DNA from: Aphrocallistes beatrix
Lineage: Eukaryota; Porifera; Hexactinellida; Sceptrulophora; Aphrocallistidae
NCBI GenBank assembly: GCA_963281255.1
Contig: OY725492.1
Coordinates: 1,659,696 to 1,723,695, forward strand
Direction: 5' to 3'
DNA: 64,000 bases
Shown: positions 1 through 64,000 of the stretch, piece after piece
Layout: each line of letters begins with the position of its first letter
How positions within the stretch are numbered: the stretch's first letter is position 1
Program-made: the position numbers and the translations under genes
Notes under the pieces: generated by a model
Databases searched by the model: none
What the model saw: only the letters and a program-made list of their open reading frames with translations
Told to the model about the DNA's origin: nothing

Positions 1-2
1 TT

Positions 3-1580
3 GGACATTCTAATTCGACTGATATCGACACCCAAGTTCCTCCTCAACCTGTTCCTCAGGTTCTCTTACCTCCGGGCCAGAACGGACATGACTGGGGCGT
101 ATCTGGTAAATATCTAGGCGGGGATTATATCCCGAAAGCAGATTTCTTAAATAAAATTGAAAATACAAAACCTAGTAAAAAAAGTATAAATTTCTCTGTT
201 TATATCACTCCTCTCAAAGAACTCTCATTTCGCATCCTTATTCAGAGATGTCGGGCGAATAATTTCCCATCTTTATCAATTCTTAGTCCTTTAGAAGGCC
301 AGATGGTGCTCACTAGACTTATTAAAGAGCAACTGCTCTCTCCGAAATTGGTAGACAAGTTCATGGGTTGTCGCATGCACACGATAGATCTAACCAGCTG
401 TGAACACATCACCAATGAGCTATTGCACAGGTTTAACCGTTTTAATAGTATTTCAACGCTCATAATAAAGGGAAGCCCGTATCTTACAGATAAAGCGATT
501 ACCTTCATAGCGAAAATGTCTAACTTAGAAACTTTGTGCTTAGAAGATTGTGAAAATTTAACTAATAATTCGTGTTTCTCTATTGCTGTGCTCACCAAGT
601 TGAATAGTCTTAATCTCCGAGGTAGCAAGATTACTGACAAAGGAGTATTTCATCTAATCAATTCGTCTGCATTAGTTTATATAGAATACTTGAATCTTAG
701 TAATACGCAAGTAACAGAGTATATTTTAGTACATTTGGGAAAACATTGTAATTTTTTAAAATCTCTAATTCTCAAGTCGACAAAAGTGAAGTTTTTGCCT
801 ATATTACACTCAAGTAGTAATGAATTTCAGCTTTTGAGAGAGTTGGATTTCTCAAACTGCGATTTTAACAATAAAACAAATTTTTCTGATTTTTTCAAAG
901 TTTTAAATTTGGATTCCTTGAAACTCTACGCTGCAGAAATTTCTGACTTTACTTTCCTCAAATTTCTTAGGCTGAAATCTATCACATTACCTCGCCATCT
1001 TTCAAATTCAGATGGTTCTTCACCTATCAAGTATCTAGTCCAGTATGACCTAGGACAGCTTGATTTGTCAAACTCTCTTTCTTTGTCTTACTTGTGTATG
1101 ACATATATTGGACAAATGCAAACTCTTTCAGATCTTAGTCTTAAGAATTGTAGGACTTGTGAAAGCTCTGATTTCCATTCGCTCTGCTCTCTTACACAGC
1201 TCAAAAAGCTAGATTTAGAACGTACTCAGATAGATGATGACGCTTCTATCTACATCTTCCCACACCTGACACAATTAACTTATCTCAACCTGTCTGGCAC
1301 CTTTATTTCAGACAGATTACTCCGGTCATATCTGCTGAACAATTGCAAAAACCTAACAATACTTAACTTAAACAATACGCGTATCTCCAAACACGGTCTA
1401 TATTGCTTAAACATTTCTTACCTACAAACGTTGTTTTTGAATGACACCTTAGTGGATTTGGGAATTAAAAACCATTTGTATAAACGTTGTGTCAATTTGA
1501 AATTAGTTACTTCAAATAATTTGCGGGAAATACAGACCCAGAGCCCGGATGATCAGGATTTTTCTTCTGAATCAGATTAA
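3..1580 (+). CDS. Leucine-rich-repeat protein, 5'-truncated by the window edge
   Basis: An open frame runs from base 3 with no stop to the TAA at 1578-1580, giving 525 visible codons. The first in-frame ATG (303) lies inside the conserved-looking region, so the true start is probably upstream of the window. Visible residues 1-60 are Pro/Gln/Lys-rich linker. Residues 71-110 (LKELSFRILIQRC, then a PLEGQMVLTRLIKEQLLSP stretch) resemble the Elongin-BC-box-like helix region before the LRRs of ZYG11/LRR substrate receptors of cullin-2 ligases. From about 115 there are at least ten repeats of the cysteine-containing type (LxxLxLxxCxxLTD). The acidic Ser-rich tail ends SPDDQDFSSESD. There are no introns, signal peptide or membrane segment. 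LRR identity is seen directly; a ubiquitin-ligase role is inference. An ordinary F-box-less LRR scaffold is the alternative. Confidence 0.8.
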   Translation, partial: GHSNSTDIDTQVPPQPVPQVLLPPGQNGHDWGVSGKYLGGDYIPKADFLNKIENTKPSKKSINFSVYITPLKELSFRILIQRCRANNFPSLSILSPLEGQMVLTRLIKEQLLSPKLVDKFMGCRMHTIDLTSCEHITNELLHRFNRFNSISTLIIKGSPYLTDKAITFIAKMSNLETLCLEDCENLTNNSCFSIAVLTKLNSLNLRGSKITDKGVFHLINSSALVYIEYLNLSNTQVTEYILVHLGKHCNFLKSLILKSTKVKFLPILHSSSNEFQLLRELDFSNCDFNNKTNFSDFFKVLNLDSLKLYAAEISDFTFLKFLRLKSITLPRHLSNSDGSSPIKYLVQYDLGQLDLSNSLSLSYLCMTYIGQMQTLSDLSLKNCRTCESSDFHSLCSLTQLKKLDLERTQIDDDASIYIFPHLTQLTYLNLSGTFISDRLLRSYLLNNCKNLTILNLNNTRISKHGLYCLNISYLQTLFLNDTLVDLGIKNHLYKRCVNLKLVTSNNLREIQTQSPDDQDFSSESD

Positions 1581-1862
1581 TTTACTAACTCAACTGTTTC
1601 TACTAGATGTTGTTTACTCGTTGCTAATACCAGATCCTCTACATTGATCATTTTATATATCCTTTTGAGATTTTTTATTACTGAATTCTGAGGTAGTGTT
1701 AATTATATGCTTGAAAGTATCTTAACGTTCGGTGGCAGCAGGGTTTCTTGGATTTGAATTATTTACAATTATAATCCTCAACATTCATACCTAAATTTTT
1801 GTGAAACAATTCCTAGAACAAAATTATGTTTATAAACTATAGGAGAGGAAATTTATATTTTT

Positions 1863-1945
1863 AAGCGTGGTTCTCTTGCTCGCGTTTCGCGGCTAGCGGA
1901 CACTTCGTCTCCGCAGAGTCTCACTGCGGGTGCCTGGGGATATAT
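1863..1945 (-). mobile_element. Decayed Helitron 3'-end fragment
   Basis: A degenerate copy of the GC-rich end module found intact elsewhere (e.g. 45857): the CGCGTTTCGCGGCTAGCGGACAC hairpin region is recognisable but the palindromes are eroded. It lies 280 bp past the LRR stop. The rest of 1581-2110 shows nothing I can name. Confidence 0.45.
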
Positions 1946-2109
1946 TTTTCAAATTTGATATTTTAAATCTGTACTCATTATGCTAAGCTTGAAGGGTAAT
2001 ATTGTTAACAAGTAAGTGATATAATTTAGTTTTTAGATCAGCCTTCGAAAACCAGCCTCTAACATATTTCTGAGATTTGTTTACGTTATATATCAGTTAT
2101 AAACTAAAA

Positions 2110-3070
2110 TTAAGAAATTGTTGTGTCATATAGTATCGAAAATACGGTATTTGGAATCTACACCTCTAAATACCCCAGTTCAACAATTGAAAGCTATTCG
2201 CCAGTATATTCTTAATAGTATGTTTGCTTTATGTACCTATTATAAACAAAAGCAAGCAAATAATTTATCATACAGTTTCGAAAATATGATATTCGGAATG
2301 GGATTTCCCATCCACTATTTATATTCTTCATTGTTAACTTTATTCTTTCCAGGTTACGTATTAGAATCCAGACACTTCTTATAAATGTCAAAGGAAAATG
2401 AACTATGGGTGTAATGCTAGGATTAAGGCCGTGAATGATACTATCGTTGATGCAATTAATGATCATATTCATGCTCCTACTGTCGATGGACGTAAGCTAT
2501 GCCATTAATCCAGTGTTTCCCTCAGGATTATTGGAAAGCACTTTAATTTTATTTTTGTGTGCGGTTTATTCCGTTAAATTGTATTATTTAACAGCAAAAG
2601 TACGTTATTTCACAAACTAAGAGCGTTAAATAACGCTCTTAACGCACTCTACGTGAAACACTGCATTAATCTAAAGTAGGCATTTTCTGAGTCAAATTGA
2701 ATTTGAAAGTGGCATTTTCCAGATGAAAGGGGGTTGAGAGGTGTTTAGGTGCGGAATTTTGTCAAGGAATAGCTTGAAATATTGCGATGTGAGTCGTTTT
2801 TAGCGCGAGATATCAATAAACTAGTACGTAATTGTTTAGTTTTGACAGCTGGTTATTTAAAACAAAATTTTCGGGAGGGGGGAGGAATTGTCAGATCTAT
2901 TCGGAATATACACCCCTAAAAACCATAGATCAACTGTTGAAGTTAGTCGCTAGCCTATTTTTGGAATTTGATTACGAACAAAATATGTATCATATAGTCT
3001 CGAAATATGATTTTCGGATTCTATACCCATAAAACCCTCAGGTTAACCGTTGAAAGTCTCTAGCAAATCT
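2110..3070. repeat. Diverged tandem repeat, also found in the second Helitron family
   Basis: Four loose repeats of a ~90-150 bp unit (around 2133, 2277, 2895 and 2998) with the shared core TCGAAAATATGATATTCGGA, then ACCCCTAAA and a GTTGAAAG...CTAGC segment. The same units occur in reverse complement at 33590-33850 and 45120-45200, inside the Helitron family that starts TCTTATA. No coding sense was found. A 24-bp palindrome (AAGAGCGTTA...) sits at 2618-2641. Confidence 0.5.
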
Positions 3071-3103
3071 TTCAAATTTCTTCAGAAGGTGTGAAAATAT
3101 ACA

Positions 3104-3200
3104 TGTTGCAACTGAAATGCGTTTCGACACCAAACGCGATTGACCTCTTTTAAATACGCCAAACTCGTTTGGCTTCGAAACGCATTTGGACTGCAACACG
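3104..3200. mobile_element. Small palindromic MITE (GTTGCA tips)
   Basis: Arms of about 35 bp face each other: GTTGCAACTGAAATGCGTTT at the left, and the right arm read in reverse starts GTTGCAGTCCAAATGCGTTT. A half copy occurs at about 29160-29190. Confidence 0.55.
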
Positions 3201-3664
3201 ACATATTTGTTCTACATTATAATAAAATTGAGATACGGTCAAAAACGTTTTTTTCTTACACTTTTCTTTTGCTTTTCGTTTTTTTCTTAATATTTCTTAC
3301 TATTTATGATGTAAAAATTCATAATCTATATTAATCCATCGTTTGGTTCTTACGATCAATTTTTTCTTAATGTTTAAACTTGTATCTTTACCCTATACGT
3401 TTCCATACCAACCCCAACTGACCAAAATACATTTCCATAGCAACGTTGGAATGTAGCAATATTCCATAAAAGATAAATTTTTCGCATCAACCAAACCCAT
3501 TCACAGCTCAGTTCTATGCGAAAACATGAAGCACTTAGAACTGTCTTTAAACCGCCTCAGAAAATCACTAAATTTGTCAAATTTTATCTTATTGCGCAAT
3601 AATATGATAGCTACATAATTAAAATTTTTGCACCGGATAGGAGTACTTAGACTATATTTATATA

Positions 3665-4883
3665 CAGTATGTCAGATAATTATTTTCACAAGTAGGATTA
3701 GCATATTCCTGGTCTGAAGCAATACTGATTGATAGGGTAAATCATTTATTTTATTCTAATTATGTGATCCTATAACTTGTATAGTCATTTTTGGCACTTT
3801 TGTCACCATACTCAATTTCAAACCACATTTTAGAAATTTCAATGTCATGATGACTCGACAATTTCTTAATATTTTTACCTTTTGATCTTATTAAAATCTA
3901 AATTGGCTAAAAGATTTACAATGTCCTAGTTGGAGAAGCGAAAAAATACAGAGTCAAAGAGATCAGCTCAATAGTAGGTGTGTCAGAGAGGACTGTTTAT
4001 AATATTATTTCCAAGTTATCCAGAGAAATTTCTCTCGAACAGAAGCCAGGAGGTGGTAGACCACCAAAACTCATACAAAAGATTAAGAAATTTGTTGTGA
4101 AGTCAGTATCTGTCAATCCAGCTACATCTATTAGAACTTTTACCAAAACATGTCCAATTAATGTCTCACCAGATACCGTCTCTCGTTGTCTTGATCAACT
4201 TAATTATTCGAAGCCGTATCCCACTAATATTCCGATGCTGTCAGAAAAGAATCGACTCTATAGGATTGAATGGGCAAATAACAACATAACCAATGACTGG
4301 CAACACGCAATCTTTGCTGATGAGGCCTCTCTATGGTTGTCAAAGGGGACTGTAATAATGTGGGCTAAAAAAGGAACAATTCGCACGAGGCCCACATTTA
4401 AACACACCGCTAAAATATACATTTGGGCAGCGCTTTCCTCAGTTGGTACTTTCCCTCTTTGTATTTTCACCGACATGCTTAATGCTCATTTGTTCATTAA
4501 AAGATTATAAGTTCATTTACTTGTCCAAGCCCATTTTTCCATCAAGAAAAGTGGCTTATTGTGATGGACAATGATCCAAAACATACAGCGAAAGTTACGA
4601 AGGCTTGGATGGATGATAAAATGCCCGGCAAGAGGTTAGTTTGGCCTAGTCAGAGTCCTGATGCCAACCCTATAGAGAACCTATTCGGCTGAGTCAAAAA
4701 TGAACTGGTGAAACGTGGACCAAGGACAATTCCATGCCTGAAACACGATAGTAGTGGTTCTAAGATAAATTATTGATCTTTTCTATTCATACTTCGCTAA
4801 AAAACATTTGCTTGACATTTAGTTCATTACGAGGTATCATCAAACTCTCATTTAATTTGTGAAAATAATTATCTGATATACTG
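3665..4883 (+). mobile_element. Tc1/mariner element, nearly identical 27-29 bp inverted repeats, TA duplication
   Basis: The left end CAGTATGTCAGATAATTATT and the reversed right end CAGTATATCAGATAATTATT differ at one base and are each flanked by TA (3663-3664 and 4884-4885). The host sequence resumes with TGCTGGTAATACATT, exactly as in uninterrupted copies of that repeat, so the insertion point is base-precise. The element is 1,219 bp. Confidence 0.9.
3916..4760 (+). pseudogene. Tc1/mariner-type DDE transposase, frameshifted
   Basis: The N-terminal helix-turn-helix (VKEISSIVGVSERTVYNI), a GGGRP linker and the first catalytic Asp (IFADEASLWLS) read in one frame from before 3980 to a stop at 4508-4510. 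The coding then continues one frame over with the second Asp ([10 protein letters not shown]) and the Glu (NPIENLFG). There are 35 residues between the second Asp and the Glu, rather than the usual 34. A further in-frame TGA follows ENLFG. No functional enzyme can be made from this copy. Confidence 0.85.
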
Positions 4884-4910
4884 TATGCTGGTAATACATT
4901 TCTAAGCTCT

Positions 4911-5353
4911 GTTGCATGAAAAAATGCCCCCCCCGTGAAAAAATGCCCCCACCATGGATATTCATGTAATATGGGGGGGGCAAAATTTCATGGAGTTAGC
5001 GTGAAAAATTGCCCCCCCATGAAAAAATGCCCCCACCATGGATATTCTTGAGTTTAACACTAAATATTGCTGATACTATTTATATACGATACATTTATGA
5101 AAGTCATTGTTATTACTTCACACGACTAGTTTGTTGATTTGCAATGCTTTAGTTAACGAATATAAGCCAAATAGCATTTAAAATGTTTTGTATAAGCATT
5201 GGCATACTTTAGAATATCCATGGCGGGGGCATTTTTTCACGGGGGAGCAATTTTTCACGCTAACTCCATGAAATTTTGCCCCCCCCCCATATTACATGAA
5301 TATCCATGGTGGGGGCATTTTTTCACGGGGGGGGGGGTATTTTTTCATGCAAC
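4911..5353. mobile_element. 443-bp foldback element with ~137-bp inverted repeats, 6-bp duplication
   Basis: The left arm starts GTTGCATGAAAAAATGCCCC and the right arm is its near-perfect reverse complement. Each arm carries repeated CCCCC-GTGAAAAAATGCCCCC and CCATGGATATTC blocks. It is flanked by AGCTCT on both sides (4905-4910 and 5354-5359). The ~165-bp loop (5046-5213) is AT-rich and non-coding. It is nested in the same host repeat as the neighbouring mariner. Confidence 0.85.
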
Positions 5354-5639
5354 AGCTCTATCCCGCGTGGTTAATGATTTAAGGCAGCTCATGTATTAGT
5401 TCGAACATCTACCGCATCCCTAATCCAAAATCTGCAATTCACAGTGGCACGGTATGTGGAAATAGGATCAAAAATCATAACCTTGAATTGTTTTATAATG
5501 TTGACATTTGAATTCAGCACCCTCACAAACCTCGGAAAGCAATTTGCATTCCGACAATAATGTTTTTATTTACCTTTTTTGCCTTCACTTGCGGAACGTT
5601 CCATTACATTCTTCTAATAGCATTTTAATCTTTTACAAA

Positions 5640-6505
5640 ATAAATTTTAAACTACGGTGCCAGGAAGTGCCAACGATATTTTTTGGGTCTAAGTGTTTTC
5701 ATCATAAAATTTTTCGCATGGAACTGAGATGTGAATGGGTTAATACGAAAAATTTGGAAATTTTTCATGGAATGTTGCTACATACCAGTGTTGCTATGGA
5801 AACGTGTTTTGATCAGTTGGGATCATATCTTGAAAACCGCAAGAGCTAGACATTCAAATGTAATTATATTTGATAGCGAATAGACTATTTCCTATTAAGT
5901 GATAATATAATTTATTTGTCTAAATTCAATGGTTTACGATTTATTAGACAATTTAACATATTGGTCACACTTGGTAATTTGTCGAATATCTCGTAAATCA
6001 TTGAATTTAGACGTCGAAAATATATTATTACTTAATAGGAAGTAGTATATTCGCTATCAAATGGAATTACATTTGAATGTTTAGCTATCGTGGTTTTCAA
6101 GATATAGCCCCAACTGACCAAAACACGTTTACATAGCAACACTGGAATGTAGCAACATTCCATGAAAAATTTCCAAAGTTTTAGTATTAACCCATTCACA
6201 TCTCAGTTCAATGCGAAAATATTTATAATAAAAACGCTTAGAAATGCCCTTAAACGACCTCAAAATCACCAAATCTGTCACAAATATAGCCTATTGCGCA
6301 ATCATATGGTGACTAATCTAAATTTGAACAACGGATATGAGTACTTTGATACCATATTTATATATGCTGGTAATACATTCCTAAGCTATATTGTGCTTGG
6401 TTAACGATTTAAGGCAGCTCATGTATTAGTTCAACCATCTACCGCATCCCTAGTCCCAAATCCGCAAGTTACTGTGAGGCCTTATATACAGTAGGCTATG
6501 ATTGG
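5640..6505. mobile_element. CATAG-family palindromic element (left tip missing)
   Basis: A long inverted repeat centred near 5960: the left arm (GAACTGAGATGTGAATGGGTTAA, TTTCATGGAATGTTGCTACA) mirrors the right arm (TGTAGCAACATTCCATGAAA). The right tip GGCCTTATATACAGTAGGCTATG ends near 6503. No matching CATAGCC left tip is visible near 5460-5640. Followed directly by the palindrome TTGGATCTATGATCCAA, also seen at 38990 and 45240. Confidence 0.7.
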
Positions 6506-6530
6506 ATCTATGATCCAATATAATAATACA

Positions 6531-6565
6531 AGCGCGCTTCGCTTGCTTGCGCTGCGCGGCGCTTA
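6531..6565 (-). mobile_element. Helitron 3'-terminal fragment
   Basis: Only the terminal CAAGCGCGCTTCGCTTGC...GCGCGGC portion remains, preceded by A as at most copies. It is joined at once to unrelated sequence. Confidence 0.6.
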
Positions 6566-6625
6566 AAAATTGGTCTGATAAGTAGAAAGTAATCTCTTGC
6601 AACAACGACGGTCAGGAACCCTTTT

Positions 6626-7060
6626 CTAGGTGGCGTTCGAGCATCGCATCACTTGTTTGACAAAGTCGACATGTCTTTCGGTCATCCCATCGGACTCCGG
6701 GTGTTACGGTGTGGTGTGACGTTTAGTAATCCCTAAGTCGAAGCACAGTTCGTGCACTGCTAACCCATCCACATTCTTCCCCTGATCTGTGAGCATAATA
6801 TTTGGTACACCATATCCACGATAGACCCATCCTTCCATTAATGCGTTAACGATGGACATGGAGGTCTGGTATTTCAACGGGATTGCTTCGGCGTAATGTG
6901 AAAAGAGTTCAACTATGAGTAAGAAGTACCTATAGCCACCATTGCGCAGTGTCGTATTCAGCAGGTTAATAGTAAATTCACCTCCGTTATCTGTCTGGAA
7001 GATGTGAGGTGCTCGCATACCTTCAGCAGACTTCTTTTAAGCACTCTCACCACAATAAAC
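6626..7060 (-). pseudogene. Gypsy-type integrase core fragment
   Basis: Read on the minus strand this shows the retroviral-type integrase fold motifs: first Asp (IFQTDNGGEFT), a YFLLIVELFSHYAEAIPL strand, second Asp (IMLTDQGKN), then HTTP and SDGMTERHVDF with the catalytic Glu. The spacing from second Asp to Glu is exactly 35 residues. One nonsense codon (TAA) replaces the residue after HTTP, and another stop follows SNAT at 6626. No LTRs, RT or RNase H flank it, so it is an isolated relic. Confidence 0.8.
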
Positions 7061-7248
7061 TTGCTAAAGCAGTCCTGGTCAACATATTTTTTAGGTTTAT
7101 TGATCGTCTAAAATACTTATAATATGATGTTTACTGTTTATCATACTTCCTATTGCAATCATACGTGCTAGCATATATGTATGCTTAATTATTGACTGGA
7201 GTGGCACAACAAGGCCACATTTTTAGCACCTTTTCAGTAAAATAAGAG

Positions 7249-7606
7249 TGTATGTATGTATGTATGTATGTATGTATGTATGTATGTATGTATGTATGTA
7301 TGTATGTATGTATGTATGTATGTATGTATGTATGTATGTATGTATGTATGTATGTATGTATGTATGTATGTATGTATGTATGTATGTATGTATGTATGTA
7401 TGTATGTATGTATGTATGTATGTATGTATGTATGTATGTATGTATGTATGTATGTATGTATGTATGTATGTATGTATGTATGTATGTATGTATGTATGTA
7501 TGTATGTATGTATGTATGTATGTATGTATGTATGTATGTATGTATGTATGTATGTATGTATGTATGTATGTATGTATGTATGTATGTATGTATGTATGTA
7601 TGTATA
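7249..7606. repeat. (TATG)n microsatellite, about 89 units
   Basis: 358 bp of essentially pure TATG/TGTA. It generates long YVCM and YIHT frames that are not genes. Confidence 0.98.
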
Positions 7607-7659
7607 AGTATATATTCATATTTTAACACCTCCACTGCAAACCTTTGTTTAAAGATATA

Positions 7660-8230
7660 AGTAAGATCTCAACGACTAATATAGGGTATTTCACCATGTA
7701 GGATCCGATTTTCGCGCTTTAAAAGTAATAATGTGAATATTTTATGAGTTATCAACATATTGATATATACATATTTTCATACCCTTTAAAAAAAGTCTTA
7801 TTTTATTCCAAAAGCGAGTTTTCAACGGCTAATATAGGATATTTTAATATGTAGATTCCGAATTTCGCACTTTGAAAGTGATAATATGTGAATGTTAAGA
7901 GTTACTACATAAGTTTGTATACATATTTTCACACCTTCTGAAAAATTCTTGTTTTGAGCTAAAAGCGAGTTCTCAACAGCTAATATAGGATATTTTAATA
8001 TGTAGATTCCGATTTTCGTACTTTGAAAGAAATAATTAGAATATTTTATGAGCTATTGAATTTTGATATATACATATTTTCACACCTTTGTTAAAAATAT
8101 ATTTTAAGCTAAAAGCGAGCTCTCAACGGCTATTATATGGTATTTTAACATGTATATTCCAAAGTTTACACTTAGAAAGTCCTAAAATGAGTATTTCCCG
8201 ATGTATTCCGATATCCACATTTCATGTTCC
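7660..8230. repeat. Satellite-like tandem repeat, ~153-bp unit, four copies
   Basis: Units begin near 7664, 7811, 7966 and 8118 with the shared core CTCAACGGCTAATATAGGAT, then TTTTAATATGTAGATTCCGA, and a tail TATATACATATTTTCACACC. Copies are roughly 80-85% alike by eye. The last copy degrades after 8180. No coding potential. Confidence 0.8.
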
Positions 8231-8399
8231 TTCGAGTCACTTCCTGGAGCTGCACTATCGGTCTGTCGACCGACTTTTTTTCTTACTGCTTGAATCTGTA
8301 AAGAAAAGTAAGAAAAACCGGTTTCGACTGTACATTTTGAACTATCAATTTTTTCGCATATAATGATATAATTCTCTCAATTATAAACAGGGCTTATAT

Positions 8400-8565
8400 A
8401 GTACATTGATATGAAAATGCATTTTATCATTTGGGGCCATATCTTGAAAACTGTAGTAACTAGAGATTAAAATTTTATTACATTTGATAGACAATAGGCT
8501 CCTTCCTATTAGGTAATAATATCATTTATACTTCTCAACTCAATAGTTCTAACCAGTCATTTGCA
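8400..8565. mobile_element. CATAG-family internal remnant
   Basis: Shares the GGGGCCATATCTTGAAAACT and TTCCTATTAGGTAATAATAT landmarks of the palindromic CATAG copies, without either tip. 8235-8400 holds only a TACTGCTTGAATC-type partial hairpin. Confidence 0.4.
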
Positions 8566-8617
8566 GTTTGCTCTCGATTACTTTGCTTCGGTAAAGCATA
8601 GCCTACTCTATATAAGG

Positions 8618-8998
8618 CAGGGTTGGCAGGTTTTGTCCACTTGGACAAAACCTAGTGGTTTTAACCAGGTTAAAACCGTCCTGTCCAAAACCTCTTGGGT
8701 GGACAAAACGTTTTGTCCAAGTTTTGTCCAGGTTTTGTCCAGGTTTTGTCCAAGTGTTGTTCGTGTCTTCCATGATAAATCGAAAATAAAATATAGTTAT
8801 AGTAATAAACAGGAGTTAGCAAGAAAATCCATTCATTGTCCTCGCTCTCTTTCCATCCTAAACTGTTTCGTACCCACTGCAATGATTTACAGTTTCCATT
8901 AGGTTTTGTCCAGTTTTGTCCGGTTTTAACCGGTTAAAACCAGGTTTTGTCCACTGCCCTGTCCAAAACCTGTTTTGGACGGACAAAACCCAACCCTG
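8618..8998. mobile_element. Palindrome-array MITE, TTTTGTCC/GGACAAAA units
   Basis: CAGGGTTGG at the left and CCAACCCTG at the right enclose repeated GGTTTTGTCCA blocks in one direction, TGGACAAAACC in the other, and GGTTAAAACC spacers. It interrupts the left tip of the CATAG element just after TATATAAGGC. The duplication is imperfect. Confidence 0.7.
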
Positions 8999-9478
8999 AT
9001 ATTATTATAAGGCCTACCATCTAATGTACCAGGGATGCGGTAGAGGACGGGAAATTAAAATTCTAAGAATGTGTATATTAACCAATTAGGCCATTAAATA
9101 ACTAAGCCATAGTCTGTTTTCCATTATTCCCTACTCTAATAGAGTTAATATTTTATTTTGAACATATTTAATGAATGACTAAGAACAACATGTATCATAT
9201 TACATAATAGAAAGGAATAAAAAAGGTCTTCACAATACTTTTCTGCTTTCTTTCTCCTACTCGCTCACTCTGTACACATTGTGTGAATAGAAAATATGAA
9301 TACGTCCGTTTCAATATTTCAAAATATGAGATTTGATAGCTCGAAACAGACATCACACGAACGGTCCAAAATGATGTTCTAAGGGTCCGTTTCTAGAAAA
9401 GAGGTCAACAAGTAATAATATCTACAAGATTGAATTAAATGGTTAATAATTTCAAAAGTCGGATAACAATAGGGTGCG

Positions 9479-9627
9479 TCGGTTGGGGTCAATTACATTT
9501 GTTCAATTATAATTACGAATCAATTTCAAGGCAAGTAAAATTTTCAATTACAACTACACTTCAATTACAGTGTAATTGTAATTAATTACTAATCACACAA
9601 TTATAATTGTAATTGACCCCAACCTTG
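9479..9627. mobile_element. Palindrome-array MITE, TGTAATTGTAATTA units
   Basis: Ends GGTTGGGGTCAATTACA and its reverse complement. The interior is made of overlapping TAATTGTAATTA palindromes. The matching site at 22688-22826 has a fuller CAGGGTTGGGG tip. Confidence 0.65.
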
Positions 9628-9689
9628 AATTGTGATGCAACTATTTTTGCGCCAGGGTCTTTGCTGTATTGATACAAATGCATTTATAC

Positions 9690-9901
9690 CAGGGTTGCCG
9701 TGGGAATGAAATTCCCATTCCATCCCATCCCCATAGAATTCTTGTGGGAATCCCCATGGGGATTCCCATAGGAATCCTGTGGGAATCCCCATGAGGATTC
9801 CTACAGCAATCCTATGGGAGGACCCTGTGGGAATCTCCTTAGGACCCTGTGTGAATCCCCATAGGAATCCTATGGGGATTCCCATTCCCACGGCAACCCT
9901 G
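9690..9901. mobile_element. Palindrome-array MITE, GGGAATCCCCAT units
   Basis: CAGGGTTGCCGTGGGAATG at the left and its reverse complement at the right flank arrays of ATGGGGATTCCC/GGGAATCCCCAT. Flanks ATTTATAC and ATTTAGAC form an 8-bp duplication with one mismatch, hAT-like. A deleted 96-bp version occupies the same site at 22356-22451. Confidence 0.8.
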
Positions 9902-10079
9902 ATTTAGACCGAAGAACTTCCTTAGATATAATTTTCATGACTTATGAAGAATATTGTTTGGATAGCGCCGGCCATGATCATAGTAAACTATTACTAGATC
10001 GCTTAAGGTAAAGTTAGGTGTTATCTTTCTTGCCTATTGATAGCCGTGTTTTTCTCTGTAAACATGCAATCATATACAT

Positions 10080-10434
10080 CAGTGGCGGGCAACCTTAATC
10101 CTTAAGTGGGCCCCAAATATGTCAGTTCTTGTTACGGTCACACACCATAGCCGTAGCAAGAACTGACTTTAGAACCTATATGGAAGCAATGTTACAACTA
10201 AAATTATACTTATAAAAGCAAAAATAAGTAAAATAAATTGAAACATCCTATAATGATTATAGAATATATATTGATATTCAGCATCAATTCCATTCCAAAA
10301 TTAGGCGGGCCCATTTTGTATTACAATCACAAACACGCGGGCCCCATAATAGAGTGTTTTGGAAGAGTCGCGGACCATTAAATTTAGTCTCGTGGGCCCC
10401 AAATGGCCCGCGGGCCCCAGGTTGCCCACCGCTG
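10080..10434. mobile_element. hAT-like MITE (CAGTGGCGGGCAACCT ends)
   Basis: Left CAGTGGCGGGCAACCT matches right AGGTTGCCCACCGCTG in reverse. The subterminal GTGGGCCCC/GGGGCCCAC blocks are GC-rich. No clean duplication was found. 9995-10080 is unassigned. Confidence 0.65.
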
Positions 10435-10739
10435 GTTTAGCACCTCACCCAGATTGTGAACCCCCTGAGAACATATTAGCATGGATTCGGGGGGTATATA
10501 CAGTGCCGGTTAAAAAGAATTGCTCAAAATCAATGTATACAGTATAGTAAACGTCAAATAGTTTCAACTCACTAGATAGTTTCTTACTTGCGAAATCTTA
10601 TACATATTTGTTTATTTTGCTAAGTAATACCGTAATACAGATATTTCATTCATTATATTTGAATAATTAGCCTTTTTCACTTTTCTACTCTTTATTACAA
10701 TTTATCAGAATTTATCGAATTTTCAATGCCTTCGAAACC

Positions 10740-11070
10740 CCGAATTTCCTTTGAAAATCTGGCAAACCTGATATTGTATCGGAAAACGGCCATACTCAGG
10801 GGGAGGTAGCTAAAATGGTTGGGTGTAGCCAAAAAAGCGTAGGTGAGATCCTAAGGAAACATGGACTGACTTGCTCTGTAAGAGACATCACTATTCTGGG
10901 TAGGCCTCGTGTCACAACCAAAAAGAAAGACAGCTTATTAGTCAGAAAAAGCAAAAAGGATCGATTTAAGACTGCTACTCAGATAAGAACTGAAGTATTA
11001 TCAGAATGTTCGCTAAAAATTTATTCAACAGTCCAAAGAAAGTTACGAGGGGCGAGCTACAGGGGTTTAT
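10740..11070 (+). pseudogene. Tc1-like transposase N-terminal fragment
   Basis: ENGHTQGEVAKMVGCSQKSV through SVRDITILGRPRVTTKKKD and STVQRKLRGASYRGL is the paired helix-turn-helix with GRPR box of Tc1-type transposases. The frame is cut at about 11070 by a truncated MITE and the catalytic domain is absent. 10435-10740 shows nothing recognisable. Confidence 0.8.
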
Positions 11071-11072
11071 CT

Positions 11073-11175
11073 AGGTGCTCGGTCGGCACTTATAGGTGCC
11101 AGCCTGGTATCGTCCTCGGAGCCAAGGTGCTTGCAGTGTGATTCGATTTTGGTCCCGGGTTGCTATCACCCCTGG
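11073..11175. mobile_element. Truncated copy of the CAGGGGTTTATCTAGG MITE
   Basis: Nearly identical to 25905-26020 over about 100 bp (GTTTATCTAGGTGCTCGGTC, GGTCCCGGGTTGCTATCACC). Only the left end is present. Confidence 0.7.
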
Positions 11176-11186
11176 AATTCAGTTTT

Positions 11187-11476
11187 TCCACTTTGACTAT
11201 AATGCCATTTTAGGTGATAGAAGGCTGAAAATTTAATATAATGTGTATTAATATATCTCAAATATGATATAACTATCATCAAAAAATGATCACTCGGTTA
11301 TGACGTCATCATTACTCAGCAAAAACTTTTAGAGTGATATCGATTATAACAGTAAGACAGACCTATTTAGAGATGTTATCTACCATATAATTGATCCATG
11401 TGAGCTTAGGAGCCCAAAGGGCGGTGGACGCAAAGCGTCCGCCAGCCCCGCAGCGCAAGCAAGCGAAGCGCGCTTG
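11187..11476 (+). mobile_element. Helitron, 5'-truncated
   Basis: Contains the family core (TGACGTCATCATTA, GATATCGATTATAACAGTAA) and the full GC-rich 3' module GGACGC...GCGTCC, GCAAGCAAGCGAAGCGCGCTTG, followed by T. Confidence 0.8.
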
Positions 11477-11904
11477 TTATCTATTCGTGCTAGCATTGTG
11501 TATAGAGTAAGCTATCCTAGTATGTATCTCGAATAACATATTATCATAGCCTACTCTATACAAGGCCATACAGTAAACTTGAAATATAATACCAGGGGTG
11601 CAGTAGTAAGTGGGCATTTATAACCAACCACATAGCCTACTACAATAAGGCCTTTTCACTGAACAATTTTCCATGGTACCAGGGATAAGATAAAGTGGAT
11701 TTTCTTACGCACCCATAATATGAATAAATAATTTTTGTTCCAAATCTAATTCATCATTTGTTTGATGCATAACTATATGAAACTAGTCTACGTTCCAATA
11801 AATTATATATAAATGTTATGGCTATTTTCTTTCTCTGCTATATGGTTCCTTTTTACTTTTACGTTGTTTTTCTTGACTGTTAGCTCTCAACTGTTTCTAT
11901 ACAT

Positions 11905-12260
11905 ATAAGGATGCGCCACGCAGCAAAGGGACAATGGGGAGGCGGGATGGACCTACAAGGAAGTATCCGGCAAGCCAATTCCCTAAGAAGGGTCGGTGCT
12001 TTATTTGCGACTCGGACAGGCACTTTATGGCCCAATGCCCGGAACGGCACTGTGCGAAATGTGGCGAAAGAGGACACGAGGTTCGCTATTGCACACATAC
12101 ACGAAGTCGAAGAGGGGTATTTCATCGATGTAATGATGGACACGGGGGCGGATCCTTCGGTGGTGGACAGAGGCACCGTACAAAAGATGAATATCCCTTA
12201 CAGCACAAAGTACAGTCAAGTGTATGGGCTAGGGCGGACAGCGCTTGCGGTCTGTAGTAC
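11905..12260 (+). pseudogene. Gypsy Gag nucleocapsid fragment, two CCHC zinc knuckles
   Basis: In frame with the ATG at 11934 lie two adjacent CX2CX4HX4C knuckles: CFICDSDRHFMAQC and CAKCGERGHEVRYC. This is the nucleocapsid end of a Ty3/Gypsy Gag. The capsid and any upstream LTR are missing. The protease frame lies one frame over and begins to read before this frame ends, as in elements that use frameshifting between Gag and Pol. Confidence 0.8.
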
Positions 12261-12426
12261 GGCCTGCGTGGCGATATATGTGGGGGATGGTCGACCACTA
12301 GAACACGAAATCGAAGTACTCGATACTAACAATAGGGTGGTTATATTGGGGCGAATGTTCCTCGCGTGCTTCAAGAATACTACTTTCGATTGGGAAAACA
12401 TGAGAGTTAGGCTAGGTGGTTGTTAG
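12060..12426 (+). pseudogene. Gypsy aspartic protease fragment
   Basis: The frame contains FIDVMMDTGADPSVVD, the DTGA active-site turn, and later VVILGRMFLACF, matching the ILG flap-partner strand of retropepsins. It ends at a TAG (12424-12426). The same frame reopens directly into the reverse transcriptase, so a single stop separates the two. Confidence 0.85.
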
Positions 12427-13173
12427 AAAACCTCTTTAGCTGCGGCACGCGGGGGATACGCAGCGACTAGAGCAGAAATTATGCAGACTGAGATGGGAAA
12501 GGAGGGAGATAGCTTGGAGGCCAGGTTTGATATAAACCCGAAACTATCACCGCGAGAAGAGACAGCCATACGCAAGGTGCTGTCGAGATGGAAAGACGTT
12601 TTCGCGGAGAACCCGAAGAGCCCGCACGAAATTGGAACCGCGGAACACGTTATTACTCTTCTGGATGAGCGGCCGACCAGAAGCCGGCCGTTTCGTATTT
12701 CTCCGGAAATTGAGGCGGAGGTATCCAAGCAGATAGATGAAATGCTCGAGAATGGGATCATACGTCCCTCTTCTTCCTCTTGGGCGAGTCGAGTGATCTT
12801 AGTGAAGAAAAAGGACGGGACCCATCGATTTGCCGTAGATTACCGGGATCTCAACGATGTGACGAAGCGAGATGCCTATCCGATGCCGGATTCCCGAGAT
12901 GTTTTCGATCGTATGGGAGGGGCAACTGTATTCTCTACACTGAATGGGACATCCGCATACTGGAGCGTGCCTGTGAAGGAAAAGCATAGGGAGTTCACTG
13001 CGTTTGTTTCAACGCGCGGCCAGTTTGAATTCAACCGCATGCCTTTTGGATTGTCAAACTCACAGGCTACCTATCAGCGAGCGGTAGACCAGGCTCTACG
13101 AGGGTGTCCGAATGTACAGGCATTTGTTGATGACACATGTGTCCACTCGCCCAGTTTCGATACGCACCTGTAG
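12427..13173 (+). pseudogene. Gypsy reverse transcriptase fragment, catalytic Asp lost
   Basis: RT motifs in order: IDEMLENGIIRPSSSSWASR, VKKKDGTHRFAVDYRDLND, FSTLNGTSAYWSVPV, FNRMPFGLSNSQATYQRAVD and AFVDDTCVHS. Motif A normally reads LDL/LDLxxGYW; here Asp is Asn (codon AAT), removing one of the three catalytic carboxylates. FVDD keeps the other two. The frame stops at 13171-13173 and homology fades by 13200; RNase H and integrase are absent. GC content is visibly higher than the flanks, suggesting a younger or compositionally distinct source. Confidence 0.85.
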
Positions 13174-13820
13174 CATTTGGATGAGGCTCAGTTGGCTATT
13201 CTAAAAATTGAGGATGAAGAATGTGAGGATTGAGTGTACTGAATGCTGTATTGACGGAAAAGATATGCTACGTTGTATTTTAATGACTTCAAGTAACTGT
13301 TTACTCAACAAGGCCAAGAATATTACTTCTACCACCTCTTGTCCCAAAGATACTCAAAGGAAGATACTTAAACTTACCTATAATTAATATATGTATATAT
13401 ATACACCTATATATTTATGTAGTATTCCTTGACCGTCAACTAAATTATGCCAGCAGTCAGTAATATCATTATTGTGGGGTAGAGAATGTATAATTACACG
13501 ATATTAAATATATCAAAATGATATTGTATTAAATTTCATTGTATTTAAAACTCGACTTTATCTTATCCCTGGTCTAAAGTAGTGAAATGGCCTGTATGTA
13601 GTAGGCTATGCCAACCATAATTTTTAACAAAACTTGTTTTATTAATTGTTCACATGCTTAACCCTATGTTAAACTATTTTATACGCGTAATATAATTTTG
13701 TTATCTTTTTACCTATTAGTCTTTCGGATTACTAAAGCTCGTAGATTCAATTTCAAAGTAACTATTACCTTCAGACCCCAAGTTTCCGTATTAAAATACC
13801 AACACATCTTCTAAATCTTT

Positions 13821-14129
13821 GTGTTATATAATCTCCAAAGGTGCCAAAACAATGTTGAGGTCCATATCATTAAAAAATATCAAATAAGTAAGAAACTAAT
13901 TGATGAATGCGTCAAAAAACCTTTACTTCAGGCAAAGTTTTTCGAGGGCGTTATCTCCAGAGGAGGAATCCTCAAAGGAGACGGAATGTTCACGGAGGTA
14001 CCTCGTATCAGGCCTAAGTTGAAAGAAGGTGCTGTTCGGTGCCCTTACTGGATATCCATCTTATTATTCGACAATATCAAAAATGAAGCGGCCTCGCTTG
14101 TCGTATCACTCAAGAGAAGGAATTGCTGA
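13821..14129 (+). other. Unrecognised 102-codon open frame inside the CATAG element
   Basis: The frame has a mixed basic composition (KKYQISKKLIDECVKKPLLQ, GGILKGDGMFTEVPRIRPKL) and ends SLKRRNC. I do not recognise a family, and the frame does not start with ATG. It may be a fragment of the parental transposase or chance. 13200-13820 holds only the AT-rich arm. Confidence 0.25.
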
Positions 14130-15030
14130 ATAAACCATACAGATGAGCTTGATTTCTGAGAGTAAACAGACAAATGCAAGATCAAGATGCTACAGAATCT
14201 AAAACGGGGGTTCTTAAACTAGGGGGCATAAAGACAGTGTTTTTTTAAGCTAAATTAGAGGGCCCAAAAGGACCTCTAATTTCTCTTCATTGACCTCTAA
14301 TTTCTTAACATTCGTAATGTACTGAATATCATAAAATGTGGTATTCCAGGTAAGGGACCTCCAATCTTTTGCAGGGCCCTCTGAGTAAATCCTTAAAAAA
14401 AACCTGCATAAGGATATTGTCAGGGGGGGCGTAATACCGGATGAAAATGTGAAGTGATCAAGCCACTGTTAATAGAAGACTTGTTTCAGCTTCAAAAACA
14501 CTCTTAGTGGGGACGTATTTCTTTATCACGATCTCATTATTTGATATAACAATAAAACCTGCTAATTTGAGTTACAAACATTAAATGCATGTAGTGAAAT
14601 CTCAAAAACAATCAGTATACAGTCGAACATAGCCCACCTCTATATAGCGGTCATCTGCACCACGGACTTTCAACTTCATTTTACGGTAAAATTAGCGTAG
14701 GCTGAAAATTAATATCGATGAGTTACGTTTGGTACATTTGGCATCACATTTTTGGTGATATATGTATTATTGTTGAATAGGAAGTAGCATATGCTGATTT
14801 CATTGGCCATATTGGAATACTTTGAAATATTTGTGGTTTTTGAGTTTTTGCGGTTTCAACACCTTCCCATATATGGTAATCCCGTTAATAATTCGTAGTT
14901 GGTTAGAGTTAGACATGTCCAATGTACTATTGTTGGATAGGAAGTCATACATAAGGTGTCATTTGAGCGTATCGACTGATCTTAGTTATGTCTGACCTTT
15001 TTGATTCCGCGGTTTTCACACCTCCATATA

Positions 15031-15522
15031 TCTTTACAATTAAAACTCGATTAATCTATATAATATCTATATATAAATATCTGTAACGAATTGATTGAAG
15101 AAATTGTCATGCTCAGAAGGCTGATTTTTGGTATGTGGAAGTCTTTTGGCTATGGCTCCAGTAAACTCTGAGCTCAGACGAAAATGTCGGCTCATCATGG
15201 AATTATGACGTCATTGTCACATTTTTTATAATTAGAAATTGCAGTTTTTCGACCATAACTCAGCCATTTTAGGGCATAGAAGACTGAAATTTTAATATAA
15301 TGTGTATATTAACATACCTCACATATGATGCAACCATCATATAAAAATGATGACTCATCACTCCGTTATGACGTCATCATTACGCATCAGAATTTTAAAA
15401 ATTGACTAATTTGGCGATTTTTCGGGTGATATCGATTATAACAGTAGGACAGACGTATTTAGAGATGTTATCTCCCATATAATTAATCATTGTGACTTCA
15501 AACGCCCAAAGAACCGCGCTTG
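15031..15522 (+). mobile_element. Helitron (inner left arm), GC module mostly deleted
   Basis: Starts A|TCTTTACAATTAAAACTCGA, runs through the TGACGTCATCATTACGCATC core, and ends CCGCGCTTG|T. The hairpin block upstream of the end is lost. Confidence 0.75.
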
Positions 15523-15534
15523 TGTATATATATA

Positions 15535-15717
15535 CAAGCGCGCTTCGCTTGCTTGTGCTGCGCGGCTGGCGGATACTATGTCCGCCGGAGGCGCCCTTTG
15601 GCGCCTGTGGTCACCACTGATTAATTATGTGGAGATAACATCTCTAAATATGTCTGTCCTACTGTTATAATCGATTTCACTCGAAAAATCACCTTAATCG
15701 AGTTTTAATAGTAAAGA
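15535..15717 (-). mobile_element. Internally deleted Helitron (183 bp)
   Basis: Has both termini (CAAGCGCGC... and ...TTAATCGAGTTTTAATAGTA AAGA) with most of the core missing. It abuts the next Helitron with no bases between. Confidence 0.75.
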
Positions 15718-16202
15718 CAAGCGCGCTTCAATTGCTTGCGCTCCGCGGCTGGCGGACACAAAGTGTCCGCCAGAGGCTCCCTTCGGTCGCCTGGAGGTAA
15801 GATTGGTTAATTATAAGGGATATATCATCTCTAAATATGTCCATCTTAGTTTTAAAATCGATATCACTCGAAAAATCACCAAATTTGTCAATTTTAAAAA
15901 TGTTGATGCGTAATGATGACGTCTTAACAAAGTGATGAGTAATCATTTTTTGATGATAGTTGCATCATATGTGAGGTATGTTAGTATACATATTCTATTA
16001 AAATCTCAACCTTCTATCTCATATAATGGCTGAGTTAAGCTCGAATAACTCTGTTGCTTAACTTTTTAAAATGTGACAATGGCGTCATAATTCCATGATG
16101 AGCCGACATTTTCGTCTGAGCTCAGAATTTACTGGAGCCATAGCATATATATATATATATATATATTTATATTATATAGATTAATCGAGTTTTAATTGTA
16201 AA
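15718..16202 (-). mobile_element. Helitron (inner right arm)
   Basis: Full-length layout: 3' GC module at the low-coordinate side, core with ATGACGTC, AT tract at 16145-16180, then TTAATCGAGTTTTAATTGTA. Confidence 0.8.
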
Positions 16203-16643
16203 TATATATGGTGTGAAAACCGCGGAATCAAAAAGGTCAGACATAACTAAGATCAGTCGATACGCTCAAATGACACCTTATGTATGACTTCCTATCCAAC
16301 AATAGTACATTGGACATGTCTAACTCTTACCAATTACGAATTATTAACGGGATTACCATATATGGGAAGGTGTTGAAACCGCAGAAACTCAAAAACCACG
16401 AATATTTCAAGTATTCCAATATGGCCAATGAAATCAACATATGCTACTTCCTATTCAACAATAATACATATATCACCAAAAATGTGATGCCAAATGTACC
16501 AAACGTAACTCATCGATATTAATTTTCAGCCTACGCTAATTTACCGTAAAATGAAGTTGAAAGTCCATGTATTTAAGAAGTCCGTGTCTGCACATAGTGG
16601 CTACCTAAAACATGTGAACTGTCCCGTCCGATTTCATATAATA

Positions 16644-17138
16644 CAAGCGCGCTTCGCGCTTGCTTGCGCTGCGCGGCTGGCGGACACTTTGTGTCCGCCG
16701 GAGGCTCCCTTCGGTCGCCTGGAGTCACATTGGTTAATTATAAGGGAGATAACATCTCTAAATATGTCTGTCCTACTGCGCTAATCGATATCACTCGAAA
16801 AATCACCAAATTTGTGAATTTAAAATTTTTTGATGCGTAATGATGACGTCATAACAAAGTGATGAGTCATCATTTTTTGATGATAGTTGCATCATATGTG
16901 AGACATGTTAGTATACAGATTCTATTAAAATTTCAGCCTTCTATCTCCTATAATGGCTGAGTTATGCCCGAATAACTGTGTTGCTTAACTTTTTAAAAAT
17001 GTGACAATGACGTCATAATTCCATGATGAGTCGACATTTTGCTCTGAGCTCAGAACTTACTGGAGCCATAGCCAAAAGACTCCCACATGCCAAAAATCAG
17101 CTTTCTGCGCCTGGCAGTTTCTTCAATCAATTCGTAAC

Positions 17139-17209
<71 letters not shown>

Positions 17210-17237
17210 AATATTAATCGAGTTTTAATAGTAAGGA
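16644..17237 (-). mobile_element. Helitron with long AT tract
   Basis: A|CAAGCGCGC at the low end and GTAAGGA|T at the high end. The 9-bp-stem hairpin GGCGGACAC TTTGT GTCCGCC and the (AT)n tract at 17142-17208 are intact. Flanks A and T fit insertion into AT. Confidence 0.85.
17142..17208. repeat. (AT)n tract within Helitron
   Basis: About 33 uninterrupted AT units, longest of the Helitron AT tracts in the window. Confidence 0.95.
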
Positions 17238-19279
17238 TTGACCTGTGTATAACGGCCACCTGCTCAACACGGGCCCCCCCTTTCCGGTCCCTTGGGGGCT
17301 CTAAAACTGTCAATAACGGCCCTTTCATGTTTAGAACGAGTACAAAGTATTTATTATGATCCTTATTCCGAACAATGATCTAATTTAATGTACATCAGTG
17401 ATATCCAAAGTACATTTATAGATTGCCACTGCATCGCATCTTTACAACCTGGCACTCTAGATTTTGGTCCCTGCATGTCTGTCTATAACTGACGGGTTCG
17501 ACTGTATACTGAAATGTTAGTTATATCGACTGCATAACTCAATCAATAGTAATAAAATCTCGCACCTGAAATATACAATGAGATGCTAATCGCAATAGTG
17601 ACAATATATGCAGTAGGCTAAATATTGATGCGGGCGGTGGAGCTGAAGCATGTTTGCAATTAACTGGTCTAAATTAAAGAAATTTTCATAGATTTTCATA
17701 CTTATATATCTTTATGGTTATTGTTTTAGATAGTGACGTTCAGAGTGATACCATTATGAAGTCAAGCAAATGCCAATGAAGACAAGTCCAAATGTCAGGA
17801 GAAGACGGGAGTATGTTAGGATTTACAATTACTGTAGTAGATGATTATTGATCCTCTAGTAGTTGTAGTTGTGTGCATCATTTATTCATTTATTTTGTAA
17901 TTAATTGCAATGTGATTAAAATATAGGGTGATGGACTGACGGAAAGTAAGGGAAACATAACTTTAGCATAATGTTGATTGTATTGTCATATCCAAATAGC
18001 CCACTTACTATTTCATCCCTGGTACTTTTTCTGTATGGCCTTATATAGAATAGGCTATGACATAGCATTCTAATACACTAAGGCAATGGCGCAGACCTTT
18101 TTTTCTGGACCATGGATTGGTTAAACGAGCTAAGCGAATTTATCACTAATTATCAATTTAACATTTATTCGCTTTCTATTTGTCCACCACATTTACTAAG
18201 GTCATATCATTGAGTCCAAAAGGTTAAGTACTTAATAAATGAGCGATTATAATCATAATATTAATTGCAAACAAACAAATACATTCGAAATAGATTCATA
18301 GCACAGCATACATGAATTAAAATTAGTAAACTGAGGGATGTTATGAAGAGAAGATAATATTCTAAGATTAAGGAAGATCAAAACGTTATTCCGTTAGACA
18401 TCATTTCTCTTTCTTCATCCTTTATCCGGTCTTGTCACACCATTCCTAAGAAAGAGAAGAATTATTATACGTACTTCACAACAACACAATTCTCTCACAC
18501 ATATCAATCCATTGGTCATCAACTATGATTAAAATTAATACAAGTAATTTAGTACGAGTTGAACCGGGATAATACTGTTTTCGAAGAACTTGAGAGTTAG
18601 CAATTTGATGAAAATTTTATGGATAATACAAGTAGTAACGCAGTCGATAACAGCAATATATGGATACATAAGTGACCCCTGCCTAATAAATCTATGCTAA
18701 TTTATTGAGATCCTTTATCAGTTGTTAAATAGGTTAGATTTTTTGTCTAAGAGAAAACTGCACACCCAGCCCCGTTATTTAAGTACTCAATTTGTGAATT
18801 ATTAAATATATTTCATTAAAATTCCTGCAAACTATTCAAATATTCTTCAAGAGCTATGACTACTGTTAATAGTAAAGTTGTTTCAGCTCTAAAAAGACCT
18901 TCAGTGGGGATGCGGGCAGGCGTTATATCATGACCAGTATCTCATTATTTTATAATATAATCAAGGATGATAATTTGATATATAATTGGCTACAAACATT
19001 TAATTCACGCAATGAAGTCTCAATAACCATCAATATATTTTGAAATGCTGGTGTATCGACTCGATCTCTAGCAATAAATCCTTGTACCTGAAATATAATG
19101 GGATACTGATCCCAAATGACAATATATACGGTAGCTAAATATTGATGCTGGCGAGGAGATGAAACACGGTCCTAATTAACAGTCCTATACTAGGATTATT
19201 GGATTGTTGTTTAATCAAAAAAAATTTGAGATGATTGGATAATTGAAGTCGACAAAATTTGACAATAAGAAATATTATA

Positions 19280-19463
19280 CAGTCAGGGTCGCTTATTGTG
19301 AACCACCAGGGGACCAACAAATCTGTTCATAATATACTTCATATTAAGCGAACTTGATTCAATACAAATCCTATCTAAAAATGAAATTGGGACCCAGCAG
19401 GAGGTTAGTTCATAATTTACGAATGTTCATATTAAGCGGGTTCATAATAAACGACCCTGACTG
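19280..19463. mobile_element. MITE, CAGTCAGGGTCGCTTATT ends, TA duplication
   Basis: 184 bp with inverted ends CAGTCAGGGTCGCTTATTGT and TAAACGACCCTGACTG, flanked by TA. A sister copy is at 44089-44273. The size and TA target suggest a pogo- or mariner-mobilised element. Confidence 0.85.
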
Positions 19464-19582
19464 TAGTTTGAACTAAATATCTGACAATATAAGCTGAAAT
19501 GATGTTTTATTCAGTTTTAATGGATCATTTTGTATTCGATCCTGTTAGTAAATATAGGTTTCTGAAATAATTATCTTAATTT

Positions 19583-20141
19583 TTAAAAAAAAAAGTTATT
19601 GGACACATGAGCTATCCAGGAGTTTCGTAGGTCGAGCGTCGAGGTCGCTAAGCTAAGAAAGAATATCTGAAAATGAACTAAGAACTTATCTACCTTTTCT
19701 TCATTGTCAGTTATGCTCTTAGTAGAGTAGGCAGATTTCATCAGCAATCGTTCAGTGTGGTCCAAAGATAGTCTCTTAGGCTTGGAATTCCATTCAGAAA
19801 GATAGGTAGTCGGGGAATATACTGGGTACTCAAGTTTTCTTTAGAGCTATTCTATCCTGGAAACTGTAACAGTCATTGTAGGTAATGGTTCTCTCGATGT
19901 CATCTGGTTTGAAAGAATGTATACATAGTATCTAAACGGTGTGTAGAAGTGTAAATGTGACAATCAGTTAATACTTATAACACATAAATGATAGAAACTT
20001 ACTCACATTAGCGTGTTTACTTCCTAGTCTTTCCGTGGGCGTGGAATTACCCTAAACGATTCTTAACGATTCGGAAATGAAAAGCAGAGGGATATTCTGC
20101 TCCACTATTATAATTGGGCAGCCTGGAGCAACACAGGACAT
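19583..20141 (-). pseudogene. THAP-domain transposase/protein remnant
   Basis: From an ATG at 20141 the minus strand encodes MSCVAPGCPNYNS...SAFHF, matching the start of a THAP C2CH zinc finger (CX2-4C, then the hydrophobic HFP turn). A stop occurs at 20047. Further along, FKPDDIERTITYN resembles the THAP segment after the CX2H pair, and KSITDNEEKVDKFLV is shared with 24139-24668. P-element transposases carry such N-terminal THAP domains; the catalytic part is not visible. Confidence 0.6.
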
Positions 20142-20815
20142 TCCGGAAGAGTAATAAAGATGGATGCTTATGTGGAGTGTTTCGGATCAACTTTGAGTCG
20201 TGTATAGGAAAATACAGTGATTTGTAAAACTTCACAACAAGGTAGCAAAGAAATATATAATTCATGTGGTTGATTTTAAAACAAAACAAGTAAGTAGTAT
20301 GTTAATATATAAGTAATATGGTTGCTTAAAATTAGTTTAGCCACAAATTCTCTATAGTGCCATCCTCGAACCAATTTGAAGAAAATCGATGCAGTATTAA
20401 TGAAAAGGATCATTATATAATATACGAAGTTATATACCAGCATATTCTAACCATTTTCAGAAAAATTTCTTTTAGCTCGTTAACCAATCCATGGTCCAGA
20501 AAAAAAGGGCTGCGCCATTGCCTTAGTGTATTAGAATGCTATGGCTATGATATTAGTAATATTTACAATCTTAATTTAGGTTTTCAACTTTAATTGTCTA
20601 ATATTAAACTTTTGAAGTACTTTCATGCAACTAACTTGTTAACAACTATTCGAAGCAACTAATTTGGTACTGTTACCCTACGGTAAAGCAGGGACTATCT
20701 AGCTATACTAGGATATTTGGGAAAGAGAGCCTGCTGTTAATTAATTAAAAGCAACTCTGCCACCCCTGACAATGATCTAATCTATACGCATTCCATATTT
20801 GGAGATTCATAGTTA

Positions 20816-20941
20816 CAAGCGAGCTCTGCTTGCTTGCGCTGCGCGGCTGGCGGACACTGTCCACTTCAATTTTGCCCATGAACGAAATGAGTTGGGCAGC
20901 TCTGATATGCACAAACATTAATCTAGTTTTAATAGGAAGGA
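20816..20941 (-). mobile_element. Helitron, strongly deleted (126 bp)
   Basis: CAAGCGAGCTCTGCTTGCTT start and TCTAGTTTTAATAGGAAGGA end, followed by T. The core is gone. It lies in the short host spacer before the tRNA gene. Confidence 0.7.
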
Positions 20942-21081
20942 TTATATAGAATATATAATCGTCGTTAAATTATACCATTTTGTAAATCATCAATCAATGA
21001 CATAATTTGGCCTTCATGATCTCATAAACACTGAATAATTGCGCTAGTGATTAATTTTTATAGATTGTAGATAGCTTTATT

Positions 21082-21155
21082 ACCCCTGTGGCGCAACGGA
21101 CTAGCGCGTTGGACTTCTAATTCAAAGGTTGTGGGTTCGAGTCCCACCAGGGGTG
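21082..21155 (+). tRNA. trnR-UCU: tRNA-Arg (anticodon TCT)
   Basis: 74 nt fold into a full cloverleaf: acceptor ACCCCTG/CAGGGGT, D-stem GCGC/GCGC, anticodon stem TTGGA/TTCAA (one G-T pair) with loop CTTCTAA, T-arm GTGGG TTCGAGT CCCAC, discriminator G. The internal A and B boxes (TGGCGCAACGG; GGTTCGAGTCC) match pol III promoters. No intron. It is one of the few host genes and lies between two large transposon nests. Confidence 0.97.
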
Positions 21156-21159
21156 TTTC

Positions 21160-21164
21160 TTTTT
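21160..21164 (+). terminator. RNA polymerase III terminator
   Basis: TTTTT five bases after the discriminator base (preceded by TTTC). Confidence 0.8.
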
Positions 21165-21407
21165 GCAATTTCTTATTCAAATTACAGTTTTTCTCATTGA
21201 TAAAACCATAGCATTCTATACACTAAGGCAATGGTGCTGATTAATCGACTTGGACTAGGGATTGGTTAGATCAGCCATAGCCTACTGTATATAAGGCCTG
21301 CCATCTACTTGAAAAATCTGGACTAGGGATGCACTAGTGGACGATTATTATAATGAACCACAACTTTTAATGATGATTTTATCACTAGCTTAATCAATGA
21401 GAATACA

Positions 21408-21773
21408 TTATGTGAAGTTGTTTCCCCCATATTCTCTATCACAAATATTTAACCTAGCCTCCATAATCCTTCTCAGCAGCAGATCACTTTCCATTTTAAG
21501 ATGCAAGAACTCAGAGAGAGACATTTGACCGACGTTTCGATTCCCGTTCTCCATCCAAAGGATCCTGTTGAAGGGGATACATACAAAACCAAAAGTGGGG
21601 ACTGGAGCTAAACCATATTGCCTTTCATGGTGTCCTCTTAATTGCTCGTCGATATCTAAAATACACGGACTCTGTTCTCTGGAGTAAAAGGAAGAATATT
21701 GCTTAACAAGGAGACTCCTAGCTTGAAATATGAGATTGAGGAGAAAAAGAAGTACCTTGTCAGGAATTTGCAA
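21408..21773 (-). other. Unrecognised 121-codon open frame in the CATAG element
   Basis: Encodes a hydrophobic start (KVLLFLLNLIFQARSLLVKQ) then a soluble segment with PTFGFVCIPFNRILWMENGN and ESDLLLRRIMEARLNICDRE. The frame starts with ATG and ends in normal stop context. I know no matching family. It may be a captured host exon or part of the parental transposase. Confidence 0.35.
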
Positions 21774-22355
21774 GCTCTAAAAGGTAAGTATATTTGCTTT
21801 CAATTAATACTAGCAAATTGTATTTGTTCCATCTGACAATGGTATCCGAATTATTATATTCTGGCAAATCTTAAAAAACATCTCGGAGGATGTCATAGAC
21901 AGCGAATGGGTCCTATCCCCAAGGGGATGATACTTTGAAAATAATTGTTTAAAATTTGTGGGTTATGTTTCACATGCAGGTCGCTTGGCCATAGCAATAT
22001 CAATATCGATAATTATATATGTATTTCAATGAAGTATTTATTTCAGAAAACACAGGGGGGAGCTCCCCGACCTTCGGCGTCTATGATGTTTTCTCGTTTA
22101 TTCTGAAATAGTCATTTTCGTCTAAAGCAAGAAGGAATAATTTGTATTATTGAAAATTGTTCTACAGAGATCTAATCTGCAAAGTAAAAGTTAATTGTAT
22201 CTCACAGCTTTCAATAAATAAGTGCAACATTTTAGTTCAGTTTAAATTCAGAAGAATATCTAGTAATAGTTTACTATGATCATGGCCGGCGCTATCCAAA
22301 CAATATTCTTCATAAGTCATGAAAATTATATCTAAGGCAGTTCTTCGGTCTAAAT

Positions 22356-22451
22356 CAGGGTTGCCGTGGGAATGGGAATCCCCATGGGGATTCCCACAAG
22401 AATTCTATGGGGATGGGTTGGAATGGGAATTTCATTCCCACGGCAACCCTG
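22356..22451. mobile_element. Deleted copy of the GGGAATCCCCAT palindrome MITE
   Basis: The same tips and same host position as 9690-9901 but only 96 bp. The flanks TCTAAAT and GTATAAAT correspond. Confidence 0.8.
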
Positions 22452-22492
22452 GTATAAATGCATTTGTATTCAATACAGCAAAGACCCTAGCG

Positions 22493-22657
22493 CAGTGGTT
22501 CCCAACCTGGGATCCATGGACCCCTTAGTGGTCCACAGAAGATATCAAGGGGTCCACAGGATTCGAAATTTTGTATTACGGTTAATAGGAGGGGGTCCAC
22601 AGAATATAGGAACATTGATATAGGGGGTCCACAGTCAAAAAAGGTTAAAAATCGCTG
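22493..22657. mobile_element. hAT MITE, CAGTGGTTCCCAACC ends
   Basis: The right end in reverse reads CAGCGATTTTTAACC. Flanks CCCTAGCG and CCCTAGCA form an 8-bp duplication. The sister copy at 9641-9662 has the unfilled site (CCCTGGCG in reverse), so the insertion postdates the split of the two hosts. The interior repeats GGGGTCCACAG. Confidence 0.9.
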
Positions 22658-22687
22658 CCCTAGCACAAAAATAGTTGCATCACAGTT

Positions 22688-22826
22688 CAGGGTTGGGGTC
22701 AATTTCAATTATAATTGTGTAATTAGTAATTAATTACAATTACACTAATTGAAGTGTAGTTGTAATTGAAAATTTACTTACCTTGAAATTGATTCGTGAT
22801 TATAATTGAACAAATGTAATTGACCC
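22688..22826. mobile_element. TGTAATTGTAATTA palindrome MITE, second copy
   Basis: CAGGGTTGGGGTCAATT tip, and internal ATTAGTAATTAATTACAATT palindromes. Same host position as 9479-9627. Confidence 0.65.
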
Positions 22827-23649
22827 TATTGTTGTTACCCGACTTTTGAAATTATTAACCATTTAATTAAATTTTGTAGATATTATTACATGTTGACCTC
22901 TTTTCTAGAAATAGACCCTTGGAACATCATTTTGGACTGTTCGTGTGATGTCTGTTTCGAGCTATCAAATCTCATATTTTGAAATATTGAAACGGACGTA
23001 TTCATATTTTCTATTCACAATGTGTACAGAGAGAGCGAGTAGGAGAAAGAAAGAAAAAAAGAAAGAAGAAAAGTATTGTGAAGATCTTTTTTATTGCCAT
23101 TTTAGCCTTTCTATTATGTAATATGATACATGTTGTTCTTAGTAATTCATTAAATATGTTCAAAATAAAACATTAACTGTATTAGAATAGGGAATAATGG
23201 AAAACAGACTAAGGCGAAGTTATTTAATGGCCTAATTGGTTAATATACACATTCTTAGAATTTTAATTTCCCGTCCTCTACCGCATCCCTGGTACATTAG
23301 ATGTTAGGCCTTATATAGAGTAGGCTATGGATCAGCCAAATTTGATTTCCTAAAAATGGTTCGATTATGCTGATATATAACTTCGTACATTATATACGTA
23401 CTAATCGTTTTCATGAATTCTACATCGATTTACTTCAAAATGGTTTGAGCACTGTAGATAATTTGTGGTTGAACTAATTTAAACCAACCACATTACTTTT
23501 ATACATTAACATACTACTTATTTGTATTGTTTTAAAATCAACCACAGTAATTATATATTTATTTACTACCTTGTTGTCAAGTTCTACAAATCACTGTCTT
23601 TTCATATGCACAAATCAAACTAAATCTGAAACACTCCCTACTGCTCATA

Positions 23650-24101
23650 CAGTGGCGGATCCAGGATTTGTCAAAGGGGGGGCAATGAACGTAGTGAGCG
23701 ATTGTATATATAATATAGGGGGTCTAGGGGTAAACCCCCCAAAAAAAAATTTCAATCCTAAACACCCAAACATCCATCTACTGCTATTTTTATCACATCG
23801 GTAACAACAATGTTAGCTCTAATATATAATAAACAAATGTGTGTATCAAAATAAGTTTAATTGAATCAACCAGTAATCCATAAAGGATGGGAATGTTTCT
23901 AGTTCATTTCCTGGGACTAACTAGTAATGAAAGGTTCTAATATACTAGGTAATTAATCCATAGTATATATATAGTGTATACTGCATTGTTCACTACAGTA
24001 TACATAAACAAACCAATAATTTCTAAGATTTTTCGAACACCTATTCCTAGAAAAGGGGGGGGGGAAATTGCCCCCATTGCCCCCACCTAGATCTGCCACT
24101 G
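23650..24101. mobile_element. MITE with CAGTGGCGGATCCAGG ends, 7-bp duplication
   Basis: The right end in reverse is CAGTGGCAGATCTAGG. GCTCATA repeats at 23643-23649 and 24102-24108. Subterminal G-runs and C-runs, AT-rich middle. It splits the THAP-element sequence. Confidence 0.85.
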
Positions 24102-24138
24102 GCTCATACGTAAATTATTATTACTCTTTCGAACGACA

Positions 24139-24668
24139 ATGTCATGTCCAGGCTGCAAGTCTAATTATAGAAGTCAAACATAATCTCCTCTGAAAATCTG
24201 AAACTGAAGAATGGTTTAGAGCAATTCCACGCCCACGAAAGGACTGCAAACACGCAAATGAGAGTAAGTTTCTATAATTATGTTTCATTTACTGATTGTC
24301 AGATTTACACTTCTCCTCACCATTTAGGTATGTATACATCATTTCAAACCAGATGACATCGAGATTTGAGAGAACCATTACCTACAATGACGGGCTTCGC
24401 ACTGTTACAGTTTCCAGAGATAGAATAGCTCTTAATAAACTGCAGTATCCAGTACATTCCTCAACCTTCCTATCTCTGTGAAACCAATTCCAAACTAAGA
24501 GACTATCTTTGGATCACAAAGAACGTTTGCTGATGGAATCTGCCTACTCTTAAAGAGCATAACTGACAACGAAGAAAAGGTAGATAAGTTCTTAGTTAGT
24601 TCATTTCCAGATCTTTCTAAACTAAATTTAATCGACCTACGAAACGGCTGGATAGCTCATGTGTAACA
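24139..24668 (+). pseudogene. THAP-domain remnant, plus-strand sister of 19583-20141
   Basis: MSCPGCKSNYRS starts the zinc finger, followed in other frames by EEWFRAIPRPRKDCKHANE, as in THAP modules, and later KSITDNEEKVDKFLV. Several stops and shifts. Paralogous to the minus-strand relic of the 18061 element. Confidence 0.55.
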
Positions 24669-25185
24669 ACTCTTATTTTTTATTGAGATAGTTATTTCAG
24701 AAACCGGACCTTTCATGACCGATCCATGTCAATTAACGACGAATTATATATCAAAGCATTTGAAAGTAAAAACGTCACAATTCCGACCTCGCGAATTTCT
24801 ATAAATGACACTCGCCAAGTTGAGACCATCCTCAATGAAGTTGATAAGTATTTATCAATATTTCAACTTAATAGCTCTTAAACTGAATGTTCTATTCAAA
24901 ATCATTTAAAATTTGTCATCCATCACCTCGAGAGTGCAATTAATTAAGTTTATTGACTCATCATACCTAGACATAGGTGAAATACATTTTAACAGTGAAT
25001 CTTTGAATATTTTATTCCACTGTTTTCGGCGCCATCGACAGTCCAAGTGATCCCCTACAATTGTATTTCCAACAATTGTTCGTCCAATTCCGTTAGGGTC
25101 TAGCTCCGCGGTTGATATATTTCCAATTATAACTAAAACAATGAGTGATAGCGAGAGTTATTATCTATTTGTTGATGCTCTACTG

Positions 25186-25386
25186 CAGTGGTTCTGAACC
25201 TTTTCAGTCAGTATACCCCTTGGACCTTGGCGCTAAAATGAGGTTTCATGCACCCCTCTAATTTTTGTTTTATTTTGTTTGTTGGTTTGGTTTGGGATGA
25301 ACTGAATGAATATATTGCTTAATTTAAAAAAATTATCGCAGGTACCCCCTGGGGATGCTATGCGTACCCCAGGTTCAGAACCGCTG
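25186..25386. mobile_element. hAT MITE, CAGTGGTTCTGAACC ends
   Basis: The reversed right end is CAGCGGTTCTGAACC. Flanks CTCTACTG and CTTTACAG agree at 6 of 8. Internal GTACCCCxTGG blocks. Confidence 0.8.
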
Positions 25387-25903
25387 CTTTACAGGGTGTT
25401 TCAAAAGTATTGGCCCCTTGAACATTTTAACTTAAATACTACATAAAATACAGGGTGACTATTAAGTTCTGTTACAAGCTTCGTTAGGTATAAAAATTCT
25501 TCTAACGATCTTAGTTATTATGATCCTTATAGATTGTAATTCGAATATTTTCAATGATTTTAAAAGATTTTTCGATTCTAAGACTTAGAAATGTGTTTCG
25601 TCTGGCGAGTTTTGAGAAAAATTAAATGTGTCCTGGCACGCAGCGAAAATCGCGAATCAGGGCTCACTGCTTCTGTAAAAATGTCTTCATAATCGATGTC
25701 TCATGACAATTTAGCACCAGATACCTTTCATTCGCCATAGAAATATTTCATAAACCCACTGAATTGCATTATCAGAAACGAGAAAAAGTTATTCATTCGT
25801 AGTTCAAATTAGGTACATTTTGCAAAATTCCCCAAAATGGCAATTTTTTTCACATCACAAAAAAATCTGATCCAATTGGTCCTCAAAATGCACTGGTCTG
25901 AAC

Positions 25904-26107
25904 CAGGGGTTTATCTAGGTGCTCGGTCGGCACTTATAGGTGCCAGCCTGGTATCGTCTTCGGAGCCAAGGTGCTTGCAGTGTGATTCGATTTTGGTCCC
26001 GGGTTGCTATCACCCCTGGAATTACAAGATAAACCACTGTTTGGGTGCTATATAGCTTTTATCACCTCCAAAAAGTGCCGGATTGGAAAATCCTAGATAA
26101 ACCTATG
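25904..26107. mobile_element. 204-bp hAT-like MITE, exact 8-bp duplication
   Basis: CAGGGGTTTATCTAGG at the left; reversed right end CATAGGTTTATCTAGG. GTCTGAAC is repeated exactly at 25896-25903 and 26108-26115. A truncated copy lies at 11073. Confidence 0.9.
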
Positions 26108-26330
26108 GTCTGAACATCCTATATTTCTACAAATTTAGAGTGTTCGAGGAAAATGTGTGTGCTAATTTTCCGAGAATTTGAAGACTCTGGGAAGATAACT
26201 TGAAAAGCAGTGGGCCCTGATTCACGATTTTCGCTGCGTGGCAGGATACATTTTTTTTTCTTAAAACTCGCCAAACAAAACACATTTCTAAGTCTTAGAA
26301 TCGAAAAATCTTTTAAAATCATTGAAAATA

Positions 26331-26517
26331 CAGTCGACTCCGCTTAATAGGGTCACATCGGTCAGAGGACATTTTGCCCCGATTAAGCGAAAACCCTATT
26401 AACCGAAAATATTTCGTATTAACTTCTATGTGTGAGAACTATTCCGGTCCTGCCCAAAGTGGACCGATTAAGCGGTTTACCCGATTAAACAGTGGCCCTA
26501 TTAAGCGGAGTCGACTG
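26331..26517. mobile_element. 187-bp pogo-like MITE, TA duplication
   Basis: Inverted ends CAGTCGACTCCGCTTAATAG with TA on both sides; internal GATTAAGCG/ACCCTATTAA motifs. Sister copies at 61729-61916 (close) and 43116-43310 (broken). Confidence 0.9.
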
Positions 26518-26649
26518 TATTCGAATTACAATCTCTAAGGATCATAATAACTAAGATCGTTTGAGTATAAGAAATTTTATACCTAACGAAGCTTGTAACA
26601 GAACTTAATAGTCACCTCGTACATGCTGAATTCCATTCACTTTGAATTT

Positions 26650-26770
26650 CATTTGCCAATATAATCACCTTTCAATTCTAGTACTTTCCTAATTCGATTT
26701 GGCATACTACTCACTAAATTATTTAAAAATGATTTCGATATTACTATTTTAGCGGCCCGATTGATAATTT
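26650..26770 (-). pseudogene. Tc1-like transposase C-terminal tail
   Basis: The minus strand reads SKSFLNNLVSSMPNRIRKVL then ELKGDYIGK and a stop, matching the last helix of Tc1-type transposases (compare DNLVSSMPEKV at 40030). Nothing of the catalytic core remains. Confidence 0.6.
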
Positions 26771-26892
26771 TTTGATTTCTTAGTTTGTTTTCGTGGCTCT
26801 ATTAGAAACGGTACCAAGACATTTGAAATACCCTGTATGTACAGATAGTTATCTATACCCGTTACAAATATTATTTCAAACCAAAGTTAATA

Positions 26893-28610
26893 CAGTCGAA
26901 CCTCCGAGATCCGGACCTCCAAGATACGGGCACCCATTTTTCTTCAATTAAAAATGAAATCCCAACTTTATATAATTTTTACCCGGATAACAAGGCTGAC
27001 TTGGGTAATTAATGTCAAACGCATTTCTAACCTGGTAGTCCATGCCAATGTAATTTTTCAAGATGTGGATCTAATGATTGAGAAATTGACGAATTGATAA
27101 TTGGGTATATGTTCTTTCCACGGTGGCCCTATCTCTCCACCTCTTGACGAGTAGCAAGTACTCGATATCAATGTCACCTAAAGACTCCAGCCACTCCAGT
27201 GCAACACCTAAAGCTTCATATGCCTCTGAAGGTGTCACTAAGCTTTGAATTTGTTCATTTTCCGAGTCAGGATCAACTTCTGTTTCAGTTCTCTCGTTTT
27301 GAACATGGGAAACAATTTCTTCATCAGTTATGATTTCATATCCGGGATCAAGATAATCATCATTCAACCAATCTTCTGTTTCTGAAGAACCCAATTCCTG
27401 GGATAGTTCAGAAATTTCAGCTGATTCAGTGTCTGATTCTATATCTCTAGTAGCCATCATATGATCATCTGGTTTGAGTAAGTTATTCCAACCCCGTGAT
27501 AAACAATCAGTGGATGTTTCACTCCATGCTTGTGCTGCCCAATAGACAGCATGTTTTATTGTTAACTCTTTTATTGTGATGTTTTTTCTTCAAGAATGAG
27601 GTGACGCAAAAGTTTTTGTATCTCCTTTTCACTGATTCTATAATGCCTTGATCCATAGGTTGTACGAGTGAGGTCGTGTTGGCAGGTAAAAACATGGTAG
27701 TTACGGTCCTATCTTGAGACTGTAGTTTATCAGCAGAGGGATGTGCTGGGGCATTATCGAGGAGAAGTAGAATTTTACATTCTATACCTATTTCGTGACA
27801 AAATTGTTTCACATGTGCTACAAACTTACGTTGAAACCACTCTAAAAACACCTTGGAATCCATCCATGATTTATGTTGTGTGAAGTAGTGAACAGGAAGA
27901 CTTTCCATGTTCGTGTGCTTGAAACATCGAGGCTTACTACTTTTGTGGATAAATGTCAAAAGGAGACGACAACTTCCAGAGGCATTTGCACATGCAAGTA
28001 TGGTTACCCTAGCCTTCGATTGCTTGAAATTCTTTGGATTTCTTTCATCAACTGAAACTAGCGACCTTGAGGGCAACATTCGCCACCACAAACCAGTTTC
28101 GTCTGCGTTAAAAATTTGATCTTTAGTGTATCCTCTTGTTTCAATTATTTTAAACAGGTCACATTTAAATGGTTGAATAGCTGAGGTATTGGCTGACAGT
28201 GATTCTCCTTGAAGTTGAACTGTACGTATACCATGCCGCCTACAGAACTTGTGTAACCAACCAGAGCTGCCCTTGAATGTTCCAACCTCATGATGGAGGT
28301 AAAGCTGTGGAAATAATTGTAGTGCTTTCTCCTGAAGTAAGGGCCCTGATACTGGTGCACCTTTGGAGCGTTGCTGGAGAAACCATATGTTACATGCCTT
28401 ATCTAAATCTTCAAACTGTATTTTTTCGATAATGCATCGTTTCTTTACTAAAGTCGGATTATCATTTATTGTAATATAGCGCTTAATCTTCTCTGTGTAT
28501 AAAATTATCTCCAGACCATTCATGATTTCATAAAAGGGAAGTAGGTTATTAATTATTTACTTATTATGGGTAGTTACAGCAAATTTACAATTGTATTATA
28601 ATTTTGAAAT
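26893..28610 (-). mobile_element. Tigger/pogo element, transposase 5' end truncated
   Basis: The TA-flanked end CAGTCGAACCTCCGAGATCC is typical of Tigger. The opposite end is not visible: from about 28530 the sequence returns to the host THAP element's right arm. Confidence 0.7.
27071..28523 (-). pseudogene. Tigger/Jerky-type transposase (DDE_1), one frameshift
   Basis: From the ATG at 28523 the frame gives a CENP-B-type DNA-binding region (LDKACNIWFLQQRSKGAPVS, GWLHKFCRRHGIR), then the catalytic domain with IFNADETGLWWRMLP, LLLLDNAPAHP and VQPMDQGIIESVKRRY, i.e. all three acidic residues. The usual first psq-type helix-turn-helix is missing. At an A6 run (27582-27587) one extra base shifts the frame; one frame over, the reading continues with KHAVYWAAQAWSE and then an acidic tail down to 27071. 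So the gene is close to intact and the defect could be a homopolymer error. Confidence 0.85.
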
Positions 28611-28782
28611 CAAAGTAAACTAACTGATCTAACCAATCCCTAGTCCAAGTCCACTAATCAGCACCATTGCCTTAGTCTTTGTGTATAGAATGCCATGATA
28701 AAACAATCTACGTACCTATATAAGCATAAATCACAGTAGCTTGAGGATTTTGTGACCCAGGGATGCGGAGAAAGTCCGAACA

Positions 28783-28975
28783 ATTTTTCACTTTTTGGTG
28801 CGTGATGATGACGTCACTACATAGTGATGAATCATCATTTTTGATGATATTTGTATCATGTGTGAAGAATATTAATATACACATTCTATTAACATTTCAG
28901 CCTCCTATCAATGGCAGAGTTATAGTCGAAACATTGAAATTTCTATTAATAAAAAAGGGGACAATTACGGTTGTT
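28783..28975 (-). mobile_element. Helitron core fragment
   Basis: GTGATGATGACGTCACTACA to GGGGACAATTACG matches the family core; neither end is present. 28935-29040 also shares ~100 bp (TTACTAAAATCCGGGACGGG) with 35220-35290 reversed. Confidence 0.6.
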
Positions 28976-29348
28976 ACTAAAATCCGGGACGGGACAGCGG
29001 CGGGATATTCCAGGTTTTGACTAAAATACGGGACACGTTTTAAATTGCCACAATGGTCCCACATTACACTGAATATTATATTTACAGGTACTGCAGATAC
29101 GGCGTTTGCCCATAGGCATAGCTAGGGTCTTGTCAGGTCCACTGGCAGGCTTGCCATGACCTGGCGTCGAAACGTATTTGGACTGCAACAACAGTAATGT
29201 TACTTTCCAATTGTGCATTTAACTCGCAAGTTATGACTACTTGGGTGTTCAATCATTTTGAAGTGCACTATGGTAGATAGGGCCGCCGATAGAATCGAAA
29301 GGCTCCGGGGCAGCTCGTATCGATGGGCCCTATACAAAATTATAAAAG

Positions 29349-30895
29349 TTATGCGCAGTTTAGTATAATTTTGGTAAATAATAGCAGGGAATGATTGAAA
29401 GTGATGGGTATTAGAGTTAAATTAAGTATATAACAAATACCAGCTAGACATTTAATAATTCTCGATTTCTTACGAGCAAAGGCTTTTATTACATCTCTAA
29501 AATCGATCTCTCTAGCTAGTTCAGACTCAATACTCAATCGAAACTAATCAATCGATCTTGTGACATTGTACTCCCCAGATAATTCTTGATTAGCTTGAGT
29601 TTGCTGAAAGATCTTTCAGCAGATGCCACAGTTGCTGGGATAGTGAGAAAAATTCGAAAAGACACACTGAGATTTGGAACTATATTCTCCAACTTTTAGG
29701 TAAGAATTAGGTTAAGTAATTCAAAAGGATTTAATTTTTTTCTCCAAAGTTACCCGGATTAATGAGCTTTTTCAGATCAACCATTTCAATCCCGAGATCG
29801 TCGCAATTTATGTCTTTCGTGTAAATATCTGCTAAAAAATTGGATTTTTCTATCAGCTCTTCTTCAGTTATGCTCAAATATTTCCACAAGAACGAAAACC
29901 TTGATGATATCTATTTTGCAGCCTCAAATCTATTTTAAAGTCGGCCAATTACACTATCAATTATTACATTGAATACATAGTTATTAAAATGAACTTCTTC
30001 CTCAGTATTTTGTCCAATTTCACTCAGATTTTCTTCATCAAATTTTGATTCATCGAAGAATCGCTTTTTCTTCCTTTGTCTTTCTAACTTAATTTCAATA
30101 CCAAGATTATTTGCTATCTCCTTTGCTTCAGACAATATTCTTTTAAAATCTGAACGTAGATTTTGCAGGTTTTTTATCAGAATTTCAATGTTATTAACTT
30201 CCATATCAACTGTAGCATTCTTGCCTGGATGATTTTGTTACAAGTATCAATAGGCACTAAAATCTTGAACCAGATTGATGACATTATGATGCAACGGAAG
30301 GACGAGACATATTTAATAGCTCCATTCACTTCAGTTCTAGTTTTCGCAGTTAAATTAAGCTCCAAAAGTTATTTAAGTGCCTCTTTAATACCATTTAGGT
30401 TAGCTGCAAAAGGCTTCACACTGCTTATTCTCTCTGACCGCCTAGTCCCAGATTGACTATGTAGGATTTCGTTGTGACAGTGTTTTTGGAGAATTTCTCA
30501 TCTTTTAGGACTGGAACTGAATATAGTATATATAGATTGAATGGTGCCAAATAAAGTAATCGCTTCTAAACAACATTCTGCAGAATCGGTACCGCATAGA
30601 TTCAAAGTGTGACAACCACAAGGTAAACCTTTGTATTTCCCCACCATGTTAGCACCATTATAATATCCCTGTCCTCGGCAATCTGTTAACGGAATTTCAT
30701 TTTCTTTCAAAGTCTTTAAAATCAAACTGGCGACTGCAGATCCGGTTTTTTCACTGCAATCTACAAAAATAAGAAATCTCTCTACTATTTCAATTTGCCC
30801 CTCCCTGATTTGATGTGAGATATCGAATGATGAAAATCGTCTGTTCAACATGAGAAGAATCAGGTGTTGCATCAACCATTATAGGATAATATTTT
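29349..30895 (-). pseudogene. hAT transposase (DUF4371/dimerisation domain), C-terminal two thirds
   Basis: Successive minus-strand frames give KYYPIMVDATPDSSHVEQ, DCRGQGYYNGANMVGKYKGL, CGCHTLNLCGTDSAECC, FSSSPKR, and at the end ATVASAERSFSKLKLIK plus SLSIESELAREIDF, the hAT C-terminal dimerisation motif. Multiple frameshifts and stops are present (for example after RYLTSNQGGAN). Closest in style to ZMYM1-like domesticated hAT proteins; this copy is dead. Confidence 0.8.
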
Positions 30896-30914
30896 GCACT
30901 TGATCTCTCTAGTA

Positions 30915-32299
30915 CAGGGTCAAAGTCACATAGCACTTTTTTAAAACACTACAGTTTTTTACCCATGCATTTATATATTATGTTTTTACACTCAAATTAA
31001 AGATAAATGAATACTCTACAAATTAAACTAAAAACAAAAAATAAAATCATTATTAACCTGGTTACAAAAGATGTTGAAAATGTTTTCCATTTTCGCTTTC
31101 ACACATTTCACTCGTTTTTTCAGATTTTCAAAAACATCACTCAACTGGGCTTCGGTAATTTTGGAAATTTCACGTTTAATCTTCGATTTCAAAGCTCTCA
31201 AATCAGTTGGTTTATCCTCGTATACACGTCCCTTTAACATTCCCCAAAGGAAAAAGTCTGGCGGAGTCAAGTCGGACTACGGGCGGGCCATTTGGGTTTG
31301 AATATCAGTCGGGTGTTAAACACTTCCTCCAGCATTTTCTTTGTCAGATTCGCAGTATGACAGGTGGCCCCGTCTTGCTGGAACCATCCTGTGGCTTTCT
31401 CATCTGAAGTCAGCTTTTTAAAGAACGGTTTAAGCAATTGGTTTCGGTAAATGTCCCCATTGACGATTTCATTGAAGAAAAGAACAATAATCCTTTTTCT
31501 GGACATTGCAACCCAAACGCCCAACTTTTGATCATGAAGTGGCACTTCATGCGTCAAGTTCGGATTATCGTTTGACCAAATGCGATCATTTTGCTTGTTG
31601 ACATAACCAGACAAGTGAAACCACGCTTCATCGCTGAAAAATGTCTTGTCCAATATGCTGTTGCCATTACGTTGAAGAAAACATTTAAACCAGCGGCAAA
31701 AACGTCAATCGATTTCCAGCATCGCCCGGGCGTAATTAGTGAATTTTTTGCACTTTGTACGGATTCTTATTCAATTCGAATCGTAAAATGCGTCTGACGG
31801 ATTCAACAGATAACTTTCGTATACGCACTTGCTGGTGCAAACGTTTCAGAGATTTCCTGGGACTCTTTTCAATGCACTTTTTCACTTTCGCAATCTTTCT
31901 TGGGGTAATCACTTTTTGACGTTCACATCGAGGTGCATCGCTCACACTTCCTGTCGCCTCAAATTTGCTAACCAACTGCTTCAGCACATTCCGGTTCATA
32001 GGTTCCTTGTTGAACCGCTCTCTAAACCCGTCTTGCACACATTTCGAATATCTATCGTTGCTTTTGTAGAAGTGTTTAATCAAGAAAACTTTTTCAGCCA
32101 ATGTGTAAACCATATTTAGTTTGGAAAACTAGAATATCTACAAAAATAACTTTTGAATTTATTATATACGAACAAGGTACACAAATCGGAAGAACATCTT
32201 GTAAGGATCATTTTGATATATCACACATTATCAATAAAGTCGATATTAACAACAACAAAATTATTTCAAAAAGTGCTATGTGACTTTTGGGTGACCCTG
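30915..32299 (-). mobile_element. mariner-type element, TA duplication
   Basis: CAGGGTCAAAGTCACATAGC at the left; reversed right end CAGGGTCACCCAAAAGTCAC, with a small indel, continuing ATAGCACTTTTT in both. TA at 30913-30914 and 32300-32301. It inserted in the middle of the hAT transposase gene. Confidence 0.9.
31028..32113 (-). pseudogene. mariner-family transposase (D,D,~38D), frameshifted
   Basis: The N-terminal helix-turn-helix segment (31736-32113) contains YTLAEKVFLIKHFY, ATGSVSDAPRCERQ and LSVESVRRILRFEL. The catalytic part has FFSDEAWFHLSGYVNKQN, GWFQQDGATCHTA, WPARSP and TPPDFFLWGMLKGRVYE. About 38 residues separate the second and third Asp. Frameshifts occur near 31270 (one base lost after SP) and 31660-31740. 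It belongs to the mariner branch ending in Asp, unlike the copy at 3665. Confidence 0.85.
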
Positions 32300-32301
32300 T
32301 A

Positions 32302-32530
32302 GTATACGTTTTAACACCAGTACTGAACATTAGTCGATTAATTCATTTTGTAAATCTGCTGAAATATAATGAACTTGGAGTCTTTCATTTCTCTGTTGAC
32401 TTTCTTTAACCTTCTTCACATGGTCTTCTAGAATTGGGTCCCAATGGGAAAGAAGTTCAATCAAACCAAGAAAGTTTCCATTTTGAGGACTACCGATGAG
32501 GTGAACCCCTTTCGCCTAAAAACAATATAA
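32302..32530 (-). pseudogene. hAT transposase, N-terminal part of the DUF4371 region
   Basis: Reads HLIGSPQNGNFLGLIELLSH and HYISADLQNELID, the part that precedes PIMVDATPD in intact proteins. Separated from the rest by the mariner at 30915-32299. 32530-32866 is the element's AT-rich and then GC-rich end. Confidence 0.75.
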
Positions 32531-32879
32531 TGTCAATCAAGCGTTCCAAAATTTTATTATATTGCATTTAAATTGAGATAATTATATTGCAATTATGCAA
32601 TATAATTATCACAATATGTTAAGAAAACCATTGATATCATAATTTCAGTTTTAATGATTCTAGATTCTAGTCTTTGCAATTAAATTTTAAATAAAACTAA
32701 CTAAATTTTATTGATACTATCAATTTGAGTTAAATTTGCAATTAGATTCAATGACTTTTATGACAAATTTTAGCCTCTAATTTAAGCTTCCTTCGGGTTT
32801 TGGGCCCCCATCTTGGTATGGATCCCGGGGCAGTGCCCCGGGTGCCCCACCCTCTCGTAGGTCCTGATGGTAGATCACC

Positions 32880-34205
32880 TTACTACTTAGGTCATTTCAT
32901 AAGTACTGAGCCGTGATCTGTATTCAGAAGTTAGTGAAAATATACTATTTTCGATTTGTCCATTGTATAGCTCAGGGGATCAGCTTTCGATTTGCATATA
33001 AGATTGCTGTGATAGAACAATTATGATGATTGGTACGTTCGATTTATATATGTACATGGTTTAGGTGACTGTTGAAAAATTGGAATCTCTCCATTGAAAA
33101 TGGCTTAAAATGAATTTAGTGATATCTTTTTTGAATTCGTGGAATAGGATGATTACAAGGTCAAATAATTAAGAACATCTTATAAATTAAAATGCTAGGA
33201 TTTTTTTTAAAAAATGTGAAAAATGTGTCCGAATTGATTGAAGAATTGGGAAGTCATAGAGGTGTGAAAATTGGCATGTAGGTGTCAAATGATATGACTA
33301 CGATTAAGTTCTAAGATCTAAGCGAAATTTTCACATCTCTGCAAAAAAATGAAAAACAATTTTTCACACCTTTTCTATACAAAATAAATGACTACACTAT
33401 CACAATAGAAATCATTGTACAAGTATGACACTACAATAGATCGTCATTGTTATTAATACTTCAAAGCCACAAATGATGTTTGATATCTTAAATGTATTAT
33501 AGTGTATGGGAATAAAAAAGATTATCTACATATTTTCACACCTTTATATACATATTTTCACACCATTTGATGAATTTTGAAAATAATGCTAGAGACTAGC
33601 TTCCAACGAGTGACATGGGGTTTTCAGGGGTGTAGATTTCGAATATCATATTTTCAGATCTATATGATAAATTATTTGTTTACTTTTGTTTATATTAGAT
33701 ACATAAAGTAAACAAATCTAAAAAATAGGCTAGAGACTTGCTTCCAACGGGTGACATGGGGTTTTCAGGAGTGTAGATTTCGAATATCATATCTTCGGAT
33801 ATATTTGAGAAATTATTCGTTCTTTTTTTACATATTTATATAGAATAAAAAATTCCCAAAATAGGTTCGATTGAGTAACTTCAGGCGCCCGTAGGGCGAC
33901 TCTGCGGATATGAAGTGTCCGCAAGCCGCGCAGCGCAAGCAAGCGAAGCGCGCTTGTATGTATGATGGAGTAAACGGTAGGTGTTCAGTACAATAACCTG
34001 TGATAAAAAGTAATTATGCAACTTTACGTGTATTTTTTCCCAATTTTCCCTAAAAATGGGACAAAAGTGGTAGTGTACCATTTCATAAACAATTTATTCC
34101 CAAGCCCAAAACCATAATGCTACAAATAAATCAATATTTGTGTTGGTTTTTTATATGTAGAATTTAATAGAAGGATCAGTTTTATTCTAAATTTGCTTAG
34201 AAAAT
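32880..34205. mobile_element. Repeat shared with 62440-62955 (reverse), interrupted by a Helitron
   Basis: 32880-33177 and 33957-34205 match 62955-62440 in reverse complement (landmarks TCCATTGTATAGCTCAGGGG, TTGAAAAATTGGAATCTC, AAACCATAATGCTACAAATA). The other copy lacks the Helitron, giving the empty site. Confidence 0.8.
33178..33956 (+). mobile_element. Helitron family 2, with demonstrable empty site
   Basis: Begins TCTTATAAATTAAAATGC and ends GCGAAGCGCGCTTG. The flanks AAGAACA|TATG fuse to AAGAACATATG in the copy at 62660-62675, with no duplicated bases. The 3' module is the same as in family 1 but the 5' 700 bp is different and includes two diverged ~125-bp direct repeats (33590-33690, 33720-33815). 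Confidence 0.9.
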
Positions 34206-34214
34206 AAATACAGC

Positions 34215-34740
34215 CTTAGGAACCTCTGAGCAATTCGCGGTTAAAAATTTGGTCGCGTCATCATCGCCTAATTTAAATGATAAATGCCTATTAGAGCTCA
34301 AATTTTAATTGTTTGAGATAAACAATTGTTCAATATAGATGTCTCAACAAAATTATCTTAATTAATTATGCTTACGTCATCATGATGACACAGCAATAAT
34401 GATGAATGGTTAATAGAAATAAAATGATAAGATATAGAAATAAACATATATTGTAGAAAGTGTTCAGTGTAGATGACTACAAAACTATGCTTATTAATTA
34501 TGCTGATGTCATCATGATGACACAGCCAAAATTTACATCCACAATTTTCATCCTACAAACTTTAATTGATGTAAAAAAAACCCTCAGACGGGCTAGAAGT
34601 GTGCTTCCACATTCCTTGGATGATGACACAATACATGTCATCCAAGGAATTTGGAAGCACACTTCTGGCCCGTCTGTGGGGGACTTTTTTCATTCATACA
34701 ATTACACAACCATGTTCAACTCAAAATGATGACTCATCAT
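34215..34740. repeat. Dispersed repeat with long hairpin, copy 1
   Basis: Matches 39090-39560 and, in part, 45570-45710 (landmarks TTTGGTCGCGTC, GAGATAAACAATTGTTCA, GTCATCATGATGACACAG). Contains the hairpin below. No coding sense. Confidence 0.75.
34585..34676. other. 41-bp-stem hairpin followed by T-run
   Basis: CAGACGGGCTAGAAGTGTGC... pairs with its reverse complement over 41 bp with two mismatches and a 7-base loop (CAATACA); GGGGGACTTTTTT follows. A paralogue is at 39448-39552. Confidence 0.85.
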
Positions 34741-35284
34741 AATAATCCAAAATATTGAATGCATTATTATGCTATCAAATGTTTCTCGAAAACATTTCCT
34801 CAAATTTTAAGAATGTTTTACACCTCAAGAGGTGTTAAAAATATTTGGAAACAAGAAGATATATATATATTAGATTACTTGATAGGGAATGTTTATTAGA
34901 CACCTTTTTGTTTGATAAATGTGGATGCAAACTGGGGTATTTTACTTTAAATAACTTCAATTATGAACATCATATCATGAACTTGTATGAGCCATACCAT
35001 AGCTACACAACGGCTACCCTCCTTTTAAGAACGAGGCCACTAGTACAGTAAACAAATGTTCTTTGTGACTAATAATGATTCTAGTCAGAATATATATCTG
35101 GACGCCAGCATAAACTATTAAGTTGGATGTATTGGCAAGGTACTAGTCATAAATTGTATTTTACTTCCTAGATCTATAGTATCCAGTGAAACGAGTCCTT
35201 TGGGACAGATTCAAACGTGTCCCGTGTTTTAGTCAAAAGCCGGAATATCCCTCCGCTGTCCCGTCTCGTCCCCGATTTTAGTAA

Positions 35285-35365
35285 CAACCGACAATGACGT
35301 CATACTTTCATGATTAGTCGACGTTTTCATGTGAGGCCCGAACTTAGTGGAGCTGTCACTTGAAA
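35285..35365 (-). mobile_element. Helitron core fragment
   Basis: ACAATGACGTCATACTTTCATG to GAACTTAGTGGAGCTG matches the family. 34740-35160 holds no recognised feature. Confidence 0.5.
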
Positions 35366-36168
35366 ATTGGTCCCCGGACCAATTTTCCCATGGAATTTTG
35401 GTCCGGTGGACCTTTTTTTTTCAGGGGAAATCGTTCCTACGACGATTTGCGATTTGCCAGCCAAAAGAACAAGATTCGCAGATCTAATTGCTAGGGCTAT
35501 AATTCCCTTAATCCCAAAACTTATGGGTGAAGATGTTGCCAGTATTCTCGATAATAAACAGAAGTTTATTCTGATTCTTATTCCATTTTCGTCAACTTAG
35601 TTATGTTAGGCCGGGTTTTAGTCTCTGGTTGCCATAAAAACCAAGCAACGTAACAGATTAGAATGCAAGGAGATTTGAGATGAACATTCAGCAAAACAGA
35701 CCCTCGGTTTGCAGAGCTAATGGCGAAAAAACACGAAAAAGTTTCTCATTGACTATCTAATTAGAATTCTAATTATATATACTACATGTTTAGATTATCT
35801 AATTTTCTGATACTATACCTCCTCAATTGGAGGGTTAACTGTGTTAAACAACGGGGTAACGGGTTGGAACCCCTGGTCTAGGCGCATGTAAAGATGATCG
35901 ACCCTTTTTAGGCGTTTGATTTGAAAATTATAAGCATAAAACCAATTTTCAATGAAAAAATTGGTCTCCCTGACCAATATTCCATGAAATAATAGTCTCC
36001 CGGTCCAATATTTCATGAAAAAATAGTCTCCCGGACCAATTTTCCTGAAAGAAATGGTCCCCCGGACCAATATTCTATGGAATATTGGTCCATTGCAGGA
36101 CCAAAATTTTCAGCATAGGACCAATTTTCCATTAAGAAATTGGTCCCCTGGACCATTTTTTTCGCGAA
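35362..36168. mobile_element. Foldback/palindrome array with GGTCCCCCGGACCAAT units
   Basis: Both ends carry TTGGTCC...GGACCAA palindromes. At 35945-36165 they form a tandem array of ~35-bp units (CTCCCGGACCAAT, TTCATGAAA). The middle (35440-35900) is unassigned single-copy sequence. Confidence 0.55.
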
Positions 36169-36261
36169 CAAAATTTTTCGTGACTGAACAATACCCAAAA
36201 TACTCCAACATGCCAAAGATTTAACTTAGTTAACTACAACTTTCTACTCCTAAAACTCAGT

Positions 36262-36865
36262 ATGTATAAATTTAGTAGTGAATCAATAACTTGTTTTAGC
36301 AATTACTTAAATGCAAGAAAGTTATTTAACAGCTGTATCTCTACGAAAAAGGAGATCTCATCAGGATTGTCACAGGGAAGTATTCTTGGTCCTCTACTCT
36401 TCTTAATTTTTATTAATATCTACCTTTGGTCCCGACCAATTCGAATATTAACTATACGCGGACGATAGTTTCACCACTGCTCATTAGCACAGTCCAGAGC
36501 CTACGACATCAATCACATGAATCTTTATCTGTTTATATCGGATCTAACTTACTGGAAAATGTTGAGGAAAAAAGGCTTCTGGGAATAACAGTAGATAATA
36601 AACTTTCTTGGTCTCCACATATAAACTGTATTGTCAAGAAAATTAGTACCTATTGTATTATATCAAGGTCTTACACAGAATCAAAAGAATCCTCCCAATT
36701 TATGCCCGTAAAACATACTACTACTCATTTATCTCTTCACATATGGACTACTGCTCTACAGTTTGGAGTGGTGCAGCTAATTACGAACTTGAAAGGTTAT
36801 TCATCCTTCGAAAAAATCAACCCGCGTCATTCTTGACAAAGATCTTTCGCCTATTCGGGGGCTAA
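36262..36865 (+). pseudogene. LINE (non-LTR) reverse transcriptase fragment
   Basis: EISSGLSQGSILGPLLFLIF is RT motif B of Jockey/CR1-type LINEs. YADDSFT, the catalytic box, follows at 36455 in another frame, and KRLLGITVDNKLSWSPHINC (thumb) in a third. About 40-60 residues between the box and thumb are deleted. No endonuclease or tail was found. Confidence 0.8.
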
Positions 36866-37073
36866 ACTTTTTAACCAACTGACAATGGATTTGAAACATG
36901 CCACCTATCTAGGTACTTCCGTAATATTCATTGAAATAAACGCCAATATATAGTTCCCTAAAATTTGGCGTTGTTCTATGTATATAATCACGAACACTAA
37001 TTAGAACTTCTTCAAGAACTTCAACTGCACATTTTGTTTTGTTTTGTTTGTGTTTTACTGTATGTATTTTGGG

Positions 37074-37512
37074 AGACGGACAATTCGTGACAAGACAGTT
37101 CGTGACAAGACAATTCGTGACAAGACAGTTCGTGACAAGACAATTCGTGACGGACAATTCGTGACAAAATTTGCAATCGGGCCCTTATTCTCAGATCGAC
37201 TTAAACTTAAACTTAACTTAAACTAAGTAAAAACTAAGTATTTACTTAGTTTTATTTGGTATACTTAGTATTTACTTAGTTTCGAGCAAAAAACTAAGTA
37301 TGGATTTAACCATTTAAGTATAAGTATAGCTAAGAAAACTTAATGAAAATTAAGTAATTACTTAGTAAGTTAAGTTTAAGTTAAGTCGATCTGAGAATAA
37401 GGCCCCTGATGTCTAGAAATTTTGTCACGAATTGTCTTGTCACGAAATGTCTTGTCACAAATTGTTCGTCACGAATTGTCTTGTCACAAATTGTCCTGTC
37501 ACGAATTGTCTG
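37074..37512. mobile_element. Foldback with ACAATTCGTGACAAG direct arrays in inverted orientation
   Basis: Six ~16-bp units (ACAATTCGTGACAAG) at 37075-37167 and the reverse-complement array at 37420-37511. Variation between units is low. The loop is occupied by the next element. Confidence 0.75.
37178..37408. mobile_element. Nested foldback with AACTAAGTA/TACTTAGTT units
   Basis: Ends GGGCCCTTATTCTCAGATCG and, reversed, GGGGCCTTATTCTCAGATCG, then GACTTAAACTTAAAC arrays and TACTTAGTTT/AAACTAAGTA palindromes in the middle. Confidence 0.75.
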
Positions 37513-37607
37513 TATTCCATGTATTTTTGTTAAATATATTATAGAATATCACTTTGTGAACAGGCATCCTCTCAAAATAAATTTTATCTATATATCTGTC
37601 TACTATA

Positions 37608-37968
37608 TAATCTAAATCACTCGAAAAATCACCAAATTTGTCAAATTTTCAATATTTGATGCATAATGATGACGTCATAACAGGTTGATGAGTCATTATT
37701 TTTTGATGAAAGTTTTATCATATTTGAGATATATAAATATACACATTATATTAAAATTTCAACCTTATATCACCTAAAATGGGCTTATAGTCGAAAGACT
37801 GAAATTTCTAATTATAAAAAAGGTGACAATGACGTCATAATTCCATGATGAGTCGACATTTTGGTCTGAGCTCAGAACTTAGTGTGGCCATAGCCAAAAT
37901 ATTCCCACATGTCAAAAGTCAGATTTCTGCCCTTGGCAGTTGCATTAATCGAGTTTTAATAGTAAGGA
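37608..37968 (-). mobile_element. Helitron lacking its GC-rich 3' module
   Basis: Core from AATCACTCGAAAAATCACCA to the 5' end TTAATCGAGTTTTAATAGTA; no AT tract (GCATTAATCGAG). Confidence 0.75.
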
Positions 37969-37980
37969 AATGTGTAATGT

Positions 37981-38937
37981 CACGGACACCTATATAAACG
38001 GACGTGACACTCTCATATCACGGTAAAATTCTAATAAGCCTAATTCGATCTACCATAACTTCTGTTCTACTTGGAATTTCTGCATAGTCTTGGTGTCTAA
38101 AAGCAAGGAAATCTTTCAAAAGATTATTCTATGCTCTTTGTTTTCCAGTTTAAGACCATTCAACGTCATTTCGGTTATTTTTGTAAATTTCTTTAATTTT
38201 TTCAAAATTCGCCGATTTTTAGTAGATTGTGAACTTGTATATAACATGTTCACGCACAATTGCATATATTCTTTTACGGAGTTTCTAAGCATTGTAATTG
38301 TTGAATCCGAGTCGTATGAATCCTAAAAATAATCAAATCATAGACTACTTAATACGACTCTCCTACTCGGGTCTTTAAAATCGGGTCCATTGTTACTATT
38401 GATATCTCGTAATCCACTCAGGTTACACATGTATAAATATGACAAAAATATTCCTATTTAACAATAATACATTTCATATGTGTAACCTGAGTGGATTACG
38501 AGATATCAATAATAACAATGGACCCGATTTTAAAGACCCGAGTAGGAGAGTCGACAGTCCATAGTATTAAGTAGCCTATGATTTGATTATTTTTAGGATT
38601 CCTACGACTCGGATTCAACAATTACAAGGCTTAGAAACTCAGAGAAAGTGAATATATGCAATTGTGCGTCCAAGAAACATGTTATATACAAGTTCACAAT
38701 CTACTAAAAATCGGCGAATTTTGAAAAATTTCGAGAAATTTATAAAAATAACCGAAAATGACGTTGAATGGTCTTAAACTGGAAATCAATGAGCATAGAA
38801 TTGTTTTTAGACTTGCTTTTAGACACCAAGACTATGCAGAAATTCCAAGTAGAACAGAAGTTATGGTGAATCGAATTAGACCTATTAGAATTTATCGTGA
38901 TATGAGAGTGTCACGTCCGTTTATATAGGTGTCCGTG
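37981..38937. mobile_element. 957-bp foldback element, arms ~445 bp
   Basis: CACGGACACCTATATAAACG at the left and its exact reverse complement at the right. The arms match almost throughout, around a ~60-bp loop at 38426-38484 (AAATATGACAAAAATATTCC). Several small indels distinguish the arms. Not coding. Confidence 0.9.
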
Positions 38938-38959
38938 GTATTGTGTGCCAAAATTCATT

Positions 38960-39030
38960 TTTAGTGTGCTTCCTATATTATTATATTGGATCTATGATCC
39001 AATATAATAATATAGTAGAACGGTACTAAA
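38960..39030. repeat. Palindrome ATATTGGATCTATGATCCAATAT, also at 6506 and 45240
   Basis: A ~19-bp stem around TAT, within a repeat that starts GTGTGCTTCCTATATTATTA and continues GTGGTGCACAGACCAGAGTT. The 45220 copy is near identical. Confidence 0.7.
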
Positions 39031-39089
39031 ATGAGTGCTGGTGTATCGTCGGCCGTAAGTGGTGCACAGACCAGAGTTATCGCCCTGAA

Positions 39090-39560
39090 ATCTTAAGGTT
39101 AAAAATTTGGTCGCGTCATCATCGCCTAATGATAAATGCCTATTAGAGCTCGAATTTTAATTGTTTGAGATAAACAATTGTTCAACAAAGTGTTCAATAT
39201 AGATGTCTCAACAAAATTATCTTAATTAATTATGCTTACGTCATCATGATGACACAGCAATAATGATGAATGGTTAATAGAAATAAATTGATAAGAGATA
39301 GAAATAAACATATATTGTATAAAGTGTTCAGAATAGATGACTCTACAAAATTACGCTAATTTATTTATGCTGACGTCATCATGATGACACAGCCAAAATT
39401 TACATCCACAAATTTCATCCTACAAGCTTTAATTGATGTAAGAAAAGCCCCTCACAGACGGGCTAGAAGTGTGCTTCCAAATTCCTTGGATGACTGGAAT
39501 TGTGTCATTATCTAGGGAATGTGGAAGCACACTTCTAGCCCGTCTGTGAGGGACTTTTTT
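39090..39560. repeat. Dispersed repeat with long hairpin, copy 2
   Basis: Paralogue of 34215-34740, same order of landmarks; directly follows the palindrome repeat above. Confidence 0.75.
39448..39552. other. 45-bp-stem hairpin followed by T7
   Basis: CCCTCACAGACGGGCTAGAA through GTGTGCTTCC pairs with the 3' arm; a few mismatches near the loop. GGACTTTTTTT follows. Confidence 0.85.
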
Positions 39561-39564
39561 TGCA

Positions 39565-40157
39565 CAGGGTGTAACAAAATTGATGCCCTTTTACAGAAGG
39601 CCAATCGGTTTTCCTTTTGTTTTGGGAACAATCTTGGCATGAGAGGTCTCTTATAGCTTTTAGCACCGATAGTATTCTTCAATCAATCACTGATGTCCTC
39701 TCTTAAAATAAAACGAAAAACTGGATTAGTTTTGACAAGAAAACTCCTATTTTTCATGTCCAAATACATTTTCCAACAAAACGGTGCTCCACTCACAAGG
39801 CTATAAGGACACAAAATTGGGGCAAACAACATCTAAAAGGATTCTGGACGAAAGGTACCTGGCCTGCCAACTCCTCAGACTTGAATCCAATCGAGAATTT
39901 GTGGGCTATTGTGCAGAGCGGAGTCGATGACATAGAGGAGGAAACGAATCTAAAAGTTCTTGAAAAACAGCTGAAATTCGCATGGACGCAGATAACCCCC
40001 GATATTTTAGATAACCTTGTTAGCAGTATGCCTGAGAAGGTTTAAATATGTGTTAAACTTAATGGTGGAATTATTGGAAAGTGATTAATGAACTACGCCT
40101 TTCTAATCGAAAATGATTATTGATAATTTGATAGGGCATCAATTTTGTTACACCCTG
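39565..40157 (+). mobile_element. Internally deleted Tc1-like element
   Basis: Perfect inverted ends of about 24 bp (CAGGGTGTAACAAAATTGAT...), TA on the right, CA on the left where TA is expected. 593 bp. Confidence 0.85.
39755..40044 (+). pseudogene. Tc1-like transposase C-terminal part, catalytic Asp to Asn
   Basis: FQQNGAPLTRL then, after a stop and shift, WPANSSDLNPIENLWAIVQS and NLVSSMPEKV to the natural stop. QQDG is expected at the second catalytic position; here the Asp codon is AAC. The N-terminal half is deleted. Confidence 0.8.
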
Positions 40158-40256
40158 TATATCTGTTTTCAATTTTTTCTTCTAATTTGCTTACTCTATT
40201 AAATATAAACTCTGGAATATTATTTCTCTAGCTAGATAATATTTTTGCTCACTGTT

Positions 40257-40400
40257 ATGCCCAACCGCTGTTCTGCTCCCAGGTGCACCACCTAAGCCTG
40301 ATGAACTTAGACACGCATGGCTTCAATCTCTCCACAGAGATTGCCTTGATGAACTCAAAGCTGTTAGAAGGTGCAGTATCATCTATTCTACCCTCATCTT
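40257..40400 (+). pseudogene. Possible THAP zinc-finger relic
   Basis: MPNRCSAPRCTT is followed one frame over by PPKPDELRHAWLQSLHRD and DELKAVRRC, in the order expected of a THAP module. Short and frameshifted; could be chance. Confidence 0.35.
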
Positions 40401-40441
40401 ACTATTCATTACACCCAGGAACTAAAAGCTCTCGTCTATCT

Positions 40442-40478
40442 CTCGAGTCTAAAGACACAAAGTGTCTTTAGACTCGAG
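40442..40478. other. Perfect 17-bp-stem, 3-base-loop hairpin
   Basis: CTCGAGTCTAAAGACAC, loop AAA, then the exact complement. No T-run follows. Confidence 0.9.
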
Positions 40479-40589
40479 ATGCTATATAATCCATTACCAT
40501 GGAATTATCTAGGAGCGCGAGACGCTCCTTTAGGCGTATGATATAAGCCCGAAAGTGTTTAGGAGTATGAGATGAGTCTTAATGGCCAT

Positions 40590-41345
40590 CATTTGTGTAA
40601 TTACATTATACCTTCGTCTGTTCCTTGGGATTATAGTCCAGTCAATCTACGAAAAATTTGGGTCCAGTTGGAACAAATTGCAACAGAATTTATTTCAGTG
40701 GTAAATAAACGAGGGATGCTACTTAAGTAATTTACTTTAATACCCTTTGGTGGAACATCTCTCTAAAGTGCCACTTTAAGTGCCATATTCGGACACATTT
40801 TTGAAGGTGTTAAAATGCATATAACTTCTACAGTTTTAAACTATTCCAATTTGTATTATGATATTCATAATCAGCATAAAGTTTCCCTCGTTTAAGTAGT
40901 GACATGACTATACTTTGTATTTGGAAATATTTTTTCCCTAGCAACGTAGGAATGTGTTAGGATTGTAGCAACATTCCATTCTCAAATTTTGTTCTAACCC
41001 TATCGACCCCTTGTTCGATCCCGTTCAGCTAGCGGGGTATAGTTATACATATATCGACCCTCTAAAGTGTCTTTTAACATGACTTTCAAAATTTACTTAT
41101 CACATAAATTATTTTTGGTACTATCCGAATATGCTATGTGATTGTTGTAATTTTTACTTTATTCTACATAGCTATTCATGTCCAGTCAATCTGTGATAGT
41201 TGGGACAAATTGCAACATAATTTAATTGAAAATTTATGCGAGAGAAGGTACTTAAATGATATACTAGTAAAATCCAAAAAAATCCCTTTGGTAGAGCATT
41301 CCAAAAGTACTCAAATTACTAGTAATCTTCAGTGATCAGTTCAAG
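40590..41345. repeat. Two diverged direct repeats ~560 bp apart
   Basis: GTCCAGTCAATCT...GGAACAAATTGCAACA at 40630 and GTCCAGTCAATCT...GGGACAAATTGCAACA at 41180, followed in both by TACTTAA and CCCTTTGGT segments. Not coding. Confidence 0.55.
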
Positions 41346-41555
41346 GACTGACGATTTCATTTCACGAATTAATTTGTCCTTTACACACACGCATTTTAGT
41401 ATTAAATGCACGTTAAATAATTAAGTATATAAATGCATAGAGAATGTTAATTTGTATACTTCCGTGGGTACATTTTAGCGGTAATTTATTTGATTTAATG
41501 ATGCGTTAACGTTAATGACGAGCCATTATTAGGGGTTTATTTGGTCAGTACATGT

Positions 41556-41771
41556 TAGAGGTCACAAGTCTCGCAACGAGCCTGAATTCTCGGCCCGACC
41601 CGACAGATTGAGGCCCGACCCCGGCCCGGCTTGATAGACTGAGGCCCGAGCCCGATCAGCCTTCGGGCTCGACCTATAGAAATTACTGATTGCTAGAGTA
41701 GAGGCAACGGGCCTGAATTCTCGGGGCGAGCCAGATCGGGCTTCGGGCTCGGGCAGGGCTTGCAACCTCTA
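41556..41771. mobile_element. GC-rich palindrome-array MITE, GGCCCGA units, 8-bp duplication
   Basis: TAGAGGTCACAAGTC and reversed right end TAGAGGTTGCAAGCC; interior built of CCCGACCCG, CGGGCTTCGGGCTCG. Flanks GTACATGT and CTACATGT (7 of 8). Confidence 0.8.
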
Positions 41772-41809
41772 CTACATGTAGATGCTATTATACACCTGTG
41801 ATTCAGATT

Positions 41810-41960
41810 CTCTTATAATGGCAGAATTATGCTCGGAAAAGTGAAATTTCTAATTATAAAAAGGGTGGCAATGACATCATAATTTCATAATATGTATACA
41901 TTTTCGTTTGAGATGGTTCGAATCTTTCACAATATATTCGGTATACCATAAATCAGCTTT
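41810..41960 (-). mobile_element. Helitron core fragment
   Basis: TTATAATGGCAGAATTATGC to ACATTTTCGTTTGAG matches the family core. No ends. Confidence 0.5.
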
Positions 41961-42016
41961 TAACGACTGGTGGTTTTTTTCTATCAATCCTTACAAAGAT
42001 GTAAAATATATGCTAT

Positions 42017-43094
42017 CATAGCCTACTGTATATAAGTCCTCACTCACAGTAACTTGCGGATTTTGGACTAGGAATGGGGTAGAAGATGGTTGAACTAATG
42101 CATGAACTGCCTTAAATCATTAACCAAGCACAATCGAACTTAGGAATGTATTACCAGCATATATAAATATGGTGTCCAAGTATCCATATCCGTTGTCAAA
42201 ATTTAGACTAGTCACCATATGATTCGCAATAGGTTATATTTGGGGAAAATTTAGTGATTTTCAGAGGCTGTTTGAGGGCATTTCTAAGTGTTTTTATTAT
42301 AAACTTTTTAGCATAGAACTGAGCTATGAATGGGTTGATGTGAAAAATTTGGATTTTTTTCATGGAATGTTGCTACATTACAGTGTTGCTATGAAAACGA
42401 TTTTGGTCAGTTGGGGTCATATCTTGAAAACCACAAGAGTTAGACATTAGAATGTATTTCAATTTGATAGCGAATAGAATACTTCCTATTAAGCGATAAT
42501 ATAATTTCGACGTCTAAATTCAATGGTTTATGAGATAAATTACCAAATGTGACCAGTATTATAAATTGACTAATAACTCGTAAACCATTGAATTCAGACA
42601 AATTAATTATATTATCACTTAATAGGAAATAGTCTATTGGCTATCAAATTGAATTGCATTCGAATGTCTAGCTCTTGTGGTTTTCAAAATATGACCCCAA
42701 CTGACCAAAACACGTTTTCATAGCAACACTGTAATGTAGCAACATTCCATGAAAAAAATCCAAATTTTTCGCATCAACCCATTCATAGCTCAGTTCTATG
42801 CTAAAAAGTTTATAATAAAAACACTTAGAAATGCCCTTAAACAGCCTCTGAAAATCAAATTTAAATTTGCCCCAAATATAACCTATTGCGAATCATTTGG
42901 TGACTAGCCTAAATTTTTACAACGGATATGGATACTTGGACATCATATTTATATATGCTAGTAATACATTCCTAAGCTCGAATGTGCTTGGTTAATGATT
43001 TAAGGCAGCTCATGTATTAGTTCAACCATCTTCTACCGCATCCCTAGTCCAAAATCCGCAAGTTACTGTGAGGCCTTATATACAGTAGGCTATG
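42017..43094. mobile_element. Complete palindromic CATAG element, 7-bp duplication
   Basis: CATAGCCTACTGTATATAAG and its complement at the ends; arms of ~500 bp mirror each other about 42560. ATGCTAT repeats exactly (42010-42016, 43095-43101). Non-coding. Confidence 0.92.
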
Positions 43095-43115
43095 ATGCTA
43101 TAAATATAGTATGGT

Positions 43116-43310
43116 ATATACAGTTGACTACGCTTTATAGGAGCACATCGGTCAGAGGATTAACCTGTTTAATAAGCAGAAAACCTCATTAACCGGAAAG
43201 AAGTTAGCATTCACGTATTAGCTCCTATTGACACGATTATGTTTTTGCATAAAATGACCCAATTAAGTGGTTAGTCCCATTAACCAGTGCTCCTATTAAG
43301 GCAGAGGTTC
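43116..43310. mobile_element. Broken pogo-like MITE
   Basis: CAGTTGACTACGCTTTATAG start related to 26331; the right end is replaced at AAGGCAGAGGTTCTTAACCT by a hAT-like tip. Confidence 0.6.
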
Positions 43311-43424
43311 TTAACCTGAGGTACGCCAACTTTACGAATACTAAGTAATTCTGACTTACTTCTACTGCGAGACTCTTGAAAGTAAACTATAATTGTAACA
43401 CGATATAATTGAACGGTAATGCGG

Positions 43425-43575
43425 AAATGGTATGACTTTTCGAAAAAGTAAATAGTTCGAATGCGGATTTAGGAAATAGTTCGACTTTTTATCATTAGGA
43501 TTAATGGTGTGTTTTTTTCGAACTATTTCCTTTTTTGGAAAGTCGAACTATTTCCGGTTTTGGTTCGAACTATTT
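43425..43575. repeat. Inverted array of AGTTCGAC/GTCGAACT units
   Basis: GGAAATAGTTCGACTTTT in one direction and AAAGTCGAACTATTTCC in the other, around an AT-rich centre; a palindrome-array relic. Confidence 0.6.
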
Positions 43576-44088
43576 TCACCATACCCAACAATTGTAAGGT
43601 CGCTTTAGCTTAGAACCTAGGACTTGTAGTTTGTCAAGTACAGAACCACGAATTGACGAATTGTTGAAAACAAAGCAGGCACAGCCTTCTCATTGAATTT
43701 TATGCCTAGTTTACGCAAAATACACAAGCGCGCTTCGCTTGTTTGCGCTGCGGGGCTGGCGGACACTTTGTGTGGCTCACATTCATTAATTCTAAGGTAG
43801 AAACATTTCTTAATACTTCTGTTTACTGTTATAATCGATATCACTCAAAGATCACAAAATTTTCACTTTTTGATGTGTAATGATGAGTAATCATTTTTTG
43901 ATGATAGTTGTATCACATGTGGAGAATATTAATATACACAGTCTATTAAAATTTCATCTTCTATGCGCTTAAAATGGCTGAGTTATAGTCTTAGTGGAGC
44001 CATAGCCAAAAGACTCCACTTGCCGAAAATCAGATTTCTGTGTCTTGCAGTTTCTTCAATTCAATCGTTACAGATAGATAGATAAATA

Positions 44089-44273
44089 CAGTCAGGGTCG
44101 CTTATTATGAATCCGCTTAATATGAACATTCGTTTATTATGAACTAACCTCCTGGTCCCAATTTTATATTTTAGATAGGATTTGTATTGAATCAAGTTCG
44201 CTTAATATGAAGTATCTCTATTATGAACATATTTTTTGGTCCCCTGGTGGTTTACAATAAGCGACCCTGACTG
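44089..44273. mobile_element. MITE, second copy of 19280-19463
   Basis: CAGTCAGGGTCGCTTATTAT ends, TA flanks, 185 bp. Confidence 0.88.
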
Positions 44274-44297
44274 TATATATATATATACGTATATACT

Positions 44298-44671
44298 CAG
44301 GGATGGTGGAAATGCTGTTAACAGCCACTTTGGCTGTTTGCTGTTAACAGCTCACAATTGGCTGTTAACAGCTACAATTTCCAAACAATTAACAGTCTAG
44401 CTCTGTTGTCATTTGAACTTTTAAAGCAATTTTTTTTTGCTGTTAACAGCCCAATTTGAGCTGTTAACAGCCAACAGCCAAATAGTAAATATTTACATAA
44501 CAGTCAAGGTTAAGCTATATGGTTCTATAATAATATCTATATTTTTGAATAAATTTATCTCAAATTTAGATTATAAAAATAGATAGACAGATATAAATTA
44601 AAATTTAGCGATAGCTGTTAACAGCCACAATTTTGCGTTGGCTGTTAACAGCTTAGCTGTTTCCATCCCTG
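44298..44671. mobile_element. Palindrome-array hAT MITE, seven GCTGTTAACAGC copies, exact 8-bp duplication
   Basis: CAGGGATGGTGGAAATGCTG at the left; reversed right end CAGGGATGGAAACAGCTAAG. Seven perfect GCTGTTAACAGC palindromes, five near the left and two near the right. TATATACT repeats exactly at 44290-44297 and 44672-44679. Confidence 0.93.
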
Positions 44672-44761
44672 TATATACTGCGTACTTTACGTAAACGAGT
44701 TTTAATAGTAAGGATTACTAATGTGTTCAATCAAATAGATATTACACACTATAATAAATCA

Positions 44762-45205
44762 TCTTATATATTAAACCGCAAGGATTTTTTTTGTTTGTGT
44801 TTGTCCGAATTGATTGAAGAATTGGCAAGTCGTAGAGATATGAAAATTTGCATGTAGGTTACAAATGATATGACTACGATTAAGTTCTAAGATCTAAGCG
44901 AAATTTTACACCTCTTTCAAAAAATGGAAATTTTTTTCGCACCTTTTTTACACAATATATATGACTTCACTCTCACAATAGAAATCATTGTACGACACTA
45001 AAACAGAGTATCATTGTTATTAATACTTTAAAGCCACAACTTATGTCTGATTACTTAATTTTATTATAGTGTACAGCAATAAAAAGGTAATGTACATATT
45101 TTCACACCATTTGACGAATTTTGAAAGTATGCTAGAGACTAGCTTCCAATGGTTGACATGGAGTTTTTAGGGCTGTAGATATCGAATCTTATATTTTCAG
45201 ATCAT
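44762..45205 (+). mobile_element. Helitron family 2, 3' end lost
   Basis: Starts A|TCTTATATATTAAACCGC and follows 33178 onward (GAATTGATTGAAGAATTGGC, ATGATATGACTACGATTAAG); truncated before the GC module. Confidence 0.75.
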
Positions 45206-45217
45206 TATTTTAATTTT

Positions 45218-45710
45218 TAGTGTGCTTCCTATATTATTATATTGGATCTATGATCCAATATAATAATATAGTAGTACGGTACTAAATTGAGTGCTGGTGT
45301 CCGGCCGCCCGTAAGTGGTGCACAGACCAGAGTTTAAAAGATATTGCCCTGAAATATTTTGTGAAGCTGTGAACATATATGTAGATGTGCACCTCCTCAT
45401 ACGATTTTCAATATATGCTAAATCATCATCATTACATCATTAGCATTTTGTGATTTCATTCTTTTGCTTATTACACAAAAACTAGAAGAGCTAGAAACTT
45501 GAGATTGGTAACACTGGTGAAATATGAGGTCCTCTAAAACCTATTTCATTCCTAGATCCATCGGACATAGGACCTCTAAGCAATTTGCGGTAAAAAATTT
45601 GGTCGCGTCGTCATCTCCCAATTTTAATGATAATTGCCTATTAGAGCTCAAATTTAATTATTTGAGATAAACAATTGTTCAAAATAGATGTCTCAACAAA
45701 ATTCATTTCC
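45218..45710. repeat. Palindrome repeat plus partial hairpin-repeat copy
   Basis: As at 38960-39180; ends after GATGTCTCAACAAAATT, before the hairpin. Confidence 0.65.
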
Positions 45711-45750
45711 GTTTAAGCCATTTTGGGTGGGGAAGCCATAAAAATTCTAG

Positions 45751-45790
45751 GTATCCTTACTATTAAAACTCGATTAATGTGTATGTGTAT
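45751..45790 (+). mobile_element. Helitron 5' terminus
   Basis: A|TCCTTACTATTAAAACTCGA then TTAATGTGTATGTGTATA; the remainder is cut by the next MITE. Confidence 0.7.
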
Positions 45791-45791
45791 A

Positions 45792-46325
45792 CCGTAAACT
45801 GGGGCGACTTTGGCCCTAAGAGGTGACTTTGTCCCATAATAGCAATTTTAATAAAACAAGCGCGCTTCGCTTGCTTGCGCTGCGCGGCTGGCGGACACTT
45901 CGTGTCCGCCGGAGGCTCCCTTCGGTCGCCTATAAGGGAGATAACATCTCTAAATATGTCCATCTTAGTGTAAAACCTATTTCACTCGAAAAATCACCAA
46001 ATTTGTCAATTTTAAATTTTTTGATGCGTAATGATGACGTCATAACAAAGTGATGAGTCATCATTTTTTGATGAAAGTCGCATCATATGTGAGGTATGTT
46101 AGTATACAGATTCTATAAAAAACCTTCTATCTCCTATAATGGCTGAGTTATGCCCGAATAACTGTGTTGCTTAACATTTAAAAATGTGACAATGACGTCA
46201 TAATTCCATGATGAATCGACATTTTGCTCTAAACTCAGAACTTACTGGAGCCATAGCCAAAAGACTCCCACATGCCAAAAATCAGCCTTCTGCGCCCGGG
46301 AGTTTCTTCAATCAATTCGTTACAG

Positions 46326-46358
<33 letters not shown>

Positions 46359-46557
46359 CACAATAATCGAGTTTTAATAGTAAGGATATACTCAAACTTA
46401 GAAATATTGCGGTTTAAATACCTTTGGATATATTGAGAGTTTCATTTACCATATTAGCAGTGTGATTACATTGATTCATAAGTTTGAGTATATTTTATGA
46501 AAATTGCTATTGTGGGACAAAGTCACCTCTTAGGGTCAAAGTCGCCCCACTTTACGG
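45792..46557. mobile_element. Palindromic MITE (CCGTAAA ends, TA duplication) split by a Helitron
   Basis: CCGTAAACTGGGGCGACTTT and the reversed CCGTAAAGTGGGGCGACTTT; TA at both sides. Arms also share AAGAGGTGACTTTGTCCCA and ATAAAATATACTCAAAC; the latter in one arm is the empty Helitron site. Confidence 0.9.
45857..46386 (-). mobile_element. Full-length Helitron, 530 bp, with empty-site control
   Basis: The left arm of the host MITE reads AATAAAA|...|TATACTCAAAC; the right arm, uninterrupted, reads ATAAAATATACTCAAAC in reverse. Removing CAAGCGCGC...GTAAGGA restores the sequence without any duplicated base. Read 5' to 3' on the minus strand: TCCTTACTATTAAAACTC...CGCGCTTG between A and T. Contains AT tract, ATGACGTCAT core and three terminal hairpins. 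Confidence 0.93.
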
Positions 46558-46972
46558 TATATATATACGTACAAGCGCGCTTCGCTTGCTTGCGGTGCGC
46601 GGCTGGCGGACGCTTCGTGTCCGCCAGAGGCTCCCTTCGGTCGCCTAGGATCACATTGGTTAATTATAAGGGAGATATCATCTATAAATATGTCCATCTT
46701 ACTTTTAAAATCGATATCACTCGAAAAATCACCAAATTTGTCAATTTTAAAATTTTTGATGCGTAATGATGCTCGAATAAATGTATTGCTTAACTTTTAA
46801 AAATGTGACAATGACGTCATAATTCCATGATGAGTCGACATTTTGCTCTGAGCTCAGAACTTACTGGAGCCATAGCCAAAAGACTCCCACATGCCAAAAA
46901 TCAACCTTCTACGCCTGGCAGTTTCTTCAATCAATTCGTTACAGATATATATATATATATATATATATATAT

Positions 46973-48296
46973 GGGGAATTCCAAGTCAAAAAACCAATAA
47001 TTCCACCACCATCAACCGATTGGTCTGAAATTTGCTGTGTGACAGGGCACTTATATGTCTTTACTTTTGTGAAAATTTCAGATCAATCGGTCTTGTGGTT
47101 TTTGAGTTATGACGTCACAAATTTTTGAATTTTTGCTGTTTGACCAAGGATTTTCACAATGGTTAAATCACCATCCCATTTTAAACTCGAATAACTCGAA
47201 AAATATTCATCAAATTCTTTCATAAATTGCAATACTTATGTTTTTACATATGGAGAATACGAAAAACTTGAGTAAATTAAGTTTTGAGTTCCTTTTCTTT
47301 GTGAAAACTGGAACTGAAACCAACTCCCGAAGCAAACCGGAACTATGACGTAACAAAAATGTATATTTTTGAAACTGTTTTATTTTTGGGTATTTTACTG
47401 TTTATATTCATAATTCATTGTATTAAAAAATTCATTTGGTTTCCATATGTTCTCTTTGAGTTATTCGCATTTTTGTACCTGTAAACGCTTTCTATATATA
47501 ACTCAAAATTTTATGCCTTTTGTAAAAATATAAAATTGACCTGACAACTCTCAATTTCTACCATTTTGAAAATGCTTTGATGTCTTCCTCCATAATATCA
47601 GTCATTCTTACAACATTCTGCAATTGATATGTGCATTCGGAATTATAAGTCTGTTGTATATTTGACCACAGACAGACTAAACATAAACAGTGCAATGCTG
47701 TTGTTGCTATGTAATAGGAGTGCAATTAATGTCACCAATGAGTTGAAGAAAAGCTAATTTTAGAGGGCTAATATTTGCTGAACAATCCGATATTTAGTCC
47801 GAACATAGCACTCTGTATATAAGGCCTCCTATTTAAATCTCAAAAATGGACCAGGGATGCGGTCGAAGATGGTTGATCAAATACATGATCTGCCAAAAAT
47901 CATGAACGACGCAGAATAGAGCTTCGAAATGTATTACCAGCATATATAAATATGACGCCAAAGTATCCATATCCGTTGTTAAAATTTCGATTAGTCATCA
48001 TATGATTGCACAATAGGTTATATTTGGGACACATTTAGTGAATTTCAGAGGTTGTTTAAGGGCATTCTAAGTGGTTGTTTTATTATAGTTTCTTTGTATA
48101 GAACTGAGATATGAATGGGTTGAAGCGAAAAGTGAATATTTTTCATGGAATGTTGCTACATTCAAAAACCACAAGACCGATTGTGATCTGAAATTTTCAC
48201 AAAAGTAAAGACATATAAGTGCCCTGTCACACAGCAAATTTCAGACCAATCGGTTGATGGTGGTGGAATTATTGGGTTTTTGACATGGAATTCCCC
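46973..48296. mobile_element. Foldback element, GGGGAATTCCAAGTCAAAAA ends
   Basis: Outer ~140 bp (through AATCGGTCTTGTGGTTTTTG) are inverted at the other end. AT repeats on both sides hide any duplication. The interior (47200-47800) is AT-rich non-coding; a CATAG fragment occupies 47814-48160. Confidence 0.85.
47814..48160. mobile_element. CATAG element, left half
   Basis: CATAGCACTCTGTATATAAG tip, then the family order to TTTCATGGAATGTTGCTACA; right half absent. Confidence 0.75.
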
Positions 48297-48304
48297 ATAT
48301 ATAT

Positions 48305-49068
48305 GTTACAGGGTATCTGTAAAATCAGGGTAATTGTAATTACCCTGATTTTTTTAGGGTAATTGTAATTACCCTGGTTCAATCAGGGTAATTGTAATTA
48401 CCCTGACTTTTTCAGGGTAATTGTAATTACCCTGACTTTTTCAGGGTAATTGTAATTACAGTATAACCTCCATAAGTGGGGGAGCATGGGACGGGATAAA
48501 ACTGGTTTATCCCCCATTCCCCGGTTAAAATTCAATTATAATTTTCTAGATGAGAACATCTAACACCCTATTTGAAACTTGTAGAATTTCAGAAAATACA
48601 TAGTACATAGTACATATAACACACCCATTAATGTACCAGTTGAGTTTTAAAAGTTACACAATTACATTTAGAAAACTCCACTTCCTAATATGGTACTTAG
48701 GTGGTATAATTGTTAACTTATAGTATGGAAGGGGGCGAATTCAGGGGGGGAAATTCAGGGTGGGCAATGTTACCTGTTACAATGCAACTGTCAATTGAGG
48801 AATCCTATTAATAGGACAATTACTCTTAGGTGAGCTAAATTGTGTTTCCCGTACTTGTGTATTACAGGCTGAGCAAATCTGGATGGACATGTGAAAATGC
48901 CCCAAGTTGCGCCTATACAAATGATCCACTATACAATGAGTGGTCACTATAATTAACCTAAAAAAACAAAGTAATTACAATTACCCTGAAAAAAGTCAGG
49001 GTAATTACAATTACCCTGAAAAAGTCAGGGTAATTACAATTACCCTGATTTTACAGATACCCTGTAAC
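48305..49068. mobile_element. Palindrome-array foldback, AGGGTAATT-GT-AATTACCCT units
   Basis: GTTACAGGGTATCTGTAAAA ends. Four full and one cut unit at the left, two full and one cut at the right. The units are 9-bp arms around a 2-base centre, spaced by TGACTTTTTC-like linkers. The cut units border an inserted segment at 48461-48955 whose tip CAGTATAACCTCCATAAG is pogo-like. Confidence 0.85.
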
Positions 49069-49076
49069 ATATATAT

Positions 49077-49986
49077 GTTAGAACAAATTTGCGAAATCAA
49101 CAATTATGCATAATTGGCGACAATTATGCATAATTGTTCATTTTACAACAATTATGCATAATTGTTCATCTAATGTAACAATTATGCATAATTGTTCATT
49201 TTGCGACAATTATGCATAATTGTTCATCTAATGTAACAATTATGCATAATTGTTGTGAAATGAACATTTTTACATAATTGTTTTAAATGTAAGCAACAAT
49301 TATGCATAATTGTCATCCTGACTCGCGCATTCTACCTGTCAGCTATCTGTAGCTACCTTAATGTTAGTAAAGACCTACAGCGTAGCTCCAAGTGTCATAA
49401 TAAGTTTGACTGACCGTCGGAAGAGAAATTTTGGAATTTCATGTGTTAGACTGAGCCTTACTTGGCTCCATACGGTTATGCTTGTTGTGTTATAGTGAAA
49501 TTATAGTTATCTATGTGACAGACTGACTGTGTAGTGTGTAGTGTGTACATATACGTATATATTATACAATGGCTAAAGGCTGAGCTCTGGTCCCGAGGTG
49601 CCCCGGTTTTCGGGGAGTGGACTGTACTACCAATTATTTTTTTGTTCAATAAATTGGTTTTTCTTTGGAACTCAGTAGCACCATTAATAATTATGCATAA
49701 TTGTTGCTTCCATTTTTAACAATTATGTAAAACTGTTCATTTCACAACAATTATGCATAATTGTTGTTTCCATTATTAACAATTATGTAAAACTGTTCAT
49801 TTCACAACAATTGTGCATAATTGTTGCTTACATTTTAAACAATTATTGTAAAACTGTTCATTTCACAACAATTATGCATAATTGTTACATTAGATGAACA
49901 ATTATGCATAATTGTTGTAAAATGAACAATTATGCATAATTGTCGACAATTATGCATAATTGTTGATTTCGCAAATTTGTTCTAAC
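49077..49986. mobile_element. Palindrome-array foldback, about 14 ACAATTATGCATAATTGT units
   Basis: Perfect ~40-bp inverted ends beginning GTTAGAACAAATTTGCGAAA. Perfect 18-bp palindromes are spaced 8-20 bp apart by TCATTTTACA, TCATCTAATGTA and GTGAAATGA linkers, seven on each side; a few carry single substitutions. Confidence 0.9.
49309..49691. other. Candidate solo LTR inside the palindrome foldback
   Basis: The unrepeated centre starts TGTCATCCTGACTC and ends near CAGTAGCACCATTA, with ATAAT on both sides. It contains a GTGTAGTGTGTACATATACG segment, GAGTGGACTGTACTA and TTCAATAAATTG (polyadenylation-like). Bordered by palindromes, so the apparent 5-bp duplication may be trivial. Confidence 0.3.
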
Positions 49987-50031
49987 ATATACACACATAC
50001 ATATAGATTAATCGAGTTTTAATAGTAAGGA

Positions 50032-50437
50032 TATATGTATCTATATATCTATCTGTAACGAATTGATTGAAGAAACTGTCAGGTCTAGAAAGCTGATTTT
50101 TGGCATGTGGGAGTCTTTTGGCTATGGCTCCAGTAAGTTATGAGCTCAGAGCAAAATATCGACTCATCATGGAATTATGACGTCATTGTCACATTTTTAA
50201 AAGTTAAGCAATACAGTTATTCGAGCATAACTCAGCCATTATAGGAGATAGAAGGCTGAAATTTTAATAGAATATGTATACTAACATACCTCACATATGA
50301 TACAACTATCATCAAAAAATGATGACTCATCACTCTGTTATGACGTCATCATTACGCATCAAAATTTTGTGATTTTTCGTGCGATATCGATAAAACAGTA
50401 GGGCTTCCGCGCAGCTCAAGCCCGCTTCGCTTGCTTG
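50032..50437 (+). mobile_element. Helitron, 5' tip missing
   Basis: ATCTGTAACGAATTGATTGA, core, then a shortened GC module ending CTTCGCTTGCTTG. Head-to-head with the previous copy. 50438-51240 has nothing I recognise. Confidence 0.75.
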
Positions 50438-51311
50438 TTTACTATAAAAGAAAAACCTTCAAACATTCAAATTTTTGTTTCCTTACAACTGAGGAATGCA
50501 TACTTGTAGATTCCAATTAAGTTTTTCACTTTTTTGATTAGGGCATTCCTGTTGTTGTCTAATAAAAAAAAATCAAGCATTATAAATTTAGATAACGATG
50601 TTTAAAATGTGCTAGAACAGCAGCCTTTTCGCTCTAAAAAGAGCCTATTGCGCAATCACCTGATGACAACTGAATTGCATACTCTGATATGATGTTTGTA
50701 CGTATATGGTATTAATACATTTCAAATGCCTTTCGTATACGGTTTTTGATTTATCAGTCTAATTAAACTTTGAAGTGTTAAAATTGGCCTTCTATTTTTA
50801 GATCTTCTCGGGGACATACACAGCCGTGTATTAAGTAGGCCATGTACCAGGGTATTATACAGCCTCCCTCCTAGTCTCAAACCCATATATTTTCGTACGC
50901 CTAAATCGATAAATAACATTATAATATCGAATAAATTGTGGAATATTCTAAATTTTCACGCTCCTAGAAATCCCTTGATGTATACCAGGGCGGTATCAAT
51001 CTTTTTTTTGTCTATACCCACTCATTCAAATACAATATTTTACCCACTCATTAAAAAAATGATTTGCTTCGCAACATGTAATTTGACTAAATCGTGTGAT
51101 GATGTGGCGAATTGTGAGATATACTAAATAGTATAACGAACTCAGGTTCTAATTCATGAGATATGGTGAGTAATGGTCTCATAAGTTATCAGCAAAAACC
51201 TTGAGACACACGACGAGATCATTATGGTTGAAACTACAGTAGATATTGGATATAGTGATAGTGCCGGGGACAGGGAATTTTTGGTCAAATGATCACTATA
51301 TCCAATCACTA

Positions 51312-52958
51312 CAGTACACCTCGCTAATCCGAACAGCTCTATGCCAATGACATGCTCATCAACCCTCCAGGGATCCCTGAATTATCCAGGGAAATGAACT
51401 ATGATCCAGGGATCCAGGGATTTTGAGCTTTTAACTAGTCTATAATAATTTCCTTATTGTAATATAGTTCATAGAATTTATTGAGTAATTTTGTTCCTTC
51501 ATAGCCTACTGTACATAAGGCCTCACAGTAACTTGCGGATTTGGGACTAGGGATGCGGTGGAAGACCGTTGAACTAATACATGAGCTGCCTTAAATCATT
51601 TACAAAGCACAATTAGAGTTTAGGAATGTATTACCAGCATATATAAATATCTCAAAGTACCCATATCCGTTGTCAAAATTTTGATTAGTCACCATATGGT
51701 TGCGCAATAGGTTATATTTGTGACAAATTTGTTGATTTTCAGAGGCCGTTTAGGGGCACTTCTAAGTGTTTTTATTATAAAATTTAGTTTATGAGATATT
51801 CGACAAATTATCAAATGTGACCAATCTGATACATTGTCGAATATCTCGTAAACCATTGAATTTAGACGTCGAAATTATATTATCACTTAATAGGAAGTAG
51901 TATATTCGCTATCAAATGGAATTAGATTTGAATGTGTAACTATTGCAGTTTTCAAGATATAACCCCAACTGACCAAAACACGTTTCCATATCAACATTGG
52001 AATGTACCAACATTCCACGAAAAATTTTTTTCGTATTAACTCATTCACATCTCAGTTCTACGTATGTGAAAAATTTTATAATAAACACACTTAGAAGTGC
52101 CCCTAAACGGCCTCAAATCAACAAATTTGTCACAAATATACCCTATTGCGCAACCATATGGTGACTAATCAAAATTTTGACAACGGATATGGGTACTTTG
52201 ACACCATATTTATATATGCTGGTAATACATTCCTAAACTCTATTGTGCTTTGTAAATTATTTAAGGCAGCTCATGTTGAGTCATGTATTAGTTCAACGGT
52301 CTTCCACCGCATCCCTAGTCCCAAATCCGCAAGTTACTGTGAGGCCTTATATACAGTAGGCTATGGTTCCTTATTATATAGCAAGTCTTCAGGGATTCAG
52401 GAAAATTTCCTGGATAACGAATTTTGAAAATTGTTCAAGAATTTTGATCGAGTGATTATTTAACGAGTAAGGTTACATTATATACGATGTACCTTTCCTT
52501 AAATTGTTTACTTGCCCATTTCGAAATCTTTAATTACATATATTTGGCGTTTATTTAATATCCAAGGACTTCCCTGGATCGCCAATTTCGAAATTTAAGT
52601 CTGTTGATTCATGCTTAAAAATATAATAACATCCAGGGATTTCACTCCTAAAATCCTAAAATCAATTTCAAGAGGGGTTGGTAAGTATCACCAATGATCG
52701 AAAAAATCGTTCGGATTAGTGAATTTGTTCTGATTAGTGAAACAACACTAATTCAATGGGGTATTAACTATAATAGATATGAATTGTTAGAATATTAAGG
52801 ATTATATTTTGTTATGATTGCTTTTTTAACGTGGTAAACGTTGATTTAAAGCATAGAGGTGAATAATATTATATTTTGCGTGTTCGGATTGTAAGAATGG
52901 AGTGTTTGGATTAGCGAGGGTTTGGACTAGAGAGGTTCAGATTAGCGAAGGTGTACTG
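51312..52958. mobile_element. pogo-like element, CAGTACACC ends, host of a CATAG element
   Basis: CAGTACACCTCGCTAATCCG and reversed right end CAGTACACCTTCGCTAATCT. Next to the nested element both arms carry TCCAGGGATCCAGGGA palindromes (51365-51425, 52385-52645). Confidence 0.7.
51500..52365. mobile_element. Complete palindromic CATAG element, 7-bp duplication GTTCCTT
   Basis: CATAGCCTACTGTACATAAG to CTTATATACAGTAGGCTATG. GTTCCTT at 51493-51499 and 52366-52372. Long mirror arms around 51815. Confidence 0.92.
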
Positions 52959-53203
52959 TCTATCCAATAAAATTAGTATGGAATGTCATCGACTAGAGCA
53001 CCTCAAACAGAACAAAATTATGCACTATTTGTGTGCAACAAAATAACCTGCTCCTGTAATAATTTATTCATTACGCACAAACTGCCTCTCGTAAAATAGA
53101 TTATCTCCCATGTTATTACTCTTATTATACCAGTTGTAAATCGTTTAATTAATTAGAGAAGTAGGATTCTTAATTTTTCATTTTGAAAGCTAGATATTCT
53201 TTT

Positions 53204-56200
53204 ATGGATCATCTCCTAAATGGATTGGTTGACGTATGTGTATTTTCTGGGGCTGATCAGTTCTCAAAATTAGAAGCAGCTGATGACAATAATCCCACCA
53301 ATCTATACGAATCGGAATGCCACTCCAGAGTTTTGGGAATTTTTCATTCAAAATCTACTCTTTTAACTTATTACCCTCCTACCGGCAAACTTGGCCATTT
53401 CTCGCAATTAAACGATTTAAAATGCTCGACTTCACCTTCTCCTCTACCCCCTGAGATGATCAACAGTCTCACTGTCTTCTTGTATCCAGATGGGTTCTAC
53501 GTTTTTGGTTACCAACACTCCTTGCCTCAACCCTCTCTCCATCAGCTGATCCTCACAGGTATTGAAGGGGATCATTATTATTGCGTCAATGCTGCATTTT
53601 TTAGACGATTTTTTGCTAAAAGATTACCGGATTCTTCTCAGCTCGGTTATGACCTTACTCTTATAACTTCTTCTGAGCAGAGAGATAATAAATCTATTGA
53701 AATTATTCTACAGCTTAACGTAACTTTAATATCACGCGTTCCTCTCTTCCAAACTCTGAAGGAGTGTCTCTCCAGCATTTTACCAGAATTATTAACTTCT
53801 CCTGATATATATTCTACTCTGCATACATTTAACAGAACCCTTTCCCTTATCCCCTCACCTCCTCTCGGCAGTCTAGCTCTGCAATTCAAACTAAATAAAC
53901 ACCTACTTTTACTCAGTGGACTCTCCCAGGACTACCCTCGTTCGGATACTCACCTTTTTTGGCCGTTCTTTTCGTTTCGTACAGAAGAAGTACTTAGAAT
54001 ACTTGGGTACATCCTAACTCAGCAGAATCTCCTTTTCGTCTCTAGTAAATATAATCTTCTGGCTTACACAATGGAAAGCTTCTGTCATTACTTATTCCCG
54101 TTCCAGTGGAGGCTCACATACGCTCCTTTCCTTCCTAAAAAACTGCTTGGGATTTTACAATCTCCAACCGCTTTTCTTTGTGGTTGTCACACTTCATCCA
54201 TGAATGAAATAGATCAGGACGAGATCGAAAATATGATAATTGTCACTCTTGATGATGGTTCTATTTCAAGTACAAAGGATTTCATAATAGATCAGAATAA
54301 TCTTTCTATTCCTTCGTATTTCACTCGGAAATACTCGCATTCAATTGAGAGTCTATTCAAACGCAGGTGCTTGTCCTTTCACATCCTAAACGAACCTACA
54401 TTGGGAGATCTGCTATTGGAGAAGTTACGGCTGATTGGTTGGGAGAGAGACACGGACCACAAACTCTCAGACATCATAATGAGCATGTTTGCTGATATAT
54501 TTCAAGATATTTCCAGCTATGTTTCATATCCTTCCGAGTTCAATAGGGATGGTTTTTTAAGAAGTTGCAATCAGGAGTTCCGTCCCTTTTTCGAGGTTAT
54601 CACTCAAACTGACGTATTTAACCAACTAATTAAGCAGTTACTCAACAAGGCTAAAACACCATTTACAAAGGCTCTTGATGAGTTCAAGAAGAAGAGGTCT
54701 TCTGTGGTCATACCCCCTCTTATTACAGGCGATCCTATGTCCTCTTTTATCTGTATTTCCACCACTGCTGGGGGTATAGTGCAGACAGAGTATGTAGCAG
54801 CCCAACAATTGCTGAATGATTCAGATACTTCTTCTGATACAACAAAACAACCAAATATTACTCTATTAGAATTAGCTGAATTTCCTGGTCCTGGAATTGG
54901 TAGTAACCATGATTACTTCCAGGCTTGTGTTCGAAAGATAAACGCATACTTGGATAGCAGCTCGGCCCCTCAATGTAGAGCTGAGTGCATATACTTACGG
55001 GCCTACTACTTACTGGCTCTAGGGGAACCTCTAAATGCCATGGAAGATTTTATTTCCCATCTCTCTAAAATCAATGTCAATTTAGTGCCTTCAGAAGAGA
55101 GTCTGACAGAAATTTTTTTAAATATGTCTGAGGAAAACAAATCAGCTCTCAGAAAGATGCCTTACTTTTCAAAGAGTATATTTGAGATGGAACACGATAT
55201 CTCTCTCTCACGCCGTATTTCCAACGCGAGGTTCCCAATCCAATCGCTTACACGTGATGATTTTGAGTTATATCTTCAGACAAATGGAATTTCTGCGAAT
55301 AGTGATACTTGCACTATCATATTCAGTGTACTTACTAACGGCGGTACTATGATAGCACCTGAAAGTCTCAAGATGTTTGTAGAGTGTTGGTCGAAAGTTA
55401 AGAAATGCAATCTATCCCTGCAACACAATCCAGCCATTGACATTCCTACTAAAGAAAATATTGTTTTCTGCTCTTCTGATCAGCCCCAACATATTGTAAG
55501 ATACCATAACAGTCACGGCCGTCTTCTCATCACAGACCACAACGTCTGGTTATTGCAGGCGGATTACAAGCTAGCACACTTGTTCAAATTCACAAACGTT
55601 TCTTCATTCTCTTTCTCAGAAATCAAGAAGAAGGGTTGCGCTATTAAGATACAGCCTACTGTTGAAGTTGAGGATCTCAAGGCTATTAAGCAATTGCCCT
55701 TCGATAAAATTAGCTCTCGTAAATCTGTATATCACTCAATCAAGTTTTTCGATAAAATCACTTGTGTATTCGCGATAGAGTGTTTTAAAGAGATGCACGC
55801 CGCTCACATGCTTGTACAGCGACGCAAGGATGACTCGTACCTTGGAGAAGGCAAATTAAACGTCTTACTACTGGCAACTTTGCGGAGAATGAGTTTAAAG
55901 ACTTTGAATTCTGAGTGTGAACTTGACCTAATATCTCAGGCTATCAAACAGGGATTGCTATATCTCTTTAAAACCAATGTAGAGTCTCGTGGAATCTATG
56001 ATGATCATTTGTTGTATCGTTTCAACCCTCTGTCTACCGACACACAGAAAGCAAGCATCGAAGTGTTGCTTTCGGTTAGCAGCGCATGTCAGGCTCAGAT
56101 ATTCTGGATTGGTTACGTGTATCAGGGTCAGTCTATAATCTGCATATACGACTATTCCAATAGATCAGTTTTATCAGACTTCATACTGCCTGACCAACGA

Positions 56201-56959
56201 GTGGAAGGGATTGTAGAGGTAGGCCCTAAGGTTTGGATTAGTTCACTTAACAAATCTCTCTACATTGTGAACAAGGAGAGCTACACGATAGACGGACGTC
56301 TCTCCGAGCCCAATGAAGTAGCCCTCGTTTTTCATTATGAACCACTTCAGAATGAGGTGTGGGTCCTATATCACAAAGGCCAGATTGTTGTTTGGGACAC
56401 GCATTCTCTTGAGCAAAAGAGAACTATTCTCCTCCAATCAAAACATCAGGAGTCAGCCCGTTACTCATATTCTTCTATGACTATTTCCCAGGATTATATA
56501 TTTACTCTCTACTCGCGCTCTCTTATCGTATTTGAGAAGGATTTGGGCGGTCTAATAACCTCCTTACCTCTCTCATCAAATTCTTTAGAAACACCAATGG
56601 AAGCCCGATGCATTTGCATTTCAAAAAAACATCAAGTATGGGTGCCATGTAATAGGGAGCCCAAAGTGTGTGTGTTCGATTCTATTCGCTTAATACTAGT
56701 AGAAGTTCTAAATGTGCTAGATTATTCTTCTGATGTCTCTTGTAATGGGTTCAATTCAATTCTCAGTGTAGGCAATGATATCTGGCTAGGAGGGAGAAAT
56801 GGGTATATTTATATATATGACAATATTGACCGGAGTCCAAAAAGTTATTTCAAGGGTCATGAAGATTCAATTCGTAGTCTCATCGTAAATAAAACTCAAT
56901 CTATCGTTACCAGCGGTAGTAACTCTAAAGACGGTCGCGTGTCTTTCTGGAGCACTTAA
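53204..56959 (+). CDS. DENND3: DENND3-like protein (DENN domain plus WD40), single exon
   Basis: From the first ATG (53204; the frame is open only seven codons further up) to TAA 56957-56959, 1,251 residues, near the ~1,200 of vertebrate DENND3. Order: uDENN (1-110), central DENN (about 215-335, with LFWPFFSF near 250 and LTYAPFLPKKLLG near 305), dDENN (to ~500, NKAKTPFTKALDEFKKKR), a helical TPR-like stretch (YLRAYYLLALGEPLNAMEDF near 600), a PH-like segment (~745-880, GRLLITDHNVWLLQ), then WD40 repeats from ~960 to the end (IWLGGRNGYIYIYD, GHEDSIRSLIVN). DENND3 is known as a Rab12 exchange factor in endosome-autophagy traffic; that role here is by homology. No stop, shift or splice signal interrupts it. 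Confidence 0.93.
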   Translation: MDHLLNGLVDVCVFSGADQFSKLEAADDNNPTNLYESECHSRVLGIFHSKSTLLTYYPPTGKLGHFSQLNDLKCSTSPSPLPPEMINSLTVFLYPDGFYVFGYQHSLPQPSLHQLILTGIEGDHYYCVNAAFFRRFFAKRLPDSSQLGYDLTLITSSEQRDNKSIEIILQLNVTLISRVPLFQTLKECLSSILPELLTSPDIYSTLHTFNRTLSLIPSPPLGSLALQFKLNKHLLLLSGLSQDYPRSDTHLFWPFFSFRTEEVLRILGYILTQQNLLFVSSKYNLLAYTMESFCHYLFPFQWRLTYAPFLPKKLLGILQSPTAFLCGCHTSSMNEIDQDEIENMIIVTLDDGSISSTKDFIIDQNNLSIPSYFTRKYSHSIESLFKRRCLSFHILNEPTLGDLLLEKLRLIGWERDTDHKLSDIIMSMFADIFQDISSYVSYPSEFNRDGFLRSCNQEFRPFFEVITQTDVFNQLIKQLLNKAKTPFTKALDEFKKKRSSVVIPPLITGDPMSSFICISTTAGGIVQTEYVAAQQLLNDSDTSSDTTKQPNITLLELAEFPGPGIGSNHDYFQACVRKINAYLDSSSAPQCRAECIYLRAYYLLALGEPLNAMEDFISHLSKINVNLVPSEESLTEIFLNMSEENKSALRKMPYFSKSIFEMEHDISLSRRISNARFPIQSLTRDDFELYLQTNGISANSDTCTIIFSVLTNGGTMIAPESLKMFVECWSKVKKCNLSLQHNPAIDIPTKENIVFCSSDQPQHIVRYHNSHGRLLITDHNVWLLQADYKLAHLFKFTNVSSFSFSEIKKKGCAIKIQPTVEVEDLKAIKQLPFDKISSRKSVYHSIKFFDKITCVFAIECFKEMHAAHMLVQRRKDDSYLGEGKLNVLLLATLRRMSLKTLNSECELDLISQAIKQGLLYLFKTNVESRGIYDDHLLYRFNPLSTDTQKASIEVLLSVSSACQAQIFWIGYVYQGQSIICIYDYSNRSVLSDFILPDQRVEGIVEVGPKVWISSLNKSLYIVNKESYTIDGRLSEPNEVALVFHYEPLQNEVWVLYHKGQIVVWDTHSLEQKRTILLQSKHQESARYSYSSMTISQDYIFTLYSRSLIVFEKDLGGLITSLPLSSNSLETPMEARCICISKKHQVWVPCNREPKVCVFDSIRLILVEVLNVLDYSSDVSCNGFNSILSVGNDIWLGGRNGYIYIYDNIDRSPKSYFKGHEDSIRSLIVNKTQSIVTSGSNSKDGRVSFWST

Positions 56960-57289
56960 TTTGACTTGTTCTTAAAGGATATTTTATTCATTTTATTATA
57001 TGTACATATATGTATAAAAATTGGTATTTGAGGTCAAGTACTCCAAGTATATTAAGCGATTTATTAGACTTTTGTATCTGAATGTACTTAATATACTGTG
57101 ATATTGGGTATGCCAACGGCGTATGTGAGATTGAGTTCCGTTTTTCTCCTTTATGAAATTGTATAAGAAGCATGCTAAAAATTGAATCCCGTATTTTCCT
57201 GAATACTCGCCAGCGGTTTCATGCGTACGAAAAATAATTACCTGGGCAATTAACTGGGAAAAACGGTAATCATAATAACGGACTTACCT

Positions 57290-57350
57290 AATTTCAGGAA
57301 CGGAATGGAACCATTCCGGAAATCTTAATACCTAACTTCCGGAACGGTGA
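57290..57350. repeat. Palindromic TTCCGGAA motifs
   Basis: CAGGAACGGAATGGAACCAT, ATTCCGGAAAT, ACTTCCGGAACGGT: a small palindrome-array fragment 330 bp past the DENND3-like stop. 56960-57290 shows no clear polyadenylation signal. Confidence 0.4.
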
Positions 57351-57584
57351 ACATGAACATAAGAGACTTTATCTCACTACCACCCATTGTGTTAGTCATT
57401 TACAGCCAGAGTGTGAGATACTAGCATGCATTGCTAGATACGTAGTAGAGTTTATTACAATGAAGTACAATCATTATCATGCAAATTATCTTCCTCATTA
57501 CTCGGTAATTAGACCACAAGAAGCAGGATGACCCTTTGATTTTAAGTACCCTCTCCACCAAATGGCGGTGACGTGTTCATATAT

Positions 57585-57845
57585 TTAGCTAAGGGAGATG
57601 ATATAACGAACTGGAAATGTGATCAATATCGATGGATCCACAATGGAGTGGCAAAACTTCCCAGAGCTAAATCACTGATAAAAAAATACTATTATATTTA
57701 GAACCATTAACACACCTGAAAGAAGCTCTGATGAATTTAGAAGGCATGCATATGTGCTCTTGGAGTCAGATGATAAACCATCAAATTATTTCTTTCTAGT
57801 ACTAATTTGCTTCCTTGGAGATGAAAAAATTGCATCCGACTTTCC
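57585..57845 (+). pseudogene. Unknown protein fragment, one frameshift
   Basis: YLAKGDDITNWKCDQYRWIH then NGVAKLPRAKSLIKKYYYI and a stop; one frame over, EFRRHAYVLLESDDKPSNYF and LVLICFLGDEKIASDF. The composition (W, C, Y, paired frames) looks like real former coding sequence. I cannot name the family. Confidence 0.4.
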
Positions 57846-58116
57846 CCATGTTAACCAGAATAATCTTGAGAGAAACTACTGCCAGTAGTGTCCTTCCTTA
57901 TGAAGAAAGACATAGAGCAGCTTGCAGCAGCTGATCCACCCAAACTCTACGAGGCAGAAATAGCTGCAATTAGGGGGCCTGCATTAGTTCGAAAGATAGT
58001 TATGCATTAGTTCGATTTTCCGATGTTGGCGTTAGTTCGAAAGTTAGATATGTTCTAGTTTAGTCAGGATTTTCGGAATAGTTCCGGAATTTTGTATTTA
58101 TATTTTCGAAATGACA

Positions 58117-58392
58117 GTTGCGTTGTGTTGCGTTGCGTTGCGTTGCGTTGCGTTGCGTTGCGTTGCGTTGCGTTGCGTTGCGTTGCGTTGCGTTGCGTTG
58201 CGTTGCGTTGCGTTGCGTTGCGTTGCGTTGCGTTGCGTTGCGTTGCGTTGCGTTGCGTTGCGTTGCGTTGCGTTGCGTTGCGTTGCGTTGCGTTGCGTTG
58301 CGTTGCGTTGCGTTGCGTTGCGTTGCGTTGCGTTGCGTTGCGTTGCGTTGCGTTGCGTTGCGTTGCGTTGCGTTGCGTTGCGTTGCGTTGCG
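58117..58392. repeat. (TGCGT)n microsatellite, about 55 units
   Basis: 276 bp of nearly pure pentanucleotide with one GTGTT variant near the start; makes spurious ALRCV and NATQR frames. Just upstream (57980-58060) lie several TTAGTTCGA(A) copies. Confidence 0.97.
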
Positions 58393-58793
58393 CTCCCTCC
58401 CAGATTCAAGTCAGTATATATACTAGTATTTTCTGCACCAAGTAGAAAGTTTGTGCCAAGTTAGAATATTCCTAATTGACGCTGCACTAGTTGGGATTAC
58501 ACATTGTATTTATTTTCAATTTATTTTGAGTTTACTAACATTATCGGGGCTACATACACGTAGAGTACGGGAACAAATGTAATTTGTTAATCAAGAAATA
58601 TTAACAACCAAAGTTAAGTGGCACATGATTATATTTACATGGAAATAATGAAAAAGTTGAAAATTGAAATACGTAAATAACTAATTAAAATAAGATACTA
58701 TAGAGTTTCAATAAATTAGAAACATATATAAACATGATATCAAAATACCTTATCCATTTGCAAAATTAGATTAATCGTCATTTTATTACATAA

Positions 58794-59211
58794 CAAGCGC
58801 GTTTCGCTTGCTTACGCTGCGCGGCTGACGGACACTGTGTGTCCCACTAGGATCACATTGATTAATTAAAAGGTAGATAACATTTCTAAATACGTGTCTT
58901 GCTGTTAATAATCGATATCACTCGAAAAATTTTTGATGCTTAATGATGGCGTCATAATAGAGTGATAAGTCATCATTTTTAATGAGAGGTGTATCATATT
59001 TAAAATATATGAATATACACATTCTATTAAAATTTCAGCCTTCTATCTCCTAAAATGACTGAGTTCTAGTCGAAAAACTAAAATTTCTATAATAAAAATG
59101 GTGACAATAATGTCATAATTCCATGATGAGTCGACATTTTCGTCTCAGGTCATGCCAAAAATCAGGTTTCTGTGTTGGGCAGTTTCTTCAATCAATTCGT
59201 TGCAGATATTT
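58794..59211 (-). mobile_element. Helitron, 5' end cut
   Basis: A|CAAGCGCGTTTCGCTTGCTT through the core to CAATTCGTTGCAGATATT; a pogo-like tip (TACAGTGGAACCTGTATATA) replaces the 5' end at 59213. 58400-58790 unassigned. Confidence 0.8.
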
Positions 59212-59270
59212 ATACAGTGGAACCTGTATATAACGGCCACCCAAGGGACTGAAAAAATTGACCGTTATAC

Positions 59271-60985
59271 TAGGGTTGCAAAATTCCCGGGAATTTTCAA
59301 ATGTGGAAACTTTCCGGGAATTTTGGAAACTTTCCGGGAACATTGGGAATTTTCAAAATGATCAAATTCTACATATAAATAGATAGACTCAAATTGATGA
59401 AGCATGATAATTAAAGAACACATTTGATTGCATTTTAACCTAAGTGACTATTATGGCATACTTTGGTATTGTCTACAAGTACAATCAACATTGCCATAGT
59501 TAAAGTTACTTTACTAAGTCCTCTTCTAAACTATCAGAATCAGATAAATAATCTGCGTTAGATCCATCAGTATCAGAATTGTCACCATCTGTATCAGTGT
59601 ATTCTGCTTCTGCTAAAGCTAGTGTGGTTGTTTTCGAACCAAGTGAATCCTCTTCAAACAGTTCTAAGTTCGATTTGATTGCCACAATTTTCTCCACACG
59701 TTGGTTTGTCAATCGGTTTCTATTCTTAGTGTGCGCACTTCCGAAGACAGACCAATTTCGTTCAGAAGATGCTGACGATGGGGGAATCTGTAACAGTATC
59801 GATGCAACTGGTGCCAGAGCTTCCCCTGAACAAATTCCTTTCCACCATGTAGCAGCTTGTATATGCTTGGCACTGTTCCATATACTTGCACTACGCCAAA
59901 GCCCATCCTTTGCTCGGAATGTTGCGAGGCTAGCCATCACTATACCAGTATCTAGCTTCAAATGCTCAGCAATTGAATTTATAACATCATACTCTTGTCC
60001 AATATCAGCTGGTTTGAGCAACTCCAATTCTTCATCAACAAAATTCGGATCTACAATACAAGCAGCATAGTGAGCAGGCTGAATCATGAATTTTCTTCTG
60101 GCCTTCACAAAGTTTTTAACTTTTATTTCTTCCGCTTTGTTGAGAGGGCTCTCAAGCAAATTCTCATCCATTTTCTTCTCGATGTCATGCAGGACCTTGA
60201 TAGCACGTGAAAGTGTTGTCTTGTCACCTTCAACAATTGCAATGCCGTCAACGATGGGATTCAACAACTTAATAGCCATTGTTATGCTCTGCCAAAATAC
60301 ATCGTTGTCCAGAATCATTGATCTTATGTCAGCATCTAAATCGTTCTCTAGCTCTTCTGTGATTGCCATAGATCGAAGCGAGGCCTTTCCATTAGCCAGA
60401 GACTGGAACATTATGACTACACCACCCCATCTTGTTTTGCTAGGTAATTTCAGTGCATATGATAATTTTGTTTCTTTCTGCTTTGTTATAAACATTGCAT
60501 TCAGAATGTGCTTATGCTTTATGGTCTTTATAAGTTTCTTTGCCTTCTTGATCAGATTGTCTAAAGTTCTCAGTTCACATATATCCCCAAGTAGCAGATT
60601 TAATCCATGAGCAGAACAGCCAATAGTCAGAATGTGAGGATATGTCTTCCGAACTTCTTCCCATGCAGCTTTCATGTTCTTAGCATTATCGGTGATGATT
60701 GCAAACACCTTGGTTGATCCACTTTCCTTGATGACATTCTTAATCTGATCTCCTATATATACTCCGGTATGCTTGTTGGTTTGGGTATCCACGCTCTTCA
60801 GGAAAACTGGCCGTGGTGTAGTGATCAAGAAGTTGATGATGCTCTCATTGCGGATGTTTGACCATCCATCTGAAATTATGCAGAGACAAACTGAATTATC
60901 TGTTGTTTCCTTTGCTTTTTCTTGCACTCTGTTGTATTCAATGGCTATATTTAGGACGAATTGTGAGAGTTTTCTATCTGTTTAA
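59271..60985 (-). mobile_element. hAT element with CCCGGG palindromes, 5'-truncated
   Basis: Its 3' end TAGGGTTGCAAAATTCCCGG has three TTCCCGGGAATTTT-type palindromes within 85 bp, followed inward by the transposase gene. The other end is missing. Confidence 0.75.
59506..60984 (-). pseudogene. hAT transposase (DUF659 and hAT C-terminal dimerisation domain), N-terminus missing
   Basis: One uninterrupted frame of ~490 codons with no ATG at the proper start. CLCIISDGWSNIRNESIINF is the first catalytic Asp region of DUF659, FAIITDNAKNMKAAWEEV the second Asp, GCSAHGLNLLLGDI the CxxH motif, and PVASILLQIPPSSASSERNW the C-terminal dimerisation motif with RLTNQRVEKIVAIKSNL. The acidic tail ends EEDLVK. 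The BED finger and about 150 residues are absent; a stop lies just upstream at ~60986. Strikingly undamaged otherwise, suggesting recent truncation or a selected fragment. Confidence 0.85.
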
Positions 60986-61216
60986 AGTAGACTTTAAGCA
61001 TTATTAACTTTAAGTTGTCGGACACAGAGTTCGGAACGAATTTAATTTAAAAAATTAGAAAATGTCAATGGGATGTTGCTACATTCCAGGGTATGGAATT
61101 CATTTTTATCAAATTATACCAAATGTAACAAATATAATAGATTTTGCAACAATTTAAAAACAATTAAGTAGAAATCGTATTATCACTTAAAATAAAGTAA
61201 GCTGTTTTATATTATA

Positions 61217-61954
61217 CAAGCGCGCTTCGCTTGCTTGCGCTGCGCGGCTGGCGAACACTTCGTGTCCGCCAGATGCTCCCTTCGGTCGCCTGGAGGTGAC
61301 ATTGGTTAATTATAAGGGAGATATCATCTCTAAATATGTACATCTTAGTTTTAAAATCGATATCACTCGAAAAATCACCAAATTTGTCAAATTTTAAAAT
61401 TTTGATGAGTAATGATGACGTCATAACAAAGTGATGAGTCATTATTTTTTGATGATAGTTGCATCATATGTGAGGCGTGTTAGTATACAGATTCAATTAA
61501 AATTTCAGCCTTCTATCTCCTATAATGGCTGAGTTATGCTCGAATAACTGTATTGCTTAACTTTTAAAAATGTGACAATTACGTCATAATTCCATGATGA
61601 GTCGACATTTTGCTCTGAGCTCAGAACTTACTGGAGCCATAGCCAAAAGACTCCCACATGCCAAAAATCAGCTTTCTGCGCCTGGCAGTTTCTTCAATCA
61701 ATTCGTAACAGAGATATATATATATATACAGTCGACTCCGCTTAATAGGGTCACATCGGTCAGGGCATATTTTGCCCCGATTAAGCGGAGAACCCTATTA
61801 ACCGAAAAAAAATTTGTATTAGCCTCTATGTGTGAGAGCTATTCCGGTCCTGCCAAAATGGCCCGATTAAGCGGCTGACCCGATTAAACAGTGACCCTAT
61901 TAAGCGGAGTCGACTGTATATATACAAACATTAATCGAGTCTTAATAGTAAGGA
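61217..61954 (-). mobile_element. Helitron with pogo MITE in its AT tract
   Basis: A|CAAGCGCGCTTCGCTTGCTT to TTAATCGAGTCTTAATAGTA AGGA. Near identical to 16644-17237 in the core. Confidence 0.85.
61729..61916. mobile_element. pogo-like MITE, second copy
   Basis: CAGTCGACTCCGCTTAATAG ends, 188 bp, TA both sides, set in TATATATA. About 90% like 26331-26517. Confidence 0.9.
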
Positions 61955-61969
61955 ATGAACAAATTTACA

Positions 61970-62435
61970 CAAGCGCGCTTCGCTTGCGTGCGCTGTGCGG
62001 CTGGCAGACAGTTTGTGTCCGCCGTGGCGCCCTTTGGGAGCCATCTCGTAAAAAATGCGTCTGTCTTTAGGATCGATATGATTCGAAAGATCACAAAATT
62101 TGTTAAATTTTCAATTTTTGATGCGTAATGACATTAAAACAGAGTGATTAGTCATCATTTTTTTATGTGAGTTGTATCATATGTAAAGAAAAATTTCAGC
62201 CTTCTATCACCTAAAATGGCTGAGTTAAAACTGAAATTTCTAATAATAAAAAAGTGACGTCATAATTCCATGATGAGTCGACATTTTCGTCTGAGGTCAG
62301 AACTTAGTGGAGCCATGGCCAAAAGACTCCCACATGCCAAAATCAGCTTTCTGTGCCTGGCAGTTTCATCAATCAGTTCGTTACAGTTATCTATATTTAT
62401 ATACACACATTAATCGAGTTTTAAAAGTAGTAAGA
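61970..62435 (-). mobile_element. Helitron, more diverged
   Basis: A|CAAGCGCGCTTCGCTTGCGT to TTAATCGAGTTTTAAAAGTA; separated from the previous copy by 15 bases. Confidence 0.8.
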
Positions 62436-62439
62436 ATTA

Positions 62440-62955
62440 ATACTGATCCTTCCATTAAGTTCTACATATTAAAAAAAACAACATAAATATTGATTTATTT
62501 GTAGCATTATGGTTTTAGGCTGGGGAATAAATTGTTTATGAAATGGTATACTACCACTTTTGTCCCATTTTTAGGGGGAGAAAATTGTGGAAAAAAAGTT
62601 GCACAATTACTTTATATCACAGGTTATTGTACTGAACACCTCCCGTTTACTTCATCACACATATGTTCTTAATTATTTGACCTTGTAATCATCCTATTCC
62701 ACGAATTCAAAACATTATCACTAAATTCATTTTAAAGCCATTTTCAATGGGGAGATTCCAATTTTTCAACAGTCACCTAAACCATGTATATAAATCGAAC
62801 GTACCAATCACCATAATTGTTCTATCACAACAATCCTATATGCAAATCGAAAGCTGATCCCCTGAGCTATACAATGGACAAATCGAAAATAGTATATTTT
62901 CACTAACTTCTGAATACAGATCACGGCTCAGTACTTAAGAAATGACCTAAGGATA
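62440..62955. mobile_element. Repeat copy lacking the Helitron of 33178 (empty site)
   Basis: Reverse complement of 32880-33177 plus 33957-34205; the joint CATATGTTCTT at 62660-62675 is the unfilled target. A (TA)n and a CGAGGGGGCATCGTAAAG mariner-like tip follow at 62953-62985. Confidence 0.8.
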
Positions 62956-63029
62956 TATATATATATATATACGAGGGGGCATCGTAAAGTTTTAATTATT
63001 AACATGAAGTAAAGAAGGCAAAAACTTCA

Positions 63030-64000
63030 TTTAATTTTCGGGAATTTTGGGAATTTTCGTTTTTCTTTAATAATGAGAAATATTAAATGATTTTACTGTG
63101 CCGACTATAATATTGTATAGTGGTCCAGTTCTGAGAGGCATTATTTTGTTTGTTTGTTTGTATTTGTCAATAGACCTATCCTGGCTACACCATTATACAT
63201 TAAATTTGGCAAGTAGATATGAAAAGTCCATCTAATTCGCATCTCGGTATACGATTTTCCAACCAGCCAAAATTTTTGTATTCAATATTTTGAATTGTAT
63301 GATTCAGAACAATTACAAACCAAGATTCAGAACAATTACAAACCAATATACTTTTCATTTCAATGAGGTTAAAACTCGATTAAAATTTGTCAGAAATTTA
63401 TTGACTTTAAGCTTCTGCTTATCTCATATCAGTTTTAACTTAATAACTAGTCAGAAACGTATTGTTAGACTATTTGATAGGTTTCCCGATTGTTATACGT
63501 AGATAGAAGAATCGGATAACTTAGACTTACAACTAGTATTCTATGTATTACATTTCTTCTTTGAGTATTTAGAAGCAAATAAAGAAAGGTTTTAATTGAA
63601 TTCGATTTCCTCAGAGAAATGCCTCGGAAGCAATCTGATATATTTAAACATAATGCAGAAATAAAAGAGAATGGCAAAGTAGTGAAATACATTTGCAAGT
63701 ACTGCAGTCAGTATTATGCTATTAGAAATGCCACTAAACAACAGAAACACATCGAAAGATGTAAAAAAGCACCAAGCAGTGTAAAATCAACAGATCATGG
63801 ACAGAATCTTCTGATTGATATAACTTCTTCGATCCCATCTACTAGTTCTGCAGTCGTACCACCAACCACTCCTTTAAATTCTAGAAGTGAGATTCATCTA
63901 GGAGAAACATCTGCACCTAAGAAACAAAAGTTATCGCCATATTTCGACACAATGTCAGAATCAGAACAAATAAATGCAGACAAACATCTAGCTAGGGCAA
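63030..64000 (+). mobile_element. Left part of a hAT element, continues past the window
   Basis: TTTCGGGAATTTTGGGAATTTTCG at 63035 recalls the CCCGGG-array end at 59271, and the gene below starts 570 bp inside. The outermost tip is not clear. Confidence 0.5.
63619..64000 (+). CDS. BED-finger hAT transposase, N-terminal part, truncated by window end
   Basis: ATG at 63619 opens a frame still open at 64000 (127 codons). MPRKQSDIFKHNAEIKENGK leads into a BED-type zinc finger, YICKYCSQYYAIRNATKQQK HIERC (CX2C, then H and C), followed by a Ser/Pro/Thr linker and PKKQKLSPYFDTMSESEQIN, typical of the segment before DUF659. It is of the kind that would complete the truncated protein at 59506, but that it is the same family is inference. 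Confidence 0.75.
   Translation, partial: MPRKQSDIFKHNAEIKENGKVVKYICKYCSQYYAIRNATKQQKHIERCKKAPSSVKSTDHGQNLLIDITSSIPSTSSAVVPPTTPLNSRSEIHLGETSAPKKQKLSPYFDTMSESEQINADKHLARA

Follow-up and report, generated by a model that had tools for sequence, protein, structure and literature searches.

Short repeat arrays lie at the ends of transposase-bearing hAT copies in the genome of Aphrocallistes beatrix, and we consider it probable that these arrays, like those of a group of MITEs in the same genome, are binding sites of hAT transposases, the elements themselves being hAT transposons and MITEs derived from them by deletion. The window, i.e., the whole stretch of DNA analyzed, comprises 64,000 nt (assembly GCA_963281255.1, OY725492.1, forward strand, 1,659,696-1,723,695). 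Twelve sites listed in it (4911, 8618, 9479, 9690, 35362, 37074, 37178, 41556, 44298, 48305, 49077, and 59271) were followed up, and most are genuine repeated elements, of more than one kind (Table 1).

Table 1. Elements and open reading frames of the window, in window coordinates
Positions	Strand	Feature	Ends	Array or other details
4910..5354		Non-hAT MITE	TGTTGCATG..CATGCAACA	4-bp GNNC target site duplication (TSD)
8618..8998		hAT-type MITE	CAGGGTTGG..CCAACCCTG	Array of GGTTTTGTCCA, both orientations
9086..9999		Larger ~930-bp repeat		Passengers, 9479 and 9690 elements; defined by common flanks of 9690 copies
9479..9627		AT-rich inverted element	GGTTGGGGTCAATTAC..GTAATTGACCCCAACC	Within larger ~930-bp repeat
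9690..9901		hAT-type nested element	CAGGGTTGCCG..CGGCAACCCTG	Array of GGGATTCCC/GGGAATCCC
22356..22451		Second, shorter 9690 copy		Inside another copy of larger ~930-bp repeat
35362..36172		Repeat (putative limits)		ATTGGTCC/GGACCAAT arrays
37071..37518		MULE-like element (by TSD length only)		Arrays of 15-bp GACAATTCGTGACAA
37179..37403		Inner element	GGGGCCTTATTCTCAGATCGA..	With AACTAAGTATTTACTTAGTT
41556..41771		hAT-like element	TAGAGGTC..TGCAACCTCTA	GGCCCGA-rich array
44298..44671		hAT-type MITE	CAGGGATGG..CCATCCCTG	Seven GCTGTTAACAGC
48304..49069		TA-run-inserted element	TGTTACAGGG..CCCTGTAACA	Array of 24-bp near-palindrome
49076..49987		TA-run-inserted element	TGTTAGAACA..TGTTCTAACA	Array of ACAATTATGCATAATTGT
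59271..60981	-	Truncated transposase-bearing hAT copy	Tip TAGGGTTGCAAAATTCCCGGGAA	Array of TTTCCGGGAA
59506..60981	-	hAT transposase open frame, 491 aa		PF04937, 8.7e-29; PF05699, 7.8e-9
63583..64000	+	N-terminal part of second copy of 59271-family transposase		Runs off window

hAT-type elements of the window

Five of the listed sites (8618, 9690, 41556, 44298, and 59271) possess short inverted termini of the CAGGG type (TAGGG at 59271 and TAGAG at 41556) together with the 8-bp duplications noted earlier for several of the listed elements, the hAT-type assignment by duplication being drawn from one copy at 41556 and from one event at 9690. The array unit of the 8618 family is 11 bp long and directional and occurs in both orientations. 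Its tips were matched exactly at 142 + 132 = 274 places, as against 0 for a reversed-pattern control, and 8 of 10 fetched copies (6 of 8, plus both of 2 longer ones) have perfect 8-bp TSDs that differ between copies; the window copy lies between ATATAAGG and ATATTATT, without a duplication. At 44298 the window copy has a perfect TSD, with TATATACT on each side. Among 12 fetched members of this family, 8 have perfect 8-bp TSDs differing between copies, 1 has a TSD with two mismatches, 1 has none, and 2 are without a recognized tip pair. In the case of 41556, the TSD, seen in the window copy only, is GTACATGT/CTACATGT, with 7 of 8 bases matching.

The 9690 element presents a different situation. 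Both tips are found in 18 of 20 fetched copies (the window copy being one of the 18), and all of these have the same TSD, ATTTATAC/ATTTAGAC. As the flanks, too, are common to all 18, with 0 to 2 mismatches, the copies are one old insertion carried inside the ~930-bp repeat, a second copy of which occupies positions 22191-23235 of the window. No case of a 9690 element mobile on its own was seen among the fetched copies. The other passenger, at 9479, has ends that look like the end of the hAT class L012 (CAGGGTTGGGTTCAATTATA) in a side-by-side comparison by eye; a target duplication was looked for there and none was seen.

The 59271 family connects MITEs with transposase genes. Its end is common to two transposase-bearing copies, that of the window and a full copy on C16 (230 bp at 88% identity), and the MITEs of the family have at least 53 end bases in common with the transposase copies. 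In a sample of 20 fetched loci with 18 distinct tips, an 8-bp TSD was found at all 8 distinct two-tipped loci (6 perfect and 2 with one mismatch). The Pfam search gave no BED match in the 491-aa frame of the window copy and no match of any kind in the frame at 63583..64000, which by eye corresponds to a portion of the 281-aa frame carried by the C16 copy.

End arrays in copies with a transposase domain

The original prediction had pointed to transposase-bearing copies as the place where subterminal arrays should recur, and this is mostly what we found. Five copies with a hAT domain and 8-bp duplications at both ends have end arrays, one of them weakly: L009 (2384 bp; duplication, AGAGATAT), L010 (589 bp; CTTCCTTG), L012 (2575 bp; one mismatch in the duplication), hatA (L020; 4530 bp; GGCTATGA; 717-aa open frame), and the C16 copy (2785 bp; TACGTATT). 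In L009, L010, and L012, repetitiveness at both ends is above that of every interior segment scored. The ends of hatA rank at 6 to 8% of their own locus because an internal repeat is present, and in the C16 copy the 5' end is indistinguishable from the interior (0.21), with a Markov value of 0.105 at the 3' end. The opposite case, an autonomous element without arrays, which had been named as evidence against the idea, is represented by one exception, L032, which has a transposase domain and a hAT-like tip.

A wider set of 22 hAT 3' tips was picked by eye and is therefore biased toward arrays; in 18 of these the last 150 bp rank within the upper 5% of the respective locus for repetitiveness (the misses being L032, L010, L024, and L036), and a Markov P of ≤0.05 was obtained for 18, not the same 18 (the misses include hatA, L024, and L036). 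Pfam matches to the BED finger were found in L009 and L012 and to the C-terminal dimerization domain in 4 of 7 pieces. The 5' ends of L025, L027, L029, and L030 were not found in ~2.2 kb of extra sequence each.

For 8618, 9690, and 44298, a by-eye comparison of their listed coordinates with 150 PF05699 matches, those scored among 672 candidates, yielded no autonomous partner; copies of these families lie near such domains (e.g., C3:4322624, C11:1427892, C14:1051624, and C15:2203389), and none was seen enclosing one. A candidate autonomous 8618 copy, the longest tip pair among the first 100 of the 274 tips (L148; 2058 bp), has a mariner-like gene nested in it instead of one of hAT type.

A constant tip and a variable motif

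Across 15 tips, mean identity is 0.79 at positions 1 to 4 and 0.70 at positions 5 to 8, falling to 0.26 to 0.31 beyond. Eleven motif classes were distinguished by eye beside transposase genes. The L009 tip agrees with that of L012 in 15 of 15 bases and with that of L027 in 14 of 15, and two copies whose proteins are 47% identical (235 residues) have the same 15-bp tip and different motifs. Six loci have AAGTACTT as their motif, one of them in a single copy. Motif and protein distance overlap, with L022 and L030 having the same motif at 45% identity and L012 and L024 different ones at 56%. The constancy of the tip and the variability of the motif fit the diversification originally suggested; the term palindrome is often wrong, as detailed below. 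The further suggestion that arrays co-evolve with different hAT enzymes is not established, because the BED finger is no faster diverging than the rest of the protein (44% versus 46% identity in one pair). Taking these findings together, we tentatively raise the idea, perhaps somewhat more apt to prove wrong than right, that the hAT families of this genome use a modular recognition code, with a constant cleavage tip and an exchangeable array motif. If so, a change of BED specificity would found a new family without cross-mobilizing the MITEs of the old one, and the window would hold the remains of several specificity switches.

Could the arrays instead be irrelevant to transposition, having arisen as by-products of replication slippage and unequal exchange in MITE DNA prone to foldback? 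Copy number does change within a single insertion: the 18 copies of the 9690 insertion range from 177 to 461 bp. Likewise, the number of motifs is 4 to 17 per copy in the ten 44298 copies having both tips, one 51-bp block is matched 18 times, with partial overlap, in a copy of 8618 (C14:3174578-3175766), and L091 has five consecutive spacers that are all 9 bases long. However, in the window copy of 44298 the spacers separating identical units scarcely exceed shuffled ones in similarity (0.42 versus 0.36; 10 pairs), the arrays are located at the ends of transposase-bearing copies, and one motif persists across 53 to 94% protein identity at six loci. We therefore regard this reading as unlikely. 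It is more improbable still that the arrays serve the element in another way, as promoters, as nucleosome-excluding DNA, or in the evasion of silencing; several arrays are AT-rich, and no measurement made here favors such roles. Arrays are retained in short copies devoid of transposase, and in L009 and L012 they adjoin both tips.

Palindromes and hairpins

Clusters of hairpins with a common stem number 7 in the window, versus 0, 0, 1, 0, 0, 0, 0, and 0 in eight Markov controls, and 5 of the 7 fall at listed sites (9690, 35362, 44298, 48305, and 49077). Exact palindromes of at least 8 bp exceed the Markov expectation at 44298 (GCTGTTAACAGC x7), 48305, and 49077, with a borderline excess at 9479 (P = 0.05) and none at the remaining eight of the 12 sites, the first 150 bp being covered at 59271. 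As the excess is confined to 3 of 12 sites, the notion of a short palindrome of its own underlying every family does not apply to most of the elements. Beside the 22 hAT tips, exact palindromes reach a Markov P of ≤0.05 in 7: L012, the arrayless L032, and all but one of the six AAGTACTT loci. Hairpin clusters are no denser in hAT loci (8/30 loci of 3.2 kb) than in the window.

Elements of other kinds

Several listed elements are separate families with similar-looking arrays. The MITE at 4910, present in at least 40 places (those scored among 104 candidates, with that of the window counted), has a 4-bp GNNC TSD in 6 of 7 copies read, and the element at 37071 has a 9-bp TSD, a length matching MULEs, in 3 of 4 copies, as opposed to the 8 bp of hAT elements. 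The inner element at 37179-37403 lies within the 37071 element in each of 3 further fetched copies, and it is found without that element as well; a TSD was looked for and none was found. At the left of 48304 and 49076 elements, an AT run of at least 5 bases adjoins the tip in 9 of 10 cases (the tenth being (AG)n with one AT), as it does at the right in 9 of 9 read. With their TGTTA..TAACA ends, these elements have no 8-bp direct repeat distinguishable from the AT run. The left array at 35362 is absent, by eye, from three fetched copies, and matches to it in the correct order occur at C1:11462949 and C13:3157326. A single hAT-driven architecture for all twelve elements, suggested by matching inverted ends in most and a CAGGG start in several, can hence be practically discounted: the predicted common plan extends to the five hAT-type sites, whereas at least four others (4910, 37071, 48304, and 49076) are non-hAT by their 4-bp, 9-bp, or TA-run insertions.

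Proposed mechanism

For the elements tipped with CAGGG, TAGGG, or TAGAG, we favor the view that they are hAT transposons, the MITEs being deletion derivatives. The hAT transposase would cut at the short tip (~8 bp) common across families and would select its own elements via the family-specific subterminal array, whose repeats would be transposase binding sites like those demonstrated for Hermes and Ac. Each repeat is likely to be bound by an N-terminal BED zinc finger, and pairs of fingers might bind inverted copies; this, we propose, is why several motifs are palindromic or occur in both orientations. After insertion, the number of repeats changes in a slippage-like manner, probably via local duplication. 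The motif would change when a transposase lineage changes specificity, motif and BED finger presumably changing together, and the tip would stay. This hAT reading would explain why a number of unusual MITEs are filled with repeats. The roughly eleven motif classes, several behind nearly the same tip, offer matched pairs for comparing BED-finger residues with DNA motifs, and so many versions of an array in one genome could help to show how docking codes change.

Comparison with known systems

The following comparisons refer to excerpts of the papers cited. Repeats in subterminal positions close to the tips are described for the majority of hAT transposons (PMC10368747), and the earlier statement that no general description of such a plan is known was thus overstated. 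Such repeats are familiar from single hAT elements, and far less is known of the evolution of their specificity; for a set of different motifs following one tip, we found no prior description in a literature search in which subscription journals were thinly covered. Caution is warranted, as similar arrays are also found in unrelated transposons. MuTAnT elements, mentioned alongside Micron, are Mutator-like MITEs that target TA microsatellites (PMC4486113); the elements at 48304 and 49076 resemble these in lying in TA runs and differ in their tips.

Among hAT elements, cooperative binding to a quasi-palindromic subterminal pair is described for the BED domains of Hermes, and in Tol2 AAGTACTT, the motif of the six loci above, directly adjoins the tip (PMC10368747). 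As in our elements, a short motif is repeated near the tip in both; the difference is that eleven motif classes, distinguished by eye, occur here beside transposase genes of one genome, as read from DNA sequence. In maize Ac/Ds, with AAACGG subterminal hexamers, autonomous and nonautonomous copies similarly have common tips and, in many cases, common subterminal hexamers, but there is one motif rather than a series behind one tip (PMC3260210). The hAT-derived CGG-binding proteins offer a view from the protein side: hAT DNA-binding domains bind different 8-mers, and for all four hAT proteins that yielded a motif, matches to it occur in the subterminal DNA of the corresponding element (PMC8097297). 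Those were proteins measured across species, whereas the present elements display the DNA side within a single genome.

Arrays inside the tips of transposase-bearing hAT elements

Across the 100.5 Mb of genome searched (28 contigs), at least 150 matches to the hAT dimerization domain were scored among 672 candidates, and CAGGGTTG occurs 1707+1743 times against 877+900 for its reversed control. The window spans C6:1659696-1723695 of this genome, which its transposons and microsatellites mark as eukaryotic. The best 30 dimerization-domain loci (L-numbers) were taken at 3.2 kb each, and the 3′ sides of 27 of them, plus copies of hatA, a transposase-bearing hAT family, were read by eye. By this reading, hAT 3′ ends combine a conserved tip with a differing short repeat immediately inside it. 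Eleven motif classes were assigned by eye: AAGTACTT at six loci (at one as a single copy), TGGGTCA/TGACCCA at five, GCGGGCC at three, TTCCCGGGAA in element 59271 (elements of the window are named by start position), and AATTATAATT, AAATACA, ACCGGGTCA, CCGGATATCCGG, CCCCGGCC, TAGCAAGTA and GATTTTGATTT in single loci or families.

Repeated 6-mers were then scored in the 150 bp inward of 22 tips; because these were chosen by eye, the counts are biased towards arrays. The inner stretch falls within the top 5% of its own locus at 18 tips (exceptions L010, 0.34; L036, 0.16; L032, 0.56; L024, 0.054), and, compared with its own Markov-generated copies, reaches P ≤0.05 at 18 (exceptions L020, 0.115; L024, 0.09; L036, 0.205; L032, 0.735). 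The expectation that transposase-bearing copies carry end arrays held at most tips but failed at L032, which has no array whatever. The eight loci left out comprise the hatA duplicates L018, L019 and L034, L033 (L037 family), and four with an unrecognized tip (L013, where an array is present, L028, L035 and L038).

Five copies with a hAT domain are bounded by 8-bp target site duplications (TSDs). In L009, L010 and L012, both ends are more repetitive than every interior window, whereas the hatA ends rank at 6-8% within their own element because of an internal repeat. In the relative of 59271 on contig C16, the 3′ end alone exceeds all interior windows (Markov, 0.105), the 5′ end being ordinary (0.21). 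The 5′ ends of L025, L027, L029 and L030 were sought and not found. Pfam recovered the dimerization domain in four of seven pieces tested and, for L009 and L012, the BED finger in their N-terminal pieces; BED was not matched in hatA or the window's two pieces.

Features of hAT copies and of other repeats in the window and elsewhere in the genome
Feature	Position	Length	TSD or flanks	Remarks
hatA		4530 bp	GGCTATGA	717-aa open frame
C16 relative of 59271		2785 bp	TACGTATT	Transposase split over two frames
L009		2384 bp	AGAGATAT	
L012		2575 bp	8 bp, one mismatch	
L010		589 bp	CTTCCTTG	
Second hAT dimerization domain	Window 29546-29746 (-), C6:1689241-1689441			One internal stop
Element 41556	Window 41556-41771		GTACATGT/CTACATGT	Window copy
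Palindrome array	L028 2709-3226			Dense TGTTATAACA/ATCACGTGAT, 10-mer x19, 1 kb off hAT domain
Mariner-like gene	L148 406-1488			PF01359, PF17906; nested within 8618-family element
CAGTCAGGGTCGCTTATTATG.. inverted element	Window 44092-44273		TA	Pogo/Tc1-like in appearance
Repeat, CATAGCCTACTGTATATAAG-like ends	Window 21276-23329		GATCAGC	Separate 7-bp duplication
Repeat, CATAGCCTACTGTATATAAG-like ends	Window 42017-43094		ATGCTAT	Separate 7-bp duplication
Repeat, CATAGCCTACTGTATATAAG-like ends	Window 51500-52365		GTTCCTT	Separate 7-bp duplication
CATAGGCGTCGTAA.. element	L039 9037-9347 (window scale 69341-69651)			Palindromic ACCGGGTAGTACCCGGT array
(TGTA)89	Window 7249-7605			Perfect
(GTTGC)55	Window 58117-58392			Near-perfect

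Insertion types of the short elements

The original prediction gave twelve elements of the window one plan, with matching ends around repeated copies of a palindrome peculiar to each family, and suggested that the palindromes may be diversifying sites for hAT transposases. Copies were located by DNA search and the flanks examined for part of them. Perfect 8-bp TSDs differing between copies flank six of eight 8618 copies (the window copy lacks one when flanks are compared), two longer 8618 copies also having perfect ones, and eight of twelve 44298 copies, and the window copy of 44298 has TATATACT at both ends; the other four of the twelve comprise one TSD with two mismatches, one copy without a TSD and two without a recognized tip pair. 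For 59271, 20 loci yielded 18 distinct tips, ten without a second tip within the range examined; all eight distinct loci with both tips, TAGGGTTG and CAACCCTA, have an 8-bp TSD (six perfect, two with one mismatch). Both tips of 9690 are present in 18 of 20 loci, with flanks identical to 0-2 mismatches in all 18, because the element sits in a repeat of ~930 bp, which also holds 9479, and was copied along with it; its TSD records one insertion event. These four and 41556 are hAT-like.

A single hAT architecture for all twelve is ruled out by the other insertion types: 4-bp GNNC TSDs in 4910 (six of seven copies), 9-bp TSDs in 37071 (three of four), and AT runs of at least five bases beside 48304 and 49076 (left flank 9/10 copies, right 9/9). 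Look-alike arrays therefore exist in unrelated transposons. No consistent TSD was found across four copies of the inner element 37179; the left array of 35362 is missing in all three copies examined and was matched, in correct order, at two further genome places.

Palindromes, partners and turnover of repeats

The window has seven shared-stem hairpin clusters, five coinciding with listed elements, against 0 or 1 in each of eight Markov controls. Of the twelve elements (59271 being tested over its first 150 bp), only three, 44298, 48305 and 49077, hold more exact palindromes of ≥8 bp than the Markov model predicts; 9479 is borderline (P = 0.05), and 4910 and 41556 have none. The 8618 array is an 11-bp directional unit in both orientations, and that of 37071 a 15-bp tandem repeat. 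The common theme is therefore short repeats within matching ends; an own palindrome for each element does not stand. Likewise, palindromes of ≥8 bp reach P ≤0.05 beside just seven of the 22 hAT tips (five AAGTACTT loci, L012 and the arrayless L032); the arrays are thus primarily motif repeats, palindromic in some families only.

MITEs of the 59271 type have an end in common with transposase-bearing copies. Some copies of 8618, 9690 and 44298 have a hAT domain no more than a few kb away and, by coordinates compared by eye among the matches listed, none encloses such a domain; the longest tip pair of 8618 seen among listed tips encloses a mariner-like gene. Repeat number changes freely: copies of the single nested 9690 insertion span 177-461 bp, one 8618 copy has at least 18 matches to one 51-bp block, and 44298 copies hold 4-17 motifs. 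Plain tandem slippage would not leave the identical units with near-unrelated spacers of the 44298 window element (0.42 versus 0.36 shuffled); spacers are more alike in 49076 (0.60 versus 0.50 shuffled) and regular, at nine bases each, in L091.

A constant tip and a variable motif

Pairwise identity among 15 ungapped tips averages 0.79 over positions 1-4 and 0.70 over 5-8, falling to 0.26-0.31 further in. L009 and L012 agree in all 15 terminal bases of their 3′ tips, and L027 in 14; beyond these, identity drops to 0.47-0.53 and then 0.17-0.30, with protein identities over aligned C-terminal parts of 47% (L009/L012), 40% (L009/L027) and 48% (L012/L027). The six AAGTACTT loci keep their motif at 53-94% protein identity, and motifs are likewise common to L013 and hatA (69%) and to L022 and L030 (45%); the AAGTACTT locus L024 is 56% identical to L012. 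Since the identity ranges of same-motif and different-motif pairs overlap, protein distance alone does not fix the motif. Faster BED divergence was not seen in the one pair compared, L009 and L012 (BED finger, 19/43 identical; C-terminal fragment, 136/297).

We infer that transposases bind the arrays and that BED finger and motif change jointly. Finger specificity and array motif would then switch together while the tip stays unchanged; such a modular code, with exchangeable finger and array, is possible, if somewhat doubtful.

Comparison with known hAT systems

Subterminal repeats in hATs are of a known kind. Hermes has a quasi-palindromic pair bound cooperatively by BED domains, and subterminal repeats are, according to the same authors, present in most hAT transposons (PMC10368747); Ac involves cooperative binding to AAACGG repeats (PMC3260210), and the diverse specificities of hAT DNA-binding domains have matches in the subterminal sequence of the elements they come from (PMC8097297). 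We found no description in the literature of a series of motif classes in one genome behind a nearly identical tip. By analogy with Hermes and Ac, the arrays are best read as predicted hAT transposase binding sites. The array motif of six loci here, AAGTACTT, is also the sequence adjoining the tip of Tol2 (PMC10368747).
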